A stretch of 64,000 bases of DNA from Mya arenaria (Eukaryota; Mollusca; Bivalvia; Myida; Myidae): NCBI RefSeq assembly GCF_026914265.1, contig NC_069132.1, positions 68,896,993 to 68,960,992 of the forward strand, in the 5' to 3' direction. Below, piece by piece: positions 1 to 64,000 of the stretch. Position numbers and translations under genes: made by a program. Numbering within the stretch: position 1 is the first letter of the stretch; every line of letters begins with the position of its first letter. The notes beneath the pieces are model-generated. The model ran no database searches and had not been told where the DNA came from. It was given only the letters and a program-made list of their open reading frames with translations.

Positions 1-3000
1 AGCTTAATAGGATGACTCTAATAAGTGACTTGTTATCAAAACTTCGCTATGAAATCGTTGTAAATATGCAATGGACACATTCTTTTTTACGGAATTGAAA
101 CAGTCAGGTGCTATTTTATATTAAAATTAAGGACTTTAATCCTGTGTTATACGATATATCGGATACAATACTGGCTACGATACATGAGTATTCATGTAAT
201 GGTTTTGTTTTAGGACTACAATTTTATTTTAATGTTAAGAATTATACAATTTATAAACGTTTGTCGTGAGTTGCGTCAAACCGCTCTATTTATTTGATAT
301 TAACATATACATTACACCATTGAATGAATCGTTTGAAGCGCTCTATATGATAGCTTTATCAATACCCTGTGATTAATTTCAATGAGTTTTGTAAATTTTT
401 AAGTGTTTATTGGATATCCCTTAAATCAAATAAAATTGTTATGCACTGCATAAACAAATCTTGATTGTTTAAGGCTCGCTTTACACCATTGATACTTAAT
501 CCAACCCGTCCGGAGTACAACACGATGAAAGAATTGCCAGCTAGCAGATATTTACCACATAATTATATACTATGGAAATAAATTGAGCAGTGGAGCATTC
601 TGGGCCTTACAGTTGATCATATAGCAATAACTATCACTGGCTCTTTGAAAAAGACGTGTCTCTTTGGTGTACCATGTTTCGAGGTTCTTAGAGCCGAAAA
701 TATTTTTTTGATCCATATTTATGTGAAAAACTACAGAAATAAGCTCAGTAGCCAAAGGTTTAAACATAAACCCCGTTTAATGGCACAGGGTAAACGCAAA
801 AGACATATAGAACACAAAAAAAAATCACAAACAAGAAACATGGAACAACGGAAAAAAACTCGTTTTGAATATGCATTGCAAATACACTCTTTTCTAGAAT
901 TTAAGCGGTAAGGTGTGCCGTTACATTAAACTTAGGACTTTTATATTGTATTACAAGTTATATCAAAACCAACTTGTGTTATGCTACATAAGTTTTCATC
1001 TACTCATGTACTGGTTGCAACAAAACCCTATACTTATTTGATAACATATCCATTACATCACTGAATCAATCGTTTTCGTTATTTGAAGCGCTTTATTTGA
1101 TAGCTTTATAGCTTGATTAATTTGCGATGAGTTTTGCTAATTAATTAGTAATTATTGAGAATCCTTCAAACCAAATAACTTGTTATGTACAGCTTAAAAA
1201 GATCTTAACGTTTAAGGTTCGTTATTCAGCATTACTTTTGAAACTAAAATGTTGAGCACACTTGATTTATGCCCGCCCAGAGTGCAACACGAGTAAAGAA
1301 TTTCCAGCTAGCAGATATTTACCACATAATTATACACGCTGGAAATAAAGTGAGCAGCGGAGCATTCTGGGCCGTACTGAAGATCATATAACCATAGCGA
1401 TCATTTTGGCTCTATGAAAAATACAATATCTCTTAACGAGGTTTGCTTGTATGCTGCGAGGTGCTTATAATTATAGTAAAAAAATAAGGCATATCTGGAA
1501 TATAAGGGAAAACAATGTTTTGAATTTGTTTCAGGATTAGCGAGTTAGTAAACCAGGAATTTGAACGGCCGTGGTTATTTCAAATGGTTAAAATTGTTAG
1601 CTACTAGCAAGCTAAGAAGTAAGATTCATTGCAAATGGAAAACAGTATATTTCATTTATGATAGTAAGTGTTAGAGGTTATCTGAGAACAATATTTTTGC
1701 ATTGATTTTTGGCTTATGTTTCAAGTGTTAATGTAAACAAGAGATCAGAATCCAAAGAGGCCTACAAACACAGAGGGGATACCGGCTGTTATCACGCTTT
1801 TGATTCCTATATTCATTCTTTTGAAAAACCTTGAACTACCATTAATAAAATTCTTATAAGGAAGCCGAACCAGCCGATCACAGGATAATTGCGATGTAAA
1901 TGAGTGATATCAAGATGGATTCCTCGATGTTATATTGAACTGCTTGTTATATCCGAGTTCACTTTTATGTTTATGTTCCTTATACATTATACAGATTGTA
2001 TGGTCAAGGGACTAATAGTGCTGGAATAGTGCGATATTAGTCTTGTACACACTGATGTATGTTTGTGGGCTGAAACAGATGTGAAATATATGGATATTAG
2101 CAACGTCTATACAGAGGTTTGTATTTGTGTTGTGGCCATAGTTTTAAAAGATTGGGCAGGGTTGTTCAGGTAATAAGGGCACATACATTGTATCGGCCTG
2201 TAACCGAATATAACTAAATATGAATTAGATAGAAAATGTCAAAAATGTGTTCATGGTGTACAACAGCCAAATAGGTAACGTTTTGTATACATATTTAATA
2301 ATAAAATAAGTTTTTAAACAAAATGAAATAATTATGTGATAATATTAAGCATTCGAAGTAAACACATAACCCTAGTATACTTCGATTGTTGAATTTCATT
2401 AAAAAAGAAAATAAGAGATTGGTAAACAAGTGCAAAAGGCCGCCGGCTGTACGAAAAAAGGGCAGGCAACAGCACCCTTCTTAAACTCTTCAGCTAAAAC
2501 CCTGTATGTGTGCAAGCTTATATATCGCTGTTAACCAGTTTTGAAATACCCATTATTAAATAAATATTTAATTATTGGTCGATTCTTCAATTGAATAACA
2601 TCCACCTCTTTGCTACGAAAGCTGATATTGTCAATATCTTACCCATTGAAAAGGCGAATTATGAGCTATGCTATCTTTTGTTGCTCTTATTTGTTGAGCT
2701 GATGGAAGAATGCTATTTTATTAATGTACGAGAATGATATCCCAATGTGATAACGTGTGTAAATCGTGTTTGCTTTGTCCCTTTTCCTTGGTCACTGTAA
2801 TGTGGCTTGTTTGGACATGGGGTCAGACTTCAAAACTTTTAATTTTATATTTAACGTCGCCAGCGTATTATTATTTCAGGCTAAAGCAAAGATTTAAATA
2901 ATTAAATTTACTAACACTTTTCGGAAAAACGTAACATGTTTTGCCTTATTTCTTAATATTTATTTAGTATATATGGTATTTTCTCAAATATTGTTACATC

Positions 3001-4231
3001 TTGGGCTGGAACGGGATCTATGATATTGTTAAAATCCGTAACTAACATATAATGCCACAATGCTTGTAGCCAAATGTTTTCCTTTTGTATTGTTCTGATA
3101 TACTAGTATAACACTTATGCCTGACCTGTCACAACAAGAACATTGTTTGTCTTTAAGACTGTTAGTTTTAGAATTTCAGAGACTTAACAACCGCTTGAAG
3201 CTTTTTGTAGTATTATATTACATTATTAATGGCATCAGCTATCTCTCTTTAACTGTGAAACTTTGTTTGCAGCATTTAGTTTGTGAACAATGTAAGAAGC
3301 ATTATCTTGGTGAACATACTCAGTGACTGAGGCAGTGGATAAGTACGCGGTCATTTATCAGTTTAACTGTTCATATTGCACTGTTGTTGATAACCGAAAT
3401 ACAACTTGGAAAACAATGAACGATGCCGACTATGATCCAAATTTATAAACCTCGTAGATTTATACACTTTATACGCTTAAGTTTATATTTGCGCTCTCAC
3501 ATCCGAAGTCTATTTATGGTACAAAAAATACTAACACCCAATTGGATTGAGAAGGGTTGGTGCATGTTGCATAAGCCAGAACTTATTTTGAAAAGGACTG
3601 GGGCATTTGCAATCCAGTTCGCATAACTTGTATAATTACATAATAATGTAAGTAATGAGTAAAAGTCCCATAAAGTTGGGCGTATATATATATATCTACA
3701 GCTTCCGTTGCGCTGCGGTTATTTTATATTGATATATGTATCGTAAACAGAACCGAACACTGCCTTGCCTCTCAGCCTTTCCAAGACTGATATCAAAATA
3801 TACAAATGCACAATATAAATCAGTTTATATCTCCTTTGAATTATGTTTTTATCAAATCCAAATCATCAACCTTATTAGATGTTGAGAAGATTCACCGATC
3901 TCGACATCAATAATGAATGTCGAATCCAATGTTTTATCATGGCGTTGTGTCAAATGTTTCGAAAACAATCAGTGAGCGAGTATCTATAAATCTAGACAAC
4001 GGCATCGGCACCCAAGTTCTTCATTTTTGGATTGTAATGCATATTAGATTGGACCAAAGTACAACTTATTGTTGCTTTATATCAGGCAATGTTGGTTAAA
4101 ATTAGGTTCATGGGGAGGACATAAACTTGAAGAGAACGTAATAGTATTGAAGTACCCCAAGACGCTAATGGAATTCTTAAACTGTGATCTCTTTATTTTC
4201 CAGTTGTATCTATAACACTGGTATTTTGACA
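1..4231. other. Intergenic DNA upstream of copy 1
   Basis: The first bases (taataggatgactctaa) match DNA that follows exon 3 of copies 2, 5 and 6, so an earlier copy should lie just left of the window. A block at about 340-660 recurs in decayed form at about 1080-1440 (shared gaatttccagctagcagat-type core). From about 3100 to 4200 the segment resembles the upstream regions of copies 3, 5 and 7. No convincing gene was seen. Confidence 0.6.
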
Positions 4232-4412
4232 ATGAGTCGCCGAGCGAGTTTGTTCGCAAAACAGAACCCGGAAGAAAAGAAACCAAAAGGTGTCCGCTTT
4301 CCAGACGAGCTTGTTTTTCTTGACAACATAAAAGAAAATGACGTGCATGCCCTTGGTTCCATGCTAAGGAGAGCAAGTCTACAAGTGGATATAAGTGCAA
4401 TTAACGACGCAG
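4232..4412 (+). CDS. Copy 1 exon 1: PP1-docking and phosphosite region
   Basis: It encodes residues 1-60 plus the first base of codon 61. It holds the RVxF-type motif KGVRF (19-23) and two RRASL sites (serines 6 and 49). The donor is cag|gtgggt. The same exon recurs, whole or damaged, in all seven copies. Confidence 0.85.
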
Positions 4413-7400
4413 GTGGGTAATAATTTAGACATTCCAAAATGGTTTGAGTTTAGAAAAGCGGCTGATGCCATGTCAAAAGTCTACAAGTGGAATCAGTGCA
4501 GTCAACGATGCAGGTGGTTTCAGTTCTTAGAATGTATAATTTTGTGCTGGGTGCTATATGTTAACAGTCAAAAATAGTGGCCATTAGCCATATTAACGAC
4601 GCAGGTGAAAAAATGTTGACTAAAGTTCTGAGAGCCAAGTTAATAAGATTCAGTTTTAAAGTAGACATGACGCGGATGGGTTCGGCATAACTTTGAATTG
4701 TTTGATTGGGAAAATAAATATAAATATTGACGATACACATAAACAGTAGTTTGGTGTGTATATCAAATTATATTGTATGGACTCCGGAAAAATAATGATG
4801 AAACATTCTGTGTTGATTCCAGGTCTGACGCCGCTGCACCAGGCGGTTCTGGACGGGAACGAGGCGGCCGTCCGACTGCTCGTGGCTCACGGGGCGACGG
4901 TCAACAAACAGGACGAGGATTCTTGGACGCCGCTGCACGCTGCATGCGCAGAGGGACACGCAGATATAGTCAAGTAAGATAACACTGTCCGGAATGCCTT
5001 GTCCTAAGATGGTCATGAAAAAAAATGTTTTAATATTGACTTTAGTTGATGGTGAACAAGCCTGACACATGTGGCCTCTGGCACATCAGTCTTCCCAATT
5101 GTTTTTATAAAATATACATTCTCTCTTAGCAGTCTGTGAACGAGCGCGATCAGGACCCGTGTTTAATTGATAATAAATATTGTAATACAGTCCTGATATA
5201 AATCGGGTCCATATCCCCAAGGTCAAGACTATAAACTAGTACGTTTAAACTGTAGTTCTTATGTAAGGTCCATGTCCAGTATTATAACCTAATAATTTAG
5301 TGAATGAAATCTATGTGTAAATTGCTTCATTTGATATTGTCTCTCGAATTGGCACCATGGAATTGGATACCTTCTGTCTGTGTTTCACGTCAGGAAATCG
5401 CTGAAAATAAGAAAACCAAAATCTCTTCAGATCAATTGGCTGTCTTGCTTTAGGTTTTCTTGGAAAGCTGAACAACCAAGTATAATATGTCTGGCAGACT
5501 GACTGATGATTTGTCATAGCACTTAAAAGAATATCCTGATAGAACCTTTGACTCAAGCTGTCTCTTGGTATTATCGATGGTGCGAAACAAGTGTTTTTGA
5601 ACCATTTTGTCTTTTCCAACATTAATATTTCTGGTGCAATATAAATTTTGAACGTCATTTGACTTTAAAAAATCTACTTTCAATAGGTCTATGAACACGG
5701 TCCGTTTAAGCTTATTGTTATAAATGAATGCTTAATTACTTTGAAATAAATCGAGCAAAAATGCTTTACTGACTACTGCATCTTGTTGTTTCAGGACATT
5801 TCTTTCACGTATAATGTCTTGCTATATTAGGATTTATTGTGTTAGTCTAGTGTATTAACATGCTATTGTTGCTGCAAATTCCCAAGAACATGTTAATACT
5901 GGCCTTTTTGCTCGTCTACTAGTACATCCACTAGTACTTCGTAAATTAGCTGATAAAAGCATGATCAAAACGCCTTTGTCATTGTGGGGGAACTGACACC
6001 GGATATAGTTCAAAAAGTGATAAATCGATTTGAAGCGTTTGATTGTTACACATGGTATGTTTATCTATCAGTTTTGTAGTTTATGGTGATATTCTGTATA
6101 TCCAAATCGAAGATTTTCGAATAGCTTGATCCTATGCAATATGATGGGAATGTGTCTCCTCTTTTGTATATTAATAGCACAATTCTCGCCGAAAGCTGCA
6201 TGATCGCTCAAAAGTGTTCACTAATGTGGTACGATTTCAAACATAAAACAACAAATAGAAAATAAGAATAAAAACTGAATCGAGCTATTTCATTGTAATT
6301 ACAGCACCTAGTATTGTTTAATATATCAATACGAAATAGTTTCGTAGAGACAGTCATACTTTTTGATGACCTGAAGGTGTACTGGGGATAGATGAAGCAA
6401 ATAAATAACTCAACAGGGGATATCTATTAAGTGGACTGAGGATAGAAACGATGTATTTAGAATAACGAGTCTGTGATAATGACGGTTTTATACCTTTACG
6501 CAAGCTCGGGGAAATTGTTCGATGTTGTCCATATCGAGGGATGAGAACAAAAAATGTTGTTATTTTTGTATCTGTTTGTACTTAAAACTGTTTCATTCAT
6601 ATAGATTAGTTAACCATGATGTGCTTTTCACAAGCATCAACGTTCGAGTCGCAAATATTAAAATATTTGAAATATGCCATAATCTGATTTATCGAGGAAC
6701 ACAAAACATATGGCCGTAGAATTTATGTGGTGTTTGCTATACATATATATAGAATTGCTTTGTAAATCAAGTAGGTGAATCTATAAGTAAATCTATCAGG
6801 TTCCAGATTATATCCTTGTACTCTTGAAAGCACTGCAATAACAACATCTGTACTGCATTGTTATTCTGAAAGTAAAGTGATTTTGTACGTAATTGAGCAA
6901 GAGTCGAATAGTTGGTAAGGAAGATGATATTAAAGGTTGTTGTCCTGTACCTATCAGCTTCCGGTAAAATATGATACGTCTTGCTACAACTTGCAAACTA
7001 CCTGGATACTAAATTAGTATTAAACGTGCGTATGATAAATATTTATTAATTTTTATGAAGACTGGAGTAAACGAATTAGACATACATGTATATTGTATAT
7101 AAACAGTGTTACTATCATTTTTGTCCCATATTACATGCTATCCCCAGTACACATTTCTCAACTTTGAAACTATCATCAGTACATAATACGGCTATCTCCA
7201 GTACAGAACATTTCTAAGGGCATATAGTTTCACGTTTAAATGTAACATTGCCAGTTCTTACAATAAAATTAGTATAGCTTATGCTTGTAAAATCGTTCGA
7301 TTCAGATTTTTTTATTCGATATATTTCCTAAAAATAACAATACGTCGAAATTCTGTGAGTTTTGAGGTGATCATCTCACATTTGAAGTTTCATATTTCAT

Positions 7401-10054
7401 GGCCTGCTAAATCGTAAGCATTATAAAGTACACCATAATCCAAATTATCATTCAGCTATTACTTCAAACACTTGTTTCATTTGTGGATACGGTAGATAAA
7501 CGTTAACACAGCAAGATCTTACCTCTGGTAAAGAAAAAGAACTGCATATTTGTCTGTTTACTTATCATTTTTTGAGCTATATCCGGTGTCCGTTTCCCCA
7601 CACCGTTTGTGCAACGATTAGAAAGCAAATTTTCGGCAATGTTTCGATTTAATTGATTGATGTGAAACCGATGCAAACTGTAAAAGTATGTATCCTTTGT
7701 GAATGTACCAGCCTTTCCGTCCTGATAGCTCAGTGATAGCGCGTTCACTTCAAGTCGTGGATTCAAACCTCGGCCGCATCAAACCAAAATGAGTTAAAAT
7801 ATGGTAACAGTAGCTCCCTTGCCTAGCGCTGGAAAATTGCTGTATTTAGTACCGGTTCAACCCAGGAAAGTTGTATACCATGTATCGGTGCTTTTACCAA
7901 GCGCGTTAAAGAACCGAAAAGTTTAATTGCAAAGAGCACCCGGACTTTATTGCAATCACTTCCATCTAAATTCACTAATGGCATTTAAACACAATTTTTG
8001 ACTTGAGGTCAAGCCACAATGCAACCAAAAGCACGGGCAGACATTATTAACCCAAATAAACAAGCAATGCGTCCGCCTCTTAGTTGCAAGTTCCATGTTA
8101 GAGAGTGGCAGTAGGCTTTCTCTGATGTTTGCAGTGGATTGACTGGGTACAGCTGCACTTGATTCGGTTTCATTGTGTGTATTTGGGCGGAGAAAAAGTT
8201 CCTATCATTTAATGCTGTAAAAAACCTTCAAATTCGCATTTGCAAAGAGTAGTTTCACGGCTAAAATGCATTGCAATTCATACTAGTTAGCTTTGACGAA
8301 TCAAGTTGCTCAAAGTTGTAATCTCAAAACGTTAAGGCACTAATATAACTTCAGCTCCAAATATATAGCCACAGCTCTATTTTAGAGCTACATCTGTAGG
8401 CATAAATGAAGAACAACATCAGTCGTAAAATTACAGATGTAGCTATATTTGCTATACCTATCAACTGCAACAGTCTGGTGTAAATGTTCGGCTATAGCGG
8501 TATTTTTGGCGACAAAAGAATAGCTACAGTTGTATTTTATAGCTGTACCAATACAATGAAATACAATTGCAGCTATAATGTACAACTATAGCTATAAACG
8601 CATAAATGTTATTCAATTTGAAAGGTCACTGTTATAATATCGTGACTTTTTAGCCACATGGAACGCCATAGTAGGCACCATGTCTCAGTACTTCTTGTAA
8701 CGTTGTGTCTCTTGTTCGATGTTTGTTTAGCCTTAGTGCTTACACCTTTAAACAGCGTTTTGATCTGGGGATCTTGTCACGTTGTGTCTCTTGTTTGATT
8801 TTTGTTTAGTCTTGGTGCTTTTATATTGAAGCAGGGTTTTGATCTGGGTATGTTGTAACGATGTGTCTCTTGTTTTGAGTTTGTTTCGCCTTGTTGTTGG
8901 TACCTTTAAACAGGGTTTTGGTATCGGCATCTTGTAATGTCATGTCTCTTGTTTGATGTTTGTTTAGTCTTGGTGTTTATATCTTGAAGCAGGGTTTGGT
9001 CTGGGTATGTTGTAACGTTGTGTTTCTTGTTTGGTGTTTGTTTAGCCTTTATGTTTGTACATTTAAACAGGGTTTAGCCTTGATGTTTATATTGCATTTC
9101 TGTTCATTGAGTTACCGGTAGTGCCCACAAAACCAAAGAAATTCTGGAAGACTGAACATTTTACAGGAAAACGGTAACATGAAAAAACTTCTGGCCATCA
9201 TTATCTAGTTTATATTTTGAAAGAAGGGCTTATTGACAAGAACTTTTATCTTTATGTTGTTCATGAATTACATGACATTTGAGCTGTACATAAACATTCC
9301 CAAGATGTCCATCTGTTGTTTCAACCTTCTATTTAAATATAGTTAGCAAGAACACTCCCTTTATTCATGAAATATGCCAATCTCTCGGTCTTTCTTATGG
9401 GGCCTACTCATTAAGCTTTTTAAATTAAATTTTAAACTTATTGGAACATTGCCTTTATGTAAATTGATTTTAAGACATTTTACATAGTTGAGTACCAAAG
9501 CTATGAAAGTAACAAGAACGTTGTATATATATAATGAATACATTTGGACAGATTTAATGAAAAAAAAGTAAAATATTAGTATTAATTATGACAAAATACC
9601 CCAAGTTTTATGCTTAGAAGTTAGACCAGCAAAAATAATATTAAGTACAAGTATGTGCTGTTTCAGGTTTCTACATCTATGTAGGCTTACCGGTCTAAGG
9701 AGGATTTAAGATGCTGAGCAAACTTGTTTGAGAAAAAAAGAATACCATATAATCACTATGTTCATCTGTTCTCTCAGTTTTCCACTTGAAAGATGAACTG
9801 CCAAGCATCGTTGGATAGTAGTTTTCCTGAATTAATATTCCTGACAATTATAAAATTGTTGTTCCAGGTTTCTACTTGAAAGTGGGGCTGACAAGAACAT
9901 CTTGACAGACGAAGGCGAGCGACCCCTGGATCTGGTGGAACCGTCTGACCTCCCAACCATCCGGGTCATGCTAAGTGACGTTAAACCAAATACTGATAAC
10001 CAATCAGAAGACGAGTTGGACGATGACGTCACTGATAATGATGTCACTGGATGA
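4232..10054 (+). CDS. PPP1R27-like ankyrin protein, copy 1 (intact, 3 coding exons)
   Basis: Coding exons are 4232-4412, 4823-4973 and 9868-10054 (519 nt, 172 residues plus stop). All introns are GT-AG, with phases 1 and 2. Domains: basic N-terminus with RRASL (residues 3-7); KGVRF at 19-23 followed by PDELVFLD, as in PPP1R27 and MYPT proteins; LRRASL at 45-50; ankyrin repeats at about 62-94 and 95-127, each with a TPLH core (63-66, 96-99); a partial third repeat to about 149; an acidic tail (SEDELDDDVTDNDVTG). The family binds the catalytic subunit of protein phosphatase 1 through RVxF. Human PPP1R27, about 154 residues, has the same order, so a PP1 regulatory or scaffold role is inferred. 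The ATG is the first in its exon; a pyrimidine-rich tract ending in CAG at 4201-4203 suggests a preceding non-coding exon. Intron 2 carries a TIR element, a SINE and a minisatellite. It could instead belong to a lineage-specific MYPT-like group. Confidence 0.85.
4461..4605 (+). repeat. Exon 1-tail duplicates in intron 1 of copy 1
   Basis: Two decayed repeats of the end of exon 1 (agtctacaagtgg ... aacgacgcaggtg) lie in intron 1 at about 4461-4514 and 4580-4606. Each keeps the gcag|gtg donor-like end. The same repeats occur at about 14717-14870, 36718-36865 and 54640-54695 in other copies. Confidence 0.65.
4823..4973 (+). CDS. Copy 1 exon 2: first ankyrin repeat
   Basis: The acceptor is ttccag and the donor caa|gtaaga. 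It encodes residues 61-111: ankyrin repeat 1 and the first half of repeat 2, both with TPLH cores. The exon is conspicuously more GC-rich than its surroundings. At 151 nt it is not a multiple of three, so skipping it would shift the frame. Confidence 0.87.
5980..7605. mobile_element. Non-autonomous TIR DNA transposon, 5-bp TSD (Transib-like?), copy 1 intron 2
   Basis: It is flanked by TTTGT on both sides (5975-5979, 7606-7610), where copy 2 has a single uninterrupted site (cctttgtgcaacg). The left end reads CATTGTGGGGGAACTGACAC. The inverted right end matches through GACACCGGATATAG. Inside, tactggggatag motifs recur in both orientations near the ends. No transposase was seen. A 5-bp TSD with ends near CACTGTG fits Transib, but this is inferred from ends alone. 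Confidence 0.7.
7716..7875 (+). mobile_element. tRNA-derived SINE, copy 1 intron 2
   Basis: It has a box A-like tagctcagtgatagc and a box B-like gtggattcaaacc within a tRNA-like head, followed by a non-tRNA body (accggttcaacccagg). The head has lost a few bases in the variable region compared with the copy at 39957. The 3' limit is uncertain. Confidence 0.6.
8350..8605. repeat. AGCTGTAGCT-rich repeat, copy 1 intron 2
   Basis: It is built of scattered direct and inverted copies of agctgtagct/tatagctgtag around a core (caacagtctgatgtaa-like). Relatives lie at about 16300-16490, 23790-24035, 40615-40865 and 56310-56525, always just before the minisatellite, so it belongs to the ancestral intron. 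Confidence 0.5.
8694..9095. repeat. 79-bp minisatellite, about 5 units, copy 1 intron 2
   Basis: Units start near 8694, 8773, 8852, 8931 and 9009 with cttgtaacgttgtgtctctt-like sequence and contain a gggttttgg-type core. They are more diverged than in copies 5 and 6. Confidence 0.75.
9770..9830 (+). repeat. Decayed duplicate of exon 3 start (copy 1)
   Basis: A pyrimidine tract plus AG is followed by tccacttgaaag, aligning with the true exon 3 start tctacttgaaag about 90 bases downstream. Equivalents lie at about 17055, 49437 and 57563. In exon 3's frame the copy 2 version reads FPLERGTAKHS beside FLLESGADKNI. Confidence 0.5.
9868..10054 (+). CDS. Copy 1 exon 3: ankyrin repeat 2 end, partial repeat 3, acidic tail
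   Basis: The acceptor is gttccag. The exon completes Lys111 and encodes FLLESGADKNILTDEG, a degenerate third repeat (ERPLDLVEPSDLPTIRVML) and an Asp/Glu-rich tail ending DVTG, then TGA. It is near-identical in copies 2, 3, 5 and 6, which suggests recent duplication or gene conversion, or constraint. Confidence 0.87.
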
Positions 10055-10300
10055 CATAGTTATATGTCTCGCGTTTTGGTGCTATTGTAAATAACTAATC
10101 AATTTGTGAAAACTCATAATTCATAGTGTGTGTTTATTGTTTCTGATATGAAGAACTGGACACTTTTTATCGTGTATGACGTCATCGCAGTCATATTCAA
10201 AAACTCATATTAGGCAGCAAAATGCCTGCATCAACATTGCAGTGTACATATTGGTCAGTCATTTAAATGCAGTATTATAAAAGGGTGTTTTAAAAGTATA

Positions 10301-10306
10301 AATAAA
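10301..10306 (+). promoter_or_regulatory. Possible poly(A) signal, copy 1
   Basis: AATAAA about 250 bases after the stop. The position conserved in copies 2, 3 and 5 reads AATATA here. Confidence 0.3.
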
Positions 10307-13300
10307 CATTTAATAAGGCAATATTGCAGTAAAATGCAGTGTACATATAAATCAGGGTATAATCCAAGTGTTTAGAATTGTAGAACATCATCTCAGAGTC
10401 CTCATTTTTCCTAAACACACAAGATCTGGTCATTATGTAGTTTGCAAGTGTGTATTCAATTTTGGTCAATATAAGCCACATTTCACTAAACCTTTTGCCA
10501 TGTTGGTTAATACATTTACCCGTACTTAATAAATTGATATATCCTTGGCAATCGGCTTGCAATGTTAGAACAATTAACCACCAAATATTATGAATGCCTT
10601 TAAAATGAGATCAATGATTACAATAACTATGACATTTAAAACAAGGAAATATTATGAAAATAACTTATGAAATGATATTATAAACTACGGCAATGTTTCC
10701 TTAATAGGATTAACCTAAAGTGTTACTGGATATGAAAACTTGGCTATAAATATACATCGGATATATACTTTTTACTGGAATTAAAGCGGTCATGTGTTCA
10801 ATTACATTAAAATTATTGACTTAAATTTTGTGTTACAGTATATAACAGACAAAAACGATTGATGCGTTTTCACTTACTGGTATCATTTTAGGACTACTAT
10901 GGTCATTTAATATAGAAAATAATACAATTCAAAAACGTTTGATCGTGAGTTGCGTATAAAGCCCATATTTATTTGATAACATATACATTACACCATTTAA
11001 TCAATCGTTTTCATTACTTGAAGCGCTTTATTTGAAAGCTTTATAAATACCCTGTGATTGCTTTCAATGAGTGTTGTTAATTATTAAGTGATTATTAAGG
11101 TATCCCTTAAATCAAATAAATTGATATGCACTGCTTGAAGAGATATTGATTGTTTTGGGCTCTTTTTTCACCATAAATACTTAATCGAACCCGTCCGGAG
11201 TCTAGAGTGCAATACGAGAATAGAATTTCCAGCTAAAATATGTTTTTCACACAATTATACACTCTGGAAAAATTGCGGAGCAGTCTGGGTATTGCAATAC
11301 AACATATAACGATCATTGGCTCTTTGAAAAAAAACACTATCTAAACGAGGTTTGTTTGCATATTTCGAGGTGCTTATAGTAAAAAATAGAACATTTTTTT
11401 GAACAAGATTCATTAGTCTAAATAAATTTGGGATAGCAGTGAAAATAAAGTTTTGAATATGTTTAAGGGGTCGAAACTTTGTATATCTGGCATTTGAATG
11501 TCCTTGCTTATTTGGAATGACATTAAATGCTAGCGAGTAACTAGTATAGTAGTATTTGGTAACAAATGGAAAACAGTGCATTCAATTTAAAATATTAAGT
11601 GTTTCATTGGAGGCTACCTGAGAAAAAAATTGTGCATTGATTTTTGACTAATGTGAGTAAAAATATCTCTGTTCCAAGGCTTCATGGTTGCAAACAAGAG
11701 GCTAGAATCCAGAGAGGCCTAGAAACCCAGTAGGTTTACACGCTTTTAATCTTGTTATGTGTTGTTATAGGTTGCGCTTTTAAAATATATGTAAAAACAG
11801 ATATAATTTTTCATTAATTTTAGGTCTATGTGGTAAAATGAGTTGAGTTAGAGATTGCGATATGGCTTAATTACTTTTGAGATATTGGGGCCTGGACCTT
11901 ACCATAAATAAAATATGTTTCAAGGCAACCGATCAGAATGTGATTGTGATGCAAATGGGCGATATCGAGATGATTGTTATATCCGAGTTCACTTTGTGGA
12001 GTTCCTCGTTCTGTTCCTTATGAATTATACAATCTATATGGACAAGGTACTTAAGCTACTTGAATAGTGTGACATAAGTCTTGTAGACTCTGATATATGT
12101 ATACGAGCTGAAACCTGATGTGAAATATATGGATATTAGCAATGCAATACAGGGGTATGTGTTGGAGTTATAACCATGCTTTTTAAAGAGCAGGGTATTT
12201 AAAAAAAATGGGGCAATGTTTCAGGTATAAAGGGCACATTGTATCGGGCTAAAATAGGATATGAATTTGAAAGAAATGTTTTACAAATGTGTTTATATGA
12301 AATGTTAATCTACTTCTCCCAATTAGTTAAAGTTTTGTACATATTTTTACATCTAATAATAAAATAAGTTTTTAAACAAATAATTGTATGATGATATTAA
12401 GCATTCGATGCGATAAGGGCAGATATTAACACATCACCAAACTTTGATTGTTGAATTTGATTCAAAGACCGAAAAAGGGTACACAAGGTGGTCCCCAACA
12501 GGTCGCGGGCTCTACGAAAAGGGGCAGGGTGCATCAACCTTTTAAATTAAACATTCCGCTATTACCCTATTTATATGCACACAAAGATATCTTTGTTGAC
12601 CAATTTTGAAATATAATTTTATTAAATGAGTTATTAAATTATAGGCCGATGCTTCAGTTGATTTCAACAAACCTGTTTGCCAAATTAACCCTTAAGCCTA
12701 CACTAACTATACATTTTCCAGTTGAACTGATTAACTTTTTCATGAGCATTGTACTTGTTAGTGGAGAACTGTCTCTTGTTGCTCCTATTTGTCTAGGTGA
12801 TGGAAAATGCTATTACTAATGTAAGAAAATTATGTACCAATGCAATAGATAACCTGTTGAATTCGTGTTTGGCTTGTCCCTTTTGTCAATGCAAAATGGG
12901 AACCGGACACGTTTTTGGGGGGTCAGACATCGAGAAAAGTAGTTTCGCTTGAAGTTTATTTTTTTTCAATCTAATGATAAAAATTCGCGAGCATATTATA
13001 CTTTCCAGGACAGTAATTCAACTTTTAATAGCGTTTCTAACGCATTTCTCAAATATATAGCATTTGCTACGTTTTTTTTAACAAATATATAACTATTTTC
13101 CGCCCAGGTTTCCAATTTCTTTTTCGTGTTTGCCCCTTTAAAGTTACATAAACGTTTGTTGATAACCCGAAAACAAATTGGTTAACAATGAAAGACCTCT
13201 GCGTTGAAGAACACAATTAAGACACTTTAGACGCTTGATTTTATTAAATCCCGCGGATCATCGACTTATTTAGATGTTGAGAGGATTCACCGTTCTCGAC

Positions 13301-14054
13301 ATCACTGATGAAGGCAGAATCCTGTGTTTTATCGCAATGTTGTTTTTTTTGCAAAAACAAACATTAGTTGACAATACGTGCCATTGTTAACACAGTTATT
13401 GCCTAACTGTACAAACAGACCATAAGCGTCTGTTTCGATTTAAATGCGATATTCAATGTATTGATTGTGTGTATGGTAAATAACCCTATGTTATATATGT
13501 ATTCATAACGTTTTTTTTAACAGAAAAACAAAATGAACTAAACTAAACTAAACAAATTTTCGTTTTGCGGGTTCGGGTAACGGGGCTCAGAATGCCCTTC
13601 ATCCAAACTGTCGCATTTAATACGCTTCACTTCTATACAATTCTGACTTGTGTTCGTTTAACCAACAAACCTAGTTGCGATTTTGCATCTTGGAGAGATT
13701 TTAAACAGTAGAACCAAAATGTTTCAAGTATATGCTTTGAATGTTTCCAAAATCAACAAAAAAAGCTTGATGGTCTCTTTTATATAATACACGAAAACTG
13801 GTTTTGTATCTGGAGTGCAAGATTCTTAATTGCGTTGTGTATTTCATATAGATGGCACTGGCTAACAGTGAAAACGAAAACTTGCTCGGATGTAATATCT
13901 CCATGGACCATGTATTGCTTTCAAAGGGCAATATTTCTACATGTACTGAATGAGTCAAAAGTCGTAACAATATATACGAACTCTCAATCAGATAAGTACG
14001 GTGGCATAGGGTTGACACATTAATTAAAAAGAAATGGACATGACTTTCTTATTT

Positions 14055-14170
14055 TTCGACTAAGAATATCGTGGCTACAACTTACAACCTAATACCCACG
14101 ACTAAGCTTGTCGTGGTCAGGACTTATTATCTCATTCCCAAGCAGATGGCTATATCGTGGCCACGCCATA
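14055..14170. repeat. GTCGTGGCCACGAC-type palindromic repeats upstream of copy 2
   Basis: Several decayed variants of cgactaagtatgtcgtgg and tcgtggccacgac occur in alternating orientation. The same cluster lies upstream of copies 4 and 6 and not upstream of copies 1, 3, 5 and 7. Confidence 0.55.
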
Positions 14171-14522
14171 GTGTTCCTCAATGCAATAGAAAAGCTTTTG
14201 AAAATACTTAAGTTTTAAAAGAAGTTTTGTTATTGCTGTTTGTTGCTATTTGATAAACGTAAATAAAATAACTCAATTAAAACATTGGTTGGAAAAAATA
14301 AACCAACATGAAATCTGTGAGCGAGTGTCTTTAAAACTAGATAACGGCATCAGCACTCAAGTTCTTTAACGGGAGTTGTAATGCATATAAGATAGGACCA
14401 AAGTACAATCTATTGTTGCTTTTAATCATTACTATGATGAGGAAATATGCTTGAACTGAACTTAAAAGTACACCAACGCGCTTGTCAGTGTTGTTTATAT
14501 ACTGCGATATCTTCTTTTTATC

Positions 14523-17368
14523 TTGAGTCGCCGAGCGAGTTTGTTCGCAAAACAGACCCCAAGTCTACAGGTGGATATCAGTGCAGTTAACGACGCAGGT
14601 GGGTAAGATTTCAGACATGAAAAAAATGTAAAATATAGCACTGAGTGCCATGTGCTATGGATTGGATAACAGCGCTGTTAATGTCACAGTTTGGGTTGAG
14701 TTTAGTATAGCAACTAGTGCCATGTTAACAGTCTACAAGTGGTATCCAGAGCAGTCAATGTCGCAGGTGGTTTCAGGTTTGCTTAAAATGTAGAAAAAAA
14801 ATAAACGCTGGGTGCCATGTGTTAACAATCAAGAATAGTAGCTATTAGCCATATTAACGACGCAGGTGTAATAATAATAATAAGATTCAGTTAAGAAGTA
14901 GATACGCCGCGCGTGGATTCGGCATAGCTTTGAATTGTTTGATTGGGAAGATAGATATAATTATTGATGAGACACATAAACAGTAGTTTGATGTGTATAT
15001 CACATCATATGGTATGGACTGCGGAAAAATAATGATAAAACATTATGTGTTGTTTCCAGGTCTGACGCCGCTGCACCAGGCGGTTCTGGACGGAAACGAG
15101 GCGGCCGTCCGACTGTTCGTGGCTCACGGGTCGACGGTAAACAAACAGGACGAGGATTCCTGGACACCGCTGCACGCCGCATGCGCAGACGGACACGTAG
15201 ATATACTCAGGTAAGCTATCACTGTCCAGAATGCTTTGTATATTGAATTTAGTTGATGATGATCAAGCCTGGCACATGTGCCCCCCCCCCAGACACTTTG
15301 GTTTCCCCCAAAACATATAATCCAACATTTTCTCTTAACAGTATGTCAACGAGCGCGATCAGGAACCGTGTATAATAGATAATAAATATCGCGATCAGGA
15401 ACCGTGTATAATAGATGATCAATATTGTAATATAGTCCTGAATCATGATCAAGCTAGAAAAAACAATCTATAAATGAGGTCCATATCCCATATATGGCCA
15501 AAACTATAATCCAGTACGTTTGAACTAAGTTTTTATGTAAGGCCCATGTCCAGTGTTATTGATTAAAAAAAATAGTACATGAAATCTATGTGTAAATTGC
15601 TCCCAAATTGGCACCCTGGAATTGGATACGTCCTGTCTGTGTTTCACGTCAGGAAAGCAGAACACCAAAATGTTTGTCAGATCGATCTTGCATTAGGTTC
15701 TCTTGAAAGCTGGACAACCAAGTATAATTGGACTGCCAGTCTGACTGGTGATTTGTCATAGCACTTAAAATAATACACTGATAAAACCTTTTACTTAAGC
15801 TGTCTCTTAGTGTTATCGATGGTGCGGAACAAGTGTTTTTGAGCCATATTGTCTTTTTCAACACTATTTCTTCTGGTCGTAATATATCATGTTACTTTAA
15901 ACAATTTCCTTTTAATATGTCTATGAACACGGTAAGTTTGATATTATTTCTATAGATGAATTAATTACTGTAAGAAAACACCAACAAACATGCCTTTCCT
16001 ACACATGCATCTTGTTGTTTCAGGTTATCTCTTTTGCGTATAATATCTAGTTTTTATGATTTATTGCGTTTGTCTGGTGTATTAACATACTCTATTTGCT
16101 GCAAATTCCCAGGAACATGTTGTAATTGCTCGGTTTGTACGTCTACTTGTACTTACGCTCGTAAATTAGCTTATAAAAGCACAATCAAAATGCCTTTGTG
16201 CAACGATGAGAAAGTCAATTTTCGGCAACTCAATGTTTGGTTTTAGTTGGTTGATGTGAAAGTGACGCAGACTTCAGCTGTAAAAATATATAATAGAACA
16301 CTGCTATATTCTAAAGCCACATCTGTAGCCACAAATGAAGAACATCAGTAGTAAAATTACACCTGTAGCTATATTTGCTACACCTATCAACTGCAACAGT
16401 CTGATGTAATTTTACGCTGTATTTTATAGCTGTAGCAACGAGTTGAAATACAATAGCAGGTATAATGTAAGTTATAACTATTAACACATAAATGTTATTG
16501 AATTTGAAAGGTCACTGTGGTAATATCGTGACTTTTTAGCCAGGTGGAACGCCAAAGTTAGCACTCTGATCCATTACATCTTGTAACGTTGTGTCTCTTG
16601 TTTGATGTTTGTTTAGATTTCGTGTTTATACCTTTAAACAGGGTTTTGGTCTCGGCATCTTGTAACGTTGTGTCTCTTGTCAAATGTTTGTTTAGAGTTG
16701 GTGTTTATACCTTTAAACAGGGTTTTGGTCTGGGCATCTTGTAACGTTGTGTCTCTTGTTTGGTGTTTTTTAATGTTGGTGCTTATACCTTGAAACGGGG
16801 TTTTGGTCAGGGCATCTTGTAACGTTGTGACTCTTGTTTGATATTTGTTTGCCTTGGGGTTTGTACCCCATTATATTCAATTGTGTTACTGGTAGTGCCC
16901 ACAACACCAAAGAACATTCTGGTAGACTGAACCTTTTGCAGGAATCCAATAACATGAAAAAACCTCTGGCCATCATAATGTAGTTTTTATGATGCTGAGC
17001 AAACTTGTTTTAGAAATAAATGTACCACATAATCACTATGATCATCTGTTCTCTCAGATTTCCACTTGAAAGAGGAACTGCCAAGCATAGTCAGATAAAT
17101 GGTTTCAGGTTTCGATGTTTAGTAGGTTTCCTGTAGCGAAATGAATTAACAATCCTGACAATTATGAATCTGTTATTCCAGGTTTCTACTTGAAAGTGGG
17201 GCTGACAAGAACATCTTGACAGACGAAGGCGAGCGACCCCTGGATCTGGTGGAACCGTCTGACCTCCCAACCATCCGGGTCATGCTAAGTGACGTGAAAC
17301 CAAATACTGATAACCAATCAGAAGACGAGTTGTACGATGACGTCACTGATAATGATGTCACTGGATGA
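14523..17368 (+). pseudogene. PPP1R27-like copy 2 (start lost, exon 1 shortened in frame)
   Basis: The exon-like blocks are 14523-14598, 15060-15210 and 17182-17368. Exon 1 has TTG where the other copies have ATG. It jumps from LFAKQTP directly to SLQVDISAVNDAG, an in-frame loss of 105 nt that removes the KGVRF docking motif and the LRRASL site. Exons 2 and 3 are fully open with good splice sites (ttccag, gtaagc, ttccag), with changes such as LLVAHGA to LFVAHGS and DDDV to YDDV. Either it is a pseudogene or it starts elsewhere and makes an ankyrin-only protein without PP1 docking. Intron 2 lacks the 1.6 kb TIR element and the SINE seen in copies 1 and 5. Confidence 0.7.
16580..16865. repeat. 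79-bp minisatellite, about 4 units, copy 2 intron 2
   Basis: Units start at about 16580, 16659, 16738 and 16816, with the same sequence as in the other copies. Confidence 0.75.
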
Positions 17369-17787
17369 CATAGTTATATGTCTCGCGTTTTGGTGCTATT
17401 GTAAATAACTAATCAATTTGTTAAAACTCATAGTTCATCATATGTGTTTATGGTACTCGATATGAAGAACTGGACAATTTTATTGTGTATGACTTTATCA
17501 TGGCCATATAAAAAAATTCATTACGCTGCAAAATGCCTGCATCGTCATTGATGTGTACATATTAATCAATCATTCAAATACGGTATGATAAAGGGTGTTT
17601 TAAAAGTATTAATAGGCACTGAATAAGCCAATGTTACAGAAAATTGCAGTGTTTATATAAATCAGGGTGTTTCCAACTGTCTAGAATTTAAACATCATCT
17701 AAGAAATCAATCCTTTTTTTCTAAGCTTACGCACACGATCTAGTTTTGGTCACCATGTAGATTGCAAGTGTGTATTCAATTTCGGTC

Positions 17788-17793
17788 AATAAA
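17788..17793 (+). promoter_or_regulatory. Possible poly(A) signal, copy 2
   Basis: AATAAA in ggtcaataaaagccaca, about 420 bases after the stop. It is shared with the flanks of copies 3 and 5. Confidence 0.35.
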
Positions 17794-17966
17794 AGCCACA
17801 TTTAACCAGTCCATTTGCCATGTTGGTAAAATTTGCCAACATGGATTGGTTTTATGCATGAACCAATACCAATTTGGCAATCGGCTTGCACTCTCAGAAC
17901 TATAAACCACCATTTATTATAAATCATTTTTATAAGATCGATAATTTCAATTACTATGCCATTTAA

Positions 17967-17970
<4 letters not shown>

Positions 17971-18050
<80 letters not shown>
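17971..18050. repeat. (AT)40 microsatellite
   Basis: An uninterrupted run of 80 bases of alternating A and T. It is absent from the equivalent position after copies 1, 3, 5 and 6. Confidence 0.98.
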
Positions 18051-18054
<4 letters not shown>

Positions 18055-21000
18055 AATTTAAGAGACTGATCATAAACAACGACCCTGTCACCTTAATAGG
18101 ATGACTCTAATGTGTGTCTTGTTTTCAAAACTTCGCTATGAAATCATTGTAAATATACATTGGACACATTCATTTTTGCTAATGACTTCAATTCTGTGTT
18201 GTACGATATATTGGACAAAACTTGTGCGACAATACATGAGTATTCATCTACTGGTTTTACTTGGATAGCTTTATAAATACCCTGTGAATAATTTCAATGA
18301 GTTTTGTTAATTATTAAATGATTATTGGGTATCCCTTAAATCAAATAAAATTGTTATGCACTGCATGAACAAATCTTGATTGTTTTAGGCTCGCTTTTCA
18401 GCATAAATACCTAATCTAATACGTCCGGAGTACAACACGATGAAAGAATTGCCAGCTAGCAGATGTTTCCCACTCAATTATATACCATGGAAATAAAGTT
18501 AGCCGTGGAGCATTCTGGGCCTTACAGTAGATCATATAGCAATAACGATCACTGGCTCTTTGAAACTCTTAACGAGTTTTGTTTGCATATTTCGAGGTTC
18601 TTAGAGCAGAAAATATTTTTTGATCCATATTTATGTGAAAAGCAACAGACACAAGCTCAGTAGCCAAAGGTTTATACATAAGCCCCGTTTAACGGCACAG
18701 GGTAAACGCCAATGACATAGAACACACAAAAAAATTACAAACAATAATCATGGAACAACGGCACAAAACTCGTTTTAAATATGCATTGCAAATGTACTCT
18801 TTTCTAGATTTTAAATAGTAAGGAGTGCCATTACACTAAGGACTTTTATATTGCATTACAAAATATATCAAAACAAACTTGTGCTATGCTACATAAGTTT
18901 TCATCTACTCATGTACTGGTTGCAACAAAACCCTATATTTATTTCATAACATATCCATTACATCATTGAATCAATCGTTTTCGTTATTTGAAGCGCTTTA
19001 TTGATAACTTTATAAATACCATGTGATTAATTTGCGATGAGTTTTGCTAATTAATGAGTAATTATTGAGAATCCTTCAAACCAAATAACTTGCTATGCAC
19101 AGCTTGAAAAAACCGTATCGTTTGAGATTCGTTCTGCAGCATTAAGTTCGAAATCAAAATGTTGAGCACACTTGATCTTTTCCCGTCCAGAGTGCAACAC
19201 GAAAAAGAATTTCCAGTTAGCAGATATTGACCTCATAATTATACACGCTGGAAATAAAGTGAGCAGTGAATATTCTGGGCCTTACTGTAGATCATATAAC
19301 AATAGCGATCACTGGCTCTATGAAAAAGACAATATATCTTAACGAGTTTTGCTTGTATGTTGCGAGATGCTTATAGTTATAGAAAAAAATAAGGCAAATC
19401 TGGAATATCAGTGAAAATAATGTTTTGAATTTGTTTCAAAATTAGCGACTTACTAAACCTGAAATATGAATGGCATTGGTTATTTAAATGGTTATAATTG
19501 CTAGCTTATAGCAAACTAAGTAGTATGATTTATTACAAATGGAAAACTGTGGATCTTATTTATAATATTAAGTGTTTGTGTTGGAGGTTATCTGAGAACA
19601 AAAATTTTCGCATTGATTTTTGGCATTTGTGCGTAAAAATCACTCTGTTTCAAGCGTTAATGTAAACCAGAGATCAGAATCCAAAGAGGTCTACAAACAC
19701 AGAGGGGATACCGGCTGTTGGCACGCGTTTGATTCTTATATTCGTTCATTTGAAAAACCTTGAACTACCATAAATAAAATTCTTATACGGAAGCCGAACC
19801 AGCCGATCACAGGGTAATTGTGATGCAAATGAGAGATATCGAGATGGGTTTCTCGATGTTATATTGAACTGATTGTTATATCCGAGTTCACTTTGTGGGT
19901 GTTATGTTTATGTTCCTTATAAATTATACAGATTGTATGGGCAATGGAATTATGGTGCTGGAATAGTGCGATACAAGTCTTGTACACACTGATGTATGTT
20001 TGTGGGCTGACATCAGATGTGAAATATATGGATATAAGCAACGTCTTTACAGAGGTATATGTTGATGTTAAGGCCATTTTTTAAGTGCAGGGTATTTCAG
20101 AAATTAGGCAGGGTGGCACCGAAGGTGAAAAGGGGACATACATTGTATCGGACTGTAACCAAATAAAATATTGTATGATTTAGACAGGAAATGTTAAAAA
20201 TGTGTTAATTGTGTACAACAGCCAAATAGGAAGCGTTTTGTATACATCAATAAAAATAAATTAAGTTCTTAAACAAATCAAAATAATTATGTGATAATAT
20301 AAAGTATTCGAAGTATACACATAACTCAAGTTTATTTTGATTGTTGAATTTTATTAAAAAAGAAAAGAAGGGCACACATTCCTGTGTCAAACAGGCCGAG
20401 TGTTGTACGAAAAAAGGGCAGGGAGCAGCACCCTTCTTAAACTCTTCAAATAAAACTCTACACGTGCGAAAGCTTTAATATCGTTGTTAACCAATCTTGA
20501 AAAATACATGTACCATATTTAAATAAATATTAAATTATTGGTCGATTCTTCAGTTGAATAACATCCACAAGTTTGCTATGAATATTTATTCAAAAAGCTA
20601 CAGAAACAAGCTCAGTAGCAAAAAGTTTAAACATAAACCCGGTTCAGTGGCACTGGGCAAACGCCAAAGACATAGAACACAAAAAGCAAAGCTGATATTG
20701 TCAATATCTTACCCATTGAACTGACGAATTATGATCTATTCTTTCTTTTGTTGCTCTTATTTGTTTAGCTGATGGAAGAATGCTATGATAATAATGTACG
20801 AGAATGATATCCCAATGTGAAAACGTGTGTAAATCGTGTTTGCTTTGTCCCTTTTCCGTGGTCACTGTAATATGGCCTGTTTTATAAGGGCTCAGACATC
20901 AAAACTTTTAATTTTGTATTTAACGTTCCCAGCATTAAAGGTTAAAGCAACGAATATATAATTAACGCTTTTCAGAGAAACGTAACTGTTTCTTCCACAT

Positions 21001-23122
21001 TTCTTGATATTTATTAAGTATGTAAGGAATTTCCTCAAATTTTGTTACATCTTGGAATGGGACGGGGTCTATGATATTGTTAAATAATCCGTAACTTACA
21101 TATAATGTCATTATTGTAGACAAATGTTTTTCTTTTGTATTATTCTGAAATATACCAATTATACGTGACCTAGCAAAACAAGGACATTGCAAAGACTGTC
21201 AGTTTTTGAGTTTCAGAAACTAAACAACCGCTTGAAGCTTTTTGTAGTAATATGTAACATTATTAATGGCATACGCTATCTCTCTTTATCTGTGAAACTT
21301 TGTTTGCAGCATTAAGTTTGTGAACAATGTAAGGAACATTAGCTTTGTGAACATTCTCAGTAACTGAAGCAGCGGATAAGTAGACTGCCAATTATCAGTT
21401 TGCATATTGCTTTGTTGTTGATAACCGGAATACAACTTGGAAAACAATGAACGATGCCGACAATGGTCCAAACTTATAAACCTCGTAAATGAAGAACACT
21501 TTAGACGCTTGATTTTATTAAATACGAACCATTAACCTATTTTAGATGTTGAAAAGTTTCACCGATCTCGACATCACTGATGAATGCCCAAGGTATTCGC
21601 TGGGAGTTGTAATGCATATTAGACAGGAACACGGTCAAATCAGTTTCATGATGAGGGAATATACTTGAATAGAACGTTATAGTATCGAAGTACCCCAGGA
21701 CGTTAATGGAATTCTTATACTGTGAACTCTTTATTTTCCAGTTGTATCTATAACACTGTTGTTTTCAACAATGAGTCGCCGAGCGAGTTTGTTCGCAAAA
21801 CAGAACCCGGAAGAAAAGAAACCAAAATGTGTCCGCTTTCCAGACGAGCTTGTCTTTCTTGACAACATAAAAGAGAATGACGTGCATGCTCTTGGATCCA
21901 TGCTAAGGAGAGCAAGTCTACAAGTGGACATCAGTGCAATTAACGACGCAGGTGGGTCAGAGTTTAGACATTACAAAATGTAGAATATAGCAATGAGTGC
22001 CATATGCTAAGGATTGGATAACAGCGTTGTTAATGGCAGTTTAGAAGTAGATACACCGCGGTTGGATTCGGCATAGTTTGGAATTGTTTGATTGGGAAAC
22101 ATATATAATTATTGATGAGACACATAAACAGTAGTTTGATGTATGTCAACGAGCGCGATCAGGAACCGTGTTTAATAGATTATAAATATAATAATTTAGT
22201 CCTAAATCATGATCAAACGTGAAAAAACACACAACTTAAATCAGGTTCAGATCCCCCTGGTCAAAACTATAAACTAGTACGTTTGAACAAAGCTCTTGTG
22301 TGAGGCCAAATTCCAGTATTATTACCTACGGATTTAGCGAATGAAATCTATGGGTAAATTGCTCAATTGGATAATAAGAATGTCTCTCACAAATTGGCAC
22401 CCTGGAATTGGATACGTCCTGTCTGTGTTTCACGTCAGGACATCGCTGGAAAGCAGAACACCAGAATCTCTGTCAGATCGATTGGCTATATTGCTTTAGG
22501 TTCTCTTTGAAAGTTAAACAACCAAGCTTTATATGACGGCAATACCGACTGATAATTTGTCATAGCACTTAAAAGAATATCCTATTAGAATCTTTGACTC
22601 AATCTGTCTCTTAGTATTATCGATGGTGCGGAATAAGTGATTTTGAGCCATATTGTCTCCTTCAACATAAATACTTCTGGTTGCAATACATGTATGCCAT
22701 GTGACTTTAAAATATCTACTTTCAATAGGTCTATGCACACGGTCCGATTTAGCTTATTTCTATAAATATGCAAAATTACTTTGAAATAAATCCAACAAAA
22801 ATGCTTTTCCGACTTCTGCACTTGTTGTTTGAGGATATTTCTTTCACGTATAATGTCTAGTTATATTATGATTTATTGTGTTAGTCTAGTGTATTCACAT
22901 GCTATTGCTGCTGCAAATTCCCAAGAACATGTTAATACTGCCCTTTTTGTTCGTCTACTAGTACATCCACTCGTAAATTAGCTGATAAAAGCATGATCAA
23001 AATGCCTTTGAGCAACTAAGACAAAGTTAATTTTCGGTAAATCAACGCTTCGATTGAATTAGTTGATGAGAAAGCGATGCAAACTGTACACGTATGGATC
23101 CTCCGCGAAAGTGCCCGCCTCA

Positions 23123-23290
23123 CCGCCTGATAGCTCAGTGGTAGTGCGATCGCTTCGGGTGCGGAAGGTCGGGGGTTCAACCCCGGCCGCGTCAAACCGA
23201 AATACGCTTAAATATGGTACCAGTTGCGCTCGGCATTAGAAGGGTATTGCTGGGAAAATGGTGTTCTCAATACTGGTTCAACCCAGGAAA
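23123..23290 (+). mobile_element. tRNA-derived SINE, copy 3 intron 2 (best preserved head)
   Basis: The head has tagctcagtggtag (box A), an anticodon-arm-like cgcttcgggtgcgg and box B ggggttcaacccc. The cttcggg loop equals that of tRNA-Pro(CGG), so a proline tRNA origin is likely. There is no proper acceptor stem, so it is not a working tRNA gene. Confidence 0.65.
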
Positions 23291-24258
23291 TTTGTATCCA
23301 AACATTCTAAATGCAAGAGTTAGGATATCGCACCTGGATTTTACTGCGAATGCAATCACTTCTTAATCATGTCACTAATGGCTTTTAAACACAATCTAGG
23401 TCGCGATGTCGTCACGGCGGGGTCAAGCAATAATGCAACCAAATATCGCAGGCAGACCTTGATTAACTCAAATGAACAAGCAATTAGTTTATTATTATTA
23501 CTATTAGTAGTACGTTCAATGTTATACAGAGGCAGTGGGCTTTCTCTGATGTGTACAGTCAATTAACAGGGGCTATAGATGTTGCACTTGATTCAGATTA
23601 ACTGAGTGTATTTGGGCGGAGCAAAAGCCACGATCATTCAATGCTTCAAAACCTCCAAATGTTCATTTGTAAAGGGTAGTATCACGGCAGAAATGCACTC
23701 ACCAAAGCAATCGATTCTAGTTAACTTAGACGCACCAAGTGGCATACAAGTATACTATCATAACAGTAAGACAAAACATATATCTTCAGCTGTAAATATA
23801 TAGTAAAGCTGTATTTTATAGCTTCATATGTAGCCATACATAAAACATAACATCAGTCGTAAAATTACAGCTGTAGCTATATTTGCTAACCCTATAAACT
23901 ACATTTGTACAACAACCTGATGTAAATATACGTCTGTAGCTGTATTGTTGGTACTGCTGTATTTTATAGCAGTCAGTAGTAACGCGTTTAAATACGATAG
24001 GAGCTATAATGTACAGCTGTAGCTATTAACAAATACCTGTTATTGAATTTGAAAGGTCACTGTTGTCATATCGTAACTTTTGAGCCAAGTGGAACGCCAT
24101 ATACAGGACCCTCCCAGCAAGCAAGGCTAAATGGGTCCCGTATGGGCTGAATCTGGGCAAAAAGCCCATATGGGGCCCAAATTGGGGAATTGATTCTGAC
24201 AATCATTAATCTTTTATCCAATTTAAAAGTGCACCAAGGATCGAGGCTGTACGAGGAT

Positions 24259-25544
24259 ATGAACCAGGGTGCCACTGCTGCTAATGGTGATGAGGAGGAT
24301 GATGGCCCTGTAACAGCCAAGACCAACACCCCCCCCCCCCAACATTCCAGCTACCCGTTCATTATTCGATGCTCGGCAGAGCAGAATCCAAGAAGGTAAA
24401 TAGAAAATTTTAATGGAATGTAAAATGGTTTTCATAATTGAACCTTGCATCTTTTTATTATTATAAACATCAACAAACAGCCAATCACATTATTGGTTTA
24501 ATGGTTCACTGTATATTACCTGAAGTGTCTTGTTTAAATTTTTATTTTTTGACAGAATGTTATTTGTTCCAGATCGGGACATCTGGATCTTTGTGATTTT
24601 GGAAAACCAGCAGGAGCAATTGCGACAGCATACGCAGCTCCTGCGTCTCATCCTGGCGAGAGGTTCAGCACAAGATGCAGTTCCGAGTGAGTTGCCAGAG
24701 GGGATATCTTTCCACCTCAAAACTGTGGTGGATTTGGCAGCTTTCAAAGAGCGAAAGACACAAGCGAATGCTGCAACATCCGTTGTAAGTTTCCGAAACA
24801 TAGTTGACTGATTTTTTTATGAGGTGTCTTTAAATTTAAAAATGCATAATTTAAGCTTTAAAATTACATTTTGAAGTGACGTTATTCATTTAAGTTTGTT
24901 TTTGAAACGTGATCTTATATTATCAATATAAGGGCAGACACACAAACTGAGCCAGTATAGGGGGCGCTGACAGTGATTCAAATTTTAATATTTAATTGTA
25001 CCACATTGAGTGTGATACTATGGTTCTGCTTGAAAGTTTTTGCTGTTTTCCATTCTATGTGGATTTACCGGCATTTTCATGCACAACTTTTTGTTCAAGG
25101 TAAAATACTTGGCAGAATATGGTGGGAGTGACACAGTGGACACGGTTTCCCGGATAATGAAGACGGTGTTGACAACAAATCTGGCCCGCCAATACAACCT
25201 AAAGGGAACCAAACAGAAAGAAACTGGACAGACTCCACTTGATAAACATCTTTTTTCAGTAGGTGGTTTTGTTGTTGTATATATTAAGGTGTGCTAAATG
25301 AAACAACCTATGCTGTGCATATACATCAATGGATTTAAAAAAAATATAACTGAGTATTAGTGTTAAAAAATGACAGACTTTTTAAGATACCTAAATTTAT
25401 CTGCCTAGCTAAAATTACCATATATATAGTTGATGATAAAATGCTGCTTATTTATGACTAAACATTTGATAATCACTTTGATGAAATAACTGTCTCAGAT
25501 ATTCATCTATCCACTAACACTATTTACAGGATGTGTACAATTGA
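24259..25544 (+). CDS. DUF4806-like protein inside the DNA transposon
   Basis: Probable exons are about 24259-24395 (MNQGATAANGDEEDDGPVTA, acidic and Pro-rich), 24556-24784 (LENQQEQLRQHTQLLRLILA, a coiled-coil-like stretch, then LPEGISFHLKTVVDLAAF), 25097-25258 (YLAEYGGSDTVDTVSRIMKT, then ARQYNLKGTKQKE) and a short last exon from 25530 ending at a TGA about four codons in. Donors are gtaagt at 24785 and gtaggt at 25259, with acceptors at 25096 and 25529. The GGSD ... RIM ... YNLKG pattern is that of the DUF4806 family, whose function is unknown and which, as I recall, is often carried by animal transposons. The first exon boundaries are the least certain. It is probably a passenger or regulatory protein of the element, not a host gene. 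Confidence 0.55.
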
Positions 25545-26864
25545 ACCCAGCAACACACTTTAGAACCGCAAGGAAATGGAAGGGGCCATATAGAAGTGGC
25601 TTTCCGAGTCGCGGAGTCGTGAGGTTGGCCACAAAAACCGAGCAAGGGTCACCCCGATGCTTCCTGAGTAGAATGTTGACTTATTTACTTACCATAAAAA
25701 TTCGGATTTACAACTCAGAATTAAACCAACAAAAATTGTCAGGCTATTTTTAAAATTGATAATGTACAATATGTATGCTTCTATTGTTTTATCATAAACA
25801 CATCAATGTCGTGTGACATGTTATGTAGTTTGTATGCAAAATGTATCACAATAATGTAATAATGAGATATCTCTCAACTTTTTCCCTAAATTTTCATATC
25901 GTAGCAGGGTTTCAAGAAGAGCATTTCTTATCTATATATATAGGCAAATCAATGTTGCTTTTACTTTTTTTGTATAAACATAAGACAAACTGTCCATGAC
26001 AAATAAGAGACCCATCAACAAGACAAATATGTTAAGTTCACATTTGGATGATTGTTCTAAAGAAGACTCTTAATAAGCGAAACCTGTTGACATTGAATAA
26101 TTATCATAATATCTCGGAATGATGTCGGTTTTTGTTTTACTATAATATTTTCTTATCCTGGGTACACCATTTTAAACTTTGATACACTCACAATAAACTT
26201 ATTTTAAGATGAAGTAAGAAATTTGGCTTAATGAAATAAGCTACTTAAGGGTGTTACGCTTAAGAACGTTCGAGAAATTGGGGCCAGATGACTTTAATTA
26301 TATCAACCCCATTTATTTCCCTGGCGATAACAGTGATCCCAGATTTGTACATGGTAGATACATTTTTTCAACCTATGGATTGAGTGTGTATATATTAATT
26401 AATCCTTCCTGATATACAACAATGAATTAGGTCTAAATGATATAATTTTATAATGTAAATATTTGTTATAACTTATATGCTGTTGCTCTACTTTTGTTTC
26501 ATATGTATTTTGTAATGTAACTCAATATACATGGAGGAAATAAGGATATATATATATTTTAACATATGTTTTAACATTCAGTCATGTCAGTTCACTAGTC
26601 AGTATTACAAGGTGCATTAATTGTGTTAGTCAATAGCTCTGGTTTGTGTTTAATTTTTTCTCCTTTTAAATTTTATTTTTATTTTACATGTATGATTTTT
26701 GTGATTGAATCCAATGAACCAATTAACTTGAAACTGTTATTTCATTTCTGGTTTGAAACGCTGCTTTATGTCTAAGCAATATTGTTATACTTGAATGTGT
26801 ACTCCATGCTTTGTTTATACGAATTGTGCGTCTTTCGATTAGTGTATTTTTTTAAACACAGTCG

Positions 26865-27130
26865 TAAAAGCATTCGGATTTCCGCGGTCATTTTTATCGA
26901 AAGCAACCTCAGATGTATGCCGGTACATCAGTTGAAGTAGTTTGTAAATTTCTTAATTATATCATTAATTAAATGTAAGGTTTTAGAATTATATTTATTG
27001 ATCTAAGTTTAAATTGATTGCCAGTGAGGTGTATTATTGCAAACATAATTAAGATTCCCAAGAGTTAAGTCAAAAAGTTTAACTGCTAAAAAATTTACTA
27101 CGCGATCTACTTGCAGCGGACTTAAACGTA
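26865..27130. repeat. Interspersed ~250-bp repeat (copy inside the DUF4806 element)
   Basis: The core is atgtatgccggtacatcagt, then gaagtagtttgtaaa, ending near ctacttgcagcggacttaaa. A second diverged copy lies at 31855-32110 in the same orientation. The family is not recognised. Confidence 0.6.
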
Positions 27131-27749
27131 CCGCTTTTTGAGTATGTAAACCGTCCAAATACATCAGAGGTTGTTTTTGATAAAATGGCCAAGGAGCTCC
27201 GAATGTCGTTAAAGCCTTTAAAATGTTTTTTTACATGTAATTTTTGACACGCTTTTTCAGTTTGACAGCTTTAACTGACAGATACAATCAATAAAACAAA
27301 GTTTTCACTTATTATTAAGTTATTAATCAAATTACCATATAAATCTAGATATTTTAAGCTTGGTATTGTCAAACTAAACTGAAAAAATGTGTCATAATTT
27401 CATTCACATTTTTTCTTGTGAGCCACTTTTATATTGCCAGTATTACGCAACATCTTAACATTGTCAGTATGTAATTTTTGTCGACTATTTTAGTGTACAT
27501 CTTGTTTTACATTTCTAATGTTTTCATGTTAATAAACTTAATAAGATTATTGCTATATTTGTTGTGTAATGAAATATTATGTTGACATTATGTCATTTGT
27601 ACTTCTCAACATAGCTGTTTGTAAAGATAATCAATGAAAGGATAGTAATGCAATAGGTGAACACTCAAGATCAAATATTTTAGGTAATTGGAATCAATAT
27701 ATTATAATCTGTAATGACAAAAGTAACGGTTTACCCCAAATTAATTGCT

Positions 27750-28020
27750 TAGGTAGGGCATATAGAGCCCACAAATACCATGTGGGGCCCATATGGGTCC
27801 CATATCAAGCCCTGTTCAAAAACCCATATGGGTCCTAAATCGAGCCCAGTTCCAATACCCATGTGGGGCCCATATGGGTCCCACATTCAGCCCATATGGG
27901 TTGCCCATATGGGACCCACATGGAGCCCTGTTGCAAAACCCATGTGGGGTCCAGATGGGTAACCCATATGTGTCCCATATGGTAACCCATGTGGGACCCA
28001 TATGGGTCCCATATGTTTTG
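27750..28020. repeat. CCCATATGGG subterminal palindrome cluster
   Basis: More than ten overlapping variants of cccatatggg or cccatgtggg are separated by short spacers (agccctgttcaaaa, agcccagttccaat). A single-cluster counterpart sits at the left end (24130-24180). They are plausible protein-binding sites of the element. Confidence 0.75.
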
Positions 28021-28039
28021 CTGGCTGGGCTGTTCCATT

Positions 28040-28145
28040 ACTTCCTGTAACGTTGTGTTTGGTTTTGGTTTGGCCATCGTGCGTTTATTGTGTCTCTTGT
28101 TTGGTGTTTGTTTAGCCTTGGTGCTTATACCGGAACTTTGATCTT
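28040..28145. repeat. 79-bp minisatellite remnant, copy 3 intron 2
   Basis: Little more than one unit remains (ctgtaacgttgtg ... ggtgcttatacc), directly beside the right end of the DUF4806 element. Confidence 0.6.
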
Positions 28146-29320
28146 GTCTTATCCCATTTCATTCCAATGTGTTACTGGTAGTTACAGCAGACCGAAGAAC
28201 ACTCTGGTAGACTGAACCTTTTGCAGGAAAAGAATTTCATGAAAATAATAATTCTGGCCATCATTATGTGTTTCTTATTTGAAAGCAGGGCTTATTGACA
28301 AGAAATTTAACTTTATGTTTTTGTTCATGAATTACATGACATTTGAGCCGAACAAAAACATTCCGAAGATGTTCATTTGTTGTTTGACCCTTCTATTGAA
28401 ATAGCAAGTTAGCAAGGACACTCCCTTTATTGATGGAATTAAACCATCTCTTGATCTTCTTATAGGGTCCATCATTTAAGCGACTTAAATGAAATTTTCA
28501 ACTTATTGGAACATTGTCTTTTTTGTAAGTTGATTTTTAGGACATTGTAGAATAGTTGTACACCAAAGCTATAATGACAAGCAAAAATGTGGTATATATA
28601 ATGAATACCTTTGCACAGAGTTGATGAAAATTAGAGTGGATTTAAAATAGTTTTAGGTTTCGATGTTGAAGGAAAGGAAATAAACAATCATGACTATTAT
28701 AATTTATCTGTTGTTACAGATTTCTACTTGAAAGTGGGGCTGACAAAAACATTCTGACAGACGAAGGCGAGAGACCCCTGGATCTCGTGGAACCGTCTGA
28801 CCTCCCAACCATCCGGGTCATGCTCAGTGACGCGAAACCAAATACTGAAAACCAATCAGAAGACGAGTTGGACGATGACGTCACTGATACTGATGTCACT
28901 AGATGACATAGATATATGTCTCGCGTTTTGGTGCTATTGTAAATAACTGATCAATTTGTGAAAACTCATAATTCATCATATGTGTTTATTTGACCCGATA
29001 TGAAGACCTGGACACTTTTTATTGTGTATGACTTTATCATGGTCACATTTAAAAACTCATATTTCGCTGCAAAATGCCTGCATCAATATTGCTGCATACA
29101 CATTGATCATTCATTCAAATACGGTATGATAAAAGGTTTTAAAAGTATTTAACAGAAATTGAATAAGCCAATGTTACAGAAATTGCATTGTGAATATAAA
29201 TCAGGGTATTTTCAACTGTCTAGAATTTAAATATCATCAAAGAATCCTCTTTTTCTAAGCTTACGCACAATACTAGGCTTTGTCATCATGTTGATTGCAA
29301 GTGTATATTTAATTTTGGTC

Positions 29321-29326
29321 AATAAA
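29321..29326 (+). promoter_or_regulatory. Possible poly(A) signal, copy 3
   Basis: AATAAA at the position equivalent to 17788, about 415 bases after the exon 3 stop. Confidence 0.3.
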
Positions 29327-31275
29327 AATCATATTTCACCAATCGCTTTGCCATGTTGGTAAACGTTGCCAACATGGGTTTATGCATGAACCCATACCGA
29401 TCAAGTTATATACATTGCAATCGGCTTGCAATGTTAGAACTATAAACCACCTTTTATTATAAATCTTTATTTATTTTTTATAAGATCAATAATTTCAATA
29501 ACTATGACATTTAAAACAATATTAAAAGGAATATAATTTATCAGATTTAAGTAATACTTTGATCATTTGATCATAAACTACGACCCTGTCTCCTTCATAG
29601 GATGACTAGCTATCAAAACTTTGCTATAAAATCGTTGTAAAGATGAATTGGACATTATACGATATATCAGACAGAGCTTGTGCTACGATACATGAGTTTT
29701 CATCTACTGGTATTATTTCAGGACTACAATTTTCATTTCATGTGGAGAAAAGTACAATTTAAAAACGGTTGTCGTCAGTTACGTCAAAACCCATGTATTT
29801 GATAACATATACATTAAACCATTGAGTCAATCGTTTTCATAATAAAAGCGCATTATTTGATTGTTGTATGAGACCCTGTGAACAATTCAATGAATTTTGT
29901 TAATTATTAAGTGATTATCGGGTATCCCTTAAATCAATTGAAATTGTTGGCACTGCTTGAACGAATCTTTATTGTTTTCGGTTCGTTTTTCAGCATTAAT
30001 ATCGAAAACAAAATGTTCATCATACTTTATCTAACCCGCCTGGAGTGCAACGCGAGAAAAAAAACATCCAGTAAGCACATTTGTTGCACATAATTATACA
30101 TTCTGGAAATAATGTGAGCAGCGGAGCATCCTGGATATTACAGTAGCTCATACAACAATAAGGATCACTGGCTCTTTGAAAAAGACAAAATATCTGAACG
30201 AGTTTTGTTTGCATGTTTCGAGATGCTCATATTAAAATGTAAAACATTTGATCAAGTTTTACGATTAAATAAATTTGGAATATCAGTGAAATTAAAGTTT
30301 TGTATCTGTGAAATTTGAATGGCTTGTTTATTTAGAATGGTATTAAAGACCAGCTAGTAGCTAGTTTAGTAGTATGATCTATAAACAAATGCATTGCATT
30401 TAGTTTATAACATTAAGTGTTCCATTGGAGGCTACCTGAGAACAATTGTTATGCATTGATTTTAGGCTAATGTGCGTAAAAGTCTCTCTGTTTGAAGTGT
30501 TAGTGAAAACAAGATATCAGAATCCGGAGAGGCCTAGAAACACAGGAGATTAACACACTTTGATGCTTCCGATGGCTCTACGAAAAAGGGCAGGGAGCAG
30601 CGCTCTTCTAAAAACCTTCTAGCTAAAGCCCTATTTGTGTGCATGCTTTGATATCGTTGTAAGCTAATTTTGAAATTCGATATTATTGAATAATTATTAA
30701 ATTTTAGGTCGATGATTCAGTTGAATTCCACAAACCTGTTTGTCAAGTTTACCCTTTATACCCTTAATGTACGAAAATCAGATAACCAGTAGATAATTTT
30801 CGTTTTGCGGGAACGGGGTACTGGGACTCACAATGCCGCGCCTCCAAACTGTCGCATATAGTACGCATTCACTTCTATACAATTTCTGATCTATGAGCGT
30901 TTTACCACACGCTCCTCGTGGGGATTTTGTTCTAAAAGATGTTTTCAACAGTAGAACCAAAATGATTCAAAAATCAACAAAAAATCTTGATGGTCACCTT
31001 ATACACGAAAAACATTTTTATCTAGAGTGCAAGATTCCGAATTGTTTTAACTATTTCAAATTGGTTGTCCTGATTCACAGACTCGACTACTCGCTCGGAT
31101 ATTAGATATCCATGGACATATTAACACATCACATCATCTATAGTGCAAGATTCCTAGATGTCCTGAATGTGTCAAAAATCGTTACAATATATACGATCAC
31201 TCGCTCCGATATGTATGGTGGTATTGGGGTGACATGTGTAATTTTATCTGTTGGCTACGAATTACATTCCTCTTC

Positions 31276-31440
31276 AAACGACTTCGTATGTCGTGGCCAC
31301 GACTAACAACATAGTACCCAAGACTAAGTCAATTATGGTCACGACTTACTATCTCGTTCTCACGATTTACTATTTTGTTCCAAGGACTTGGCTATCTCGT
31401 GGCCACGACCTAGTTATGTCGTGACCAAGATATAGCAAAA
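31276..31440. repeat. GTCGTGGCCACGAC palindromic repeats upstream of copy 4
   Basis: This is the best preserved of the three clusters, with perfect gtcgtggccacgac near 31293 and ctcgtggccacgac near 31397, and half-sites between them. Confidence 0.65.
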
Positions 31441-31854
31441 TAGCTATCAGATATCTAGGAATATGTTATGACAAGATTGGAAGACAATATTTCCTCTGAA
31501 AATCCTCATAAGTCCATGAGATTTTTCTTGAAAATAACACACTTTTGTTCGAAGAAAATAGTCTGTACACTTACAAATCTAATTTAGATCTACTTGAAAG
31601 ATGCAAAAAAATATCGATTAAACAAAAACACAAAACATAGGTCAGAGGTAGCTTAAATTCACATTTCAAAGGGACAGGTTTGAATTTCGTTTGAAATGGG
31701 AACACAATCATCAAAAGTTCGAAAAGATGCTCTAGTGATGATAATACAGAAATGTTTTATTTCATTTCAATAGAGTAAAGAGACTGTTTGTTGTAAGTTT
31801 ATAAACGAAGGTAAAGTAACTCGGTTAAACGGTTTGAGAAAAAATATCCTACCA

Positions 31855-32110
31855 TGAAATCTCATTCGGAACACCTCGGCCATTTTTCATCTAAAACAAC
31901 TTCTAATGTATGCCAGTACATCAGTAGAAGTAGTTCGTAAAATTTTAAGTAATAGTTGATTGTAGTGTTTAAATGTATATTTCATATAAATAAGTTTATT
32001 TCCAATGAAGTGTATAATAGCATAAAAAATTAAGATTCTCAAAAGTAAACTGCTCTATTGAAAGAAATACACAATCTACTTGCAGCGTAGTTAAACTGAC
32101 TGCTTTTAAT
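31855..32110. repeat. Interspersed ~250-bp repeat upstream of copy 4
   Basis: It matches 26865-27130 in order and orientation. Its left end, attcggaacacctcggcca, resembles the TIR of the 4.4 kb element at 44981-49356, suggesting it is a related short element or solo end. Confidence 0.6.
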
Positions 32111-32236
32111 CATGTTTATGGTAAGTGAATATACTTTAACAGAACTAGTATCTAAGTACAGCAAGACGCTAGTCAATGGATTTCCTATAGATATCTTTTT
32201 TTTCCAGTTGCATCTATTACACCGTCGTTTTTAACA

Positions 32237-33202
32237 ATGAGTCGGCGAGCGAGTTTGTTCGCAAAAGAGAACCCGGAAGAAAAGACACCAAAGGGTGTCC
32301 GTTTTCCGGACGAGTTTGTATTTTTGACAACATAAAAGATGATGACGTGCATGCTCTTGTGTCCATGCTAAGGAACGCAAGTCTACAAGTGGATATAAGT
32401 GTTGTTAACGGCACAAGTGGGTAAGAGTTTAGTTTTGAAGTAATTTAGAATATAGCAGTGAGTGCCGTGCTAAGGCAAGCTGGTCTTGAAGTGTATATCA
32501 GTGCGTGTCAATACACAGTTTGATTTGAGTTTAGAATTAAATGTAGAATAAAGAGCTGAGTGCCATGTTAACACACTACAAGTGGTAACCAGGACAGTGA
32601 ACGTCGTGGTTCGGTTACAGTTAAGCATATCTGAATGTATACAAAGTAGTTATATAGCGCTTGGTGCAACATTAGCAGTCAACAAGCAACTATTAGCGTT
32701 GTAAATGCAAAAGTTGGTAGCATTTGAGCATAGCTCTTGGTGCCTTTCTACAAGAGTATATCAGCGCAGTTAACGACGAAGATTGGGTTAGCATATAATA
32801 TAGACTATCACGCTAAGAGTCATGTTAATAAGAGTAAGTCTACAAGTAGATATCAGTATAGGAAAAACGAGGACTGGTTCGGCATAGCTTTGAATAGTTC
32901 CATCGGCAGCTTTAATACTTTATAAAACACACACAGTAGTTTGTATATGGTTTGTATCATTTCATTTCTTTCTTGTGTAAAACCAGATGTGTTTATCACA
33001 AAAATTTTGACGTGAATCAAAATTTATCTGACTCTTAATAATAGAGCGGTCTATGTAGTTTCTTAAATCTGACGCCGCTGCACCAGGCGGTTCTGGACGG
33101 GAAGCGGCTCATGGCTCACTGGGCGACGGTCAACAAACAGGACGAGGATTCCGGGACGCCGCTGCACGCAGCATGCGCAGAGGGACATAAAGACATAGCC
33201 AC
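32237..33202 (+). pseudogene. PPP1R27-like copy 4 (decayed, exon 3 missing)
   Basis: Exon 1 (32237-32416) starts MSRRASLFAKENPEEKTPKGVRFPDEF. It then loses one base in the VFLD segment and runs into a stop; its donor context is caa|gtgggt. Exon 2 (about 33067-33202) has lost the acceptor AG and about 20 nt of the GNEAAVRLL region. No exon 3 follows: by about 33560 the sequence has become the intergenic DNA that precedes another copy, so a deletion fused intron 2 of this copy to the upstream region of copy 5. Intron 1 resembles that of copy 7. Confidence 0.8.
32455..32800 (+). repeat. Exon 1-tail duplicates in intron 1 of copy 4
   Basis: The end of exon 1 recurs about every 100 bp (the ccatgctaagg-like core at about 32362, 32463 and 32561, with a further piece near 32750). 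The second unit reads AVLRQAGLEVYISA in the exon's frame, recognisably related to SMLRRASLQVDISA. Confidence 0.6.
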
Positions 33203-36200
33203 GTAAAGTAACACTGCCTAAAATGCTCAGTTTTTTTAAATGGTTCGTAAAAAATATATTATTCGTTTTTAAGTTTGGTTAGTGGTCATTAAGCCTAAAG
33301 TACGGTGCCTTCAGGAATATCGATTCCCTCGAAACATGTAATACCACATTCTCTCCGAACAGTTTGGCAACGGGCGCAATCAGGACTCGTGTATGATAAA
33401 TGCTTTATTTTCGTGGCCGTTGTTGACATGTCCTGTATCATGATCAAACGAGTGAACACAACTACAACTATATACCATAAATACAAGTCGAGATCCACCT
33501 TGTCTCGACTAAACAATTGGAAGTTTGAAGGTCAAGTGTTCGGTCCATTCTTAGTATTATAACTTGTTTGAATTTTGTGCGTGCCAACTTAAGGACTTTC
33601 ATATTGTATTACAAGATATATCAAAAACAACTTGTTCTATGCTAAATAACTTTTCATCTACCTATGTTCTGGTTGCGTCAAAACCCTATATTTATTTGAT
33701 AACATATCCATTACACCATTGAATCAATTGTTTTCGTTATTTGAAGCGCTTTATTTGATAGCTTTATAAATACCATGTGCTTAATTTGCGATGAGTTTTG
33801 CTAATTAATGAGTAATTATTGAGAATCTTTCAAACCAAATAACTTGCTATGCACAGCTTGAAAAATAATCTTAACTTTCAAGGTTCGTTCACCCGCATTA
33901 ATTTCGAAATTGAAATGTTCAGCACACTTGATCCATGCCCGTCCAGAGTGCATCACGAGGAAAGAATTTCCAGCTAGCAGATATTTACCTCATAATTATA
34001 CACTCTGGAAATAAAGTGAGCAGCGGAGCATACTGGGCCTTACTGTAGGTCCTATAACAATAGAGATCATTGGCTCGGAGAAAAGGACAAATCTCTAAAC
34101 GAGGTTTGCTTTTATGTTGCGAGGTGCTTATAATTATAGTAAAAAATAAAGTCATATCTGGAATATCAGTGAAAATAATGTTTTAAATTTGTTTCAAAAT
34201 TAGCGACTTAGTAAACCAGGAATTTGAACGGCCTTGATTATTTGAAAGGGTAATAATTGCTAGCTACTAGCAAGCTAAGTAGTATGATTTATTACAAATG
34301 GGAATCAGTGAATTTTATTTATAATATTAAGTTAGATTGGAGCTTATCTGAGAACAATATTTTTGTATTTATTGTTGGCTAATGTGCGTAAAAATTACTC
34401 TGTTTCAAGTGGTTATGTAAATAAAAGATCAGAATCCAGAGAGGCCTACACACACAGACGAGATACCGGCTGTTAGCACGCTTTGGATTCTTATATTTTT
34501 TCTTGCGAAAAACCTTGAACTTACCATTAATAAAATGTGTTATAAGCAGCCAAATCAGTCGATCAGAAGGTAATTGTGTTATCGAGATATGGCCGTGATG
34601 CTATATTGAACTGATTGTTATATTCGAGTTCACTTTGTGGATTTGATGTTAATGTTCCTTATAAATCATACAAATTGTATGGGCAAGGGATATTAGGTGA
34701 TGGAATAGTGCGACATTATTCTCGTAGACTCTGATGTATGTATGTGAGATGAATTCTGATGTGAAATATATGGATATAAGCAACGTCAATACAGAGGCAT
34801 GTGTTGATGTTAAGGCCATTTATTAAGTGCAGGGTATTTCAGAAATTAGGCAGGGTGGCTCCGAAGGTGAAAAGGGCACATACATTGCATCGGGCTGTAA
34901 CCAAATAAAATATTGTATGATTTAGATAGGACATGTTAAAAATGTGTTTATTGTGTACAACAGTCAAATAGGAAGCGTTTTGTATACATCGATAGTAATA
35001 AAATAAGTTTTTAAACAAATCGAAATAATTAGATGATAATGCAAACATTAGAAGTATACACATAACACAAGTATATCTTGATTGTTGAATTTTATTAAAA
35101 AAAAGACGGGCACTCATGCCTGTGTCCAGCAGGCCGCGGGCTGTACAAAAAAGGGCAGGGAGCAGCACCCTTCTTAAACTCTTCAAATAAAACTCTATTC
35201 GTGCGCAAGCTTTAATATCGTTGTTAACCAATCTTGAAATATACATGTACCATTATTAAATAAATATTAAATTATTGGTTGATTCTTCAGTTGAATAACA
35301 TCCACCAGTTTGCTATGAAAGCTGATATTGTCAATATCTTACCCATTGAACTGACGAATTATGAGCTATACTTTCTTTTGTTGCTCTTATTTGTTAAGCT
35401 GATGGAAGAATGCTATTTTATTTATGTACGAGAATGTTATCCCAATGGGATAACATGTGTAACTCGTTTTATATAGGGTCAGACATAAAAACTTTTAATT
35501 TTGTATTTAAAGTCGCCAGCATATTATTATTTAAGGTTAAGGCACAAACTAAAATAATTAAATTTACTAACGCTTTTCGGAAAAACGTAACAGTTGTTCC
35601 ACAATTCTTGATATTTATTTAGAATATATGGTATTTCCTCAAACATCATTTATACATCTTGGGCTGGAACTATAGATATTGTTAAATAATCCGTAACTTA
35701 CATATAATGTCATCATTGTAGACAAATGTTTTCCTTCTGTATTGTTCTGATATATAAAAATTATGCGTGACCTGTCAAAACAAGGACATTGTTTGTCTTT
35801 ACGACTGTTAGTATTAGAATTCAGAAACTAAACAACTGCTTGAAGCTTTCTGTAGTATTATGGAACATTATTAATGGCATTAGCTATCTCTCTTATCCTG
35901 GGAAACTTTGTTTGCAGCATTAAGTTTGTGAACAATGTAAGGAACATTAGCTTTGTGAACATACTCAGTGACTGAGGCGGCGGATAAGTATACTGTCACA
36001 TATCAGTTAAACTGTTCATATTACATTGTTGTTAATAACCGGAATACAACTTAAACGATGCCGACAATGGTCCAAACTTATAAACCTTGTAGATAAAGAA
36101 CACTTTAGACGCTTGATTTTTATAAAATCCGAACCCGTAACTTATTTAGGTGTTGAAAAGGATTCACCGATCTCTACATCAGTAATGAATGTCGAATCCA

Positions 36201-36489
36201 TTGTTTAATCGCTTTGTCAAATGTTCGAAAACAATTTGTGAGCGAGTATCTTTAAAGCTAGAAAACGGCATCAGCACCCAATGTATTCGCTGGGAGTTGT
36301 AATGAATACACAACAGGACAAAGGTACAACTTATTGTTGCTTTTAATCGGACAATGATGGTTCAAAACAGTTTCATCATGAGGAAATTAACTCGAAGAGA
36401 ACGTGATTGTATCCCAAGACGCTAATGGAATTCTTATACTGTGATCTCTTTATTTTCCAGTTGTATCTATAACACTGTTATTTCCAACA
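33203..36489. other. Remnant of copy 4 intron 2 fused to copy 5 upstream DNA
   Basis: The first 350 bases still resemble intron 2. From about 33570 the sequence matches the intergenic block seen at about 910 and 18810 (aggacttttatattgtatta-like), so copy 4's exon 3 and 3' flank are gone. No gene was seen. Confidence 0.6.
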
Positions 36490-36670
36490 ATGAGCCGCCG
36501 AGCGAGTTTGTTCGCTAAGCAGAACCCGGAAGAAAAGAAACCAAAAGGTGTCCGTTTTCCAGACGAGCTTGTCTTTCTTGATAACATAAAAGAGAATGAC
36601 GTGCATGCTCTTGGATCCAAGCTAAGAAGAGCAAGTCTACAAGTGGATATCAGTGCAATTAATGACGCAG
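36490..36670 (+). CDS. Copy 5 exon 1
   Basis: It is open and full length (181 nt), with the cag|gtgggt donor. It is preceded by a conserved pyrimidine tract ending in CAG at about 36461, as in copy 1. Confidence 0.78.
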
Positions 36671-39600
36671 GTGGGTAAGAATTTAGACATGCCAAAATGG
36701 TTTGAGTTAAGTATAGCAGCTGATGCCATGTTAAAAGTCTACAAGTGGAACAAATGCAGTCAAGGACGCAGGTGGTTTCAGTTCTTAGAATGTCGAATTA
36801 AGCGCTGGGGGCCATGTTTTAACGGTCAAAAATAGTGGCTATTAGCCATATTAACGACGCAGGTGAAAGAATGTTGAATATAGCGCTGAGAGCCATGTTA
36901 ATAAGATTCAGTTTTGAAATAGACACGACGCGGATGGGTTCGGCATAGCTTGGAAGTGTTTGATTGCGAAAATAAGTTAATTTTTGATGAGACACGTAAA
37001 CAGTAGTTTGATGTGTATATCACATCATATTGTATGGACTCCGGAAAAATAATGATAAAACATTCTGTGTTGTTTCCAGGTCTGACGCCGCTGCACCAGG
37101 CGGTTCTGGATGGGAACGAGGCGGCCGTGCTCGTGGCTCACGGGGTGGCGGTCAACAAACTGGACGAGGATTCTTGGACGCCGCTGCACGCCGCATGTGC
37201 AGAGGGACACGCAGATATAGTCAAGTAAGATAACACTGTCCGGAATGCCTTGTCCTAAGATGATCCTGAAAAAAAAAATCGTTTTAATATTAAATTTAGT
37301 TGATCATGATCAAGCCTGACACATGTGGCCCAGGCACATCAGTCTTCCCCAAAAAAAACATATAATACCACATTCTCTCTTAACAGTCTGTGAACGAGCG
37401 CGATCAGGACCCGTGTTTAATAGATAATAAATATTGTAATACAGACCTGATATAAATCGGGTCCATATCCCCCAGGCAAGACTATAAACTAGTACGTTTG
37501 AACTGTAGTTCTTATGTAAGGTCCATGTCCAGTATTATTACGTAAGGATTTGATGTATGAAATATATGGGTAAATTGCTTGGATAATAAGAATGTCTCTC
37601 ACAAATTGGCACCATGGAATTGGATAAGTCCTGTCTGTGTTTCACGTCAGGAAATCGCTGAAAAGCAGAAAACCAAAATCTCTTCAGATCAATTGGCTGT
37701 CTTGCTTTAGGTTTTCTTGGAAAGCTAAACAACCAAGTATAATATGTCGGGCAGACTGACTGATGATTTGTCATAGCACTTAAAAGAATATCCTGATAGA
37801 ACCTTTGACTCAAGCTGTCTCTTGGTATTATCGATGGTGCGGAACAAGTGTTTTTGAACCATGTTGTCTTTTCTAACATTAACATTTCTGGTGTAGTATA
37901 TGTACGTCATGTGACTTTAAAAAATCTACTTTCAATAGGTCTATGAACACGGTCCGTTTTAGCTTATTGTTATAGACGAATGCTAAATAAATCCAACAAA
38001 CATGCTTTACTGACTACTGCATCTTGTTGTTTCAGGACATTTCTTTCACGTATAATGTCTGGTAATTATGATTTATTGTGTTAGTCTAGTGTATTATCAT
38101 GTTATTGTTGGTGCAAATTCCCAAAACAATGTTAATACTGGCCTTTTTGCTCGTCTACTAGTACATCCACTCGTAAATTAGCTGATAAAAGCATGATCAA
38201 AATGCCTTTGTCATTGTGGGGGAACGGACACCGGATATAGTTCAAAAAGTGATAAATCGATAAGTGTTTGATTGTGACACCTGGTAAGTTTTTCTATCAG
38301 TTTTTGTGTTTCATGGTGATATATATCAAAATCGAAGAGTTTCGAATAGCCTCATCCTATGCAATATAGGAATATGATGGAAATGTGTTTCCTCTTTTGC
38401 ATATTAATAGCACAATTCTCGCCGAAAGTTGCATGATCGCTCACAAATGTTCATTAATGTGGTACGATTTCAAATATAAAACAACAAATAGAAAATAAAA
38501 ATAAAAACTGAATTGAGCGATTTCATTGTAATTACAACATCCAGTATTGTGTAATATATCAATACGAAATATTTTGTTGTTACGGAGATATTCATACTTT
38601 TTGATGACCTGATGGATGAAGCAAATACATAACTGAACAGGGGATAGCTATTAAGTGGACTGAGGATAGTAACGATGTATTTAGAATAACGAGTCTGTGG
38701 TAATGATTACGGCTTTTTACGGCAAGCTTGGGGGGAAATTGTTCGATGTTGTCCATATCGAGGGATGAGAGCAAAAAATGTTGTTGTTTTTTATCGGTAT
38801 GTACTTAAAACTGTTTCATTCATATAGATTAGTTAACCCTGATGTGTTTTTCACAAGCATCAACGTTCGAGTTGCAAATATTAAAATATTTGAAATAAGC
38901 CATAATCTGATTTATTGAGGAACACAAAACATATGGCCGTAGATTTTATGTGGTGTTTGCTATACATATATATGGTATTGCTTTGTAAATCAAGTAGGTG
39001 AATCTAGTAGTAAATCTATCAGGTGCCAGATTATATCCTTGTACTCATGAAATCACTGTTTGCAATAACAACATCGGTACTGCATTGTTATTCTGAAAGT
39101 TAAGTAATTGTGTACGTAATTCAACAAGAGTCGAATAGTTGGTAAGGAAGATGATATTAAAGGTTGTTGCCTTGGACCTATCAGCCTCTGGTTAAATGTG
39201 ATACGTCTCGCTACAACTTGCAAACTACTTGGATACTAAATTAGACGTGCGTATGATAAATATTTATTAATTTTTATGAAGACTGGAGTAAACGAAAAAG
39301 TTCCAATTAGACATACATGTATAGTGTACATGTATATAAACAGTGTTACTATCATATTTTGTCCCATTTTACATGCTATCCCCAGTACACAATTCTCAAC
39401 TTTGTAACTATCATCAGTACATAATACGGCTATCTCCAGTACAGTACAGTGAACATTTTAAGGGCATATCTTTAACAGTTTAAATGTTCATTGCCAGTTC
39501 TTACAATAAAATTAGTTTAGCTCATGCTTATAAAATCGTTCGATTTATTATTTATTCGATCTATTTCCTAAAAATAACAATATTTGTCGAAATTCTGTGA

Positions 39601-42600
39601 ATTTTGAGGTGATCATCTCAGATTTGAAGTAACATATTTCATGGCCTGCTAAATCGTAAGCATTATAAAGTACACCATAGGCCAAATTTAGCATTCAGCT
39701 TTTACTTCAAACACTTGTTTCATTTGTGGATACGGTAGATAAGCGTTAACACAGCAAGATCTTACCGCTTGTAAAGAAAAAACAACTGCATATTTGTCTG
39801 TTTACTTATCTTTTTTTGAGCTATATCCGGTGTCCGTTCCCCCAGAGTGTTTGTGCAACGATGAAAAAGCAAACTTTCGGCAATGTTTCGATTTAATTGA
39901 TTGATGTTACCGATGCAAACTGTACAATTATGTATCCTTTGTGAATATACCAGCCTCGCCGTCCTGATAGCTCAGTGGTAGCGCGTTCACTTCGAGTGCG
40001 AAAGGTCGTGGATTCAAACCTCGGCCGCATCAAACCAAAATGAGTTAATATGGTAGCAGTAGTTCCCTTGCCTAGCACCGAAAAAATGCTGTATTTAGTA
40101 CCGGTTCAACCCAGGAAAGTTGTATACCATGTATCGGTGCTTTAACCAAGCGCGTTAAAGAACCGAAAAGTTTGATTGCAAAGAGATAGGGTATCGCACC
40201 CGGACTTTATTGCAATCACTTCTATCTGAATTCACTAATGGCATTTAAACACAATTTCTGACTTGAGGTCAAGCCACAATGCAACCAAAAGCACGGGCAG
40301 ACATTATTAACCCAAAAAAACAAGCAATGCGTCCGCCTCTTAGTTGCAAGTTCCATGTTGAACAGTGGCAGTGAGCTTTCTCTGATGTTTGCAGTGGATT
40401 GACTGGCTTTAGTTACACTTGATTCGGTTTCATTGTGTGCATTTGGGCGGAGAAAAAGTTCCTATCATTCTATGCTCTAAAAACCTTCAAATTCTCATTT
40501 GCAAAGAGTAGTTTCACGGCTAAAATGCGGTCACCATTGCAATTCATACTAGTTAGCTTTGACGAACCAAGTGGCTCAAAGGTATATCCAAACGGTAAGA
40601 CATTAATATAACTTCAGCTCCAAATATATAGCAACAGCTATATTTCATAGCTACATATGTAGTCATAAATGAAGTACAACATCAGTCGTAAAATTACAGC
40701 TGTAGCTATATTTGCTACACCTATCATCTGCCACAGTCTGATGTATATATACTGCTGTAGCTGTATTTTTGGCGACAAAAGAAGAGCTACAGCTGTATTT
40801 TATAGCTGTAGCATCGCAATGAAATACAATTGCAGCTATAATGTACAACTATAGCTATTAACACATATTGAATTTGAAAGGTCACTGTTGTAATATCGTG
40901 ACTTTTGAGCCACAAGGAACGCCATACTTAACACCACGTTTCATTACTTCTTGTACCGTTGTTTCTCTTGTTTGATGTTTGTTTAGCCTTGTTGCTTAAA
41001 CCCGAAGTTTGGATAGCTGGTAGTATTCGGCCCATTTATAATTCCGCAAGATTGTAAAAATTAGAGACCAATAACAATTCTAAGTCATCTTGGAAAATTA
41101 TTCACATCGCTGTTAAATAATAGATTAAATAAATATTTGGAAGAAAATTCTATACTAGAAGAAAATCAAGCTGGTTTTAGAGCAAAATAGGCAACGACAG
41201 ATCATATTTTTGTTTTGTATAAACTTATAGATCTACTACGGGCTAGAAAGAAAAAATATACCGCTGTTTTGTCGATTTTTCCTCTGCATTTGACAATATT
41301 AACAGAGTTTATTTGTGGAGAAAACTACTCCAGTATGGCATACCAGGCAAATCTGATGTATGATATACAATTTGTACAGCGATATCAAATCCTGTGTTTT
41401 CGGTGATAATAACATACTATCACAATTCTTTGAAAGTAAAAAGGGGGTCCCACAAGGAGAAAATTTGTCACCGATAATGTTCGCAATTTTTCTGAATGAT
41501 TTGGCATCCTATCTTCTTAATCGGAACAATACAGGAGTCGAAATAACTGTACGCAACGAACAAAACTTGGTTACCTATCTAAAAATACTCGCCCTACTTT
41601 ACGCTGACGATACAGCGCTACTTAGCGAAACTGAAACAGATTTGCAAAAAATGATTGATGATTTTGATAATTATTGCAGTACATTTGATTTAAAGGTCAA
41701 TATCGATAAAACAAAGGTAGTTGTTTTTGGCACTAATAGGCCGACTCCCTATAATTTCAAAATAGGAGAAAATATAATAGAAACGGTTACTAAATATAAA
41801 TACTTAGGAGAACTTTTTTCAAGCTCTGGAAGATTTCTTAACGCAAAAAAACCCATTTAGTTGAACAGGCCAGAAAGGCAATGCACTTACTATATAAACG
41901 TATTTACAATCTAGATTTACCGACTGATTTACAATTACAATTATTTGACCATACAATATTGCCATTCTAGTATACTCTGCTGAAGTATGGGGCTATGAAA
42001 ACCTAAAAAGTATTGAGCAAGTTCATCTTAGTTTTCTCAGAAAAATAACAAAAACTAAAATGAGCACGCCTGCTTATATGCTGTATGATGAAACTGGACG
42101 ATACTCATTAGAAATTACCATAAAATGTAAAATGATAAAATTCTGGATATCCATTCTTCGAGGTAAACAAACTAAATTAACACATATTTGCTATAAGTCT
42201 ATGCAATATGATAATTCCAGAACTTTTAAATGGACAGATAACATCAAATCAATTTTAGATAATACTGGGTTTTTCAATGTATGGTTAGAACAATCTACAA
42301 ACATAAACGCTAATTTACATTAATGTGTTAAACAAGTCCTTATCGATCAGTTTAAACAAGATTGGCACTCTGTAATGAATAACTCTTATAAAGGCAAAAA
42401 CTACTCACTGTTCAAGGAAACCCTCGAATTAGAAAAATACTTTTTAAATCTTGCTCCTAATTTGAAACTATTTATGAGTAAATTCCGTATGGCGAACCAC
42501 AAATTCCCGATAAAAATAGGAAGATATAATAATGTTGACTACGCAGAAAGATACTGTCATATTTGTAGGTCAGACCATGGTGATGAATACCACTACTTAC

Positions 42601-45600
42601 TAGTTTGCCCATCCTTTTCAAATGTCAGAAGAAAATACCTACCAACCTATTATTTCAATAGGCCAAATACAATTAAATTAATTATACTGAGTTCCCCAAT
42701 ACCGTTTGCAATTTATTTATACGATATGCTTGTTCAAGGCACAGCCTTTGAAATCTGCACTATATTGAATATCCCTTTCATCCCTCATATTTTGTAAAGA
42801 TATTTAAAATAACTGTCTCCCTCTTTTCCATGATAAGACACATATTTCATAGATGTACGACAATATAAAAAACAACATTTTATTTCCGCCACTCGAGACA
42901 AAGTCATCCTTCTTCGTATTAGTATAATTAAGCTTTTATTGATACTGTTGACTAACCTTATTTGTCCTCATGTTGTCATGTATGTATGACCTGAATGTAA
43001 TAAAGATATTTGTTGCTGTTGTTGTTGTTGCTTAAACCTTTAAACAGTGTTTTGGTCTGGGCATCTTGTAACGTTGTGTCTCTTGTTTGATGGTTGTTTA
43101 GCCTTGGTGCTTATACCTTGAAGCAGGGTTTAGGTTTGGGCATCTTGTAACATTGTGCCTCTTGTTTGGTGTTGTTTTCGCCTTAGTGTTGGTACCTTTA
43201 AACATGGTCTTGGTCCGGCCATCTTGTACCGTTGTGTCTCTTGTTTGATGGCTGTTTAGTCTTGGTGCTTATACCTTGAAGCAGCGTTTTGTTCCGGGCA
43301 TCTTGTACCGTTGTGTCTCTTGTTTGATGTTTGTTTAGTCTTGGTGCTTATACCTTGAAGCAGGGTTTTGGTCCGGGCATCTTGTACCGCTGTGTCTCTT
43401 GTTTGATGTTTGTTTAGTCTTGGTGCTTATACCTTGAAGCAGGGTTTAGGTTTGGGCATCTTGTAACGTTGTGTCTCTTGTTTGGTGTTGTTTTCGCCTT
43501 AGTGTTGGTACCTTTAAACATGGTCTTGGCCCGGCCATCTTGTACCCTTGTGCCTCTTGTTTGATGTTTGTTTAGTCTTGTTGCTTATACCTTGAAGCAG
43601 AGTTTTGGTCCGGGCATCTTGTACCGCTGTGTCTCTTGTTTGATGTTTGTTTAGTCTTGGTGCTTATACCTTGAAGCAGGGTTTTGGTCTGGCCATCTTG
43701 TACCGTTGTGTCTCTTGTTTGATGTTTGTTTAGTCTTGGTGCTTATACCTTGAAGCAGGGTTTTGGTCCGGGCATCTTGTAACGTTGTGTCTCTTGTTTG
43801 ATGTTTGTTTAGTCTTGGTGCTTATACCTTGAAGCAGGATTTTTTGTCAAGGCATCTTGTAACGTTGTGTCTCTTGTTTGATGGTTGTTTAGTCTTGGTG
43901 TTTATACCTTTAAACAGGGTTTTGGTCCGGGCATCTTGTAACGTTGTGTCTCTTGTTTGATGTTTGTTTAGTCTTGGTGTTTATACCTTTAAGCAGGGTT
44001 TTGGTCCGGGCATCTTGTAACGTTGTGTCTCTTGTTTGATGGTTGTTTAGTCTTGGTGTTTATACCTTTAAGCAGGGTTTTGGTCCGGGCATCTTGTAAC
44101 GTTGTGTCTCTTGTTTGATGTTTGTTTAGTCTTGGTGCTTATACCTTTAAGTAGGGTTTTGGTCCGGGCATCTTGTAACGTTGTGTCCCTTGTTTGATGG
44201 TTGTTTAGTCTTGGTGTTTATACCTTTAAGCAGGGTTTTGGTCCGGCCATCTTGTAACGTTGTGTCCCTTGTTTGATGGTTGTTTAGTCTTGGTGTTTAT
44301 ACCTTGAAGCAGGGTTTAGGTCTGGCATTTTGTAACGTTGTGGCTTTTGTTTGATGTCTGCTTACCTTGATGTTTGTATTGCATTTCATTCGATTGTGTT
44401 ACTGGTAGTGCCCACAAGACCAAAGAAATTTCTGGTAGACTGAACCTTTTGCAGGAAAAGAGTAACATGATTCAAAATTCTTGCCATACGATTTATTTCA
44501 AAGCAGGGCTTATTGACAAGAAATTTTATCTTTATGTTTTGTTCATGAATAACATGACATTTGAGCTGTACATAAACTTTCCCAAGACGTTCATCTGTTG
44601 TGTCAGCCTTCTATTTATATAATGTTAGCAAGGACACTCACTTAATTCATGAAATATAGGAAGCTCGTGGTCTTTCTTATGAGGCCTACTCATTAAGCGT
44701 TTAAATTTATATTTTGAATTTATTGGAACATTGTCTTTTTTGTAAGATGTTTTTAATAAGACATTTTACAATAGTTGAGTACCAAAGCTATAAAAGCAAC
44801 AAGAACGCTGTATATATATAATTAATAGATTTGAACAGAATTGATGAAAACTTATCATGACAAAGTAATAAGTAATAAGTAGTTTGGAAGATGCTTTATG
44901 CTTAGAAGTTAGACCGGCATGAATAATATTAAGTAAACTTATGTGCTGTTTCAGGTTTCTTCATCTAGGTAGGCTTACCGCAATCGTAACAACTCGGCCA
45001 TCTCCGGCAAGCTTCGAGATAGACCTCGTAAATAGTAGTAAGGATATACGAAAGTGCGATGCGGCTGCCGGCGATTAACACCGTTTTCAATCCGCGTAAA
45101 GAAGGCCCATTGTAACAACAAGGAAATGGATTGTGTTAAATTAAATGTGCTTGTTTAAGAGAAGATATTTATTGTAACCTCAAAAAATGTTCGTTTTATA
45201 AATATTAAGATGTTTTCTTATAGTTGAAGCACTCTATTTTCTCTAGAAAAATCGTGAGCACACAGAAAATGTACTTGACAGTCATTGAAATGATCATACA
45301 GTTCATGGCATGCATGAATCATTACATCGGATTAAATGCATGCATGGACTAAATGTCAACAATTTCTCAACAGTTATAGGAATACCCTATGAAATGTAAG
45401 TTTTAAGTCATACTTTGCCGTGTTATTTTTCACACCATGCCTTGCCATTAAAACAACATTACTATTCTGTAAAATCATTGATTGCATTGTGCAGACTTTT
45501 GTGGATTGGTAGGATGGGTGTGAGCTTGGCACCCAGTCAGCTTTACCAGCTGAAATCTATGCATGCCTTTACTTCAGCATTATTGGGTTTGGGCTGCAGA

Positions 45601-48600
45601 TTTTTTTTTGTGTAAACAGTTCTGTGAGGTTGAGGTGGGGCGGTGACTATCCACGCAGTAAGCTCAATTGTTAGAGTACCAATACAACGTTCATGTGGAT
45701 ATGCACCAGACAATTGTAACCACAGCCTCCCCAGGTCTGGGGAATAGTGGGGACTTTGACTTTCAGTACAGCCAACCCCAGCTAAAATCCCCACCCCACG
45801 GACGATCCAAAGGCAAAATCCCTGCCAAATGCCCCCACACCCCAGGGACTCTAGGTAAGGTCCATTCCCCTTTATATTTTAAGCGAAGATAAAACCACCG
45901 CATTCAACCAGCACTGCAGGGCCACCTGATAGGTAAAAACACGGCCTATTTCCCCTGGTTAACCCCAGTATTCCCCCGGACCTGGGGTGGGGGGGGGGGT
46001 ACAATTGACTGGTGCACTAAGTTGACAAACCTTGTCTTAAAATTGTATTTGTTCAAGGCAGATAATGCTTCACTTTACCTCCTAGGCTGTGGATAAAACC
46101 CACTCATTAGAAGTTTCCTTACACATTATACTTGTCTAAATCTATAATTATTAGTCTCAATATCTTTGAGTGAATTGTTATTTGTTATTAAAAACAACAA
46201 CACCAAATGAGTAACTGATAAGATACTCAACTGATTTATTTTTTTGTAAATAAAAGCCTTAAACAAATATTTAGCCAGGTTACTAAGCTTTTCAGCAATG
46301 TATACCAGACTTTTTTCAATAATACTTAATCTATTTTGAATATAATTAGCCTTTAGATCACTCTTCACCAAATGACTCTTTTATGTCCAACTCCATAAAA
46401 TGCAAACAAGAATAATTACAGTTTGGATCAACATGTCTCTTAATTTTATTTCTAATATTAGTCAAGTAATAACAGAGCCATGTGTATGCAATCCAATGTA
46501 AAACTAATGATAAATTAGGTTTTGCTCCCATTTTTACTTTCATTTCTGTGCCAAGCCCTTTTAAGTGCATTGAGTCTTTTGGGAGACTTCACAATATTTC
46601 TGGCGCTTAATCTCCATATATGGCTTTAAGTTGCCATACAAATTTAAGTCTTCATTACAAAATATACTGTATGTCTCCACTTTAACCATAAACACACAAT
46701 GAGAGGACTATTTAAAGCATTACCATGTGTCAGAATTATAGATCTTTCTTTACATTTTATTTGTCTAATTGTATTACCGGTCTCTTTAGCAATATCCTTG
46801 TGCCTCTTTGAGTACTTGGCTTGACAGTTTGGTTTTTAATACATTGTTTTGAATGTTTTATTTGTACACAACAATGATGATGATGACACTATGCTATGCA
46901 AAAACCTCAACACATTTTCTTCAAACAAAAAAGGACAGTCATTCAGAATAACTTTTATTACATCATTTGAGAAAATAAACTCATACAATCAACGAAATAA
47001 ACATGCATCTGTAAAATCACAAGTCATGTTATGTGTTCGTTAAATTCAACTTAATAAAGAAAATAAATATTGGTTGCAGTAAGCAATGCGCATCACTTCT
47101 AATAAACATTCCAACAGACTGAAAAATAAGTCAACACAAATGGAAAAACTGTTTGCGAGTCAGCTAGTATCTTATTTTATGCCTTATCAGATTGCTATGC
47201 AAGCTGGAAGCTTAGAAAATCACTCTTATGTCTGTTGCCTAAGAAGAAACAAGTATGGACATCCTTTTCCTGAGGTCAAGAGAAAGTATCTTGGAGGTCT
47301 TGAACTCACAACCTTGAATTTGGGGCTCTAGACCACTTTCACCTTTTCACATTTTAAAGAGCCCAGTTTACAATATGGCATTTGCAAGGATGTGCCCTAT
47401 TAACAGATTTTCTGAAGTCTTAAAAATTGAACTGAACAAAATAGTTCTCCTTTATTTGGTCTGCCGATGCCATCTGTTTCTGTTTTTGTAGATATCTTCC
47501 CTCCATAATATAGGAAAACCACTTAAAGCGTATATAAATTCTTTACCATTTTACCCTTTTAAAATATATGTTCGGATTTATTTAATAATCACGGACCAAC
47601 AGATGACTTTTATCTTCAACTTCACATCGGTATGTAAGTCATCAAATATTTGAGACGACAAGATGTTCCACTGAACGCTTTGTTTCCATCTTGCACTCAT
47701 TTTTCCAAGGAAGGCGTTGCAGTTGTGTTAAGATGATTGCCATGTATTGCAGGTCAATCCTCATACAATGGCATTTTTGATTACATTCGGATTCCAGTGC
47801 CTGAAAGAGAAAACAGAAAATAAGAAAAACAATAATAGGAATTATATTTTCAGATCAATTATTTTAAAAGCCTGTACAACAACAGAAAAGTATTCACAAA
47901 ACATTAAGTGCAACACCAATTTAAAGCTGCATCCTCACAGTTTTACTGTTCTGACACCTTTTTTATTTTTGTCTTTAAACGAGCCAATTGGCAATTATTG
48001 TGCAAATGTATGGAAACCAGTGATATTAGACTGCTGACATAATATCAGATCACAGTCTTTCATATACAAGTTTGAAAATTTGGTAAAAATTCCTCCAACT
48101 AGTCATATAAGGTCACACATAATAGAACAGATTTCAATTGTTTGGAAAATATTTATTTGCTATTGCTTTAAGCCATATAATTAATTATATGTGTAATTTT
48201 AATTTAATTACTCCTTTGGGCTTTTGAAGAATGACCAAGAAGAACTGACAATCTGTGAGAGAGCAGCTTTTAGCTCTGGACTACTGGTTAATTGAAAAAT
48301 ATGAAATGAAATTGTTTTCATGTTTAAATTCATCTACAATGTTGATATTTTAATACTGTCAATCCTTGTTGGTTAATTGTACAAACATGCAGGTACTTTT
48401 GGGCTTAAACCAATAGGATACTTGACTGTTAAATTATTGTCCGAATTTCGAAAATAGCACAACTATTACCTCATCTGCCTTTTTTCATTAGAACAAGCCG
48501 GGAATCAGAGTCAGCTGCACCCCTGGTACCATACTCTTCCCTGAAAATGACAATAAGATTAAAATTTAAATGTCTGCATTTCATTGGCACAGTAAAAATG

Positions 48601-49753
48601 TCAGCATTTTTCAATGTTTCTGCATCACCACCACTGGTGGATATCAAAGAATTTAGTCTTGAAAGAAATGTGTGCTGGTGTATGCGTTCAAACTCATTTT
48701 GTTAAACCAATAGAATGAAGATCTAATTTATTTAGAGAACTATATTAGTGAACAGGGCCGAGGTATTCAATTGTGCCATTACATTAAGTTGTTCGCTACC
48801 AACACTCACGGACATATAAACCATACATCTTTGGTTAAAAGAATGTAAATTTTAATTATAAAAAATTAAAGTTAATGATATGAAATGTATGAGATAAATA
48901 CACTGAGAAAGAAAGTCTAACCTATTACTGTATCGATCTAAGTAAAGTCAGATTCAGACTTATTTGTTATTAAAAAAAAAACACAAATAGAGTATTTGTT
49001 TTGTTAATTTTTGCCACTGATCACTGGAGCTTCAAAATTGTTATTTACTAAATTACTGTAGAATCTGTCAAATGAAAGAAGACTTTACCCCACCCACTAA
49101 GAATTAATGACATTTCCAATTAGTTTCTCATTAGGGCTTTTTTAAAACTATTTTTATATTTTATTAAAATACAATAAGTATAAAAATAACACTTACACAC
49201 AAATAAGTGGTAAAAGTTTGCTCCTCATTCTGTCTTTGGACTAACATATCTCTTGGTTATTTAAATATCTTCTTGGTCGGCCATGATGGACTATTTTCTT
49301 ACGACCCGTATTATATCCGAGGCCATATCTTGATACTAGCCGAGGAGTTCCGATTGGGCTTACCGGTCTGAGGAGATGCTGAGCAAACGTATTTTAGGAA
49401 AAAGAATACCATATCATCACTATGTCAAACTGTTCTTCTCAGGTTTCCACTTAAAAGAGGAACTGCCAAGCATAGTCAGATTAATGATTTCAGGTTACGA
49501 TGTTTAGTAGGTTTCCTGTAGCGAATGGAATTAACAATCCTGACACATATGAATCTGTTGTTCCAGGTTTCTAATTGAAAGTCGGGCTGACAAGAACATC
49601 TTGACAGACGAAGGCGAGCGACCCCTGGATCTCGTGGAACCGTCTGACCTCCCAACCATCCGGGTCATGCTAAGTGACGTAAAACCAAATACCGATAACC
49701 AATCAGAAGACGAGTTGGACGATGACGTCACTGATAATGATGTCACTGGATGA
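36490..49753 (+). CDS. PPP1R27-like ankyrin protein, copy 5 (open, 2-residue deletion)
   Basis: Exons are 36490-36670, 37080-37224 and 49567-49753. All splice sites match copy 1, and the frame is open throughout (170 residues). Exon 1 keeps RRASL, KGVRF and LRRASL, with KLRR in place of MLRR. Exon 2 is six bases shorter: AAVRLLVAHG has become AAVLVAHG, removing two residues from the inner helix of ankyrin repeat 1, which may destabilise it. Exon 3 reads FLIESRADKN in place of FLLESGADKN, replacing a conserved loop glycine. Intron 2 is 12.3 kb because of a LINE, a 4.4 kb TIR element and an expanded minisatellite. The gene is expressible in principle, but its fold may be weakened. Confidence 0.75.
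37080..37224 (+). CDS. Copy 5 exon 2 (two codons shorter)
   Basis: It encodes LTPLHQAVLDGNEAAV, then LVAHGVAVNKLDEDSW and the second TPLH core. The loss is exactly six bases, so the frame is kept. The donor is caa|gtaaga. Confidence 0.78.
38212..39849. mobile_element. Same TIR element at the equivalent site in copy 5 intron 2
   Basis: It sits at the same position as 5980-7605, with the same TTTGT duplication (38207-38211, 39850-39854) and near-identical interior. The ends read CATTGTGGGGGAACGGACAC and, inverted, CACTCTGGGGGAACGGACAC. It is an inherited copy from block duplication rather than a second insertion. Confidence 0.75.
39957..40125 (+). mobile_element. tRNA-derived SINE, copy 5 intron 2
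   Basis: It has tagctcagtggtagcgcg, cacttcgagtgcgaaaggtc and box B tggattcaaacc, followed by the same body as the SINE at 7716. It is the counterpart of the copy 1 SINE. Confidence 0.62.
40950..41002. repeat. 79-bp minisatellite, first part before the LINE, copy 5
   Basis: This is the beginning of one unit, interrupted at gttgcttaaacc by the LINE insertion. The array resumes at 43027. Confidence 0.65.
41360..41860 (+). pseudogene. LINE reverse transcriptase fragment (palm domain)
   Basis: This is a 166-codon open segment with the catalytic YADD at residues 81-84, KGVPQG at 28-33, a thumb-side KTKVVVFG and KYLG at the primer-grip region. The real coding line continues upstream in another frame (LEENQAGFRAK, with a stop after it, at about 41149-41190) and downstream after a frameshift. 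Confidence 0.85.
42375..42797 (+). pseudogene. LINE ORF2 C-terminal fragment with Cys motif
   Basis: This is a 140-codon open segment ending in a stop just before the LINE 3' UTR. YCHICRSDHGDEYHYLLVC is a C-x2-C-x8-H-x4-C pattern typical of the C-terminus of several LINE clades. Confidence 0.8.
43027..44360. repeat. 79-bp minisatellite, about 17 units, copy 5 intron 2
   Basis: This is the largest array of the family. Adjacent units are near-identical, with alternating variants (tccgggcat or tccggccat; ataccttgaagcag or atacctttaagcag), pointing to recent expansion of multi-unit blocks. Confidence 0.85.
45702..46016. mobile_element. 315-bp MITE nested in the 4.4 kb element
   Basis: The left end tgcaccagacaattgtaacc and the inverted right end tgcaccagtcaattgtaccc pair, and are followed on both sides by a ccccaggtc(t/c)gggg palindrome. 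The interior is unusually G/C-rich with homopolymer C runs. Non-coding. Confidence 0.75.
46126..46845 (-). pseudogene. Decayed coding-like stretch in the 4.4 kb TIR element
   Basis: On the minus strand, successive frames give protein-like segments: PNCQAKYSKRHKDIAKETGN onward, NEDLNLYGNLKPYMEIKRQK, then LGTEMKVKMGAKPNLSLVLH. Frame changes separate them. I do not recognise the family. It may be a degenerate transposase or chance. Confidence 0.25.
49567..49753 (+). CDS. Copy 5 exon 3
   Basis: It is open to TGA at 49751-49753 and has an acceptor ttccag. Differences from copy 1 are Leu114 to Ile and Gly117 to Arg (copy 1 numbering). Confidence 0.78.
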
Positions 49754-50145
49754 CATAATTATATGTCTCGCGTTTTGGTACTATTGTAAATTACTGATCA
49801 ATTTGTACTATGGTACCCGATATGAAGAACTGGATAAAAAAATTTGTGTATGACTTTATCATGGCCATATAAAAACTCATGTTACGCTGCAAAATATTTG
49901 CATCAACATTGATGGGTACATATTGATCAATCATTCAAATACGGTATGATAAAAGGGTGTTTTAAAAGTATTTATAGGCATTGAATAAGCCAATTTTACA
50001 GAAAATTGCTGTGCTAATATAAATCATGGTGTTTCCAACTGTATAAAATTTAAACATCATCTAAGAAATCAATCCTCTTTTATCTTTCGCACAAGATCTA
50101 GTCTTGGTAACCATGTAGATTGCAAGTGTGTATTCAATTTTGGTC

Positions 50146-50151
50146 AATAAA
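50146..50151 (+). promoter_or_regulatory. Possible poly(A) signal, copy 5
   Basis: AATAAA in ggtcaataaaagccaca, about 390 bases after the stop. It has the same context as in copy 2. Confidence 0.35.
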
Positions 50152-53100
50152 AGCCACATTTCACCAGTCCCTTTGCCATGTTGGTAAAATTTGCCAACAT
50201 GGATTGATACCTTAATAGGATGACTCTAATGTGTGACTTATTATCAAAACTTCGCTATGGAATCGTTGTATATATGCATTAGCACATTCTTTTTTACTTG
50301 AGTCTGATGCTCTATCACATTAAAATAAAGGTCTTCAACCCCTCTTGTACGATATATTGGACAAAACTTGGGCTACGATACATGAGTATTCATCTACTGA
50401 TTTTATTTTGGGACTACAATTTTCATTTAATGTTAAGAAAATACAATTCATAAACGTATGTCGTGAGTTGCGTCAACCCCCCATATTTATTTGATAACAT
50501 GTACATTACACCATTGAATTGTTTTCATTATTTGAAGCGCTTTATTTGATAGATTTATAAATACCCTGTGATTAATTTCAAGGAGTATTGTTAATTATCA
50601 AGTGAAATTGTTTTGCACTGCTCGGCTCGGTTTTCAGCATTAATACTTAATCTAACCCGTCCTGTATACAACACAAGGAAAGAATTTCCAGCGAGCAGAT
50701 GTTTTCCACACAATTATATACTGTGGAAATAATCTGATCAGTGGAAAATACTGGGCCTTACAGTAGATCATTTAGCAATAACGATCACTGGCTCTTTGAA
50801 AAAGACGATATCTCTTAACGAGTTTTGTTTGCATGTTTCGAGGTCAATATTATTGTGAAAAACTACAGAAACAAGCTCAGTAGCCAAAAGTTTAAACATT
50901 AACCCCGTTTACTGGAACAGGGTAAACGCCAATAACATAGAACACAAAAACAATAAAAACACAAACAAGAAACATTAAACAACAACACAAAACTCCACAA
51001 ACAACACAGTGCATATATGCTATATAAAAAAGCTAGGTATGTTTATCAAGGAGTGTTAGGTACTGCCTTGGACCGGTCAGTAAACTGTAAACTGGGGGTT
51101 TAAACCAGTTTACGTGCACAAACCTCACTCTTATCCCAACAATCCTGAATAAAGTAGAAACGTAAAAGTAAATCTTACCAATGTATGCATTAACTTGAAG
51201 AAACTTAATAATAAAACAAATAATGATAAACTAATAGGTTAACCACAAGTACTTCAATGATTAGGGATCGCGACTCCATCTGCAGACGAAGGAATACAAT
51301 CCAGACTACCTAATGAAAAAAATTAATGATACGATGCAGTTATTGTTTGTAACAATTTTTATGACTGAATGTCCTTGTTTCTTTGAAATGGTATTAAATG
51401 CTAGCTAGTAGCTAATAGCTAGTTTAGTAATATGATATATAACAGATGAAAAACAATGTATATAATTTAAAATAGTAAGTGTTTGATTGAAAACTAAATG
51501 AGAATAATTTTTGCGATTTTTGACTAATGTGAATAAAAATATCTCTGTTCCTGTTCCAATGTAAACAAGAGGTTATAATCCTGAGAGGCCTAGAAACCTA
51601 ATAGGTTAAAAGGCTTTGATTATTGTATTTTTCCTGAGGATATCTCCAATATCTCATAAATACTCAAATCGCAATCTCAACTCATTTTACTACATAAAAG
51701 CATAGCATGATTTAAAATTTGCGTCTTGTATAATTTTTGCAATCGATTTTTTTCCATAGAATGTGATCATTTTATCAAAAGATTTTATCCATATTTTAAG
51801 GAAAACTAATTCTAGAGCAAAACATATACTTGCGTCATTGTTAAAAAACAATGAATTGCACGCAAACACATATTGGCAATGGAATAATGTTCTTGGACTC
51901 TTGATCAAAGGTTTTGATCAACAGGTTTTATTATAGATAAAACATTAAAAAGGTGTGAAAACATATATTTTATAATAAATTTATGTCTATGCGGTAAAAT
52001 GAGTTCAAACTGAGATTGATGATTTTGACTTGATGTTTTCGACATATTGAGGTTTGGACCTTACCATAAATAAAATCTTATCTAGGCAGCCGATCAGAGA
52101 CTAATTGTTATGCAAATGAGTGATATCGAGATTTGGCCGTGATGCTACAATGTATATTGAACTGATTGTCATATCCGAGTTTACTTTGTGGATTTTATGT
52201 TTATGTTCCCTATTAATCATAGAGATTGTATAGGCAAGGGACATAAGGTGCTGGAATAGTGTGACATTAGTCTTGAAGACTCTGATGTATGTGTGTGGGT
52301 TATGGCCATATTTTTAAAGAGCAGGGTATTTCAGAAATAGGGCAGTGTGGTTCAGGTGAAAATGGCATATTGTATCGAGCTGCAGCCAATTAAAATATTG
52401 AATGAAGTGGACAGAAAATGTTATAAATGTTTAAATATGAAAAAATGTGTGTAATAGTTAACGTTTTGTATACATTGGTACGTATAATAATAAAATAAGT
52501 TTTTTCAACAAAATAAATAATTGTATGATGATATTATTCATTTGATGCCATAAGGGCAGAAGTATACACATCACCGAAGTATTTTTTTGTTGTTGAATTT
52601 AATTAAAAAAGACCGAAAAAGGGGTACACAAGGTGGTCTCCAACAGGCCGCGGGCTCTACGAATAAGGGCAGGGAGCAACACCTTTTAAGCTAAACATTC
52701 CGAAATTACCCTATTTATATGCACACAAAGATATCTTTGTTGACCAATTTTGAAATATGATTTTATTAAATGATTATTAAATTAAAGGTCTAATGATTAT
52801 ACTTTCCAGGATTGTATTTCATTTTTTCAATAGCGTTTCTAAAACATTTCTGAAATATAAAGCATTTGCTACGTTTTTTAGCAAATAGTAGCGATATAGC
52901 TGTTGAACTATATTCCGCCCAGTTTTTCAATTTTTGTTACGTCTTTGCCCCTTTAAAGTTATATAAACTGTTGTTGATAACCCGAAAACAACTTGGAAAA
53001 TAATGAAAGACCTCTGCGTTGAAGAACACTTTAGACACTTCATGCGCTTGATTTTATTAAATCCGGATCATCAACTTATTAAGATGTTGAGAGGATTCAC

Positions 53101-53864
53101 CGATCTAGACATCACTGATGAAGGCCGAATCCTGTGTTTTATCGCCATATTTTTTTTTTTCATAAACCATCAGTTGACAATATGTGCCATTGTAAACACA
53201 GTTATTGACTAACTGTACAAAGAGACGATAAGCGTCTGTTTTGATCTAAATGCGAGATATAATGTATTGATTGTGTATATGGTAAATAGCCCTATGTTAT
53301 ATATGTGCCCATAACGTTTTTAAACAGAAAAAAAAACAAAATGAACTAAACTAAACAAATTTTCGTTTGGCGGGTTCTGATAACGGGGCTCAGAATGCCC
53401 TTCCTCCAAACTGTTGCATTTAATACGCATTCACTATACAATTTCTGACTTCTGGTCGTTTCACCAACATCCTAGTTGCGATTTTGCATCTAGGAGAGAT
53501 TTTCAATAGTAGAACCAAAATGTTTCCTGTATATGCTTTGAATGTTTCCCAAATCGACAAAACAAGCCTAATGGTCTCTTTTACATAATACACGAAAACT
53601 AGTTTTGTATCTGGAGTGCAAAATTCTTAATTGCGTTCTGTATTTCATATAGGTGGCCCTGGTTAACAGTGAAAACAGCCACTTGCTCGGATGTAATATA
53701 TCCATGGAACGTGTACTACTATTCAAAGGGCAAGATTCCTACATGTACTGAATGTGTCAAAAGTCGTTACAATATACACGAACTCTCGCTCAGATATGTA
53801 CGGTGGCATAGGGGTGACACGTGAATTTAAAATCAATGGACATGACTATCTTATTCTTTTCAAC

Positions 53865-53985
53865 GACTAAGTATGTCGTGGCAACAACTTACAACCTAGT
53901 GTCCACGACTTAGTATGTCGTGGTCACGACTTATCATCTCATTCCCAAGAAGTTGACTTTAACGTGGCCACAACAAAGTGTTCCT
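53865..53985. repeat. GTCGTGG palindromic repeats upstream of copy 6
   Basis: It contains atgtcgtggcaacaact, tccacgacttagtatgtcgt and ggtcacgactta, the counterpart of the copy 2 cluster. Confidence 0.55.
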
Positions 53986-54362
53986 CAAGTCAATAGAAAA
54001 GCTATTGAAAATGCTCAAGTTTTAAAAGGAGTTTTGTAATTGCTGTTTGTTGTTATTTCATAAACGTAAGTAAAATAACTCAATTAAAAATAGTTTGAAA
54101 AAACTATACGAACATGAAGTCTGTGAGCGAGTTTCTTTAAAACTAGATAACGGCATCAGCACTCGAGTTCTTTACTTTGAGTTGTTATGAATATTCGACA
54201 GGACCAAAGTACAATCTACTGTTGCTTTTAATCATTACCATAATGAGGAAATATGCTTGAACTAAACGTAATCGTACCTAAGTACACCAATGTTATCAAT
54301 GTTATTCATATACTGCGATCTCTTCTTTTTCCGTTTAACATATTACAACGTATTTTTTAACA

Positions 54363-57300
54363 ATGAGTCGCCGATCGAGTTTGTTCGCAAAACAGATCCC
54401 GGGAGAAAAGAAACCAAAGGGTGTCTGCTTTCCAGACGAGCTTGTCTTTCTTGACAAGATATAGGAGAACCACGTGCATGCTTAGGAGGGCAAGTCTACA
54501 GGTGGATATCAGTGCAATTAACGACGCAGGTAGGTAAGATTTTAGACATGACAAAATGTAAAATAAAGCAGTGAGTGCCAAAAGCTAAGGATTGTATAAA
54601 ACCGCTGTTAATGTCACAGTTCTAGTTAAGTATAGCAGCTGGTTCCATGTTAACTGTCTACAAGTGGTAACCAGTGCAGTCAACGTTGCAGGTGGTTTCA
54701 GTTTTGCTTAGAATGTAGAATTAAACTCTGGGCGCCATGTGTTAACAACCAAAAACGGTTGATATTAGCGCAAGTGTAAGAATGTTGAATATGGCGTTGA
54801 AAGCCATGTTAATAAGATTCAGTTTAGAAGTAGATACGCCGCGCGTGGGTTCGGCATAGCTGAGAATTGTTCGATTGGGAAAATAAATATAATTATTGAA
54901 GAGACACATAAACAGTAGTTTGGTGTGTATATCACATCAAAATGTATGGACTTCGGAAAAAAATAATGATAAAACATTATGTGCTGTTTCCAGGTCTGAC
55001 GCCGCTGCACCATGCGGTTCTGGGTGGGAATGAAGCGGCCGTCCGACTGCTCGTGGCTCACGGGGTGACGGTCAACAAACATGAAGAGGATTCCTGGACA
55101 CCGCTGCACGCCGCATGCGCAGAGTGACACGCAGATATAGTCAGGTTACACTGTCCAGAATGCCTTGTCCTTAAAATGGTCCTGAAGAAAATCCGTTTTA
55201 AGTTTTGTGCTGTTCTTCCATGTTTCTTGTTTGTGATTTTATGTTCTATGTGCTTGGCGCTTACCCAGTGCCATTAAACCGGGTTTATGTTTAAACTTTT
55301 TGCTACTGAGCTTGTTTCTGTAGCTTTTCGCATAATATTGAATTTAGTTCATGATGATCAAGCCTGACACATGTGGCCGCCCAGACACTTCGATTTTCCT
55401 CAAAAATATATAATACCACGTTCTCTCTTAACAGTCTGTCTACGAGCGCGATCAGGAACCGTGTATAATAGATAATAAATATTGTAATATAGTCCTGAAT
55501 CATGAACAAACTAGAAAAACTTTTGTAAAGTTCATGTCCAGTATTATTAATTTAAAAATTTAGTAAATGAAATCTACGGGTAAATTGCTTCATTGGATGA
55601 TAAGAATGTCTCTCGCAAATTGGCACCCTGGAATTGGATACGTCCTGTCTGTGCTTCACGTCAGGAATACGCTGGAAAGCAGGACACCAAAATGTTTGTC
55701 ATATCGATCTTGCAGTAGGTTCTCTTGGAAAGCTGAACAACTAAGTATAATTTTAAGACCAGACTGACTGATGATTTGTCACAGCACTTAAATGAACATC
55801 CTGATAAAACCTTTGACTTAAGCTGTCTCTTAGTATTATTAGTGGTGCGGAACAAGTAATTTTGAGCCATATTGTCTTTTTAACACTATATTTTCTGGTC
55901 GTAATATATCATGTTACTTTAAAAAATCTACTATTAATATGTCTATGAGGACGGTCCGTTTTATATTATTTCTATAGATGAATTAATAACTGTGAAAACA
56001 AACATGCCTTTCCTACCCATGCATCTTGTTGTTTCATCTCTTTCACGTATAATGTCTAGATTTTATGATTTATTGCGTTTGTCTGGTGTATTTATAACCT
56101 TGTTTGCTGCAAATTCCCAAATGCATGTTATAACTGCTCGTTGTGTATGTCTATTAGTACTTACACTCGTTAATAAACTGATAAAAGCACAATCAAAATG
56201 AATTTGTGCAACGATGAGAAAGTCAATTTTCGGTAAATCAATGTTTGGTTTTAATTGGTTGATGTGAAAGCGACGCAAACTTCAGCTGTAAAAATATATA
56301 ATTGAACACTGCTATATTCTAAAGCGACATCTGTCGCCACAAATGAAGAACATCAGTAGTAAAATTACAGTTGTAGCTGTATTTGCTACACTTGCAACAG
56401 TCTGATGTAATTATAAGGCTGTAACTGAATTTCTGGCGACAAAAGAAAGCTAGATCTGTATTTCATAGCTGTAGCAACAAGTTGAAATACAATACCAGCT
56501 ATAGTGTACAGCTATATCTATTAACACATCAATGTTATTGAATTTGAAAGGTCACTGTTGTAATATCGTGACTTTTTAGCCAGGTGGAACGCCAAAGTTA
56601 GCACCCTGATCCATTACATCTTGTAACGTTGTGTCTCTTGTTTGATGTTTGTTTAGTCTTGGTGCTTATACCTTGAAGCAGGGTTTTGGTCTGGGCATCT
56701 TGTAACGTTGTGTCTCTTGTTTGATGTTTGTTTAGTCTTGGTGCTTATACCTTGAAGCAGGGTTTTGGTCCGGGCATCTTGTAACGTTGTGTCTCTTGTT
56801 TGATGTTTGTTTAGTCTTGGTGTTTATACCTTGAAGCAGGGTTTTGGTCCGGGCATCTTGTAACGTTGTGTTTCTTGTTTGATGTTTGTTTAGTCTTGGT
56901 GCTTATACCTTGAAGCAGGGTTTTGGTCCGGGCATCTTGTAACGTTGTGTTTCTTGTTTGATGTTTGTTTAGTCTTGGTGCTTATACCTTGAAGCAGGGT
57001 TTTGGTCCGGGCATCTTGTAACGTTGTGTCTCTTGTTTGATGTTTGTTTAGTCTTGGTGCTTATACCTTGAAGCAGGGTTTTGGTCCGGGCATCTTGTAA
57101 CGTTGTGTTTCTTGTTTGATGTTTGTTTAGTCTTGGTGTTTATACCTTGAAGCAGGGTTTTGGTCCGGGCATCTTGTAACGTTGTGTTTCTTGTTTGATG
57201 TTTGTTTAGTCTTGGTGCTTATACCTTGAAGCAGGGTTTTGGTCTGGGCATCTTGTAACGTTGTGTCTCTTGTTTGGTGTTTGCTAAATTTTGGTGCTTA

Positions 57301-57880
57301 TACCTTGAAACGGGGTTTTGGTCAGAGCATCTTGTAACGTTGTGTCTCTTGTTTGATTTTTAATTGCCTTGTAGTTTGTATCCCATTACATTCCATTGTG
57401 TTACTGATAGTGCCAAGAAGACCAAAGAACAATCTGGTAGAACCTTTTGCAGGAATACAATTACATGAAAAAACTTCTGGCCATCATTATATAGTTTGTA
57501 TGATGCTGAGAAAACTTGTTTTAGAAAAAAAGAATACCATATAATCACTATGTTCGTCTGTTCTCTCAGATTCCCACTTGAAAGGGGAATTCCCAAGCAT
57601 AGTCAGACCAATGGTTTCAGGTTTCGATGTTTAGTAGTTTTCCTGTAGCGAATGGAATTAACAATCCTGACACATATGAATCTGATGTTCCAGGTTTCTA
57701 CTTGAAAGTGGGGCTGACAAGAACATCTTGACAGACGAAGGCGAGCGACCCCTGGATCTGGTGGAACCGTCTGACCTCCCAACCATCCGGGTCATACTAA
57801 GTGAATTGAAACCAAATACAGGTAACCAATCAGAAGACGAGTTGGACGATGACGTCACTAATAATGATTTCACTGGCTGA
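54363..57880 (+). pseudogene. PPP1R27-like copy 6 (pseudogene)
   Basis: Exon-like blocks are 54363-54529, 54994-55144 and 57694-57880. Exon 1 starts MSRRSSLFAKQIPGEKKPKG, has VCF in place of VRF, then a stop just after FLDKI and a 14-nt deletion. Exon 2 has an in-frame TGA in place of the Gly codon of AEGH and a weak donor (gttaca). Exon 3 is open, ending DDDVTNNDFTG. The upstream tract that ends in CAG in the other copies is disrupted here. Intron 1, intron 2 and the upstream region resemble copy 2, its apparent sister. Confidence 0.85.
56620..57380. repeat. 79-bp minisatellite, about 10 units, copy 6 intron 2
   Basis: The spacing from 56620 to 57331 equals nine periods of 79. Central units are almost identical and the outer units are diverged, as expected from expansion at the centre. 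Confidence 0.85.
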
Positions 57881-60800
57881 TATAGATATATGTCTCGCGT
57901 ATTGTAAATAACCAATCAATATGTGAAAACTCATTACTCATCATATGTGTTTATTATACCCGATATGAAGAACTGTACAAGGTTTATAATGTATGACTTC
58001 ATCATGGTCATATTAAAAAACTCATATTACGCTGTAAAATGCCTGCATCAACATTGCAGTGTACATATTGATCAATCATTTAAATACGGTATGATAAAAG
58101 TAATAATAGACATCGGTTATGCCAATGTTACAGGAAAATGCAATGTACATATAGATCAGGGTGTTTCCACCTATTTAGATTTGTATAACATCGTCCAAAA
58201 ATCCTCATTTTTCTAAACTTACGCACAAGATAGTCTTGGTCATCATGCAGATTTCACATGTGTATTCAATTTTGGTCATCTTTTCCACCAGCATGGGTTT
58301 ATGCATGTACCAGTACTAAATAAAATTGCCAATCGCCTTGCAATGAAACCACCATTTATTATAAATGCATTTATAATAAGATCAATTATTAAAATAACTA
58401 TATTATATAATTTAAGATATTGATTATAAACTACGACCCTGTCACCTTAATAGGATGGCTCTTATGTGTGACTTGTTATCAAAACTTCGCTATAAAATCG
58501 TTTTAAATATGCATTGCAAATATACCATTTACTGGAATTTAAGCTGTAAGGTGTTCCATTACATTAAAACTAAGGACTTTAATTTTGTGTCAATAGATAT
58601 TTCAGACAAAACTATTACGATACATGAGTGTCCATCTACTGGTATTTTTAGTGCTACAATTTTCACTTAATGCGAATAATAATACAATTTTAGAACGCTT
58701 GTCGTGAGTTGAGACAAAACCCCATACTTATTTGATAATATAAACAATTCACCATTGAATCAATCGTTTTCATCATCTGAAGCGCTTTATTTGATAGTTT
58801 TATAAATACCCTGCGATAAATTTCAATAAGTTTTGTTAATTATAAAGTGATTATTGGGTATCCATTAAATCAAATAAAATTGTTATGCACTACTTGAACA
58901 AATCTTGTCTGTTTTCGGTTTTTTTTTTAGAATTAATATCGAAAACAAAATGTTCACCATAGTTAATCTAACCCGCCCGAATTGCAACACAAGGAAATAA
59001 TTTCCAGCTAGCAGATGTTTTCCACATAATTATACACTCTGGAAATAAAGTGAGCAGCGGAGCATTCTGGGCCTTACAGTAGATCATATAACAATAGTGA
59101 TCACTGGCTCTATGAAAAATACAATACATCTTAACGAGTTTTGCTTGTATGTTTCGAAGTCCTTATAGTTATAGTGAAAAATAAGGCATATCTGGAATAT
59201 AAGTGAAAATAATGTTTTGAATTTGATTCAGGAGTTGCGACTTAGTAAACCTGGAATTTGAACGTCCTTGTTTATTTGGAATGGTATTAAATGCTAGCTA
59301 CTAGCTAGTTAAGTTGATTATTTGTAACAAATATAAAGATAAACAGTGCATTTAATAAATGATATCAAGTGTCAGATTGGATGTGATTATTATAAACAAT
59401 AGTTTTGGCTCACGTGCGTAATAAAACTCTCTGTTTATGTAAACTGTTGACGCACTTTTCATTCTTGTTATTCTTCCTGGGAAAAACCTGTAGCTAACTA
59501 TTAATAAAATTGTGTTTCTAGGAAGCCGAAAAGGCCGATCTGAGGGTAATTGTGTTGTAAATGAGTGATATCGAGATGGGTTTCTCGATGTTATATTGAA
59601 CTGTTTGTTATATATATCCGAGTTCACTTTGTGGATTTTATGTTTATGTTCCTTGTAAATCATAGAAATTCTTTGGGCAACGGACTTAAGGTGCTGGAAC
59701 AGTGCGACGTAAGTCCTGTAGACTCTGGTGTATGTATATGAGCTGAAATCAGATACGAAATATAAGGATATAGCAACGTCTATACAGAGGTATGTTTTGG
59801 GGTTATGACCATGCTTTTAAAAGAGCAGGGTATTTAAAAAATGGGGCAATGTTTCAGGTATAAAGGGGACATTGTATCGGGCTGTAACATACTAAAATAT
59901 TATGAATTTTACAGAAAATGTTAAAAAGTGTCTTTAATTAAAATAAAATTGGGGTTCAGCTGCCAAATAGGTTATGTTTTGTATGCAGTTATACTAATTA
60001 AATAAGTGTAAATGAAATAAATTAAAATGATTAGCTTTTAATTCTATGAGGGCAAAAGTATACATCCGACTCAAGTGATTATTGAATTTTATGGGGGATA
60101 AAAAGAAGGGTACACATGTTAGTCTCCATGAGGCCCCGGGCTCTTGGAAAAAGGTAGGGCGCAGTACCCTTCTAAAAATCTTCAGCTGAGCCCCTATTTG
60201 TGTGCATGCTTAACTATCGTTGTAAACCAATTTTGAAACATACCATTGTTAACAAATATTATATTATAGGTCGATGCTTCAGTTGAATTCCAAAACCCTG
60301 TTTGCCAAGTTAACCCTAAAGCTAACATCTATAATACCTTTTCCCATTTAACTGCCAAATAGTTTTATTGGAATTGTTGCTATTACATGTTCAGTTGATG
60401 GAAGAACGCTATTATTTTAATGTATGAGAATGGTTGATCAATGTGAAAAATAACTTGTGTAACTCGTGTTTGCTTGGTCCCTTTTCTCTGGTCATTGTAA
60501 TAAAGGATTTGTTCTCGTTTTATGGCGTCAGACATCGTGAAATGCAGTTTCATATGAATACAGATTTATTTTCATTTTATTTAATGATAATAACTGGCCA
60601 GCATATTATTCCTTCCAGGATAGGCCAAGACTATAATAATTCAATTTTCAATAGCATAACAACGCTTTTCTGAAAAATATAGCATTTTCTGCTTCATTAT
60701 TGACAATTATCAACGATATAGCTTTCATTTGAACTATATTCCTTCCAGGCTTCCAATTGCTGTTTTGTGGTCGCCCCTTTGAAGTCGGTAAAATAACTCT

Positions 60801-61578
60801 TTAACACAGTTTAAAATAAAAAGATAAATAATTATTTTCAATTATTTTCTTAGATTTTAATCGAATATATATGGTATTTTCCCAAGTTTTGTTACATTTG
60901 CTTAAGAAAATCTGTTAAACTCGTCCGTGACCTGTCAAAACAAGGACATTGTTTTAAGACTGTAAGATCTAAAAATTCAGAATATTAACAATCGTTTGAA
61001 GCATTATATAGCGTTATTTAACATTATAAATGATATCTCTCTTTATCTGTAAAATAATGTTTATATCACTAAGTTTGCGAACAATGTAAGATACATAAGC
61101 TATGTAAACATTCTAAGTAACTGCATTTAATTGAAACAGCGGATAAGTACACTGTCATTTATCAGTTAATAACTGTTCATATTGCATCGTTGCTGATAAC
61201 CGGAATACAACTTGGAAAACAAAAAACGATGCCGACTATGGTCCAAACTTATAATCCTCGTAGATTTAGACACTTTAGACGCTTGATTTTATCAAATCCG
61301 AACCATCGACTTATTTAGATGTCAAGAAGATTCATCAATCTCGACATCAGTGATAAAGGCCGAATCAAGATATATCGCTGTGTCAAATTTTGCGAAAAAT
61401 AATATGCAACTTATTGTTGTTGTTTTTATCAGGCAATGATAGTTCCAATTGTTTTTTCATGAGAAAATATTCTTGAACAGAACTTAATAGTATCGAAGTT
61501 CCCCCAAGACGCTTGTCGATGGAATGATTATACTGTGACCTCTATGTTTCAGTTATATATATCACGGTCGTTTCAACA
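57881..61578. other. Intergenic DNA between copies 6 and 7
   Basis: It is homologous to 17369-21770, without the (AT)n tract and with a single rather than doubled block at about 58940-59110. No gene was seen. Confidence 0.5.
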
Positions 61579-61759
61579 ATGAGTCGCCGAGCGAGTTTGC
61601 TCGCAAAACAAATCCCGGAAGAAAAGAAACCAAAGGGTGTCCGCTTTCCAGACGAGCTTGTCTTTCTTGACAACATAAAAGAGAATGACGTGCATGCCCT
61701 TGGGTCCATGCTAAGGAGAGCAAGTCTACAAGTGGATATCAGTGCAATTAACGTTGCAG
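61579..61759 (+). CDS. Copy 7 exon 1
   Basis: It is open and full length (181 nt), with donor cag|gtgggt. Its last residues are INVAG where copy 1 has INDAG. Confidence 0.78.
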
Positions 61760-62455
61760 GTGGGTAAGAGTTTAGACATGACATAATATATAATATAGCA
61801 TTTAGTGCCATGCTAAGGCACGCTGGTCTTTAAATAAATATCAGCGCGGTTAAAGACAAAGTGCGTGTTAATTCATGTAATCAAAAAGTGGTTACCAGCG
61901 CAGTGAGCGTCGCAGTGGTATTATTGTTTAGCGATGTATGTATAATATAGCGATTGTTACCATGCTAAGGAAACCTGTCTACACGAGTATATCAGCGTAA
62001 TTAACGATGCATGGGAGTCAAATTATTTAGTTAATTATGTCTAAGACCGGAGGCCCATGGTTATTAGAATTAGTATCCAATTATATATATCAATGTTGTA
62101 AACAACGCCGGTGAGTTCGGCATAACTTGGAATGGTTCCATCGGCAAATATAGCACTTGAGAAAACACATAAACAGTAAGTTGTTTATGTTTTGTATCAT
62201 TACAATTTCCCTTGCGTGGAACCCGATGTATAAATATAAACGAATTTGATAGACTTTTGAATAAATTTGTTACTAAATAATAATGCGTTATATGTCGTTA
62301 TCAGGTTTGACGCCGCTGCACCAGGCGGTTCTGGATGGGAACGAGGCGGCCGTACGACTGCTCGTGGCTCACGGAGCGACGGTCAACAAACAGGACGAGG
62401 ATTCTTGGACGCCGTTGCACGCCGCATGCGCAGAGGGACACGCGGACATAGCCAA
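61579..62455 (+). CDS. PPP1R27-like ankyrin protein, copy 7 (partial, runs off window)
   Basis: Exon 1 (61579-61759) and exon 2 (62305-62455) are intact and in phase. The protein starts MSRRASLLAKQIPEEKKPKG and keeps KGVRF, LRRASL and both TPLH cores, ending GHADIAK at the exon 2 donor (caa|gtaaag). Exon 3 is not in the window. Intron 2 is interrupted at about 62974 by an integrase-bearing element that continues past the end. Intron 1 differs from copies 1 and 5 and matches copy 4. If exon 3 is present downstream this copy could be functional. Confidence 0.78.
61798..62015 (+). repeat. Exon 1-tail duplicates in intron 1 of copy 7
   Basis: Three decayed units of the exon 1 end lie in tandem at about 61806-61850, 61880-61920 and 61959-62015. 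The first and last keep the ccatgctaagg core and the attaacga-like end. Confidence 0.6.
62305..62455 (+). CDS. Copy 7 exon 2
   Basis: It is open and full length (151 nt), with acceptor tatcag. The protein matches copy 1 except DIAK for DIVK. Confidence 0.8.
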
Positions 62456-62989
62456 GTAAAGAATCACTGGCAAGAATACTCTATCCTTGGAATGGTCCTG
62501 AGTTTTTAATAATTAAGTTTGGTTGGATGTCATCAAGCCTGACAAATATTGGGCTTTCTGGCACTCCGGTTTTCCCAAAGGCATATAATACCACTTTCTC
62601 ACTTAACAGTCTGTCAACGAGCGCGACCAAGACCCGTGTATAATATATAATAAATTCGTTACTATAGGTCCAAGTCGATTTCAACGTGTCCTGAATCATG
62701 ATCAAATGAGAGACAAAAACAACATTAATCACACACTCACACAAATCAACATGGTTGAAACTATAAACTAGTACATTTGACCTAAGTTCTTGTGTTAGTT
62801 CCGTTCCGAATATTATTATTTAAAGATTAAGTAAAATAAACAAATTGCCTCACTGGATATTAAGAATGTCCGTCGCAAATTGGCACTCTGGAATTGGACA
62901 CGTCATGTCGGTGCTTCACGTCAGGTGTTTTATGTAAGCATGAAACCAAAATCTCTGTCTGACGCATGGCCGGTGTAACGTTGTAAAGT

Positions 62990-63122
62990 GACCCCCATAG
63001 AATAATGACCCCCCGGTCATTATTTTATATAAAATAATGACCATTTTCTATAAAATACTGACTCCCCTTATAAAATAATGACCCCCCGATTTTATCTGTA
63101 AAATATTGACCCCCCCCCCCCC
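62990..63122. repeat. ATAATGACCCCCC subterminal repeats
   Basis: Five or so direct and inverted copies of taaaataatgacccccc-like sequence end in a run of C. They sit at the left end of the integrase-bearing element. Confidence 0.65.
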
Positions 63123-63659
63123 ACTTAGCCTGTTACTAACATATCTATATCAATTCAAGTCACTGTCGTGTTTCTATGGCTTTTATATTTGTTGTTGTTG
63201 TTTTTGCTTCTGGAGCCGCTGCATGTTACTGCTGCAGAAGCTGCTGTGTCTACATCTATTGAAATGAAATATAAAATTGCTTCCATTTGAATTTCATTTA
63301 AATTATCATCAATGTAATACAATATACATAAGTCGCTTTAACGTAGCTGTATATGATTCAACTTCAAAGACAACATTGTTCTACTTCATCTGACGTTAGA
63401 TAGCCTTTGTTCATACCGTGGAGGCATTGCTTAAAACGAATGTGTTAAAAATGCAAGGCTTTGAGGAGCTATTTAAGCAGTCACTGTTCGTGCCATGACT
63501 TACATCAAAGTCCATGATGTCACTGAGCGGTGTTTTTTATGTTTTATGCAGACTGCATCATTTCTAAAAATAGTTCCTTTGATTTACCTCAGAAAAGCCG
63601 CTCGTTCAACATCAAAGAAAACGACAGCGACACCGAAAGCAGTTCTACGTAAACGCGTG

Positions 63660-63672
63660 TATATATAAAGGT
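63660..63672 (+). promoter_or_regulatory. TATA box of the integrase-like gene
   Basis: The sequence tatatataaagg lies about 40 bases before the ATG at 63704, with tcagtc initiator-like sequence about 20 bases downstream of it. Confidence 0.5.
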
Positions 63673-63703
63673 CTGTGGTAAGCAGTCAGTCCAACCTTGC
63701 AGC

Positions 63704-63954
63704 ATGGACGAGAAAGATTACACAGATGTTGTAGAGTTTGTAAAAAATGGGAAGTATCCCGTTTCTGTAAAAGACAAGAACAAAAAGAGGAATTTTCGTA
63801 GAAAGTGCAAACCTTTTATTTTTGATGACGGGTTGTATTATAAGAAAACCAGCTCATCAAAACGTTTGCAAGTTGTTAAGAAAGGGAAGACAGATGACAT
63901 CATTCAGAGCATGCATGCATCAGATCACGGAGGACATTTGGGAGTTTCAAAAAC
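63704..63954 (+). CDS. Integrase-like protein, first exon (partial)
   Basis: An 84-codon opening segment starts MDEKDYTDVVEFVKNGKYP, continues through a Lys/Arg-rich part and FDDGLYYKK, and ends SDHGGHLGVSKT. The last motif is the His-His part of the HHCC zinc-binding domain at the start of Gypsy-type integrases and their relatives (GIN1, Ginger transposases). A gtaagt donor at 63955 suggests an intron there. It belongs to the mobile element around it. A domesticated GIN1-like host gene is a less likely alternative. Confidence 0.55.
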
Positions 63955-64000
63955 GTAAGTTTGATATAATGATTTCATTATCATGACCAAAAAGGAACTT

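Follow-up and report, generated by a model that had tools for sequence, protein, structure and literature searches.

A tandem array of one three-exon gene

The window, that is, the whole 64,000-nucleotide stretch of Mya arenaria contig NC_069132.1 analysed here (positions 68,896,993 to 68,960,992), holds seven copy units of one three-exon gene, all on the forward strand (Table 1). Searches with the copy-1 exon peptides (tblastn) bear out the original prediction of seven same-strand copies within the limits 4232..62455. E-values were 3.6e-37 to 7.9e-15 for exon 1 (3.9e-5 for the remnant in copy 2), 1.7e-32 to 4.8e-20 for exon 2 and, inside the window, 5.1e-32 to 8.7e-29 for exon 3, values that exclude chance. 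Exon 3 had first been located 2-12 kb downstream with custom ankyrin consensus strings. Eight sequences have GT-AG splice sites with one phase-1 and one phase-2 intron, the copy 7 exon-3 acceptor of this array not being among the sites counted. An Rfam search of the window gave no matches.

Table 1. Positions of gene copies and other features (window coordinates unless marked C11)
Feature	Position	Strand	Remarks
Copy 1 exon 1	4232..4412	+	intact; start codon, KGVRF motif
Copy 1 exon 2	4823..4973	+	intact; ankyrin repeats
Copy 1 exon 3	9868..10054	+	intact; last ankyrin repeat, acidic tail, stop
Copy 2 exon 1 remnant	14523..14600	+	ATG to TTG; 105-bp deletion removes docking motif
Copy 2 exon 2	15060..15210	+	open
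Copy 2 exon 3	17182..17368	+	open
Copy 3 exon 1	21771..21951	+	docking motif is KCVRF
Copy 3 deletion junction	22141..22142	+	~375 bp lost (copy-1 positions 4758-5131), including exon 2
Copy 3 exon 3, matched part	28720..28900	+	
Copy 4 exon 1	32237..32421	+	frameshifted
Copy 4 exon 2	33066..33203	+	internal deletion
Copy 5 exon 1	36490..36670	+	
Copy 5 exon 2	37080..37224	+	in-frame 6-bp deletion
Copy 5 exon 3	49567..49753	+	open; array A twin has 1-bp frameshift
Copy 6 exon 1	54363..54531	+	frameshift and in-frame stop
Copy 6 exon 2	54994..55144	+	internal TGA
Copy 6 exon 3, matched part	57694..57877	+	
Copy 7 exon 1	61579..61759	+	intact
Copy 7 exon 2	62305..62455	+	intact
Copy 7 exon 3	C11:68973627-68973809		outside window
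Ginger1-like DNA transposon, left end	62974..64000	+	inserted in copy 7 intron 2

Intact, altered and dead copies stand side by side, as had been predicted: two of the seven (1 and 7) are intact, four (2, 3, 4 and 6) are broken, and copy 5 has an open but altered reading frame. Upstream of the copy 2 remnant there is no in-frame ATG before a stop at 14463, and peptide searches of the window and the genome found no exon 3 for copy 4. The array was also expected to continue past both ends of the window. On the left it does so, with a further intact copy (copy 0, exon 1 at C11:68892230) 4.8 kb outside, but on the right only the last exon of copy 7 follows. Copies 0, 1 and 7 each have a spliced open reading frame of 172 aa, stop included, both here and in a second array further upstream (array A, described below). 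The window holds most of an eight-copy array, with copy 0 just outside its left end and copies 1-7 inside. This array probably grew through tandem duplication and is now losing members, copy 5 being in decay and copies 2, 3, 4 and 6 being pseudogenes.

Intron 2 of copy 7 carries a DNA transposon of 12,538 bp that has an empty site at the matching place in array A. The element has a CCGG target duplication on both sides, TGTAA ends with the first 69 bp identical by eye, and rve (E 4.9e-10) and OTU (E 2.2e-8) domains in a single open reading frame. Ginger1 elements are defined by a 4-bp CCGG target duplication, TGTNR termini, terminal inverted repeats of 40-270 bp and an integrase with a C-terminal OTU or Ulp1 protease domain. 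Those described in 2010 measure 2.6-7 kb, a range of examples and not a defining limit, and because the present element is longer we call it Ginger1-like. A 12.5-kb insertion in an intron might disturb copy 7.

A block that is repeated after exon 2 (5340-5639) was considered as coding sequence and rejected, with stops in all three forward frames; on the minus strand it contains a 117-aa stop-to-stop frame.

Resemblance of the protein to PPP1R27

The spliced product (172 aa) combines a KGVRF motif of RVxF type (residue 19 of copies 1 and 7) with ankyrin repeats. KGVRF fits the RVxF pattern of PP1-docking motifs. Exons 1 and 2 match Pfam Ank families (best E 2.2e-15 in a scan of these two exons), and the protein matches human PPP1R27 with 38% identity over 141 aa, motif included (E 7e-40). 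The family name rests on the human comparison sequence, which we assume to be correct, and the match supports the prediction that the gene is PPP1R27-like and encodes ankyrin repeats and a motif of the PP1-docking type. At two further clam loci the identity to this human sequence is 34-35% over 131 aa. In a PDB sequence search, the 60 matches listed out of 449 were ankyrins and designed repeat proteins and included no PP1 subunit.

Like the clam gene, PPP1R27 (DYSFIP1, toonin) encodes a small protein in which an RVxF-type motif at the N terminus leads straight into the ankyrin repeats, and the two are collinear from the first residue. The clam protein has 172 aa against 154 aa and its acidic C-terminal tail is longer; its gene is present in several tandem copies, whereas PPP1R27 is known as one gene in vertebrates. 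MYPT/PPP1R12 and PPP1R16 also place an RVxF motif before ankyrin repeats but are several times longer. By analogy, the N-terminal KGVRF could serve as the docking site for the catalytic subunit of PP1, and the ankyrin repeats together with the acidic tail may shape substrate access or inhibit the enzyme. Additional copies might raise dosage or split expression. None of the titles and abstract openings listed for PPP1R27 and Dysfip1 refers to a tandem expansion of this kind.

Few loci elsewhere had been named as a sign of a maintained local family. All 12 genome-wide candidates for exon 3 were scored and all match, with 7 of them lying in this array and 5 in array A. Exons 1 and 2 have at least 51 matches among the 150 of 373 candidates scored; by our count by eye, the 27 at 52% identity or more all lie within the two arrays and the remaining 24 reach at most 46%. 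Among the genome matches scored (12 of 12 for exon 3, 150 of 373 for exons 1 and 2), there is thus no close relative outside the two arrays, which favours such a family.

Purifying selection on copies 0, 1 and 7

The similarity of the exons had been attributed to constraint or gene conversion, and dN/dS well below 1 had been named as the second sign of a maintained family. In 18 between-copy comparisons of copies 0, 1, 5 and 7 (array A copy 5 left out), dN/dS was 0.04-0.14 at dS 0.10-0.34, and constraint thus accounts for the similarity. The proposal that conversion and not selection keeps the exons alike would explain why exons are more similar than flanks, and it draws some support from copy 7, for which dS (0.23-0.34) lies below intron divergence (0.29-0.39), leaving room for some exchange. 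Conversion would, however, reduce dS and dN together, and copies 0, 1 and 5 combine dS of 0.10-0.22 with dN of 0.005-0.021. Because dS in these three copies is comparable in order to their intron divergence of 0.07-0.14 (slightly lower for copy 0 versus copy 1, higher for copy 5), conversion is not needed, and we consider it improbable as the main cause.

Comparison of the two arrays also argues against conversion. The intact copies differ between arrays by 13 synonymous and 0 nonsynonymous changes, with copy 7 exon 3 included through the dN/dS alignment only, whereas gap-free decayed exons differ by 7 synonymous and 12 nonsynonymous changes, every change in a residue-altering codon being scored nonsynonymous (Fisher p = 0.00045). 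Left out of the decayed set are three exons with gaps (exon 1 of copy 4, exons 2 and 3 of copy 5), exon 1 of copy 6, whose length is not divisible by three, and two exons without a counterpart in array A, exon 2 of copy 6 and exon 3 of copy 2. With 4 of the 7 window copies broken, one could suppose that every copy is a non-functional relic, its low dN/dS being the legacy of a former single gene. Yet three copies retain a whole open reading frame with start and stop in both blocks, and their intact sequences have accumulated 13 synonymous and no nonsynonymous changes since the blocks split, which makes this reading very improbable. Purifying selection maintains copies 0, 1 and 7.

The idea that the promoters form a mosaic between copies was considered and dropped: we judged the upstream MAFFT distances to be inflated by insertions because copies 0 and 1 match at 80-84% in this region by blastn.

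Ordinary tandem birth-and-death families likewise consist of same-strand tandem copies, intact and dead, with survivors under purifying selection. The clam locus is such a family, and shows no structural difference from the others, only in which gene is involved.

A second array 0.97 Mb upstream

The array recurs 0.97 Mb upstream as array A, inside a collinear block in the same orientation of roughly 0.8-0.9 Mb, a finding that is new relative to the original prediction. The arrays differ by 2.4% substitutions over 47,044 aligned columns (~47 kb), and the blocks are 93-99% identical at sampled places. With the 39-40 best candidates scored per search, twins were found at 67.67, 67.85, 68.30, 68.35, 68.40 and up to 68.43 Mb, and none at 67.50 Mb or 68.45 Mb. 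The two blocks occupy about 67.6-68.4 and 68.5-69.5 Mb of C11, which puts their junction between 68.432 and 68.600 Mb. The main lesions of copies 2, 4 and 6 are common to both arrays, which, like the empty transposon site in array A, favours two haplotypes; array A lacks copy 3.

Two readings have to be weighed. In one, a segment of roughly 0.8-0.9 Mb was truly and recently duplicated in tandem, giving 15 copies and 6 intact genes per haploid genome; in the other, the assembly kept an alternate haplotype of this locus and placed it in tandem with the first. A duplication would leave two collinear blocks of the same orientation whose limits can be bracketed (neither flanking point has a twin among those 39-40 candidates), and no run of N occurs in the 40 kb inspected near a possible block junction (C11:68405001-68445000). 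Against this, 2.4% divergence together with insertion, deletion and copy-number differences is as expected between haplotypes of a heterozygous bivalve; a difference of 2.4% is probably normal between bivalve alleles.

The published Mya arenaria assembly was made with FALCON-Unzip and purge_haplotigs, chosen because of high heterozygosity. According to two studies of false duplication (PMC9516828, PMC8081667), partial false duplications persist at contig boundaries after purge_haplotigs, which speaks against a real duplication, and a false duplication of megabase scale (about 1.9 Mb) is on record elsewhere. The same studies favour a real duplication in reporting few false duplications in FALCON-Unzip assemblies (k-mer duplication under 0.7% in hummingbird, 1.1% in emu), and they describe one common type of false duplication as only about one read long. 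The clam blocks resemble the heterotype false duplications described there (PMC9516828, PMC8081667): they are collinear same-orientation twins that diverge at the percent level, and the genome is heterozygous and was assembled using FALCON-Unzip and purge_haplotigs. They differ from them in showing no gap between twins in the 40 kb inspected, gaps being given there as a mark of such duplications.

A proteasome control for haplotype retention across the genome came out equivocal: 4 of 13 gene groups (grouped by eye) had a twin on the same chromosome, in two cases inverted, and the identities were 86, 90, 94 and 97%. Separately, an ankyrin pair on C4 lies 1.05 Mb apart at 98% identity, a single case picked for its matching scores that fits retained haplotypes.

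We favor the alternate haplotype as the most likely explanation and regard a real duplication as distinctly less probable. The true haploid count would therefore probably be 7-8 copies, 3 of them intact. Since the array is repeated upstream, most likely as the other haplotype, the earlier concern over artificial repetition in the assembly probably holds at the megabase scale, but not within the array, where introns of the copies differ by about 7-41%. We assign a probability of about 0.68 to the reading as a whole, namely an eight-copy PPP1R27-like tandem array that is losing members, with three copies under selection and an upstream array that is probably the alternate haplotype.

More tentatively, a PP1-inhibitor-like gene could have expanded here in the clam lineage, each haplotype maintaining at least three near-identical proteins under strong purifying selection and haplotypes varying in copy number, copy 3 being missing from array A. 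If the megabase duplication is real, the six intact genes kept would amount to a dosage-type adaptation of PP1 control. Retained haplotypes, on the other reading, may have doubled the number of genes counted here and perhaps elsewhere in the same assembly; copy-number calls are important in work on a transmissible clam cancer, for which the Mya arenaria genome serves as reference. The locus provides a natural range of copies of a small PP1-regulator-like gene, from intact through decaying to dead, in which selection has been measured.

A tandem family under constraint

The original prediction of a tandem array of seven PPP1R27-like ankyrin genes is correct in its count, as the exon peptides of copy 1 match seven units on the + strand of the window, which spans C11:68896993-68960992, and in its limits, 4232 and 62455 being the first base of exon 1 of copy 1 and the last base of exon 2 of copy 7. 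The coding sequence is divided among three exons (181, 151 and 187 bases, with the stop codon in the third), and splicing yields a protein of 172 amino acids. One phase-1 and one phase-2 intron and GT-AG sites are present in eight sequences (copies 0, 1, 5 and 7 of both this array, array B, and its upstream twin, array A; apart from the acceptor before exon 3 in array B copy 7), and within the window exon 3 follows exon 2 at a distance of ~2-12 kb. In the same four copies a TTTCAG-type or TTTCCAG-type acceptor stands just 5' of the ATG, which suggests a candidate untranslated first exon. Two of the seven copies in the window are intact, one is open but altered and four are broken (see table). 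Copy 2 has no in-frame ATG upstream of its TTG, exon 3 of copy 4 was not found, and copy 5 of array A carries a 1-bp frameshift in exon 3.

Exon similarity among copies had been ascribed to constraint or conversion, with dN/dS between copies proposed as a check. Across 18 between-copy comparisons among copies 0, 1, 5 and 7 of both arrays (Nei-Gojobori, own script; array A copy 5 excluded), dN/dS was 0.04-0.14 at dS 0.10-0.34, in support of constraint. Differences between arrays A and B in the three intact copies comprise 13 synonymous and 0 nonsynonymous changes, in contrast to 7 and 12 in the decayed exons (Fisher p = 0.00045; five exons aligning gap-free in a whole number of codons). Conversion is not required: dS among copies 0, 1 and 5 (0.10-0.22) compares with an intron divergence of 0.07-0.14, so protein constraint accounts for the exon similarity. 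Of the four, copy 7 has diverged furthest (introns 0.29-0.39, dS 0.23-0.34), and there exchange could have had a minor role.

Features of the array, its introns and related loci (positions without contig prefix are window positions)
Feature	Position	Description
Copy 0	C11:68892230, left of window	intact
Copy 1	in window, +	intact
Copy 2	in window, +	broken: TTG replaces ATG; 105-bp deletion removes docking motif
Copy 3	in window, +	broken: ~375 bp deletion took exon 2
Copy 4	in window, +	broken: frameshifted
Copy 5	in window, +	open; exon 2 lacks two codons; further replacements
Copy 6	in window, +	broken: stops and frameshift
Copy 7	in window, +	intact; 12.5-kb transposon in second intron
79-bp minisatellite	8693-9075	copy 1 intron 2, ~5 units
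79-bp minisatellite	16577-16850	copy 2 intron 2, ~3.5 units
79-bp minisatellite	43025-44356	copy 5 intron 2, ~17 units
79-bp minisatellite	56617-57361	copy 6 intron 2, ~9 units
Short tandem region	27774-27960	35- and 81-bp units with CCCATATGGG
Reverse transcriptase remains	41357-41860	12-kb intron 2 of copy 5; RVT_1, E 8e-19
Frame after these remains	42324-42797	no Pfam match
Ginger1-like transposon	62974-64000, on to C11:68972503	intron 2 of copy 7; 12,538 bp
Array A	C11:67923839-67971153	
Twin	C11 67.67 / 68.60 Mb	93%
Twin	C11 67.85 / 68.81 Mb	97%
Twin	C11 67.970-67.975 / 68.973-68.978 Mb	99%
Twin	C11 68.30 / 69.39 Mb	97-98%, in pieces
Twins	C11 68.35 / 69.42 and 68.40 / 69.48 Mb	97%
Twin, furthest extent	C11 68.4324 / 69.5078 Mb	95-96%
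Ankyrin locus	C11:38091575-38094850	KITF precedes repeats
Ankyrin locus	C11:38082723-38085998	KITF precedes repeats
Same-chromosome pair	C4:2983001-2984500 / C4:4032401-4033900	1.05 Mb apart, 98%

A collinear twin array

Searches of the genome (1,216,080,610 bases, 18 contigs) with exons 1+2 and with exon 3 place the family only at the array B locus and at array A, 0.97 Mb upstream on C11 (exon 1+2 search: best 150 of 373 candidates). All 12 exon-3 matches lie in the two arrays (7 in B, 5 in A). Among the same best 150 there are at least 51 exon 1+2 matches: 27 in the arrays, all with at least 52% identity, and 24 at other places, none above 46%; the top-scoring outside matches, at C11:38.09, C11:38.08 and C17:46.88 Mb, reach 35-38%. 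The two C11 ankyrin loci, ~9 kb apart and nearly identical by eye, may form another small tandem set of predicted PP1-docking ankyrin genes.

Arrays A and B are collinear and differ by 1,132 substitutions in 47,044 columns (2.4%; 0.9-3.8% across 12 aligned stretches, small overlaps between stretches retained). Window 15546-31951 has no counterpart in array A, so that copy 3 is missing there together with the last exon of copy 2; two smaller stretches are absent as well, ~1 kb that includes copy 6 exon 2 and ~4 kb within intron 2 of copy 5. Copies 2, 4 and 6 occur in both arrays with the same main lesions, indicating that much of the decay predates the separation of the two blocks. The pairing reaches far outside the arrays. 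Among the best 39-40 candidates of each search, pieces at C11 67.50 and 68.45 Mb had no twin, and one at 68.55 Mb matched, apart from itself, only a C7 place at 99%; twin pairs thus bracketed by twinless sites delimit two successive blocks of ~0.8-0.9 Mb in the same orientation.

We favor, at roughly two chances in three, the model that array A is the other haplotype of the same locus. Sections of the paper on the published M. arenaria reference (1.22 Gb, 17 scaffolds matching 17 chromosomes) describe assembly with FALCON-Unzip and purge_haplotigs, chosen for high heterozygosity (PMC10663159). Passages of the VGP paper state that purge_haplotigs leaves partial false duplications at contig boundaries (PMC8081667), and parts of another study identify heterotype duplication as the chief origin of false duplications and mention one of ~1.9 Mb (PMC9516828). 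The structure at the C11 locus fits this heterotype pattern. A less likely alternative, a real duplication of the block, draws support from the 40 kb at C11:68405001-68445000, which contain no N run, whereas gaps between twins are described as marks of false duplications. In the relevant parts of two papers (PMC9516828, PMC8081667), false duplication rates for FALCON-Unzip assemblies are low (<0.7% in hummingbird, 1.1% in emu), 7-24% of false duplications share a scaffold, and the duplicated pieces of one class are often just read-length; all three points weigh against the haplotype model. Also against it, a proteasome-gene control with twins in 4 of 13 gene groups (86, 90, 94 and 97% identity; two inverted) gave no clear genome-wide signal of haplotype retention. 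The same-chromosome pair on C4 fits haplotypes retained elsewhere in the assembly, as we favor for array A.

Mobile elements in the introns

The Ginger1-like DNA transposon of copy 7 encodes an integrase and an OTU domain, is flanked by a CCGG target duplication and has TGTAA ends whose terminal 69 bases are identical; the corresponding site in array A is empty. At 12,538 bp it is longer than the Ginger1 elements of PMC2836005 (2.6-7 kb). At least 29 further exact copies of a 5,001-base internal piece occur, from C1 to C10 (best 29 of 912 candidates, its own C11 place not being among them), which suggests that the element spread very recently. By eye, TGTAACGTTGT is common to its termini and to the unit of the 79-bp minisatellites.

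Identity and predicted function

Exons 1+2 match Pfam ankyrin families, and KGVRF in exon 1 agrees with the RVxF pattern. Copy 1 is 38% identical over 141 amino acids (E 7e-40) to our working version of the human PPP1R27 sequence, and two other clam ankyrin loci reach 34-35% over 131 amino acids against the same version. In a PDB sequence search generic ankyrins ranked first, and no PP1 subunit appeared among the best 60 of 449 matches. Sequence comparison supports calling the gene PPP1R27-like, orthology not being proven. By analogy, the encoded protein would dock on PP1 and shape or inhibit its activity. Among the titles and abstract openings listed for PPP1R27/Dysfip1 in the open-licence literature, none mentions a bivalve expansion of this gene. 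Altogether, the central idea of the original prediction holds, with constraint in place of conversion and the addition of a second array, probably the other haplotype: the array is a tandem gene family of the ordinary kind, clearly shaped by birth and death.
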